Assembly (NCBI GenBank): GCA_001275005.1 | Contig: JWZX01001537.1 | Coordinates: forward strand, 1 to 33,674 | Direction of reading: 5' to 3' | DNA from: Chrysochromulina tobinii | Taxonomy: Eukaryota; Haptophyta; Prymnesiales; Chrysochromulinaceae | DNA length: 33,674 nt | Part shown: one piece after another, positions 1 through 33,674 of the stretch | Numbering within the stretch: the first letter of the stretch is position 1 | Layout of the letters: each line of letters opens with the position of its first letter | Made by a program: the position numbers and the translations under genes | Notes under the pieces: model-generated | What the model was told of the DNA's origin: nothing | Databases searched by the model: none | The model's input: only the letters and a program-made list of their open reading frames with translations

Positions 1-111
1 GGCGGTGGCGTTGGCGGTGGCGTTGGCGGTGGCGTTGGCGGCAGCTGAGGCAGGGGCAAAGCAGGCGGCAGAGGAGGCAGCGGCAGAGGAGGCAGCGGCA
101 GAGGAGGTGAC
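1..111. repeat. short in-frame tandem repeats in the LRR gene tail
   Basis: Bases 1-40 carry a 12-bp unit (GGCGTTGGCGGT) repeated about three times, encoding NAT repeats on the minus strand. Bases 66-111 carry a 15-bp unit (GAGGCAGCGGCAGAG) repeated about three times, encoding SSAAA repeats. Both periods are multiples of three, so the frame is kept. Confidence 0.7.
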
Positions 112-1823
112 AGTCGAGGCGGCTGCCGACGAGCTGGCAGCTCCCGGAGCACTGGGCGCCTCTGGTTTGGAGTATCCCAGTGCCGACAGGTGCAACGAGT
201 GCAGCAACGGAGGCAGTGGTGCCGCGACCAACGTGGCGGATCCCGCGGCAGCCCCACTAGCGGCGGCGGCCGCGGCCGCGGAGGCCGCGCTGTCGGAAGC
301 GTTGGTGGCGGTGGCGGCGACGGTGGAAGCAGCGGCGCTCGACACGGCGCTACACTCGAAGGCATTGCCGTTGGAGGTGGGCGAAGGCGCGGCGGGTGGC
401 GCGGCCGGCACCGTCACCCGAAGCGTCGTGACTGTCGCCATGCGCTGCTGCAGCGTCGCACAGTCGAGGTGGCGCGAGGAGCGCGTGTCCAGCGATGCCA
501 AGCGAGGGCTTCCGTGGAGCGCCGAGCTGAGCATCGGCGCGCGGAGGGCCTCACAGTCTCTCACCTGTGGGAAGAGGGTGGAGCGCCGTGGTGAGCGCAT
601 GCATGCAGCCGTAGCGTCACGTGGAGGGCCTCGCAGCCTCTCACCATGAGAGTGCGGAGCGCGGGTAGGGCCCACTCGAGCCGCTCCAGCTTGACGCACC
701 CGTCCAGCCGCAGCTCACACAGCGACGGCGCCGCGAGCACGAGGACGCGAAGCTCCTTACACCCAGCGAGGTCGATGCATCGCAACGCGGGGCAAGTGCG
801 ACACGCGAGCGTGAGAGCCTCGGGCCGGAGCTCACGGCAGCTCTGGAGCTCGAGGGTCTCAAGGGCCGGGCACACGAGGCTCGGCGTCGCGAGCGCGCGG
901 CAGCCAGAGAGCACCAAGGTCCGCAGCCTTGCCGCCTCGAGCGTTGGTGCCCGGAGTTGCGACACGCCGTAGCACTCGAGTACAGTCAGCTGGGGCAACG
1001 TGGCCGCAGCGCGGCTGATGGCGACGTCGCCGAGGCGCATGCACATGGAGACATCGAGGCGCGTCACGCGGCTCATCCGCGGCAGCAGCAGCTGCAGGCT
1101 CGGCTCCGAGAGGCGCGCGATCTGGCTGAGCTCGACGACCTCGAGCCGCGGCAGCACGTAGAGCGCTGCCGTCATCCCGGATTCGGAGAGGTCGCATCCC
1201 TTGGTGAGGAGCTGCGTGAGCTGCGGGAGTGCGCATGCAAGTGCAAGCAGCGTGTCGTCGCTCATGCGGCACCCGTTGAGCGCCAGCTTCTCGAGCCGCA
1301 GGCAGTGCTTGCCGATGGCGCGCACGCCGCGGTCGGTGATGCCCGATCCATTCCACGAACAGTCGAGTGTACGCAGGCCCGCACAGCTGCGCACGAGCCG
1401 CTCGATCGCCGCATCGGAGAAGCGGCAGTGTGCCAGCTGCAGCTGCAGCAGCTGCGGGCACTCGTGCACCAGCGCGATCAGCCCAGTGTCCTTGAGCCGC
1501 GGACAGAATGAGATGTCGAGCGACAGCAACCGCGAGCCGCAGGCACGGCCGAGGAGGCACAGGCCGCGATCGCTCACGCGCGAGCCACGCAGCTTCAGCT
1601 CAGATGCGGCAAAGTTTGCCATCACGCCGTCCGTGAGCGTGCCCTCAGCGATGCAGCATGCGAGCAGCCGCATGCGCAGACGCTCACTGAGGCTCGACAG
1701 CCGGTGGGGCGGACAGTGCTCCTCGGAGCCGAGATGCCGCGCTACCTCGACGCATGCGAGCGCGACAAGTGAGGGGTGGCCATCGCCGCCGCACATTGGT
1801 CGTTGCTCGCCGATGCCCTCCAT
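1..1823 (-). CDS. AMN1/F-box-like leucine-rich repeat protein, 3' end beyond window
   Basis: Exons are 645-1823 and 1-564, minus strand, joined in phase 0 across an 80-nt intron. The first ATG is at 1823; the longer open frame upstream opens only with TTG. Residues about 45-75 resemble an F-box/AMN1 N-terminus, and about 75-395 form a series of cysteine-containing leucine-rich repeats with recurring L..L.L..C..L.D.G units. This family typically recognises substrates for SCF ubiquitin ligases or acts as an AMN1-type mitotic-exit regulator; the exact role here is inference. After the intron the frame stays open to the window edge, and the LRR gives way to an Ala/Ser/Thr-rich tail ending in NAT repeats, so the C-terminus is incomplete. 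The gene is divergent from the next one, with about 250 bp between starts. Confidence 0.72.
565..644 (-). other. intron, introner family A, with duplicated exon sequence
   Basis: On the minus strand the donor GTGAGAGG begins at 644 and the acceptor CCCACAG ends at 565. The first 22 nt of the intron (644-623) match the first 22 nt of the following exon (564-543) at 20 positions. The rest holds GCATGCATGCGCTCAC and a pyrimidine-rich run, closely related to the two transporter introns at 6274 and 6556. Removing it restores an LRR reading frame that continues to the window edge. Confidence 0.75.
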
Positions 1824-2076
1824 CGAGGCGGCACCTAAGCGTCGCAGCCCAGGGTCTGCTTTTGCAGAGCCGAAGTGTTCGACACGACGGCTTGTCGTGA
1901 ACAATCACACCAAGGGCCCCGACATTCATACAACTTACGGTTCTAGCGAAATAACAGTGTTCGATGCGACGCGTGTGTGAAACCGCCTCGACGACGAGTA
2001 TGGGCACTCCACGGTCCCCTTCAAAGTTGTTTTTGTATTGTCCTCTTTTCGAAACCGCGCTTTCCGCACTTTGGCG
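1824..2076. promoter_or_regulatory. divergent intergenic spacer, presumed bidirectional promoter
   Basis: This 253-bp spacer lies between two head-to-head starts (ATG at 1823 on minus, ATG at 2077 on plus). No TATA box or clear motif stands out; the promoter role is inferred from orientation alone. Confidence 0.35.
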
Positions 2077-4263
2077 ATGTCGACCGTCCTGGCCTCTTTC
2101 GCCACGCTCCTCGGGGGCAAGGCGGCCAAAGTCGCGAAACCCGCAGAAGCTGCAGATATTTCGCAGGCCGCAGCGGTACGGCCTGCACGCCCACGCAACG
2201 CCGCTCTCGCAATGCATGGCTCGCCGCCACAGAAGCAGCAGCAGCTCACCGCCAATGACGCTTCACCGCCAGATCCGCTGCGAAGCCCGGAACCGCAGCC
2301 GCTGGCCGACGGCGACCGGCGTGAGATCACAAGGCGACTGACGGAGCGGCTGAAGAAACGGCAGATTCTGCCCGCGCCGCTGCCGCCCAACATTGCGAAG
2401 CCGCTGAAAGAGTCTGAGTTGTCCCGCTGCGGCGGCGAGAATGCAAAGATGCGACGCTTCCGTGAGCGGATCATGCACCGACATCACTTTGAAATGCAGC
2501 TCTCGGAGCAGTACATGGGACCAATCCCCGCCACGCACACGTCCACGATGGCCACCCCTCTTAGCACGAGCCGCACGGAGTCTGCGAGCTCGACCCTTGG
2601 CAGCCAATCCGACCCGTCAAAGGTGCCAGGGTACATGAAGCCTGTCCGGCCGCCAAGCGAGACCACGGTGCCGACGAGTGGGACCGAGGCACCGCCAGTG
2701 CCTGCCGGCTCCTGGCCAGCCGGCTCCTGGTTTGCCGGCTCCGCGCTTGAGGTTCCGATCGAGCCGACGGCGTCGACGGACCTCAAGTCGCTGGCGGGCA
2801 GAGAGGGAATGCTTACGCGGCTTCTAGCGAAGCACGTCAGCGACCAGCAGAGGGAGCTCGAGCTCTTCGAGGAGTATGCGCGCAGCCTTCGTATACCACT
2901 GGAGGAGGAACTCGGCAATATTCGTTCGCAGATCATCCTTATGACCACGCGCGCCGCCAAGTCTGGGCGGCCGAAGCCGTCGTCGGACCTCCGTAATAGA
3001 GAGTCGGAGCTCAAGAAGCTTCTCAGGACGCTCGAGATCGAGCGGCAGGAGGAGCTCGACTACTTTGAGCATCAGACGCACGGCCAGCGTCTGAAGGTGG
3101 AGGAGGAGCTCGAGCGCCTCCGTGCCGTGATAGCCTTGAAGGCCGCGCGCTCGGCCACTGGTCGGGTGTCAAATAGTCTCGACTACGAGATCGAGGAACT
3201 GGCCGCGGGCCTCAAGGAAACAATTCACTCGGGCGACACGCCAGTCATCGAGCCCGAGGTCTCAGGCTACCTGATGGGTAGCCCCGTCCCAGATTGGCAG
3301 GCTGAGGAGTGGACGTGGGCTGCCGCGGATGAATGGAGTCGTGCTGCTGAAGAGATGGTCCCAGCCACGCACAGTGGCAGCCCGCCGCGGTCGCCGCCGG
3401 AAATCCTTCGGCGCTGGCACGCCGATGTCCCAGTCGGTTTCGCAGACGAGGCCGAATCCAAGAGCGCAGCCAAGGCCGCCGCCGTCAGACCCTCTAGCCC
3501 CTCAGGGAACTCGGCCGGCTCAAGCACACAGCGGAAAAGCGTGCGGGAGGGGCGGGGAAGCATCAAGGGAGCGACCAACTCGGGCGTGCACAAATCTCCA
3601 CCAAGATCGCCCGTACGAGTTGCGGACGTGCTGGCAGTTGCCGGCTCGCCGGGCACGTTAGTGCCGATCGACCCCGCGAGTCCTGACCCACCCGCGTTCG
3701 ATCAGGTCGTGCCGTTCGATCCCGCGAAGGTGACCCTCATTGGAGGCCCGCGAGGCAATTACTTTGATCGGCGTGCGGCGCCTCTCGGCCCCGACGAACG
3801 CAAGACAGGCTCACCTTCGGGAAAGATGCATGCCGATCCCGAACGCCGCAAGCAGATCCGCGACCGCGACATGGTGTCCGAGATCGATTTCATCGTCGCC
3901 AAGCCGGGCTCAACCGAGAATGTCTGCAAAGTAAAAGAGGCGGGATGGGTGCCCTCGCAGGCGTGGTTTGAGCAATTGCGATACTATCCGACGAAAAACG
4001 AGGAGCTCAAGTACGGTGAATCGGAGGTGGCCTTCTCGGGCAACACGCACGGACCCGATCAGTTCGTCGTCCACATCGAGCAGAATGTGCGCACGCGATT
4101 GGGTATCGGGACCGCCGACCCCGATTGGCGGCCCGATCAGCTGCACCGCCGCTGGGCGACCAATCTGCCCAAGCACCTCGTTCACCCTCAAGCTCAACCG
4201 CCGGACGACCCGTACATTCAGGGGCGTCAACTTTATATGAGGACGCAGCCGGCGCGTAGGTGA
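2077..4263 (+). CDS. coiled-coil protein of unknown function with duplicated helical module
   Basis: The gene encodes about 728 aa from ATG 2077; an upstream in-frame extension opens only with TTG. I do not recognise a family. An N-terminal basic/Pro-rich region carries a helical stretch (REITRRLTERLKKR). Residues about 215-225 contain a triple AGSW-like repeat. Residues about 244-313 and 313-378 are two diverged copies of one coiled-coil unit, each with RQ.EL..FE, then EEEL...R..I, then an (A/S)xxGR turn. A Ser/Pro/Ala-rich linker follows, then a compact C-terminal part (about 560-728) rich in Trp, Tyr and charged residues (GNYFDRR, WVPSQAWFEQLRYYP) that may be a conserved domain. No membrane segment is evident. 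A cytoskeletal or flagellar scaffold would be a guess only. No introns are needed. Confidence 0.6.
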   Translation: MSTVLASFATLLGGKAAKVAKPAEAADISQAAAVRPARPRNAALAMHGSPPQKQQQLTANDASPPDPLRSPEPQPLADGDRREITRRLTERLKKRQILPAPLPPNIAKPLKESELSRCGGENAKMRRFRERIMHRHHFEMQLSEQYMGPIPATHTSTMATPLSTSRTESASSTLGSQSDPSKVPGYMKPVRPPSETTVPTSGTEAPPVPAGSWPAGSWFAGSALEVPIEPTASTDLKSLAGREGMLTRLLAKHVSDQQRELELFEEYARSLRIPLEEELGNIRSQIILMTTRAAKSGRPKPSSDLRNRESELKKLLRTLEIERQEELDYFEHQTHGQRLKVEEELERLRAVIALKAARSATGRVSNSLDYEIEELAAGLKETIHSGDTPVIEPEVSGYLMGSPVPDWQAEEWTWAAADEWSRAAEEMVPATHSGSPPRSPPEILRRWHADVPVGFADEAESKSAAKAAAVRPSSPSGNSAGSSTQRKSVREGRGSIKGATNSGVHKSPPRSPVRVADVLAVAGSPGTLVPIDPASPDPPAFDQVVPFDPAKVTLIGGPRGNYFDRRAAPLGPDERKTGSPSGKMHADPERRKQIRDRDMVSEIDFIVAKPGSTENVCKVKEAGWVPSQAWFEQLRYYPTKNEELKYGESEVAFSGNTHGPDQFVVHIEQNVRTRLGIGTADPDWRPDQLHRRWATNLPKHLVHPQAQPPDDPYIQGRQLYMRTQPARR

Positions 4264-4516
4264 TTGAGCAGCAAGCCAATAATCGATAGTTCGCTGAGCT
4301 CTGCAGGGGGGTAAGGATTGACTTTTCTAGACGTGAAGCACGCTGGCTGAATCGCCAGGAAAGAGACACCGATACATCCTCAAGAAAACGACCCAGGGGC
4401 CGCACATTCCACAGCAAACGCGGGGTCCCCGAGCCCGCGACGCCGACGGTGCGTCACAGCCTTCCGTCGATCCATCCTGGATCCATCCGTATTGTCTGCG
4501 TGGATAGTGGCGGCGT

Positions 4517-6964
4517 ATGCTGGGTAGCATACGGGCAGTATGCCGGGCATGCTCGTGCCGAGCGTGCTTTACCATCACCTTCGCCGCTCTTTGGGTGCTC
4601 TGCCTCTCGGGCCCGTGCTTTGGCTTCAACTCGCTCTACCCGGTGCTGTACGCCGAACAGCTCTTTGTCGACGCGTGCGATGCGGATGTTGCCGCCGTAT
4701 GCAAGGCAGCCATCAACACGACCCGAGGAGTGCCGTGCTGTGACGAGCAGAGCAAGAAGATCGTGATGCTCTCGACGATAACGCTCTTCGCTGAGGACGG
4801 CGTGCTGGTCCTGTACGGCGAGCTTCAAGACCGGGTGGGCGCTCGCAACTCGCTGCTGGTGGCCGGGTCGATCATGAGCACAGGGCTGGGGATACTGGCG
4901 TACAACTCGCTCATCGCTGATATCGAGCTGCTATGGTATTCGGGCTTCTTCCTGCTGGGTGTCGCGGGTCCTGGCATCTTCCTCTCCGCGCTCTCGCTCG
5001 GCGAGAAGTTCCAGGGGCTCGAACCGGTCATCACGCCGATTATCACGGCGATGTTTGATGCCTCATCGCTCGTATTCTTGATCTGGTCGGCCCTCTATGC
5101 CCAGGGGTCTGGCGTCCCATTCGCCACAATCCTCCTGAGCTGGCTAGGCCTCGCGTTACTAGCATCTGCATGCGTCTACTTCTTGATTCCGACCTACAAG
5201 GCACTACAGACGCTGCACCTGCAGCGGCAGGAGAACGCGCTGACTCGCTCGCGAGAGCTGCCAGACTCGCTCCTCGACCCCTTTTGTAGTACCTCGTCGC
5301 TCGCTGGAGGCGGATCCATGCGAGCGTCTCGAGAGTGCCTCGATCCCGACGCATCTCGTGGGAGATACACATCTCGAGAGTGCCTCGATCCCGACGCATC
5401 TCGAGGGAGATACACATCTCGAGAGTGCCTCAATCCCGTGCGGGAGCCCATCCCAGCAATGCACAGCCACGACGGGCAGACGCGGGAGGCGCACCACGAA
5501 GGCGGCGGCGGCGAGGGCGGCGGCGAGGGCGGCGGCGGCGGCGGCGAGGGCGGTGGGGGCGCGGTCGGTGTGAGCACAGCGGCGGCGGCGAGCGCTGCTG
5601 GGCTCGTGCACGCCGAGCAGTACCGCCTGTACTCTCACTACCGACAGCCTGAAGGCCTGCCCTATGGCCTCATTAGGGACGGCCAAATTAGGGACGGCCT
5701 CATTAGGGACGGCCAAATTAGGGACGGCCTACTTAAGGACGGCCTGATTAAGGACGGCCTAAGTAGGGATGGCCCGCCCTATGGCCCGCCCTCGCCCGGC
5801 AGGAGGATGCACTGGCAGAGGCCCACCAAAGCAGTGACGGCGGCTCCAACGGTGGCGCCAACGGCCGCTGCGGCGCGCCATCGCCATCGCCGCAGCGGCA
5901 TCATCCCAGAGTCGCTCAGCCATTGAGTGCGCCGATGCTCAACGGCTCCTCGCCCGCTCGTGTGGACCGTGAACATCGTGTGGACCGTGAACACCTTCGG
6001 CGCCGCTCACGCGAAGAGCTGCAGGCGGACGGGCGGCTCAATACGGCGCCCATGTTGCCGCCCGTCGGTAGGGACTCGCTCAATACGGCACCCCTGTTGC
6101 CGCACGTCGGTGGGGGCTCGCTGGTAGGAGAGGTGGAGGTGATGCATTACGACGACACGACGACGCTGCGTGAATTACTCTGTCGGACGGACACGGTGCT
6201 TATGGTGAGCTTCATGGCCAGCCTCAACCTGAAGCAGGCCTTTTACATCCAGACGGTCGCGCAGCAGCTTGAGGTGACCTGGGACCTCGAGATCTCGAAC
6301 CCTCATGTACTCTTAGCATGCAAGTGCTCACCACAGCGCCATCACCTCCCCACAGGTGACCTGGGACCTCGAGATCTCGAACCACATCTCGAACTACTTC
6401 AACGTGCTCTTCCCGGTACTCGCGCTACTCTCGACGCCCATCGCCGTATGGCTCTTCGCCAGGTTCCAGCATCGCGACCACGAGTACATGCTCGTGTGTG
6501 GAGGCCTCATGTCGGCCTGGGCGATCTGTCAAGGGATTCCCACAGTGGCCACCCAGTACGCTGCCGCGACGCTCTTCGGGCCGGCTGCATGCAAGTGCTC
6601 ACTACGATGCCTCCCTCCCCACAGGTACGCTGCCGCGACGCTCTTCGGGCCGGCGCGCACGCTCGTCTGGGCCGCGTACTTCCACTTCTTCCAGAACGCG
6701 GCGCGCTACCCGCCCTCGAAACTGGGACGGTTGATAGGCTACTCGAACCTACTGCTCGCCGTCGTGGGCGACCTCCCGCCGATTCCACTCTACTCGTATG
6801 TGAAGAACCAGCGCGATGACGCGGCATCGACCCTGGTGTTCACAGTCATCCACGCGGTGCTCACGGGCGTCGTGCTGGCGATCCTCGTCGTCCTAGTCGT
6901 CTACCTGCGCCGGCAGCACCGCCGAATGCTCGAGCGATTCACGATCATGACCACGGGCGCGTGA
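4517..6964 (+). CDS. major facilitator transporter, SLC43/FMP42-like
   Basis: Start ATG 4517, stop TGA 6964; introns at 6274-6355 and 6556-6624 are clear, and a third junction between about 5767 and 5926 is needed to change frame. The predicted product is about 740 aa. The N-terminal half has TM1 with PCFGFNSLYPVLY, a Cys-rich external loop (CDADVAAVC to CCDEQ), an MFS motif-A-like loop (GELQDRVGARNSLL), and further helices to about residue 235. The C-terminal half (from about 6140) has a second helix bundle including NLKQAFYIQTV and a basic cytosolic tail. This layout fits the SLC43/LAT3-like branch, amino-acid uniporters in animals; the substrate here is unknown. The central cytosolic loop, over 200 aa, is unusually long and is largely made of tandem peptide repeats. 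Confidence 0.62.
5327..5438 (+). repeat. 45-bp tandem repeat in transporter loop
   Basis: There are two full copies (5327-5371, 5372-5416) and a partial third copy. Each encodes a 15-residue unit SRECLDPDASRGRYT. The copies are almost identical, so expansion is recent or homogenised. Confidence 0.85.
5666..5770 (+). repeat. 15-bp tandem repeat encoding G-[LQ]-x-[RK]-D pentapeptides
   Basis: There are seven consecutive 15-bp units, the first GGCCTCATTAGGGAC. They encode GLIRD, GQIRD, GLIRD, GQIRD, GLLKD, GLIKD and GLSRD. The first four units alternate two variants. The repeat lies in the predicted cytosolic loop of the transporter. Confidence 0.85.
5834..5895 (+). other. candidate intron reconciling two transporter frames
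   Basis: The upstream frame stops at 5926, while the downstream transporter frame is open from 5767. A 62-nt GT-AG segment (donor GTGACGGC at 5834, acceptor CCGCAG ending 5895) has the right length modulo 3. An alternative acceptor (GCTCAG ending 5919) also fits, as would a sequencing frameshift. No target duplication is seen here. Confidence 0.3.
5958..6120 (+). repeat. 18-bp and 42-bp tandem duplications in transporter loop
   Basis: 5958-5975 and 5976-5993 are two copies of an 18-bp unit encoding RVDREH-like peptides. 6037-6078 and 6079-6120 are two diverged copies of a 42-bp unit encoding LNTAPMLPPVGRDS-like peptides. All periods keep the frame. Confidence 0.8.
6274..6355 (+). other. intron, introner family A, with 28-bp exon duplication
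   Basis: This is an 82-nt GT-AG intron in phase 0. Its first 28 bases (6274-6301) are identical to the first 28 bases of the next exon (6356-6383). The remaining core holds GCATGCAAGTGCTCAC and ends CCTCCCCACAG. Splicing joins TVAQQLE to VTWDLEISN and merges two frames. Confidence 0.85.
6556..6624 (+). other. intron, introner family A, with 30-bp exon duplication
   Basis: This is a 69-nt GT-AG intron in phase 2. Bases 6556-6585 are identical to 6625-6654. The 39-nt core begins TGCATGCAAGTGCTCAC and ends CCTCCCCACAG. It is a multiple of three with no in-frame stop, so a retained copy would add 23 residues including a duplicated YAAATLFGPA peptide. Confidence 0.8.
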
Positions 6965-7196
6965 GAGTGCCTGAGTGCGCCGTCACTGTGTGGAGAGAGA
7001 CAGTGCAAGAGTGCACCCCTTCACCGGACAGGGTGAGAGCCCATTCATTGCACATTGGTAGACCAGCAGCACCTCTCGAGATAGTCTGAGAGAGTGCAGC
7101 GCGGGCACCAACCACCGAGCAGAGTGCGGCTTAATTAATGAGGTTTGGAACTTCGGTAGAGTCCTATTCACAGATGTGAGATGAACATCGCAACAC

Positions 7197-8069
7197 ATGG
7201 AGCAGTCCGAGCCGCTGACCGCGCTCGTGCTCGTTGCCAAGAGCCCGAGGAGTGGCACTTCGAAGACGCGTCTGACGCGCGAGCTCGCCGCTGCGTTGGC
7301 CGCGCTTGCCAGCAACGCAGCGGCTTCGCCAACCACCCAAGCGCAGCTGGATGCGGCGCAGCAGTGGACGGAAGCCTTATCGCGCGCCTCAGTCAAAGAC
7401 CTCATCAGTCGACTCACAGTGGATTCATATCGACGCGTGCTGCTTTACGCACCACCGGACGATGCGGCACGCGCTTATTTCGCCGAGCTGCTCCGTGAGG
7501 TCGTCCCGGGCGGCGAGGGCGAGGCGAGCTGGATGCTCATGCCCGTGCTGGCGGGTTCCAATCCAAGGTCCTCTGACCTGAGCAGCGTGCTCTCGGACGC
7601 GCTGACGCGCGTGCGCACTACGACAGGATGCATGCGCGTCGCCTTTCTCGGCTCCGACTGCCCCGAGCTGCCTCTCGCCTCGGTCGATGCCGCAACCGAA
7701 GCGGCCAAGGAGCATGGCATTGCCAGCCTCTGCCCGGCCTCCGACGGCGGTTACACGTTTCTGGCTCTGCCCGCCGAGGCGGATCCGTCGAGGGTCTTTG
7801 AGGCGGTGCACTGGTCCGCCAAGGACACAGCGCTCTCGCAGCTTGCTGCGCTCTCGCGTTCGGGCCTCCGCTGCCACGTGGGACGAACGCATTCGGACGT
7901 CGACGAGCTCGACGACCTTCGCGCCCTCGCTGCACGGCTGCGCGGGGCTGAGCGCACCGAGCTGTGCCCACATACGGCTGCGCTCTGCGCCGAGATACGC
8001 CACGTCCTCGACCCCGGAGGCACTGCTGAGGAGGATCGGGTCGCTGGGGTCTCGACGGGTGCAACATGA
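7197..8069 (+). CDS. TIGR04282/DUF2064 family glycosyltransferase
   Basis: The gene encodes 290 aa, intronless, from ATG 7197. The motifs of this GT-A/nucleotidyltransferase-like family appear in order: an N-terminal AKSPRSGTSKTRL loop (residues 14-26, the usual AK.P..G..KTRL), GSDCPELP (152-159, metal and nucleotide-sugar site), ASDGGYTFLAL (181-191), HW(S) near 205, and DVDELDDL (234-241). Bacterial members sit beside radical-SAM proteins and are annotated as arsenosugar biosynthesis glycosyltransferases; algae accumulate arsenosugars, so that role is possible but unproven here. An alanine-rich insert (about 28-60) follows the first motif. The C-terminus ends within a short direct repeat. 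No targeting peptide is evident, so it is probably cytosolic. Confidence 0.78.
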   Translation: MEQSEPLTALVLVAKSPRSGTSKTRLTRELAAALAALASNAAASPTTQAQLDAAQQWTEALSRASVKDLISRLTVDSYRRVLLYAPPDDAARAYFAELLREVVPGGEGEASWMLMPVLAGSNPRSSDLSSVLSDALTRVRTTTGCMRVAFLGSDCPELPLASVDAATEAAKEHGIASLCPASDGGYTFLALPAEADPSRVFEAVHWSAKDTALSQLAALSRSGLRCHVGRTHSDVDELDDLRALAARLRGAERTELCPHTAALCAEIRHVLDPGGTAEEDRVAGVSTGAT

Positions 8070-8096
8070 CGAAACTGTGACGGGTGCAACATGACG
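8054..8096 (+). repeat. 18-bp direct repeat spanning a stop codon
   Basis: GACGGGTGCAACATGACG occurs at 8054-8071 and 8079-8096. The first copy holds the TGA stop of the glycosyltransferase gene. The arrangement resembles a recent 25-bp tandem duplication. Confidence 0.8.
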
Positions 8097-8807
8097 GCTG
8101 CGGAAGTACGGTTACAGCTCAACTGACGGCAGCTCGCGGTCAGCTCGTTGCGGCGAGCTCACAGCATCCAGCAGCAACCACAGGCCAGAGGCGCGCAACC
8201 CCCACAGGCGCAGCGCCTGGCGCGTTGGGCTGCAGTGTGTCCATGCCTCGCATCGTAGCCGCCAGTAGGAATCCTACTGGTACAAGGAGTGGGCTCATGC
8301 CAGCGGATATCCGTCGACGCCGCGCGTTGGGCTCGCGCTCGCCTTTTGCCGTGAGCTGTTTCTTGCGGTGTGCACGCGCTGTGGGCAGGTGGGCGGTGTG
8401 CCCCCTGGAGTGCAGCTTCTCCATCGCGCACACAGGGCGTCCGGTGCGTCGCGTGGCAAGCTGTAGTCGTAGTAGCTGACCTGTCAGCGTATGTGACCGC
8501 CATGCCCCATCGTGGCGATGCGATCCGCGCGTGGCCGGCCGGTCCGGCCGGTCCGGGTCCGGTCTTGCTCGCGCCGCCGGCGCGGACTAAGACTCCGAAC
8601 GACGCCAAAGGCGAGGAAGCAACGCCAGACGGCCCGGTCCGGTCGGGTCGGAAGACGGAACGTGGTACGTGCAACGTCCGTTCTGCTGACGTTTTTCCTT
8701 ATACATATTCTAACGCAATCTCTAAAATAGGAGAGAGTAAGGATCGCGCGCCGCGCCAACCGCCAAGCGAGGTTGACCGTGCACCCCCACACCTATCTCC
8801 GCTCGCC
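8070..8807. other. convergent intergenic region, no gene seen
   Basis: This 738-bp spacer lies between two convergent genes and should hold both 3' UTRs. Apart from the direct repeat at its left end and GGCCGGTCC-type runs near 8535-8570, nothing is recognisable. Open frames here are Arg/Pro/Ala-rich and look like high-GC artefacts. Confidence 0.5.
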
Positions 8808-9518
8808 TTACCTCTCGCCGTCAATGGTCGCGCTCCGGGTGCAAATCTCGTTGATCGCACCCCACACCTCTCGCTTCCCCAAGCCCGTGACACTAGACAG
8901 CGCGATGGGCTGGTCGGACGGCAGCGCGAGGCTCTCACGTAGGTACTCAAGGCTGCTCTGCAGGGCTTGCTTGGCAAGCTTATCAGCCTTTGTGGCGACC
9001 ACCAGCGTGCTCTTCGCCTCCGCCTCGAGAAAATCGAGGAGCTGCGCGTCCGACTCCTGCGGATCGCGCTGTGCGTCTACGAAGAGCACCGCCAGCTTGA
9101 GCTCCTCGCGCCGGCGCATGTACGCCTCAATCTGCTTTCTCCAGTCGTCCTGCATTTCCTTGGACACCTTAGCGTAGCCATAGCCTGGCAGGTCGGTGAT
9201 GGTGCACACATTGCCCAGGCGGTAGAGATTGATGAGGCGTGTGCTACCAGGCGTCTTGGAGACCTTTGCAATCTTCTTATTCGGGCGACCGGCGAGCGTA
9301 TTAAGCGCGGAGGATTTGCCCACGTTCGAGCGGCCAGCAAGTGTGAACTCAGGTAGCCTCAGGGAGGGCATGTCCTGCACGCGCACGTACGAGCCAACAA
9401 AAACGATGCCTTCCCGTTCCGCTGCATTCGCCCACGAGACGATGCCGGCACGCGGCGGCAGACACCGCGGTCGCAAAATTGCCAGCGCGCTGGCAAGGCC
9501 GCCCACGACCCCGACCAT
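8808..9518 (-). CDS. engB: EngB/YsxC-type ribosome-biogenesis GTPase, probably organellar
   Basis: The gene encodes about 236 aa from ATG 9518 (a longer open frame upstream starts only with TTG). All TRAFAC GTPase motifs are present: G1 GRSNVGKS (62-69), the KTPGST stretch covering G2, G3 DLPGYGYA (109-116), G4 TKADK (176-180) and G5 SSVTG (208-212). DLPGYGYA is diagnostic of the EngB/YihA family, which assists large ribosomal subunit assembly. The leader MVGVVGGLASALAIL followed by a basic Pro-rich stretch looks like a signal peptide plus transit segment. That fits import into a plastid bounded by ER-type membranes, although mitochondrial targeting cannot be excluded. The gene is single-exon and convergent with the preceding one. 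Confidence 0.85.
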   Translation of the reverse strand: MVGVVGGLASALAILRPRCLPPRAGIVSWANAAEREGIVFVGSYVRVQDMPSLRLPEFTLAGRSNVGKSSALNTLAGRPNKKIAKVSKTPGSTRLINLYRLGNVCTITDLPGYGYAKVSKEMQDDWRKQIEAYMRRREELKLAVLFVDAQRDPQESDAQLLDFLEAEAKSTLVVATKADKLAKQALQSSLEYLRESLALPSDQPIALSSVTGLGKREVWGAINEICTRSATIDGER

Positions 9519-9954
9519 GACAAAGACCGGCTCAAGCGTTTTCCTCCGCGCCCACACAGTCTCCACGAGTCTCCAACGATCTCCGAAAGTACCCCCCCAA
9601 AAGGTCAAGGGCGCGCTAGATTACGTGCTTGCTCATTCGAAAACATACGGCCGCAGGTAGCGGTCGGCTCCAGGGCTGCTGCACAGCGGGCTGCGGCTGT
9701 TGAGTCGGCCGCGGATTCGGTCATCGCGCGTTCGTGCGGGTGCGTTGGTGGGTTGGGATGGTTGTGAGGTTCGTCTGTGTGATCCTTCAGTGTCCCGGTT
9801 CCCCCGATGAAATTTTACCGGTATCGGCTCGCTGCTCGCAAGTGGGAGCACACAAAGCACAATGCGGGAGTTCATTAGGCATAGCAAAAACCCGCCACAG
9901 CCTGCTGGCCGCCTCACGTAGAGGCGCGTCCCGAACCGAGGGTGTTTGCTCCGC
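9519..9954. promoter_or_regulatory. divergent spacer between EngB and rhodopsin genes
   Basis: This 436-bp region lies between head-to-head starts and presumably contains both promoters. It could also hold a 5' exon of the EngB leader. I see no repeat or clear core promoter element. Confidence 0.35.
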
Positions 9955-10926
9955 ATGTTCGCTACTGCGGGGGTACTCATCATGCTCGTGCTCTACACGA
10001 TGTTCCTCCTTGGTGTCCTTTCCGGCTGGTTGTGGCTCCCATTTTCCCTTGAAGCGACGCTGTCCAAGATTGTACCAGGGATCGCTGCGTCCTTCTTCAC
10101 CTGCAGCGTGTTGTCCATGCGGGAACTATGCAGTGGTGCGGTCGTTGGCTGGCCGTACTTCAAGGTCCAACCTGTTGACCCAGAGATTACGAATTTGATG
10201 GCGACGCCGGTCGCCCTTTTCAGCGCACTTCTCATTCAGGGCGTTCTGCAGGTCATGTCGAGCGCGAACAGTCAGACTTTGTTGGTCACGCCCGCGTTGG
10301 TTGTGCACGTGGTCGCCACCCTCTTCTACACGTGGCAAGCCTTTGCCCCATCACCGTGCGAGCTGCAGTGTTGCTGGCCACTCGCTAGAGCAGGCATCAA
10401 CCCACTGCACAGTGCCCTCTGGATGTCGTCCGTCAGCAGTCAAGTGATGACGCTGTACGGGTTGAGCCAGAGCCTGCAGTCTGCGCCGTCCACCACCACG
10501 CTAGTCGCGGTCACGGGCCAGCGGCGCGTGTGCTTTGCGTTGCTTTGCGTGTCGACCATGCTCATCTCTGGTGCCTTCGCTGACGGCTACCTCCGTGATG
10601 AGCGCGTGAGCATAGCCATGGCGTTTGTGAGCTTCGTCGCGTTCTACGCGCTGCTGTTTACGGGCATCTACCTTCCACTCGTCGACTGCTACTCACACGC
10701 GGTGCTCTCCGACAACCCCAGGCGCAAGAAGAGCGCCACGAGCTACCGCGCGGTCTGCGCCTATCTCGTCCTCGCGTGGCACAGCTTCCCGATCGTTTGG
10801 ACAGCGAATGTTCTGGGTAAAGCGACGCGCACCCAGATCGAGATAGGCTACATCATTTGCGACGTCCTCGCGAAGTTTCTGCCGCCGTCGCTCTATTTGA
10901 CAGTGGCCACGTCCAGAACCAGATAG
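9955..10926 (+). CDS. divergent microbial (type 1) rhodopsin with N-terminal extra helix
   Basis: The gene encodes 323 aa, intronless, from ATG 9955. It is strongly hydrophobic, with helices near residues 5-28, 83-102, 108-127, 151-172, 191-208, 217-242, 265-284 and 294-316. The last two match microbial rhodopsin helices F and G: WHSFPIVW (275-282) aligns with the WxxYPxxW retinal pocket, and DVLAK (303-307) gives the retinal Schiff-base Lys307 with Asp303 four residues before it. The W-to-K spacing is two residues shorter than in bacteriorhodopsin. Helix C is unusual: around Trp156 the arginine and primary aspartate positions appear as His152 and Leu155, and no proton-donor acid is seen. A proton pump is therefore unlikely; a sensor, channel or light-regulated role is inference. 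At least one additional N-terminal hydrophobic helix precedes the seven-helix bundle. Confidence 0.66.
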   Translation: MFATAGVLIMLVLYTMFLLGVLSGWLWLPFSLEATLSKIVPGIAASFFTCSVLSMRELCSGAVVGWPYFKVQPVDPEITNLMATPVALFSALLIQGVLQVMSSANSQTLLVTPALVVHVVATLFYTWQAFAPSPCELQCCWPLARAGINPLHSALWMSSVSSQVMTLYGLSQSLQSAPSTTTLVAVTGQRRVCFALLCVSTMLISGAFADGYLRDERVSIAMAFVSFVAFYALLFTGIYLPLVDCYSHAVLSDNPRRKKSATSYRAVCAYLVLAWHSFPIVWTANVLGKATRTQIEIGYIICDVLAKFLPPSLYLTVATSRTR

Positions 10927-11199
10927 TCCATCGCTCTACTTGAACGTGGCCACGTATACCGCGCACCGCGGCTCCGTAGAGAGCCACCGACAGCGACAAC
11001 CTGGCGAGCCGCCGTCGTTTTGTGTGTGTAACAAGATGCACGAGCTCTCGAACTATCCCCCAGGGAGGTGCCGTAGGGTTTCACACCTGTGCCTTAATTA
11101 GTTACGTGTGAAATTAAAGTTGAGGTCACATTTGCTGCGAATTAATTGCGGGAAACTCGATGTCGACAGTGCGAAGGTCGACTCCCTCGACTCCCCTCG

Positions 11200-13111
11200 A
11201 TGTCGACTGCGATGATGTTGATGCTCCTGATGTTCTCGGTGCAAGGGAGTGTTTGCGCACTCATGAAAGTTCCATTTGTCACATCTGCCAGAGCCAATGC
11301 GCCTTCTACTATGAGCCGCGTGGATTCCAGCGCCTGGCCCATAAGATGCACGACGCCTGGAAGCAGCCGCCGCTGTGATTCGCCAATGTGCGCTCTGTCC
11401 CGCGGACCAATGTTTTCGCCGATGTTCTCAAGAGCCCGGGCTGTTCCGCAGACGGACTTGCTGCCTCGTATACCCGGGTCTCCGTCCCGCAACCGCAAAC
11501 CGGTCGTCAAGACCCCTGGCTATTTGACCACTGGTCCAATTCTGCTCTCGTGGATCGGCGCCATTGTGACTCTGATCTTGCAAGCATCGCTCACCGACTG
11601 GGCACAGCTCGGGCTGGATGCGCAAGCGACTTTTGGCTTTCTTTCAAATGACCCCACCTTGCAACGCGTTGCGATGTACTCATGCATCTTCGTATCCGCC
11701 TTCGGTTGGAGCGCTGCGGTTATGCCACGACTGCTACCCCCGAAGCAGTCGCAGCCAGATGCCGACGGGAAGACAGTCTCCCTTGAGGTGCCTCTCCGGA
11801 GCCCGAGCAGCATGGTGCAGCACCCGCTAAATGGAATCGACGCCTCATACATGGCTCTCAACGCGCTCTGCATGCCCGGCCTCTTCTATCACTTCATCTG
11901 CCTGATGCGCTCCTTCGGCCTTGACTTCGCCTCGCCGCCTATGTTCGGCATCTACCCCGAATCCCCATTCGAACTCGTGACACAGACATTGCCGGAACTG
12001 GTGGTTGCAGTGCCGCTCTACATGGTGAGCTACGAGTTCGTGTACTATTGGTGGCATCGCGCCATGCATGTTTCGCCCATCCTGTACAAGTGGGTGCACC
12101 GGCTCCCTCGGCTCTGATTGCCTCTGATGGTCGCTGATTGCATAGTCTCTGATGGCCTCTGATGGCCTCTGATGGCCTCGGATGACCCCCCTTTTCAGGT
12201 GGGTGCACCGGCACCACCACCAGCAGACGTACCCCGACCGCGGCCTCGTGGACACCTTCAACACGTGCTGCATCGAGTCGCAAGTGGGCCTCTACATGCA
12301 GCTGGGCGTGCTGTGGGCCTTCGATCGTGGCCTTGGGTACTCCAGCCTACCAGGCGCCATCTGGTTCTTCAGCATCGCAGGCTTGCTCTCTGTGCTCTCG
12401 CACGACAACATGGATCGCGCCTTGCCCTTTGATCTCTGGCGAGCAGACGAGCATCACATGCATCATGCGATTGCCAAATGCAATTACGCCCCATACACAA
12501 CGCTGTGGGACCGCGTCTTTGGGACGTATAAGGAATTCGAAGTGAAGCCCGTCACGGCGCCCCGCGAGCTACTACCGGAAGAGGCGATGGCGATTGCTTT
12601 CCTTCCGGTAGTAGCACGCGAACGCGAACCAGAAGGGTCGATGGCACTCGCCCCGATGCGCATCACCGTGTCGGACAGCGCCACCGCTGCTGCCGTGCCG
12701 CCGCTGGCAGAGCGAGAGAGGGAGATTGCAATCTCGAGAGAGAGTGAGATTGCGCGCTTGTCGGAACGCATCTGGAAGGCGGTCCATCACCGCCTTGGCA
12801 TCAGCGACGTCGCAAAAGAAGATGCGATGGAGATGAAAATGAGCCTCGCAAAAGAAGATGCCATCGGCGAGGACCGAGATGACCTCAATGACCTCATGGA
12901 CAGGTCCGCTGACAACGGCCGTCTCAACGGCTACTGCGACGAAGACGACGAGGCCTGCCGCCTCGAGGATCAGCTTGAACGTTCGCAGCTGGTCGATGGC
13001 GATAACATGGTAAAAATGCGAGGGCTCGCCTGGGGCTCCGCCTCGATCATCACCACGCTGCTGTTGTTGTTTGCTGCAATGATGATTTCCTCCGAGAGCC
13101 CGGCGCTCTGA
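11200..13111 (+). CDS. fatty acid hydroxylase / sterol desaturase superfamily enzyme
   Basis: Exons are 11200-12089 and 12199-13111, 600 aa in total. The start ATG 11200 gives a hydrophobic leader (MSTAMMLMLLMFSVQG) that may be a signal peptide. The histidine clusters that bind a di-iron centre are HRAMH, then HRHHH (formed across the splice junction), and DEHHMHH, the HxxxH, HxxHH and HHxHH pattern of PF04116. Hydrophobic helices surround them, so it is an integral membrane enzyme, probably in the ER or a plastid envelope. Substrate could be a sterol, fatty acid or sphingoid base; this cannot be told. The C-terminal third (from about residue 440) is an acidic, repeat-containing extension (AKEDAMEMKMSLAKEDAI) ending in another hydrophobic helix, not usual for the family. 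Confidence 0.8.
12090..12198 (+). other. intron, introner family B, CTGAT decamer array
   Basis: This is a 109-nt GT-AG intron in phase 2. GTGGGTGCACCGGC at 12090-12103 is repeated at the start of the next exon (12199-12212). The core is a run of about 10-bp units based on CTCTGATGGC, three of them perfect and consecutive, ending in a TTTTCAG acceptor. Splicing creates the second histidine box (K-W-V-H-R-H-H-H). Confidence 0.85.
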
Positions 13112-13184
13112 GAGAGGCAATGGAGACCCTTGTACTTATACTCGAGTTCACCACGCTCGACGCTGCCCACTGTTTCAGCGTTGA

Positions 13185-13214
13185 TCCAAAGGGGAGTGGT
13201 CCAAAGGGGAGTGG
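13185..13214. repeat. 15-bp tandem duplication upstream of the MAP kinase
   Basis: TCCAAAGGGGAGTGG is repeated twice head to tail in the spacer about 140 bp before the kinase start. It could be a promoter element or a simple duplication. Confidence 0.75.
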
Positions 13215-13353
13215 TCTACTATTTTATCCCCCCTGTTTGAGATATGCAAAAATTTCTCCTTCACAAGTTTAGTTTCCAAAAATAGAGCTCCACAAACGTA
13301 AACCGAGCACACAATCCGCCCGTCGACCGCCCGTCCCCAACAGCCTCGAGACC

Positions 13354-13686
13354 ATGGGCGGACATGATTCTTCGATCATGGTGCTATCCTCTTGCGCGCA
13401 AGTCACAACGTCCTGGCTACCGCGCTCCATCTACGTTCTGCTTCGCAAGATGATTCCATCACTGCCGAGCTCAGACCAGTGCCTCGAATACTCGAGTACT
13501 TCGGCCGGCAGCGCCTACGCCACCGCAGTCGACTGTGATGTTCGTAAGCAATCGCAGCAGCTGCCGCCGCCCTCGTCCAATCCACCACACCATTCTCATC
13601 AGCCGCTACATCATCATCATCATCATCAACAGCAGCAGCAGCAGCAGCAGCAGTGGCAGCATCGGCAGCAACGGCAGCAGGAACAT

Positions 13687-13717
<31 letters not shown>

Positions 13718-15264
13718 AGCCCAAATCGCCGCAGTGGCCGAGCAAAGCCTCGCAGCAGCCCGCGCCCGTGCCAGCATCGTGGCAGCCGGAGATTGACGCA
13801 GAACAGGCAGCGCCACCACCGCCGCCGCCGCCGCCACCACCACCGCCGCCGCCGACGACGACGACGATGACGCCCTCGCTGTACACAAGTCGCTCATACG
13901 TCATCGATGGGCTCAGTTTCGAGGTGGACGCCCGCTACACGATCAGGTCGATGGTGGGTAAGGGAGCGTACGGCCTCGTCTGTGCCGGCGAGGACACACG
14001 ACCGCCGCCCGAGACGGAACCGACGGCCAGCAGCAGTTCCGTAGTCCCTTCGAGCAGCGACAACTCGTTCGACGCGCGTACGCCGGACGCTCAGTACGAC
14101 GCGCGTTCGCCGGGCAACCACGCGGCCGCGGAAGCTGCGTCGACCAGGGCCAGGCCGGCGCCGGCGATGGTGGCGGTTAAGAAGGTGCTCGACCCCTTTC
14201 ACGACCACACTGACTGCAAGCGGCTTCTGCGGGAGGTTCGTCTGTTACGCTCGCTACGCCACCCGAACGTGCTCCACTTGACCGACCTGATGCCACCGCC
14301 CTCGCTCTCGCTCGCCGACTGGACCGACGTGTACCTCGTCACGAGGCTCTTCGATACGAATCTGCACCGTGTCATCTACTCGGGTCATACGCTCACGGAC
14401 GCGCATGTGCAGTACATCCTGTGGCAAGTCTTCCGCGCGCTCCGGTACCTGCACACGGCAGGCGTGGTGCACCGCGATATGAAACCGACCAACCTGCTGC
14501 TCAATCGAGACTGCGAGCTTGCCCTCGCCGACTTCGGTCTTGCGCGCTTGCTTATCCCATACAGCGGCGAGCCACACGTCGCTGTCGGCCACCGACGCGG
14601 CGGCAGTGGCGGTGGCGGCGGCGGCGGCGGCGGCGAGGGGGACACACCGCCGGCAGAGCCACGCTCGAAGTCAGGCCAGCTCACGAGGTACGTTGTCACG
14701 CGATGGTATCGCGCACCCGAGCTCCTCGTACAGAATCGTGTGTACGACTTCAAGGTGGACATGTGGTCGGTGGGCTGCATCCTCGCCGAGCTACTCGGGG
14801 TGAAGGCTCTTTTCCCTGGGAAGGACTCGCTGCACCAGCTGCGGCTCGTGGTTGAGCAGCTTGGCGTGCCCACGCCCGAGGAGCTGCTCGGGATCCACAA
14901 TGAGCAAGCCGTGCAATACATTCGAAACCTCGTCCCTCGTGATCCCGCGGGCGCATCGCCCGCGGCGGCCGCCGAGCGCTTCGCGCGCCTCTATCCGCAG
15001 GCGCACCCCCTCCTCCTCGACCTGCTGGCACAGTTGCTTCACTTCGACCCGAAGAAACGGCCGAGCGCTGCCGAGGCTCTCGCACATCCGTACCTTGCCG
15101 CCTATCGTGACGCGCCCGAAGAGGTTCTGCCCATCCCCGAGATTGAGATGGGATTCGAGAGCGAGGCGCCCACTAAGGAAACCCTGCGTCAACTGATCTG
15201 GGAAGAGGTGCTGCGCTACCACCCGCATCTCGCGCGGCCCCTGCCAGGCTCGCGCACTACCTAA
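13354..15264 (+). CDS. MAP kinase with TRY activation motif and low-complexity N-terminus
   Basis: The gene encodes 636 aa, single exon; ATG 13354 sits in ACCATGG context. Residues about 65-170 are low complexity: His, Gln and Pro runs. The kinase domain spans about 194-590, with a glycine loop GKGAYGLV, ATP-binding lysine in VAVKK, catalytic HRDMKPTN, DFG, and the CMGC/MAPK signature RWYRAPE. The dual-phosphorylation site reads T-R-Y instead of T-E-Y, T-P-Y, T-G-Y or T-D-Y. Two insertions are unusual: about 55 residues between the glycine loop and the lysine, and a Gly/Glu-rich stretch of about 45 residues between DFG and TRY. All catalytic residues are present, so it should be active. A C-terminal acidic segment (PIPEIEMGFE) follows the fold. 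Confidence 0.85.
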
Positions 15265-15885
15265 GTAAAGTACCCGATACGACTTCGTGGTCGCAGCATA
15301 CGCTCATCGCATGGCAGTAGGTGTTGAGTGTTTGTCTTGGTGGGCGTCATGCTCATGGCGCGTGATGCATGGGAGTTATACGCGGTTGTATACTGCCGTC
15401 GTATCCTCTCACGAGATGGTGCCGTCGCCACTCGGCTGGTGGGCCGTGGGCGGGTCGGCGCGCGTCCGGGCGCCGGCCCAGTTCATCTCCTGCATGTTAT
15501 ATCGTTTGCGGTTTGGCCGCGGGCGACCAGACCCCGGCGCCAGCCCGGGACCGCACGCGCGCCCCCCGCGCCCGCTCGGCTCGCCGGGGCCCAACCCGGG
15601 GATGTCAAACGCCGACGACGCCCCCTCGAACGGTAGTAGCTAGTACGGTACCGCTCGTCGAAGCTAACGTTCTGACTTCCGTTGAGCGCATGGCGACCCA
15701 TTGATACTAGCAGCTCTTAAGAGCAACCTTTCAATATAGAAATATAGGTACTAAAAAGGCAGAGGCACTCGTGATAGGCTTCGTCAGAGTAATTATTGGG
15801 CGGCGTCCGCGGTCCGGTCGCGGCGTCCGGTCGCAGCGGTTCCGAGCACCGAGGTTGGGCATAGCTCGCTGTTGGACTTCATCAC
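15265..15885. other. convergent intergenic region, no gene seen
   Basis: This 621-bp spacer lies between convergent genes. It contains very GC-rich runs (about 15520-15600) and an AT-rich stretch near 15730-15755. Small open frames are Arg/Pro/Gly-rich with no recognisable motif. It presumably holds 3' UTRs. Confidence 0.45.
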
Positions 15886-16731
15886 TCATAAACGCTCGCG
15901 TCTGGCCGGCACCGGCGCGAGCGCGTACGTGAGCCACGATTTGCGGTCGGCATCACCCAGGTTGGGTTCGGGTACGGGAGCGAAGAGGCTGGTGCAGGCC
16001 GAGCCGCGATAACGGTCCTCGAGGTAGTCGAGGGCCGTGCGCGCGCCGAAGCACTTGAAGCCCGTCGTAGGGTCCTCGAGATGCGGCAGCGGCGCGGGCA
16101 GGCTGGTGGGCACATGCATGTAGGGAAGCTGCAGCTCGCACAGGCGCTCACGCACGAGACGCGAGCCCTCATCCGGTTCGCAGCCGTGAAGCACGAGGGG
16201 CGTGCTCTCGAGCGCGTCTGCGTGCTGCGACGGGGCTGCCGCCATCAGCCCGGCATTGGGCAGCGGGCGCAACCCACTCGGCGCCGCTAGCAATGCAAAG
16301 CTGAGCGCGAGTGGAAGGACGTTACCATTGAGAATGGCGTCTTCCCGGGGTCGGTCAACATCGGTCCCATAGGAAGACCAAAGATGCTCACAAATCGCTG
16401 CGCTCTGGTTGAGCGTCACTCCGGCGGTGCGGTCCTCGAGGAATGGGAACAGTAGATACCCTCCGAGTGCCTTGATCTTGTGCTTGTGGCGCGCCAACGA
16501 CCCATATGCGCCTTCCAGCCGAAGAGTTTCACGAGGGCAAGGCAGTATTAATGCCCGCAGCCCGAGAACGCACAAGGTCTCCCGCACACGTCGGCAGTAA
16601 GGGGAAGCCTCGTATTCGTAGAGGATAAGCTCGGGCATCGTTAACGGCCCACGCCGCTGCGCCAAGTGAGCGCCGTTCCAGAGCCGCGTCGCCGAAGCCA
16701 ATCGGTGCCATGTGCTCGAGCATGATGACAT
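15886..16731 (-). CDS. tandem GST_N/thioredoxin-fold protein
   Basis: The gene encodes 281 aa from ATG 16731. Two thioredoxin-like GST N-terminal modules are seen. The first (about 33-115) opens with LILYEYEASPYCRRVRE, a glutaredoxin-like CxxC site reduced to SPYC (43-46) with the conserved VRE helix and a following PCPRET. The second (about 175-245) repeats the pattern (LVLHGCEPDEGSRLVRERL) without the active cysteine pair, and has the GFKCFGARTALDYLEDRY end of the fold. The arrangement matches plant and algal chloroplast proteins with paired GST_N domains (for example the At5g03880 type), which are poorly characterised. The N-terminal 30 residues are not an obvious targeting signal, so an upstream exon may be missing. 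A redox or glutathione-binding role is inferred. Confidence 0.7.
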   Translation of the reverse strand: MSSCSSTWHRLASATRLWNGAHLAQRRGPLTMPELILYEYEASPYCRRVRETLCVLGLRALILPCPRETLRLEGAYGSLARHKHKIKALGGYLLFPFLEDRTAGVTLNQSAAICEHLWSSYGTDVDRPREDAILNGNVLPLALSFALLAAPSGLRPLPNAGLMAAAPSQHADALESTPLVLHGCEPDEGSRLVRERLCELQLPYMHVPTSLPAPLPHLEDPTTGFKCFGARTALDYLEDRYRGSACTSLFAPVPEPNLGDADRKSWLTYALAPVPARRERL

Positions 16732-17231
16732 TTCCGGGGCTGCTCGGATTCACAGTCAAAGTTTATAACTCGACACCCAGCCTCTGGGACTTTCCCGTAT
16801 TTGAATTCACTCAATATGTACGAAATTAGCGGTGGCGCAGAATTATCGGCGTGAGCTCTAACACTGAAGTGTTTGAGAGAACTATGAATACAGTCTGTAA
16901 CACGAACGAAGAACGTTACAGCAGTACACGTGAACGGACAAGAAGGCACGAAGCAGGTGCTGCGCTATAAGCGCTACGCACGCGCGCCCAGCCGGGTCCA
17001 CGGCCCTCGCCCCCTTGACCCAATTTGCAAACTCGCGTATTCGACGTCTCTTATCCTAAACTGTACAGTACATTGTATCCCCGGCTTTACAGTTATTACC
17101 GTCCGTCCATCCGCTCGTCTCCGTTCCTAAACAGTGCAGTACCGGTATATTCTCAACAAAATTCCCTCTCCTCGGCACCCCAAATCCCTCTCCTCGGCAC
17201 CCCGTGGCTTCGCCGTCCAAAATAATTATCC
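16732..17231. promoter_or_regulatory. divergent spacer with 19-bp direct repeat
   Basis: This 500-bp spacer lies between head-to-head genes. TCCCTCTCCTCGGCACCCC is present twice (17163-17181, 17185-17203), about 30-70 bp before the EF-hand gene start, inside a pyrimidine-rich stretch. It may be an initiator/5' UTR element or a simple duplication. Confidence 0.45.
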
Positions 17232-19157
17232 ATGGATGACGACCACGAGGACGAAAACGACCCGTCCAACGGCATCATAGCGCAATCACTTCCGCCGGCG
17301 CCGGTGCCGAACGGCGTCAGTGACAGGCAGCTGCCGCCTGCTGCCGCCTCGCTTAGCTCTCTCAATCGCAGTCAGCACCAGTCAATGCGTCCGATGTTTG
17401 AGGTCATTGCACCGCACGGAGTCATTGTGCGCGAGAAAATTGAGACGGCGTCGCGAGAGGTTTGCACGCTACCTTACGGCTCCAAGGTGATTGTTGTCGA
17501 CGCGCGAAGGAATGGCGAGGGTGCCCACCGCGTGTGCATCAAACATCCTGGCGTTCAGAATTCGCTTGGCTGGATCACAGCAAAGAAGCAGGAACGTGGG
17601 GAGACGAATGTAATGATCAAGGAGATTACCGAAGAGGCCTCTCATTCGCATGAGCCCCCCGGCAGCCACCATCGTCTCGTAACGCCATTGTGGGCCAGCA
17701 CACCCCCTGCATCTGCCCGCGGGCCCAGCACAGGACGAGACCTCCCAGGCTCATCACGTGGCTCCGCACGCGGCTTAGGCTGGAGCATATTGCAGCCGTG
17801 GGGAGCTCGGGCAACGCCCTCGTCTGCAAGTGGTTCCCACTCTTCTCTCTCAGATAGTCGATACCTCGCTTCAGCTCGAGGCTATGGATCTGCAAGAGCC
17901 AGCAGCACCGGTTCCCTATCTGCTAGAGGGAACCTCCTCTCGCCGTCAAGTGTCATCTTCCACAGCAGCACGCCTGGCACGCCGGGTTTCACACGCCGAC
18001 AATTCATTATTGATGCCGCCAAGACGGCACGAGAGGCAGCAGAGGCCAGCTTTCGGGCGAGCAGGAGCGGTAATGCCCCCGGTTTCTTCACTGGAAGAAG
18101 CGCCTCGAGTGCATCGAGTGAGGAGCCGAAGGCCCCGCGAGCGGCACACTCTCCGAAGTTATCCTCGCCGGACAAGGCTAAACGCGGCGGCAAGGTGAAT
18201 TCTGCGTCGCTGCTGATTACGTCGGCCGCACTCGAGGGCATTGCAGTCAATCTGCAGCAGCAGGCCGACACTCTGGAGAAAGGATTTGGACTCGAGAAGA
18301 CGGTTGCTATCCTGCTGGGCGAGGTGCTCTCGGCGCGCAACGTCAAGTTGGCCCAAATGGTCAAGCAGTTGGCTAAAAATGGCGAGGACCCTATTTCAAA
18401 GATGGAATTTCGACAGCGTGTGCGCAAACTGCTTCCCAAGGTGGATACGATCAAGATCGATGCACTCTTTGTGGAGTGGGACAAGGATGGTGGCGGCTCT
18501 CTGGACGTGGACGAGCTCAAGGATGCCCTGAGACAATGTTGCGAGAGTGCAGCAAAATATGCGGAGCTGTCGGCGAACGCGCGTTCAAAGATCACGCGGC
18601 TGCAAGAGCGCATGGCGCAAGCGCGAGAAGCGGCAGCCGCCATGGCTGCCGTCGAAAACGCCAACGTGGAGATCGAAAGGATCTCCGCGATGGTGAACAC
18701 GAGCACTGAGTTCCGGCTAGGAACGTTGCTTTTGCAGAAAGCGTCCAGCTTGAAGATGTCCGACATCGTGCGAAAGTGGGATGCGAACGGTGATGGGAAG
18801 ATTGACCCCGACGAGTTCAGACTGAATGTGAAGAAGCTCGGTCTTGTCGCGCCCAATTTCGAGATTGACCGGTTGTTCAGGGACCTAGATGTCGACAATG
18901 GTGGCGACCTCGACGAAGACGAGGTCAAGCAAGGGTTCCGCGACCTGATGGAATCAGCATCAAGGGATGCAGCGCGCCAAAAGGAGCTGCGACAGACATT
19001 GTCTGCGCTCGTGAGTTCTGCACGCGCGTTGCAAGCCGAGCTCCGCAAGCGGAATCAGGAAGAAGAGGCAGCCGCCATTCAGGAAGAAAAGGAGGAGGCT
19101 GCAAGGCAGGCGAAGGTGGCCACGTCGGCGAAGGTCATGGCGAATGTGACTTGCTGA
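17232..19157 (+). CDS. EF-hand calcium-binding protein with N-terminal SH3-like region
   Basis: The gene encodes 641 aa, single exon; ATG 17232 has CCATGG context. Residues about 55-120 form a small beta-rich region (MFEVIAPHGVIVREK to LGWITAKK) resembling an SH3b-type fold; this is a weak call. A Ser/Ala/Gly-rich linker with repeated SARG motifs follows (about 150-310). The C-terminal half has two EF-hand pairs: a degenerate loop at about 382-393, canonical DKDGGGSLDVDE (417-428), DANGDGKIDPDE (517-528) and DVDNGGDLDEDE (553-564), the last three with all ligand positions occupied. An alpha-helical stretch rich in Ala, Arg and Glu separates the pairs, and a charged coiled coil ends the protein. 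It is probably a cytosolic or cytoskeletal calcium sensor; partner unknown. Confidence 0.78.
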   Translation: MDDDHEDENDPSNGIIAQSLPPAPVPNGVSDRQLPPAAASLSSLNRSQHQSMRPMFEVIAPHGVIVREKIETASREVCTLPYGSKVIVVDARRNGEGAHRVCIKHPGVQNSLGWITAKKQERGETNVMIKEITEEASHSHEPPGSHHRLVTPLWASTPPASARGPSTGRDLPGSSRGSARGLGWSILQPWGARATPSSASGSHSSLSDSRYLASARGYGSARASSTGSLSARGNLLSPSSVIFHSSTPGTPGFTRRQFIIDAAKTAREAAEASFRASRSGNAPGFFTGRSASSASSEEPKAPRAAHSPKLSSPDKAKRGGKVNSASLLITSAALEGIAVNLQQQADTLEKGFGLEKTVAILLGEVLSARNVKLAQMVKQLAKNGEDPISKMEFRQRVRKLLPKVDTIKIDALFVEWDKDGGGSLDVDELKDALRQCCESAAKYAELSANARSKITRLQERMAQAREAAAAMAAVENANVEIERISAMVNTSTEFRLGTLLLQKASSLKMSDIVRKWDANGDGKIDPDEFRLNVKKLGLVAPNFEIDRLFRDLDVDNGGDLDEDEVKQGFRDLMESASRDAARQKELRQTLSALVSSARALQAELRKRNQEEEAAAIQEEKEEAARQAKVATSAKVMANVTC

Positions 19158-19679
19158 GCACCCCAAGTCCTTGACAACCCGCGAGACTCTTTCTCAGTCC
19201 CACACACCGGACAGTCTTATTAGGCCGGTGTTCGGGATTGGACTTTTACTCATAGAGGATAGACTCAGCTGCGTAGCCGCGTACAAGGTACGCTACTAAT
19301 CTAGTAGACTTGCCCACGTCTTATCGACGTCTACTCGTATTTAACATGTCGGTACACGCGCTGTGAACAGGAGGTGAAGATTCAAGATACAGCCGGCAGT
19401 ACCTCGCACTTGCGACTACCGCGCCTGTCGAGTAGGAAATTCCTAAACACCTCGCCTCTCATTCACAAGTGAAGAGACAAGCAAGCAAGCTAATTAGTCG
19501 AAACACACTGAAGAGTCAAGCGAAGCGGCATTGCCCGTGCGTCAAACAGTGTGCCTGTGGGGAAAGACGTGTTTACTCGTCACGCCGCCGCCGCCCGCCC
19601 AAGGCCCAAGCCACCCGCATCAACGCTGCGAGCTCTCGCGTGCTCCGCCCAAGGGCCAAGCCACCTTTGCGCTTGCGCA
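19158..19679. promoter_or_regulatory. spacer before the ABCG gene with imperfect 21-bp repeat
   Basis: This 522-bp spacer separates two plus-strand genes. A 21-bp segment containing CGCCCAAGG.CCAAGCCACC is present at 19595-19615 and 19645-19665 (20 of 21 identical), 15-85 bp before the chosen ATG. The frame is open through both copies, so the true start could lie further upstream. Confidence 0.45.
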
Positions 19680-21845
19680 ATGCGTCAGATTTCTTCTTTC
19701 CTCGTCGCCATTGCGGCTGTCGCCGGGCGGCTTGCGTCGCCGAACGACTTGGGTGCGCGGCGTTCGGCTGAGGCGGCACCCCAGCAGCCAACTCTCCTTC
19801 GCGGCGGTGGCAGCGTGCACTCTCCTTTTCGATTGAAGGGATCCCGTTCTGCGTCCGTAATAGAAGGCGTCGACCTCTCCTTTTCGGACCTGTCCTTTAC
19901 GGTCAAGGACGGCATGAAGACCATCCTTTTCAATTGCAGCGGGCACGCCACACGCGGGCGGTTGCTCGCCATCATGGGACCTTCGGGTGGCGGCAAGACC
20001 ACGTTGCTCAATGCTCTCTCAGGCAACGTGAAAGCTAGCAAAGGCGCGTCGCTGAAGGGCACGTTGCTCTGCAATGGTGAGCAGTGCGGCGGCGCATCTC
20101 AGGTGCCAGGGCTGCGCATGGCCTTCGTGCAGCAAGAGGATACCTTTTACACGCAGATGACTGTGCGCGAGACCTTGCTGTTTGCCGCACGGCTGCGCCT
20201 GCCCAGCAGTGTGTCTCTCATAGAGAAGGAGCGTCGCGTGGACGACATCATCGCCAAGCTGTCGCTCGTCAAGGCGGCAGGCACGATCATCGGCGATGTC
20301 AAGCGGCGCGGTATCTCGGGCGGCGAGCGCAAGCGCCTCGCCATCGGGTGCGAGTCGCTTGATTGCCACTGATGGCCATTGATTACCACTGATGACCTCC
20401 CTTGATGGCGCGGGCCAGGTGCGAGCTGCTATCAGACCCGCAGCTTCTTTTTTTGGACGAGCCCACGAGTGGACTGGACTCATTCCAGGCGCAACAGGTG
20501 GTGCAGTCCCTCAAGGCTTTGGCCGACGAGGGGTGCACGGTGGTCATGTCGATCCACCAGCCGCGCGGCTCCATCTACAACCTCTTCGACGACCTTCTCC
20601 TCCTCTCCGAAGGACGCGTCATGTACGACGGCACCGCCGCGGGCGCAGCTGCCTATTTCGGCAGCCTTGGCCATCTTTGTCCGGCGGGCATCAACGCGGG
20701 CGAGTTTGTCGTCGACTTGGTCTCGGTGCCATACGGCAGCAAGGACGAGGAGGGCGAGGCACATCGGCGTATCCTCGAGTTGGCAGCTGCCGCCAAGCAG
20801 CAGGCGGCGAATGGTGGCCTCCGGTTTGGTCGACGCGCCAGTGCCCGAGACGCCGTAGCGAGCACTGGCGAGGCGGCGAGCGGCAACGCCCGGTGGCGCC
20901 GTAGTGGGCAGGTGCAGGCAGGCTCGCGCTGGACGCAGTTTCGTCTTCTCTTCCGTCGCGCGTGGAAGGAAGTCTCTCGATCCAAGGCCGCCTTCTTGAT
21001 CAAAGCGTCACAGCAGTTGATGATTGCCCTCATCTACGGAGGCATCTACTCCCTCGGACGTACGCAGAGCTCGATCCAGGACCGTTTCGGCCTGCTCTCG
21101 CTCGTGGCCATCGGTGCGGGCAATCTCGCCATCGCGAGCACCATCCGGACCTTTCCAAAAGAAAAGGCCATCGTGGCAAGCGAGCGTTCAAAAGGCATGT
21201 ACACTGTCGCGCCTTACTTCCTCTCAAAGGTGCTCCGCTGATCCTCCTGATTCCTCTCATTCCTTCCGATTCCTTCTGATTCCTTCTGATGGCTTCCTCT
21301 CGAAGGTCGTCGCCGAGGCGCCAGTCTCGGCGCTCATCTCGGCGCTCGGCGGCGTGGCGCTCTATCCGCTCGTGGGACTCAACCCGCAGCCGGGCAAGTT
21401 TCGCAACTTTCTGATGACGCTCGTACTCGAAGGTTTCGCCTCGGGCGCGCTCGGCCTCCTACTGGGCGCCGCCGCTCCCACGACTGACGTGGCTCTCGCC
21501 ATGTTCCCACCGATCCTCGTGCTCATGATCATCTTCAACGGCTTCAACCTGGCCGAGGAGAACACGCCTAAAGTGCTCCGCTGGCTGCCCAAGGCTTCTT
21601 TCATCCGCTGGTGCTCTGAGGGTCTCGCTGTGAACGAGTTCACCGGCCTCACCTTCTCGTGCGAGGGGAGCCGCGGGCCTTGCGCGCAGACTGGCGAGCA
21701 GGCGCTCGAGCGGGTTTCGTTCCAAAAATCGACGGTCCGGCACGCGGCCATGATGCAGAGCCGGATCATCGGCGCGTGCTACGGCCTCACGTTACTCATG
21801 CTTCAGCGCAACAGGCCCAAGTTCCTGAGTGTGACGCCTGCGTGA
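19680..21845 (+). CDS. ABCG (white/WBC) half-transporter
   Basis: Exons are 19680-20347, 20419-21229 and 21306-21845, 672 aa. The nucleotide-binding domain comes first, as in the ABCG subfamily: Walker A GPSGGGKTT, Q-loop FVQQED, signature ISGGERKRL, Walker B LLFLDEPTSGLDS and H-loop SIHQPR. A linker and a six-helix domain follow, with ABCG-typical features (FPKEKAIVASERSKGMY before helix 3, NGFNL at the end of helix 5, and a Cys-containing external loop SCEGSRGPC). ATG 19680 yields a hydrophobic leader MRQISSFLVAIAAVAG that might be a signal sequence. Half-transporters work as dimers and export lipids, sterols or xenobiotics; the substrate is unknown. Both introns are family B introner-like elements; the first falls right after ISGGERKRLAIG. 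Confidence 0.9.
20348..20418 (+). other. intron, introner family B, CTGAT/TTGAT array
   Basis: This is a 71-nt GT-AG intron in phase 2. Its start (GTGCGAGTCGCT) matches the next exon start (GTGCGAGCTGCT) at 10 of 12 positions, the first seven identical. The core has five CTGAT/TTGAT motifs spaced about 10 bp apart (TTGATTGCCACTGATGGCC). Splicing yields AIGCELLSDPQLLFLDEP, the expected family sequence. Confidence 0.85.
21230..21305 (+). other. intron, introner family B, mirrored duplication
   Basis: This is a 76-nt GT-AG intron in phase 0. Here the last bases of the intron (CTTCCTCTCGAAG, 21293-21305) duplicate the last bases of the upstream exon (CTTCCTCTCAAAG, 21217-21229) with one mismatch. 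The duplicated copy therefore supplies the acceptor and the element supplies the donor. The core is a CTGATTCCTT-type decamer array. Confidence 0.85.
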
Positions 21846-22413
21846 ATGTAGGCTTGAAGGGCGGCACGATTGCTTTCACAGCGAGCCTTCACAGGCCACG
21901 CTGTGTCGCAGAGCTGGTGCCGTTGGATAGATGAACAGGCGCGCGCGCGCGCGTCCTTCACGGCGAAGGCATATCGCGGGCAGCCACGCAAGCATTCAAA
22001 CTCCACGAGCACTTGCGACTTGCCACCCCACGCTACGCCGAGGTACTATCCGCGGTAACTCCTTCTAGAACACACGTCCGGTGTCTCGCGGTGTGAGACG
22101 AGAGACGCTGTCGGAATCTGAATCGGCGTATTTCCGGACTTTGCACTTTCGTTGTATTTCCTTTACTCTTTGTGGTACGTTCATACGACATACGTGCGCA
22201 TGCAATGGACTTGTGGCGCGCGCACAAATCACCCTTCGGGGACCCCGGAAAACACGAACGATCTGTGGCCCACACGGCGCTGACTGACGAGACGTGAGTG
22301 GACCGGACCGGACTGTAGCTCCGGCTACGCTCTAGCTGGTGGCGCCGGTTTCTTCTCGACTCTCGAGTCTCGTCTCAGCTGATGTGCTCCGGCACGCAAT
22401 TGCCTCTCAGGGC
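21846..22413. other. convergent intergenic region with (GC)n run
   Basis: This 568-bp spacer lies between convergent genes and should hold 3' UTRs. A GC dinucleotide run spans about 21939-21953. No gene or stable repeat was recognised. Confidence 0.45.
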
Positions 22414-23580
22414 TCAGCCCTCCTCGTTCGTTCCAACGTGCGGCTCAACCTCGCGCGCCCAGCGGCTCATGCGCCGGCCTCGGCTGCCTCGGCCGCCTCC
22501 TCGGCGGCGGGCGCGAGGTCGCGCGACAAGGGGCGTAGTCGAGGCAAGGTACTCGGCGGGCGGATCGCCGAGGTTGCGGTCACAGCGACCCCAGTGCGGC
22601 ACGAGCTTGCCCTCGCGCGCCATGCGTTGCAGAGCGTCCGCCTGCGCCGAGAAGTTGTGGAAGCCTCCCGAGACGCGGGGGTTGTGCAAAAAGTCAGACT
22701 GGTTGAGACCCGCGGAGCCGGCGGTGGGCCCGCAGTCATAGTAGTGGTAGCACACATCCTCGCATGAACCGTTGCCAAAGCCGTACAGGTGCACCTCGTC
22801 GCACAGCTGCTGCGCGAATGCGACCGCCGTCATGCCGGTCGAGAGAGTCTTCTGATTGGCCACGCCAGGGAAGTACGTTCGGCGCACCTCGTCGATGAGC
22901 ACCGGACTGATCAGGTACGAGGCCGACCACGGATGCGCGAAGACCTGGCGAAGCCGCTCGGCGCGGCAGCGCCCCATGTTGCTCGAGGGCGTGTGGCACG
23001 AGACTGCCAGCAGCGGCCGCTGCGGGATGCCGCTCATGTCATCGTTCTCGCCGTGCCCTTTCGGCGGCTTGAGCCAGAAGCGCGGGTAGTGGCTCAGGTA
23101 GCCGTAGCCCTCCATCGTGAGCACGCGCCAAGTTGTGCGCGCACCCACGTCGGCCACCCACGTCGGCCCGTGCGAGTGCGGCGCGTGCTTCTGACGCACC
23201 GCCATCGGCCCGTCCGGAGCAAAGTTGACGCGGATCACCGCCTCGTGTGAGTCGATCTCGCGCCCAAGCCGCGCTCCAAGCAGCGTGCCGCTCGCGCCCA
23301 CAAGCGCACACGTCTTGTAGTGGCACGTCGCCGGATCGCGCAGCTCGCGCAGCATCTTGAGCGCGCTCGACGCGCCCTCGCCGCGGCACATAGGGCGGAA
23401 GCCATAAGGCGGGTCCTTTGCGCACAGGCGCTTCTCGTCGGCGTGCTGGACCAAGGCGGCGGCCCCGCCGGCGGGTTTGGCGCACACGCCGGGTGCGTCA
23501 GGCTGCCAGCAATTGCCGTCGGAGTCCTCGAAGTGGCATGGTATGGAGTCGGGCGGTGCCGGGCGAAAGACGCGAGGCAT
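22414..23580 (-). CDS. GT29 family sialyltransferase-like glycosyltransferase
   Basis: The gene encodes about 388 aa from ATG 23580. Sialylmotif L is at 91-122 (CALVGASGTLLG, then GREIDSHEAVIRVNFAP); motif S at 245-269 (LSTGMTAVAFAQQLCDEV, then YGFG); motif III HYYD at 279-282; and the VS motif with HNF at 308-310, containing the catalytic histidine. These define CAZy GT29, Golgi enzymes that use CMP-sialic acid; in algae and plants the donor may be CMP-Kdn, CMP-Kdo or similar. Motif L reads VGASG where the family has VGNSG. No N-terminal membrane anchor is found; the open frame extends upstream only with non-ATG codons and lacks a hydrophobic helix, so a 5' exon encoding the anchor may lie in 23600-24480. 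The C-terminal tail is Arg/Gly-rich. Confidence 0.8.
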   Translation of the reverse strand: MPRVFRPAPPDSIPCHFEDSDGNCWQPDAPGVCAKPAGGAAALVQHADEKRLCAKDPPYGFRPMCRGEGASSALKMLRELRDPATCHYKTCALVGASGTLLGARLGREIDSHEAVIRVNFAPDGPMAVRQKHAPHSHGPTWVADVGARTTWRVLTMEGYGYLSHYPRFWLKPPKGHGENDDMSGIPQRPLLAVSCHTPSSNMGRCRAERLRQVFAHPWSASYLISPVLIDEVRRTYFPGVANQKTLSTGMTAVAFAQQLCDEVHLYGFGNGSCEDVCYHYYDCGPTAGSAGLNQSDFLHNPRVSGGFHNFSAQADALQRMAREGKLVPHWGRCDRNLGDPPAEYLASTTPLVARPRARRRGGGRGSRGRRMSRWAREVEPHVGTNEEG

Positions 23581-24481
23581 TTCAGTGTCGTACACGGGGA
23601 CTGACCTTTTGACTCGTGTGAACCCGTTTTTTCTCACGAAAAGCCTGGCTTCGCAGACTGTGGCGTCTTTTGACACGGAGCGGCGTCTTTGGGAAATTCT
23701 TTTTCCGAGAGTCTGACCTGCGGCCTCGAGTCTTCGGATCGGAGACACATATGAGACATGGTAGAAGCGATCTGGTTCTAAGGTACTGGAAAGCAAGACG
23801 ACCGAGCCGCGAGCGTACTACGGTAACGCGCTTCGTCGTTCGTCGCGTGTTTGGTTGTGTAATAAAGCGTGAAGCTACGGTTTTGGACAGTTATTGAACT
23901 CTGTTCACTTCTCGACATTTACCGATTTTTAGTCGAATATACATGTACATGTATACAAGGTGAATGGTGATGTTACATTCTTACAAGGGGTTTAATCGCA
24001 TTCTCACCAACAGATACTGTAGTCGAGTCGATAGTCGAGTTCATGAGATAGTTACAGGGAGCACCGCCTTCGAGCGCACCTCATACAACAGACAGAAGTG
24101 ACAAGTGAGACAAGCCAGATTACACATTGCACACACGCCTAGCCGACACACGGCGCGAGCAAGCCTCGATCGGTACTCGATCGGGGGCCGGACTCGAGAC
24201 TGCACACACACACACACAGACAGCCAGACTTCATTGAGAGTTCAGCTCACTCCTTTTTCCTTCACTGGATCTCGCACAGCTCACGAGAACGCCTCGCGCC
24301 TACTTGAAGATGGCGGTGGACGCTCGTTCCAAATTTGGATCTGTCTCTGTTAGAGCGCTCGGCCAAAATAAGTCCAACGAGGCTGGGGCGACGACGCTCG
24401 AGCGAAGCAGCGTGCATCTTCGCTGCAAGCAGCTCATCGTCGCCGTCGTCAAGTCGCGCCGCCGTGATTCTCACCCGGGTC
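23581..24481. other. spacer between GT29 and sulfotransferase-like genes
   Basis: This 901-bp region is more AT-rich around 23860-24010. It carries an 18-bp perfect palindrome (23938-23955) and a CA dinucleotide run (about 24203-24218). It should include the GT29 promoter and possibly a missed first exon. No complete gene was recognised. Confidence 0.45.
23938..23955. repeat. 18-bp perfect palindrome
   Basis: TATACATGTACATGTATA is its own reverse complement and lies in a locally AT-rich part of the GT29 upstream region. It could be a protein-binding dyad or a chance low-complexity palindrome. Confidence 0.7.
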
Positions 24482-26005
24482 CTAGTTATGATGATCTTCG
24501 CCGACCTTCTCCACCCGGGCGAAGATGCCCTCAGGGAGCGTTGGGTCCTTGACCTGGATCTCGAAAATGGCGTACGGGGTGTCGGCGCAACTCTGTTCCT
24601 GCTGCTTCGAGTTCTGCGTGTCCACTTCGTGCTTCCTTGCCGGCTTGGCTGCGAGAGCAACCGGCTTTGCAGCAGCCGTCTTTGCAGGCGGCAGTGAGAC
24701 CTTGTGAGGACCGTCCGCCAACAAGATCGTCGCGCCCTTCCCGGCCATCGGCTCGGAGTCCAGGCCGACCAGCGCCAGAGCGTCATTCAGGCACTTTTCG
24801 GCCGCCGGCATTTCCGTCCAGCACGTCTCGATCTGCTTCTTGTCATCGACGTAGGCATTCGACACGTCTTGGAACTCGCTCGAAGAGCGCTGGAGGTTGC
24901 AGTCGAACTGGGTACCCGGGGGGCTGAACTGGCGGAACACGTCGAACTGCCTGTCCACTTCGTTGCGCATGATCTTGTACATGGAGACCTTCGGGTGGGC
25001 TTGCATATCGGTGAGAGCCTTCGTCCACGCATCCATCGCCTTCGCGTTCCGCGCCGCCGTGCATGCCGACGGCGCATCGTCCTTGGACTCCTGCCACGCC
25101 GTGTTGGCGTTGACGAACTGCGGGAAGAACTGCATGGCGATCGTGCACTCCGAGGGGGGGCACACGTCCGCGGGCACGCCCTGGCAGACGAGATCGCGGA
25201 TGCGGACGAAGTAATCGGCGATGTTGTACTTCAGACCTTGGTAGATTGGCGAAACGGGGCCTGCCAGAGCAGAGGGCGTCACGCTGAGCGGCTTTTTCGT
25301 GCTCGTCGTCAGCTTGAGGATCTTCGCCTTCAGCTGCGGGTTATCGTCGTTCATGAGGACTTTCGGCGAGTCCGAGTTGAAGACAGCATCCGGCATCGGA
25401 ACGTCTGCGCACTCGGGAAGCTCGTTCGTCGACGACCAAATCATGCTGCTGTACGAGAACGGCGTCTCGACGTCGTACACGCACGGGTGCGTGTTGAGCG
25501 CCTTTCCAAACTCCGCCGTGTGGGCTCCGTGGTCAGAGATGACGACGAGCACCTGCGAGCGCACCGCCGGTTTCACGGCCGCTGCCGGTGTTGGTCTCGC
25601 GGTCGCCATCGGCGCCGGCGTAGGCTTCTTGACCGCAAGGGGCGCGGGCTTGGCCACATACGGAGCGGGCTTGGCCGCGAGCGGCGCCGGCTTGGCCACA
25701 TACGGAGCGGGTTTGACCGCGAGCGGTGCCGGCTTGGCCACATACGGAGCGGGTTTGGCCGCGAGCGGCGCCGGCTTGGCAACGGGCTTGGCTGCGACGG
25801 GAGTCGGAAGGACCCCCGTAAACTGCACAGGGTCCGGGTGGTGCACGCGCTCCATGTACTGCTTCGCGCCATCACGCCAGTTGATCTCGGGGTGCGCGTC
25901 GAAGTACGCCTCTGGCCCCAGGTTCTGAAGTACTTCGCTTTGAAGATTGCTTTTCTCAAGTGGCACGCCGAGGACTGCGAGAATTGTGACCGCGACGACG
26001 AGCAT
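24482..26005 (-). CDS. secreted sulfotransferase-like protein with KPAP repeats
   Basis: The gene encodes 507 aa, single exon, from ATG 26005. MLVVAVTILAVLGVPL is a likely signal peptide or anchor. Residues about 68-130 are a Lys/Pro/Ala linker of 14-residue repeats. The following domain opens with VLVVISDHGAHTAEFGKAL then NTHPCVYDVETPFSY, which has the layout of NodH-like/carbohydrate sulfotransferases (strand, PAPS-binding loop, helix, hP.v...E.f), but the usual RSGSS/T loop is replaced by DHGAHT. Cys-rich segments (CQGVPADVCPPSEC) suggest a lumenal or extracellular location with disulfides. A second Ala/Lys/Pro linker precedes the C-terminus. The family call is tentative; alternatively it is a lineage-specific secreted protein. 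It lies in tandem with the GT29 gene on the same strand. Confidence 0.45.
   Translation of the reverse strand: MLVVAVTILAVLGVPLEKSNLQSEVLQNLGPEAYFDAHPEINWRDGAKQYMERVHHPDPVQFTGVLPTPVAAKPVAKPAPLAAKPAPYVAKPAPLAVKPAPYVAKPAPLAAKPAPYVAKPAPLAVKKPTPAPMATARPTPAAAVKPAVRSQVLVVISDHGAHTAEFGKALNTHPCVYDVETPFSYSSMIWSSTNELPECADVPMPDAVFNSDSPKVLMNDDNPQLKAKILKLTTSTKKPLSVTPSALAGPVSPIYQGLKYNIADYFVRIRDLVCQGVPADVCPPSECTIAMQFFPQFVNANTAWQESKDDAPSACTAARNAKAMDAWTKALTDMQAHPKVSMYKIMRNEVDRQFDVFRQFSPPGTQFDCNLQRSSSEFQDVSNAYVDDKKQIETCWTEMPAAEKCLNDALALVGLDSEPMAGKGATILLADGPHKVSLPPAKTAAAKPVALAAKPARKHEVDTQNSKQQEQSCADTPYAIFEIQVKDPTLPEGIFARVEKVGEDHHN
25647..25772 (-). repeat. 42-bp tandem repeat encoding KPAP units
   Basis: Three near-identical 42-bp copies, with partial units on both sides, encode a 14-residue PAPLAxKPAPYVAK unit. 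The linker resembles the Pro/Lys spacers between a membrane anchor and a catalytic domain in secreted enzymes. Confidence 0.85.
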
Positions 26006-26965
26006 TGTGTCCGAGTCCGGATTTGGGACCTTTCAAAGAATCCATATTAGGGAACAAATTAGGAAGGTCCCAATTAAATGTGACAGGAGACTCTGACTTT
26101 CTGAAGAAGTAGACGGATGATGGATGCACCGTCGATGAGCGTGTGAAGCGCACGCTCGCGAGACACCGGAACAGGTCGGTGTAGGTGAAGGAAGCCTTCG
26201 CACAACGAAACGAACAACCCCAGCACCGATACAGCGCTTCCGGAAACTAGGGCCGCGCTGGGAACCTATACGCTCGAGGACCGCGCTCAGACGCACGCCT
26301 CGCCCCGGCTTTTGGAAATCTTATTCGCAGGTCTGTCGAAATCACACACCCACCTGCGAAGTCACAAGACCCCTCAAACCCTAATGTGGGATGACCCGCA
26401 GCTGGGACGACCCAGTCAAAACTAAACTCGGGACAACCTACCCAAACTGGGACAGCCCACCGAAACGCGTCCCCAATGGAAGAGGTACTCCACTGCACCG
26501 CGGAGCGCCGGCGGGCGGGTGAAACTATAACATGCGTGCAACGTGCATGCACAACCAAATCACCAGGGGCCTCACACTATCCTTTAGCAAGAAGCAACCG
26601 GGAAAAAATTGGGATGGACTCGCGATAGACCTTCCCTAGATGCGGAAGGGGCGCGCGACGGCCGCTCACGACGAGGCGAAAACCAAGACATTTCGAACTA
26701 TCGCGAGGTCTATCGCGAGTTCTGGCAAGGGGGTGGGAAATGCAAGGACCAGGCGACTAGAAACTCTATACACAATTGGAAAAGCGACGCGCGTTGGTCT
26801 CTTGCGCTCTGCCTCTGGCTCGCACGACGCTGTCGCCGGGTCGCGAACTGGCCAGGTTCGGGTTATAGACAGCCCAGAACCCACCAAAACCAGACACAGT
26901 GCGCTTTCATCGGAGACGGCTATGCCAAGCCGTCAGCTTGAGCTTGAAGATGCGGTCCGCAATGT
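26006..26965. other. spacer with inverted repeats, no gene seen
   Basis: This 960-bp region lies between two tandem minus-strand genes, so it holds the 3' UTR of the MAP kinase and the promoter of the sulfotransferase-like gene. It contains a 10-bp inverted repeat (26023-26032 and 26064-26073), four degenerate GGGACnACC motifs (26387-26460) and a 14-bp inverted repeat (26619-26632 and 26706-26719). Open frames show no recognisable protein. Confidence 0.45.
26619..26719. repeat. 14-bp inverted repeat with nested direct repeat
   Basis: CTCGCGATAGACCT (26619-26632) is the exact reverse complement of AGGTCTATCGCGAG (26706-26719). CTATCGCGAG is also repeated directly at 26698-26707 and 26710-26719. 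The arms are separated by 73 bp. Confidence 0.75.
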
Positions 26966-28265
26966 TCAAGAATCGAGCTGCATCGGATCATCATCTCGAG
27001 TCTGACGCGAGTCTGATGGAGGAGGTGGTTCGCTGATGATTACAGATTTGCATGTCAACAACTGGCCTGCTAGGCCAGCTTCGTCCGCAACGGCCGAAGA
27101 GGAACTGCTTGGGAACTCGGGGTGGAACGCCAACATCTCCTTGGTGACGAGCTCGTGCAAAACCTGCTTGTTGAGAGCCATACGTTCGAATTCGAAGCTG
27201 AACTCGGCATGCGCAAGCGGCTCGTCGGAAGGGTCGTGCAAAGACGCGAGGTACGGCTGGGTGAGCGCATCTTCGACAGTGATGCGCTTTGTAGGCGAAA
27301 AGGTGAGCATGCGCTGCAGCAAATCGACAGCCACTGGGTTGGCGTTCGGATATATGCGTTGAGGCGGGATAGGCGGCTTAAAGGGCAGGCTGCTGATGTA
27401 ACGGCGCGCCTTTTCGGACTCGATCGAATCTACATCCTCAGCGTCTGGAGTCCCAATGACATCGGTGATCAGGTTGAGCTGATGGATGTAGTCCTTACCC
27501 GGAAAGAGCGCCTTCCTACCGAGCAGCTCGGCAAATATGCAGCCAACCGACCAAACGTCGATAGCTTTCGTGTACTCCTTCCATGACAGCATAATCTCAG
27601 GCGCGCGATACCACCGTGTTGCCACGTACTCGGTCATGAAACCCGCGTGGTTCTCTTCCGGGTGCGCCACACGCGCCAAGCCAAAGTCGCAAACCTTGAG
27701 GTCGCAATTGCCGTTGAGAAGCAGATTTGAGGGCTTGAGATCACGATGGAGCACATGTGCCGAATGAATGTACTTGAGCGCCCGCAGGATCTGGTAGAGG
27801 AAGTACTGGCAATGGTCGTCTGTGAGTGGCTGAGGCGAGCAGATTATCTGGTGCAGATCAGTGTCCATGAGCTCCGATACGATGTACACGTCTTCAAACT
27901 TGTCTGGAGCAACAGGAGGCAAGATGTCCCTGATGCGAATCACATTCTCATGATTGAAATGGCGCAGGATCTTCACCTCGCGTAGAGTCCTTTTTGTGTC
28001 GGTGAGGTGCTCGAATGCCTTGTTGATCTTCTTGATAGCGACCTTTTCGCCCGTGCGATTGTCCATGGCAGAGCACACGACGCCATATGCACCTGAGCCG
28101 ATGGGCTTGATGAGTGTGTAGCGTGCGTCAACATCAAATCGCGTGCCTACAGTATTTGTGCACTGTTATCGTCGGAGCGAGCTGTCGAGTGTGGCGTGTG
28201 GACAGTCAAGTGCACTGGCTCAACTCACCGCAAACAATGAACGAGTTCAGGTCGCCGAAGGACAT
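26966..28265 (-). CDS. ERK-type MAP kinase (TEY)
   Basis: Exons are 28229-28265 and 26966-28146, 405 aa. The N-terminus comes from a short first exon ([12 protein letters not shown]) spliced in phase 1 to [24 protein letters not shown]; without it the open frame has no ATG before the glycine loop. Kinase residues are all present: GSGAYGVV (29-36), Lys51 in [13 protein letters not shown] (146-153), DFG (166-168), TEY (184-186) and RWYRAPE (190-196). A MAPK insert and a conserved C-lobe ([14 protein letters not shown]) follow. The length and TEY loop are typical of ERK1/2-like and plant group A-C MAPKs. It acts downstream of a MAPKK in stress or growth signalling; the specific pathway is unknown. 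The C-terminus is Ser/Pro/Asp-rich. Confidence 0.92.
28147..28228 (-). other. conventional intron of the TEY MAP kinase
   Basis: This is an 82-nt intron with consensus donor GTGAGT at 28228 and acceptor CTGTAG ending at 28147, phase 1. It shows no flanking exon duplication and no family A or B core, so it is a useful control for the introner-like introns. A stop codon within it closes the unspliced frame. Confidence 0.75.
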
Positions 28266-29765
28266 GGCGACCCCGACGTCGAAGGCTGGGCACAGGAATG
28301 GCACGTTTCAATCAGTCGCGGGTGTAGAGGATGACGGTGCCTTACGTGGGTAAGGCACGAAGGGCATCGCGAGCATTGTGGAAAGGCGAGCGCACATGAA
28401 TGCTGAGAGACGCCCAAAGTTACGCAGCTGTGAACTCAACGTGAAAGCGACACCATTTCTCTTTCAGTTTCCCACTTTTGGGTTGTGTCCTTTTGAGTGC
28501 GCCATGTGGTGACCCCTAGGCCCTATCCTCGTTATCTCGCTTCTCTCGACCGTTATTCGATATGGCTTCCCTTCCGGGAATAAGGGAATGGCTTTGAACC
28601 TGGGGCAATCCACGTTGGACTTAGCCCCGCTTCAGCTATCCCAAATATCACTATGTCACGCGACTGTCGTCTGTAGGTCCCTCAAACACCCAAGTTTGGC
28701 AGCGTCATGGCTTTTGAAGACCGCATCGTGTCTGATGTCTGCTGTCTCAGCATCCTCGTGCTCGACTCTCGCGCTTGTGCTCATGCGGCTTGGTTTGATT
28801 GTTCTGCCCTGATCCGTCTCGGATACGTCTCGGACTGGTGCTTCCTACTCGCCTCACTCACCTTGCAGCTAAGCACGCGCGCCTCGTCCTCGGCGCGCCG
28901 CGCAGCCCTAGGCTGATCTTCCTTCTCTGTAGACATCAGCCTCTAGAGTGATTGAGGTGTTACGGTAGCCGCACGGGGCGAAGGATGAGTCGTCAAGGTC
29001 CGGGACGCTCACCTTCAATATTACTCACGCATCTGAACGCGGCGTGGCCGCGAGAAAAAGTCGAGTGGGGTCCCGCATTGCGGGAGTTCGAAAATTTTGT
29101 CGGATCTCGTTTCACGCCGGCGTGCAACACGTCTACCACGGCATTGTACGTCTAGGATTTATTTCCCGCTTTTTAGCCCGCCCAGCAGCAAGCGCGGGCA
29201 CGGCGACGCGTGCGCGAGCGCTGGCGGCGTGCGGACGGCGACGCTCGCTAGCCGGCCCTTGAGAGAAGGCCGCGCGCCAGCCGTGAGGGTCCGCCGTGGG
29301 CGTTTGGGACCGGTCAAACGAGTATTGTACCGGCCTCGTACATGCTTGGGCCGGAGGTACACGCATCAGTAACATGTGTAGGCTTTACTAACGACCCGCA
29401 TTCAATCATTTGTCGGAAAGCGACGCGCTTGCGTTTCACCCTGGCATGCAACACGTCGGTAAAGAGTTAACTTTTTACGGATTTAGCATTTACGGCACGA
29501 CCTGCCGATCCCAGACGTGTGAGGTGTGTCAAGTCACAAGTCTGCGGTGGGTCACCAAAAGCAAACTTTCCTATCTATACGTAATTCCTACGCGCTACGG
29601 AGCGTATATGCTTGTATATGAGTACCGAGACTACATCAACTGACGATAAGGAGGTTTACACCGCCGCCCTCTGTCCCTACCGTAGCGACGCGATGAATCA
29701 CTCCATCGCTGACGTTCCGCGTGGAGATCTTCGGAGGTTCTTCAAGCAGAAGCCCGATAGTCAAC
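28266..29765. other. 1.5-kb spacer, no gene recognised
   Basis: This is the longest gap in the window, between the MAP kinase start and the TTLL 3' end. It contains a 9-bp-stem hairpin (28337-28358) and two copies of a 26-bp segment (29108-29133 and 29432-29457, 23 of 26 identical) including TGCAACACGTC. Small open frames have no recognisable homology. Confidence 0.45.
28337..28358. repeat. perfect hairpin upstream of the MAP kinase
   Basis: GTGCCTTAC and GTAAGGCAC flank a 4-nt loop GTGG. It sits about 70 bp upstream of the predicted start of the TEY kinase, so it could lie in its 5' UTR or promoter. Confidence 0.7.
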
Positions 29766-32700
29766 TCAGAGCGAGCGGGTCGGCGCCCGCACACGGAGCG
29801 GCAGCGTATGCAGTCGCGCGCCCTGCAGTGCATGCACAGCAACGGCGTCTTGCTTTGCGATCGTCGCTGCGGGCGTTCGCGCGCCGACCACGCTGTCTCG
29901 CGCTGCTGGGGCATGTGAGACCTGCTCGGACAAGCCCAGAGAAAAGCCGCACGCTGGCGGCGTGCAGCGGCGGCGCTCGGGTGCTGCGCCGATGCTACCC
30001 TGACGCCGAGAGACCCACCATGGGTCCGGGTGAGGTTGCAGCTGCGCAGTCGTGTGCGGCATGCCGCTGCGGGACTGCCCGCCATGCCCACCTGCGCCGC
30101 CTCCGCCGCTGCCACCACGATCGCCACTTGCCCCTAGGGAGGCCTGGGCACCTGAAGAGGAGCCCACGCACCTGCTAACGGACCGACCATCGCCATCTGT
30201 GTAACCCTCGGCAGTGGCCACGACGCCCTCAGCACAAGTCGGATGCTGCGGCTCACCCCCGTGCATGGCGTGCGTACAGGAGGGACTGCCCGCGGCAGGG
30301 TGCGAGCGGCCACGACCACCTGCCCACGCGGGGGCAACGGACGCTCGGCTGGCGTCGGTGCCAGCGGAGTATCCCCGTTCTCGAACAGTGGCACTCAGGT
30401 GAGCAGGACCTGCGAGCGTGCTGCGGCCGGCAAACCAGCTGATGGCGCCGTGGGACCCGCACCGACTCGATGGCGAGCTTGCGCCTGCGCCTGCACAGCC
30501 CTCGCCACTGCCGATGACGCTACTGATACCGCCACTGTAACCATTGCTGGTGCCGGCACTGCCTTCAACTCCAGCTTTCTCACTAGGACCGCTGCCTTTG
30601 GTGATGATGCCGCTTCCGCCTCCGCTGACAACACTGGCCATGCTCAGCGCGTCGCCGACGTCGCCACAGGCAGCTGAATTGCCGGCCGCGGCACTCAATC
30701 GGGAGCCCTGAGCGTGGCCTCCCATACCCTTCGCAGCCGGAGCCAAAGGGCTGCTGCCACCACGTCGGCGGGCCTCCAATTGGTCCACGCGCGTCAACAG
30801 TTCAAGGCGCGCGGCGCCCGCAGCACTGCAGCTCATGGCATAAAAGGCACTGCTGCCACCACAACTTAGACCGCTGCCGAGGAAAGGCGAGCAGCCCACC
30901 AGCATGTCTCCAGCGCCCACCCCTCCGCCAGCAGCGGTCACTGGGTGGCCGGCTGAGTGACCAACCTCCTCTTGACACTGGCGGCGTGAGATGGCACTAA
31001 CTTCGTGTATGGACGGACAGCGCCAGTGCAGTCCATAGCCACAAGTGCATGGCTCAGAGGAAGGCGCGCATCCAACTGCCCCCATGTGACCGAGGGACGC
31101 GCCTACAACAGTGGGTGTGGCGCACGCGCCATTGCTGTCCTCGTGCGGCCTTACGTTGCACAGTGTGAAGAAGGAAGGGTGCATCAACCGGGAAAACGGG
31201 TTGCGTGCGGTGTCCATGGGTATTGACGAGGCGTCGCCTCCACACGCAGGAAGGCTTGCCATCGAGAACGGCGCGGCTTGTGCGCACACGGCGCAACCTG
31301 GGCCAGCACTGCAGGCGGCGCAATCGGTCGAGCCGCTGCCGGCGGTTCCAATGGCCGCATTTGATGCCGGCAAACCGAGAAAGCAGGCTGCGGCCGCGAT
31401 GGCAGCGGTCGCTTTGTCGTCTGCATTCGCTATCGCCGCCTCAGACGGCGATTCGCGGCCTGCCCCCGTCGGCACCGTGCTATCATTCGAGCTGCTTACG
31501 CTCGACACATCCGGTGACGAACCTGGTGCCGCCACGCTGCCGGATCCCAGTCCCGCGCTCACGGCCGCAGCGGCGGCCGCCTGCAGCTTCTTCAGTGCTC
31601 TACTCGCTGGCTTGGAAGCATCCACCTTGGCACTAGTCGCGTTCTGCTGCGCCACAGTGCGCCGGTTGGTGGCGGTCCGACCGAAGAGGGTCTGGGCGGT
31701 GTTGAGAACGCGATCGTAGCATTGAGCACGTATGGGCTCCTCGTCAGGGTAGATGCGCTCAAAGTTGCCGAGCACCTGAATGGGGCAAGGTAGTAAGGTT
31801 AGGAGGAGCAATTTTGTCAACGGTCATCAGTCTTGAACATGTCCTCACCTGTTCCTCATGCTTGGTCATGGCGGTCTGGGCGATCTCCTGCTGTTGCCTG
31901 CGCAGCCTCTCACGCTCCTCGAGTGACAGCTTGGGCCCAGCGGTGCCACGCACCTAGGCAGCCAGAGAGGTGGTGCAGCGACGATTAGTGAAGGAGTTGA
32001 GAGGAATAGCCGTGTGAGAGGGGCGAAAAGGACCAGGAAGATGAAAAGGAAATGGCGTTTGCACCTGCTGCATCCGCTGCTGCCGCGCCAGCTGTTGTTC
32101 CTGCTTGAACTTCTTCTTGTGATATGCTTGCAAGTGAATCAGGCGCATCGTGTTGCGCAGCAGCTCGAGCTTGATCTTCTGATCGAGCTGCGAGCCGCAA
32201 GAGAACGACGGAGCGTGATTCACCTCAAGCAGCCACGGCTTCCCCTTTCGATCCAAGATCACGTCAAATCCGAGAATTTCGAAGCACGAGAAACCAACAT
32301 TGTCATCACCGAGCAGCGAGTGATACACGTGCGCGAGGTGGGGCTGGACAGATAGCAAAGTCTTCACAATCAACTGCTTGATCTGGGCCCAGATGCGCTC
32401 CGTCGCATAACCCACCTGCTTCAGCCAAGCGAAAAGAGACGAGACCGAGCGCTTGTGGCCACCATCGCCACCCTCGTCGATAGTGAACTCCTCGTGGTGC
32501 TTATTGATCGCAAAGTTTGTTAGGTGCATATACGCGTCGTCAAGATTGGACTCGTTGGGATGCTATGTCAAGTCAAGCCAACGGGAACACGCGGGTGGTT
32601 ATCGAAGGGAATAAAATGGGTTTGGTAAGGACAGGGCCACAGAGTTCTCGACCAGCGCCGCGTCAGCCGCTCACCCGGTAGCGCTCCGTACAGAAGCGCG

Positions 32701-33640
32701 CGAGGCCCTCCTTGAACAGAAGGATGCGCATCGGCGAGCACGAGAGCACGAGCACATATAGCCGAAGGTCGAACTTGTATCCGTCGACAAGCAGCGGCGT
32801 TTGCAGGTATTGTTGAGCGATCATTCCGTCCGCCTCCACGACGTCATCAAGGTGCTTCGTGAGGAAGATACCCTTCCCCTGGCATCCCGCATCCGGCTTG
32901 ACGATTAGAGTGGGCTTTCGCTTCTGCGCAGGATGTCGCCAAGGGTAACGCGTGGGATTTGAGGGTCGGATGAGCGGTTCAAGATACGCAGAGATTCCTC
33001 GGCCACACGCGCACGCCGCAACGGCAGCGGGAGGGCAGAAGACAGCAGCGCGTGCCTGCGACTGGAACCATGATTTGAGGGGCTCGGCCTCGCCAGGAAG
33101 GATGAACGTGGGTGGAACAAAACCGAATTCTCCTGGCATCTGCTTCGCAATTCGGTTGAGGTTTTTGGCGAGAAGATTTTTTTTGGCAAGCTCTGACATA
33201 CCGGGGAAATGGTTGACCTTTTGGTATTTGTTCAGCTGCGCGATTGTGTCGAAAGGCACGTAAGAGTCATTCCAAAGCAGGTTGAACTCCTCATGCTCAT
33301 CGGTAGTGCATCGCCAGCCAAGGCCACGCGCCGCCTGTGCAACGACGTCGTACTTGCAGGAAACGACGGATACTACCACACGCCGGTGGTTCTTCTTGCG
33401 AGTTCGCCGCACTTTCTTGCCATGGCGCAAGGTGGACGTGGACAAAGCATCATCATCGTCCGATTCGCCTGGTACTTGCTCATGAAGCGCACCATCCTCG
33501 TAAAAGGTAAGAGAAGTCTCGGTGCCTGCTGATTCAAAAAACGACGGGCCTGTCGACGGCGTCGGCACGCCCTTGGGCTGCTGCTCGTCCTCCTCAGAGT
33601 CGGCGTCGACTGTCTCCGCGGCGGCGGGTCGAGTTGGCAT
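29766..33640 (-). CDS. tubulin tyrosine ligase-like polyglutamylase (TTLL), long C-terminal tail
   Basis: Exons are 33640-32675, 32562-32065, 31953-31849 and 31775-29766, all phase 0, about 1192 aa. The start is ATG 33640, but the frame is open to the window edge, so more N-terminus is possible. TTLL landmarks in order: KYDVVAQAA (96-104), NHFPGM (143-148), KPDAGCQGKGIF (248-259, ATP-grasp), DLRLYVLV (291-298), YMHLTNFAINK (333-343), and CFEILGFDVILDRKGKPWLL followed by EVN. The pattern is closest to TTLL4/6-type glutamylases, which add glutamates to axonemal tubulin. A basic helical segment (KKKFKQEQQLARQQR) resembles the microtubule-binding extension. The last exon adds over 600 residues rich in Ser, Gly and Ala with scattered Cys; further introns could hide there. 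An insert at about 196-239 may be an unspliced intron. Confidence 0.88.
31776..31848 (-). other. TTLL intron 3
   Basis: This is a 73-nt intron with donor CAG/GTGAGGAC at 31848 and acceptor CCATTCAG ending at 31776, phase 0. It joins TKHEEQ to VLGNFERIYPDEEP. No flanking duplication beyond GTG. Confidence 0.7.
31954..32064 (-). other. TTLL intron 2
   Basis: This is a 111-nt intron with donor CAG/GTGCAA at 32064 and a pyrimidine-rich 3' part ending TGCCTAG at 31954, phase 0. It joins RMQQ to VRGTAGPKLSLEE. Only GTGC is shared between intron and exon starts. Confidence 0.7.
32563..32674 (-). other. TTLL intron 1
   Basis: This is a 112-nt intron with donor CGG/GTGAGC at 32674 and acceptor GACATAG ending at 32563, phase 0. 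It joins ARFCTERYR to HPNESNLDDAYMHLTN, the expected TTLL order. No flanking duplication. Confidence 0.7.
32924..33055 (-). other. candidate in-frame GC-AG intron in TTLL
   Basis: This is a 132-nt open segment with a CAG/GCACGC start and a GCGCAG end. Removing it deletes a 44-residue Ala/Pro/Cys insert between LPGEAEPLKSWFQSQ and KRKPTLIVKPD, giving the spacing seen in TTLL family members. The GC donor lacks the usual strong GCAAGT, so this is tentative. Confidence 0.3.
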
Positions 33641-33674
33641 GTTCACGGGGGCCACCGGAGAGGGGTGGGGGGTG

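Follow-up and report, generated by a model that had tools for sequence, protein, structure and literature searches.

The window, by which we mean the whole 33,674-nt stretch of Chrysochromulina tobinii DNA that was analysed (contig JWZX01001537.1), carries an LRR-type gene, a membrane-protein gene, a fatty-acid-hydroxylase gene and an ABCG transporter gene, and among these lie short introns bordered by repeated exon sequence (Table 1). The reference for scoring each intron in its register was the full set of 52,286 G[TC]..AG pairs 55-130 nt long on the two strands of the window, the introns themselves among them. The earlier note had listed six introns with an exon duplication. Four of them reach P<=1.1e-4 (565, 6274, 6556 and 12090); the intron at 20348 is weak taken alone, and that at 21230 is duplicated in mirror register, its AG coming from the target and its GT from the element, the opposite of the two insert families F1 and F2 described below. 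Between 22.4 and 33.7 kb, where the introns lie that the earlier note gave as duplication-free, no pair within the 55-130 nt covered by the scan scores >=11, longer introns falling outside it.

Table 1. Introns of the window with duplicated exon sequence, their duplicates, and P from the window pair scan
Feature	Position	Strand	Details	P
F1 introner intron	565..644	-	80 nt; LRR-type gene; core GCATGC..CACAG at 565-606; joined frame open	9.6e-5
Intronic copy of 25-nt duplicate	620..644	-	22/25 identical to 540-564
Exonic copy of 25-nt duplicate	540..564	-	partner of 620-644
F1 introner intron	6274..6355	+	82 nt; membrane-protein gene; core 6316-6355, filler 6302-6315	3.8e-5
Intronic copy of 28-nt duplicate	6274..6301	+	28/28 identical to 6356-6383
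Exonic copy of 28-nt duplicate	6356..6383	+	partner of 6274-6301
F1 introner intron	6556..6624	+	69 nt; same membrane-protein gene; core 6587-6624, filler 6586	1.9e-5
Intronic copy of 30-nt duplicate	6556..6585	+	30/30 identical to 6625-6654
Exonic copy of 30-nt duplicate	6625..6654	+	partner of 6556-6585
F2-type intron	12090..12198	+	109 nt; fatty-acid-hydroxylase gene; CTGATGGCCT repeats; 3' end TTTTCAG	1.1e-4
Intronic copy of 14-nt duplicate	12090..12103	+	identical to 12199-12212; 17 nt with one mismatch
Exonic copy of 14-nt duplicate	12199..12212	+	partner of 12090-12103
F2-like intron	20348..20418	+	71 nt; ABCG transporter gene; 7-nt duplicate only, 20348-20354 / 20419-20425	7.8e-4
F2-like intron, mirror register	21230..21305	+	76 nt; upstream exon 21217-21229 copied at intron 3' end 21293-21305 (13 nt, 1 mismatch)	1.9e-4

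Removing one copy of the duplicate together with the core leaves open frames in all four intron-bearing genes, in agreement with the earlier claim that this restores the gene; in the membrane-protein gene the joined frame is open only from 5923 on, because the frame changes near 5926. The FA_hydroxylase match (PF04116) is not interrupted at 12090-12198, and the joined ABCG protein gives matches to ABC_tran and ABC2_membrane.

The closest proteins with a named source are from haptophytes. Relatives differ in the presence of these introns. Intron 6556-6624 is present in proteins P0121 and P0122 (34 and 4 member sequences), which contain the duplicated exon and the core, and absent in P0123 and P0124; at 12090 the intron is absent, at protein level, in P0125-P0128, P0132 and P0134. 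P0001 (98-99% identical) and P0002 are continuous at 20348 in ABCG and diverge from the protein at 21230-21305, as if reading into an intron. At the DNA level, one F1 intron has its empty site on metagenome contig L129, itself chimeric, where the 25-nt duplicate occurs once.

Two core families and their duplicates

Two unrelated short cores recur across the genome (53 Mb, assembled in 2,253 contigs). By pattern search F1 lies at 1,924 places and F2 at 1,864, and the reversed patterns, run as controls, at 0 places each. That such places are introns was looked at only in sampled copies, from about 250 kb of the 53 Mb; the loci were not random, 20 for F1 being best BLAST hits and 60 exact matches taken by contig number, and those for F2 the first ones listed. 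In these samples highly similar introns occupy many unrelated sites, as introners do. Each runs from the exon into a duplicate that begins with GT, then into the core (branch-point-like motif, pyrimidines and CAG) and then into the GT-duplicate again; CTCAC in F1 and CTGAT in F2 may be such a branch-point motif. The inserted part, filler included, measures 38-76 nt in F1 and 22-91 nt in F2. After 321 exact F1 cores with CCACAG, GT follows in 281 and GC in 17, and the polypyrimidine parts of F1 appear, by inspection, to vary among copies more than the duplicates do. In the typed consensus strings, F1 has no terminal inverted repeat beyond CTG, and F2 has an inverted CTGATGA...TCATCAG of 7 nt, at which ten perfect F2 inserts start inconsistently. 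A scan of prokaryote genomes with F1 and of viral contigs with F2 gave no match in a set outside which near relatives possibly lie.

For F1, 138 core hits yielded 113 copies whose 3' junction and flanks were usable, then 76 scoring >=14 once tandem copies and duplicates were removed, and then 61 with a flush start (counting one on the plus strand of L071 that resembles a reverse-strand artefact). For F2, 40 loci yielded 51 sites, 34 of them scoring >=13, 23 of those flush and 18 without tandem cores. Counted against shuffled intron-exon pairs, as the earlier note had proposed, a duplicate scoring >=14 is found in 81/113 F1 copies versus 1.9% of shuffled pairs, leaving 32/113 without a clear one, and in 31/51 F2 sites versus 8.6%.

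The duplicates start exactly at the junction in 61/76 cleaned F1 copies and there measure 17-48 nt (quartiles 24/28/33). Across 79 clean copies the mean is 28 nt (sd 7.5), and the 35 that are 100% identical span 15-51 nt (mean 27.2, sd 7.6), which is not the spectrum of a fixed short target duplication; this spectrum is common to both unrelated cores. An untargeted scan of 214 kb found 355 non-tandem direct repeats, whereas one Markov shuffle of that sequence gave 3. Their left boundary is AG|GT in 59/355, third behind TG|AT and GA|GG (62 each), a rank that we think reflects the F2-type repeats filling the list. Only 32/79 clean copies have AG before the insertion. A search in mirror register returned 14 rows, many of them repeats or F2 repeats read from the other strand; the believable cases are L017:3262 (31 nt), L015 (30 nt) and window intron 21230, and their inserts do not end in AG.

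Joining out the intron restores the frame by codon score (6.84 at offset 0 and 7.00 at offset 3, against 0.66-2.14 at offsets -2, -1, 1 and 2; n=79). Open frames discriminate poorly in this GC-rich genome, wrong offsets being open in 60-64/79, about as often as the right join, so the codon score does the work. That the intron is kept as coding sequence was considered and rejected (51/79 loci open with the intron retained, 64/79 joined). Insertion is in sense orientation in 51/61 best frames and 21/22 strong ones. Sense was called with a codon model for which six genes of the window served as training set, and since that model was right in 156/171 training windows, 51/61 lies somewhat under its best.

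Duplicate length and a floor on intron length

The shortest of the 79 clean introns is 63 nt. When the duplicates and inserts of the 35 perfect introns were re-paired, the mean minimum was 46.9 nt and 0/5,000 re-pairings reached 63, and the two lengths compensate (rho -0.69, n=35). The floor is not absolute: the excluded L011:5041 measures 59 nt from alignment start and 61 from GT, and the excluded L023:3934 measures 60 nt, within a repeated stretch having longer alternatives. Four of 76 F1 copies, none flush, fall below 63 nt from alignment start (45, 59, 60 and 62), or 54, 61, 66 and 72 with the start offset added.

Introns much shorter than 63 nt were thus not seen, suggesting that a half-intron survives only with a long enough duplication; together with the length compensation, this implies that a 40-nt half-intron would work only where the duplication brings in a 5' splice site and the necessary spacing. 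The existence of two insert families, and the need for a long duplication to reach minimum intron length, go beyond the earlier note. With a floor of about 60-63 nt, the way in which introns are inserted can be tied, in measurable terms, to a constraint of the spliceosome.

Routes of insertion

Near-identical cores, the shuffled-pair test, frame restoration, protein relatives lacking the intron and one empty site support insertion with target-site duplication, which the earlier note had put forward. At a probability of roughly 0.55, our preferred reading is that these are introner-type gains of a 3' half-intron with a long target duplication, likely RNA-templated. By sequence, there are two multicopy cores, duplications, restored frames, absence in relatives, one empty site and length compensation; splicing, an RNA template, a reverse transcriptase and the positions of the nicks are what we infer, the restored frames and the continuous domain matches bearing on splicing indirectly. 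Only the 3' half of an intron (branch-point-like motif, pyrimidine stretch and CAG) would be inserted, and its insertion would copy mostly 15-51 nt of target. The duplicate left of the core would form the beginning of the new intron, GT included, with the AG coming from the core; the right duplicate would stay exonic, so that the mRNA is unchanged if the intron is spliced. The most likely template would be an RNA whose last bases are a 3' splice site; target-primed reverse transcription would start from a nick immediately ahead of a GT and stop short of the RNA's 5' end, and a second nick would lie about 28 nt away.

The 5' ends bear on this reading. The filler measures 0-36 nt in 75/76 F1 copies and 83 nt in one, and fillers share suffixes of at least 5 nt in 16/37 (mean 2, max 10, in 500 shuffles). 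Of one rare 5' extension, 24 and 16 nt remain in two L014 copies, and L026 may retain 7 nt; this extended F1 form, found at 7 places on 2 contigs, shows truncation and gives no general statistic. RNA-templated insertion would be favoured over a transposase by the variable length of the duplication, by 3' ends that are fixed while 5' ends vary, and by the lack of an F1 inverted repeat. Reverse transcriptase is available in the genome, with 26 RVT_1 matches, 22 of them over cut-off. SINE-like retroposons, which insert by target-primed reverse transcription, have a fixed 3' end, a variable 5' end and variable target duplications; F1 and F2 differ from them in having no tail, in being far shorter, and in that a copy within a gene must be spliceable to survive.

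Several observations count against an RNA template. Selection for exact splicing could produce both the flush AG|GT and the shared, truncated and variable 5' ends. The copies inspected show no poly(A) or other 3' tail, their junction being CACAG|GT, and no reverse transcriptase is tied to the cores. The mirror-register inserts, not ending in AG, are not predicted by a model that inserts the 3' end of an excised intron. Also counted against it are the inverted F2 motif, the F1 copies without a clear duplicate, the third rank of AG|GT and the limited share of insertions preceded by AG, the polypyrimidine variation and the sub-63-nt copies.

A more specific form of RNA-templated gain, tied to splicing, is possible and is put forward tentatively: a nick ahead of a GT in an expressed gene would receive a copy of the 3' end of an intron RNA, from branch point to AG, and a spliceosome minimum of about 60-63 nt would select the survivors. 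Any intron 3' half could then be a donor, so that unrelated cores would have one 28-nt duplication spectrum. The origin of spliceosomal introns is an old open question that becomes testable in a genome like this one, where similar introns number in the thousands, some of them very young, and where duplication, insert and splice signals are legible at single-base resolution. Our results suggest that less than a full intron can be mobile, with the target able to provide the front half; RNA-templated gain, if true, would be a third route next to DNA-transposon introners and reverse splicing.

Introners are described from algae, dinoflagellates, fungi and other groups by Gozashti et al. 2022 (PMC9860276), whose available sections give duplications of 3-9 bp for previously characterised families; at mostly 15-51 nt the present ones lie beyond that range, as the earlier note had held. 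Those introners are alike in being near-identical introns at many sites, in splitting the splice site between element and target duplication and, in most families, in leaving mRNA length unchanged; they differ in that here the duplications vary, the core is the 3' half only and F1 is without a clear terminal inverted repeat. Introners from a Chrysochromulina sp. metagenome, also a haptophyte, likewise have no TIRs and a target duplication, but one of 4 bp (PMC9860276, Fig. 2C legend), and there the 5' splice site comes with the element and the 3' one from the target, a mirror of F1 and F2 and like window intron 21230. For Amoebophrya, the portion available of PMC7789003 similarly reports repeated introns with direct repeats at their borders; those elements have direct repeats of 3-5 nt, inverted repeats of 8-20 nt and many non-canonical splice sites, whereas F1 and F2 mostly pair GT or GC with AG and F1 lacks the inverted repeat.

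An unlikely alternative is that a transposase making a long stagger mobilised short non-autonomous, MITE-like DNA elements, with AG supplied by the element end and GT by the duplication. Such a model has been published for many algal introners with TSDs, and the available part of PMC9860276 describes the same arrangement; the 7-nt inverted repeat of F2 fits the model. It sits poorly with duplications as variable as those of the 35 perfect copies, with the missing F1 terminal inverted repeat, with the spread of 5' fillers and with one duplication spectrum for two unrelated cores.

We also consider it improbable that repair of staggered double-strand breaks captured intron-derived DNA or cDNA, only spliceable pieces surviving, as proposed for the neointrons of Daphnia pulex. 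Repair would account for the variable duplication, the variable 5' end, the mirror-register cases and the length filter, and in Daphnia, as far as the sections available of PMC4202315 go, the exon end is likewise repeated at the opposite end of young introns, with presence/absence polymorphism. Those repeats, however, are 4-12 bp, against mostly 15-51 here; the spliceable-looking junction repeats that we inspected hold F1 or F2 cores and not random DNA (by reading, uncounted), and each core recurs at about 1,900 places. Window introns 20348 and 21230, with 7 and 13 nt, are near the Daphnia-type repeat length.

Compared with our preferred RNA-templated insertion, a route in which intron RNA is reverse-spliced into an mRNA, with reverse transcription and recombination as later steps, is very improbable. 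The sense orientation of insertions before GT resembles the use of proto-splice sites, yet target duplication is not expected from this route, which is disfavoured because most F1 copies carry a duplicate; moreover, the empty site carries a single copy, and the donor's own 5' part is uncopied.

Finally, the assembly is fragmented and short repeats do arise by chance in GC-rich DNA, but we reject assembly artefact and chance as next to negligible, given the shuffled-pair test, the Markov shuffle, and P0121 and P0122 with their copy of the window's 6556-6624 intron.

Duplicated exon sequence at the window introns

The earlier note held that six introns of the window carry exon sequence repeated at one end. 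We set the start of each intron in register against the beginning of the following exon, and its end against the tail of the preceding exon; P is given relative to all 52,286 G[TC]..AG pairs that the window offers on its two strands at a length of 55-130 nt. All six introns do carry such sequence, over 7-30 nt and at P of 1.9e-5 to 7.8e-4. In five it is downstream exon; only the sixth, 21230-21305, departs from this, having instead the mirror register, in which the end of the upstream exon is copied at the intron's 3' end, so that AG comes from the target and GT from the insert. The introns at 12090 and 20348 have longer inserts (95 and 64 nt, respectively) with duplicates of 14 and 7 nt.

Introns of the window, and mirror-register introns, with their duplicates (the P range applies jointly to the first four rows)
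Intron	Strand	Duplicate	P
6556-6624	+	30/30 identical	1.9e-5 to 1.1e-4
6274-6355	+	28/28 identical	1.9e-5 to 1.1e-4
565-644	minus	22/25 identical	1.9e-5 to 1.1e-4
12090-12198	+	14 nt, exact	1.9e-5 to 1.1e-4
20348-20418	+	7 nt	7.8e-4
21230-21305	+	mirror form: 13 nt of upstream exon, 1 mismatch, at 3' end	1.9e-4
21230-21305 with its exon copy, 21217-21305		mirror register: 13 nt of upstream exon	
L017:3262-3420		mirror register: 30-31 nt of upstream exon	
L015 3676-3815	minus	mirror register: 30-31 nt of upstream exon	

Removing one copy plus the core restores the genes, as had been claimed: once exons are joined, the proteins are open over 530 aa (hydroxylase), 672 aa (ABCG), 296 aa counted from 5923 (membrane protein) and 608 aa up to the window's edge (LRR-type, 2 stops if left unspliced). 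In the joined proteins, an FA_hydroxylase match (PF04116) runs unbroken over the site of intron 12090-12198, and ABC_tran and ABC2_membrane matches span the ABCG protein, whose nearest named relative is from Prymnesium parvum (P0013, 62-63%); Emiliania huxleyi is the sole organism named among the hydroxylase matches. These relatives make a haptophyte genome probable. The membrane-protein gene (4517-6964) gave no Pfam family above cut-off; relatives nevertheless align over its junctions. Its frame shifts near 5926, between ORFs 4517-5926 and 5923-6819, which may reflect a missed intron or an error in the sequence, and ATTAGGGACGGCC-type tandem repeats lie directly ahead of this change, at 5665-5785.

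Two core families and their duplicates across the genome

We scanned the 53.15-Mb assembly (2,253 contigs) for the intron cores, i.e., the 3' halves with a branch-point-like motif, pyrimidines and CAG. Introns 6274 and 6556 have in common a core of family F1, GCATGCAAGTGCTCAC[CT]AC...CACAG, and intron 565 holds a diverged form of it. Matches to the 25-nt F1 head with at most 2 mismatches number 919 + 1,005 = 1,924, versus 0 for a reversed-pattern control. The unrelated F2 core consists of CTGAT..CCT repeats with the 3' end CCCTCATCAG; its CTGATNNCCTCCCTCATCAGGT occurs at 917 + 947 = 1,864 places with at most 1 mismatch (control, 0). Introns 12090, 20348 and 21230 are F2-like by their repeats, not by the exact 3' end. 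The two families adjoin within the same stretches (e.g., locus L023). F2 variants at L012 minus ~6365 and L017:2470 end in CCCTCATTGCATGCAG, then GTGCG, resembling the F1 start GCATGCAAGTGC, and F1 may derive from such an end.

Counted against shuffled intron-exon pairs, the duplication held in the copies sampled from the genome. The 3' junction and both flanks could be read for 113 of 138 F1 core matches, and a duplicate score of at least 14 was reached in 81 of these versus 1.9% of shuffled pairs; for F2 the figures were 31 of 51 sites versus 8.6%, a high control that is probably due to the repetitiveness of F2 cores. In 61 of the 76 F1 copies kept once tandem and duplicate rows were dropped, the duplicate starts at the very base after the core AG and measures 17-48 nt (quartiles 24, 28, 33); it starts with GT in 64 of the 76 and with GC in 6. 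F2 gave 23 flush duplicates (median 27 nt). Genome-wide, the 321 exact F1 cores with CCACAG are followed by GT in 281 cases and by GC in 17. An untargeted scan of 214 kb returned 355 non-tandem direct repeats versus 3 in a shuffle; 59 had AG then GT at the left border, and two other borders were slightly commoner (62 each), probably because of F2-type repeats. Across 79 copies the duplicate began with GTACG in 23, GTGCG in 15 and GTGAG in 8, with AG preceding in 32, while the second-cut end displayed no clear motif among 35 copies.

The flush F1 duplicates exceed the published lengths consulted, in line with the earlier note. In the portions available, one study gives 3-9 bp for previously characterised introner families and 4 bp for those of a Chrysochromulina assembly (PMC9860276), and others give 3-5 nt for Amoebophrya introner repeats (PMC7789003) and 4-12 bp for Daphnia exon repeats at introns (PMC4202315); likewise within the portions available, a survey of direct repeats close to splice sites is without introner duplications (PMC11782384) and a report on mirusvirus introners leaves target-site duplications unmentioned (PMC12768974). 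None of the matches listed, judged by titles and abstract openings, describes long-duplication introners or half-intron inserts, which is no proof of novelty, as subscription introner papers lay outside the search.

Evidence for gain of the introns in genes

When the flanks of 79 clean copies were joined, the best sense codon score reached 6.84 with no offset and 7.00 with an offset of 3, versus 0.66-2.14 at offsets -2, -1, 1 and 2 (open frames by themselves fail to discriminate offsets). The score peaks at 0 and 3 only, and the frame is therefore kept to the base; judging from sequence, the copies resemble genic introns. Of 61 F1 copies, 51 had their best frame in sense, as did 21 of the 22 strong scorers. 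Insertion indifferent to both sequence and gene would be expected to leave most survivors in non-coding DNA without GT after the core; the GT or GC after 298 of 321 F1 cores would argue for target preference or insertion into expressed genes.

Relatives support the earlier suggestion of insertion with target-site duplication. Database proteins are unbroken over 6556-6624 (P0123 and P0124, 63 and 65%; P0123 over 6274 too), over the hydroxylase intron site (P0125-P0128, P0132, P0134) and over 20348-20418 (P0001, 98-99% identical; P0002, 90-91%). Others contain intron sequence, and we assume these to be predictions made without splicing: P0121 and P0122, whose identity beyond the intron is 100 and 97%, read through 6556-6624, duplicate included, in frame, P0158 and P0161 apparently start inside the hydroxylase intron, and P0001 and P0002 diverge at 21230 as if the intron were being read. 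The best evidence that the introns were gained, not lost, comes from DNA. The last 375 bases of IMG/VR record L129 correspond to the locus that holds F1 intron L010:1517-1591, with flank identity of 97-98%; a 25-nt duplicate is present once in L129 and twice in L010 (24/25 identical, L129 matching the intronic one), where a 6-nt filler and the 44-nt core separate the copies, a net insertion of 75 nt. Homology begins abruptly at base 4180 of this probably chimeric record, which calls for caution, and deletion between the two repeats could also recreate an empty site. In this record of a viral collection (metagenome 3300027760), the algal gene fragment is 375 bases long and closes with an F1 core.

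Proposed insertion mechanism and length filter

The insert mostly has a constant 3' end, CAG (the 61 flush copies of 76), and its 5' end is variable. Of 76 copies, 75 have a filler of 0-36 nt between duplicate and GCATGC (at most 2 nt in 33) and one has 83 nt. Fillers of different copies have a common suffix of at least 5 nt in 16 of 37, whereas 500 shuffles gave 2 such cases on average and never more than 10. A rare 5' extension ahead of GCATGC, CCTTGGAGCCTGGCCAGCT, occurs at 7 places on two contigs, and 24 and 16 nt of it form the fillers of two L014 copies; 7 nt recur in an L026 filler, possibly by chance. Such shared, shortened fillers look as if a template had been copied with its 5' part truncated. 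We favour target-primed copying of an RNA ending at the 3' splice site, which gives the observed order of parts: the bottom strand would be nicked ahead of GT, cDNA synthesis would start from the RNA's CAG end, copying would be left incomplete, and a second nick would fall ~28 nt off. Reverse transcriptase genes are present (26 RVT_1 matches in the genome, without link to the cores). As the mirror-register introns show, an insert can have an end other than AG, and this speaks against a strict target-primed model. Break repair capturing intron pieces agrees with the geometry, but the inserts are restricted to two cores. A transposase fits poorly, given the variable duplication lengths and insert ends.

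In 35 perfect-duplicate copies, duplicate and inserted lengths were anticorrelated (rho -0.69, P 4e-6), and their sum had an sd of 8.0 versus 14.1 expected under independence. The minimum sum was 63 nt, both here and across all 79 clean copies; random re-pairing gave minima of ~47, with 0 of 5,000 reaching 63, and two excluded loci were slightly shorter (L011:5041, 61 nt; L023:3934, 60 nt). On the simplest reading, this alga's spliceosome would need ~60-63 nt, so that short half-introns would persist only where the duplication is long. The great duplication length would thus be due in part to this filter, and unselected duplications may include shorter ones.

Tandem introns or cores recur at equal 70-75 nt spacing (L010 minus 2470 and 2545, L015 minus 3751, C158:17161-17328, C107:2616-2777), so that a single intron, once inserted, apparently multiplies in tandem. 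At L009 minus 4168-4344, five F1 core heads, each with an identical extension, follow every 44 nt in one stretch.
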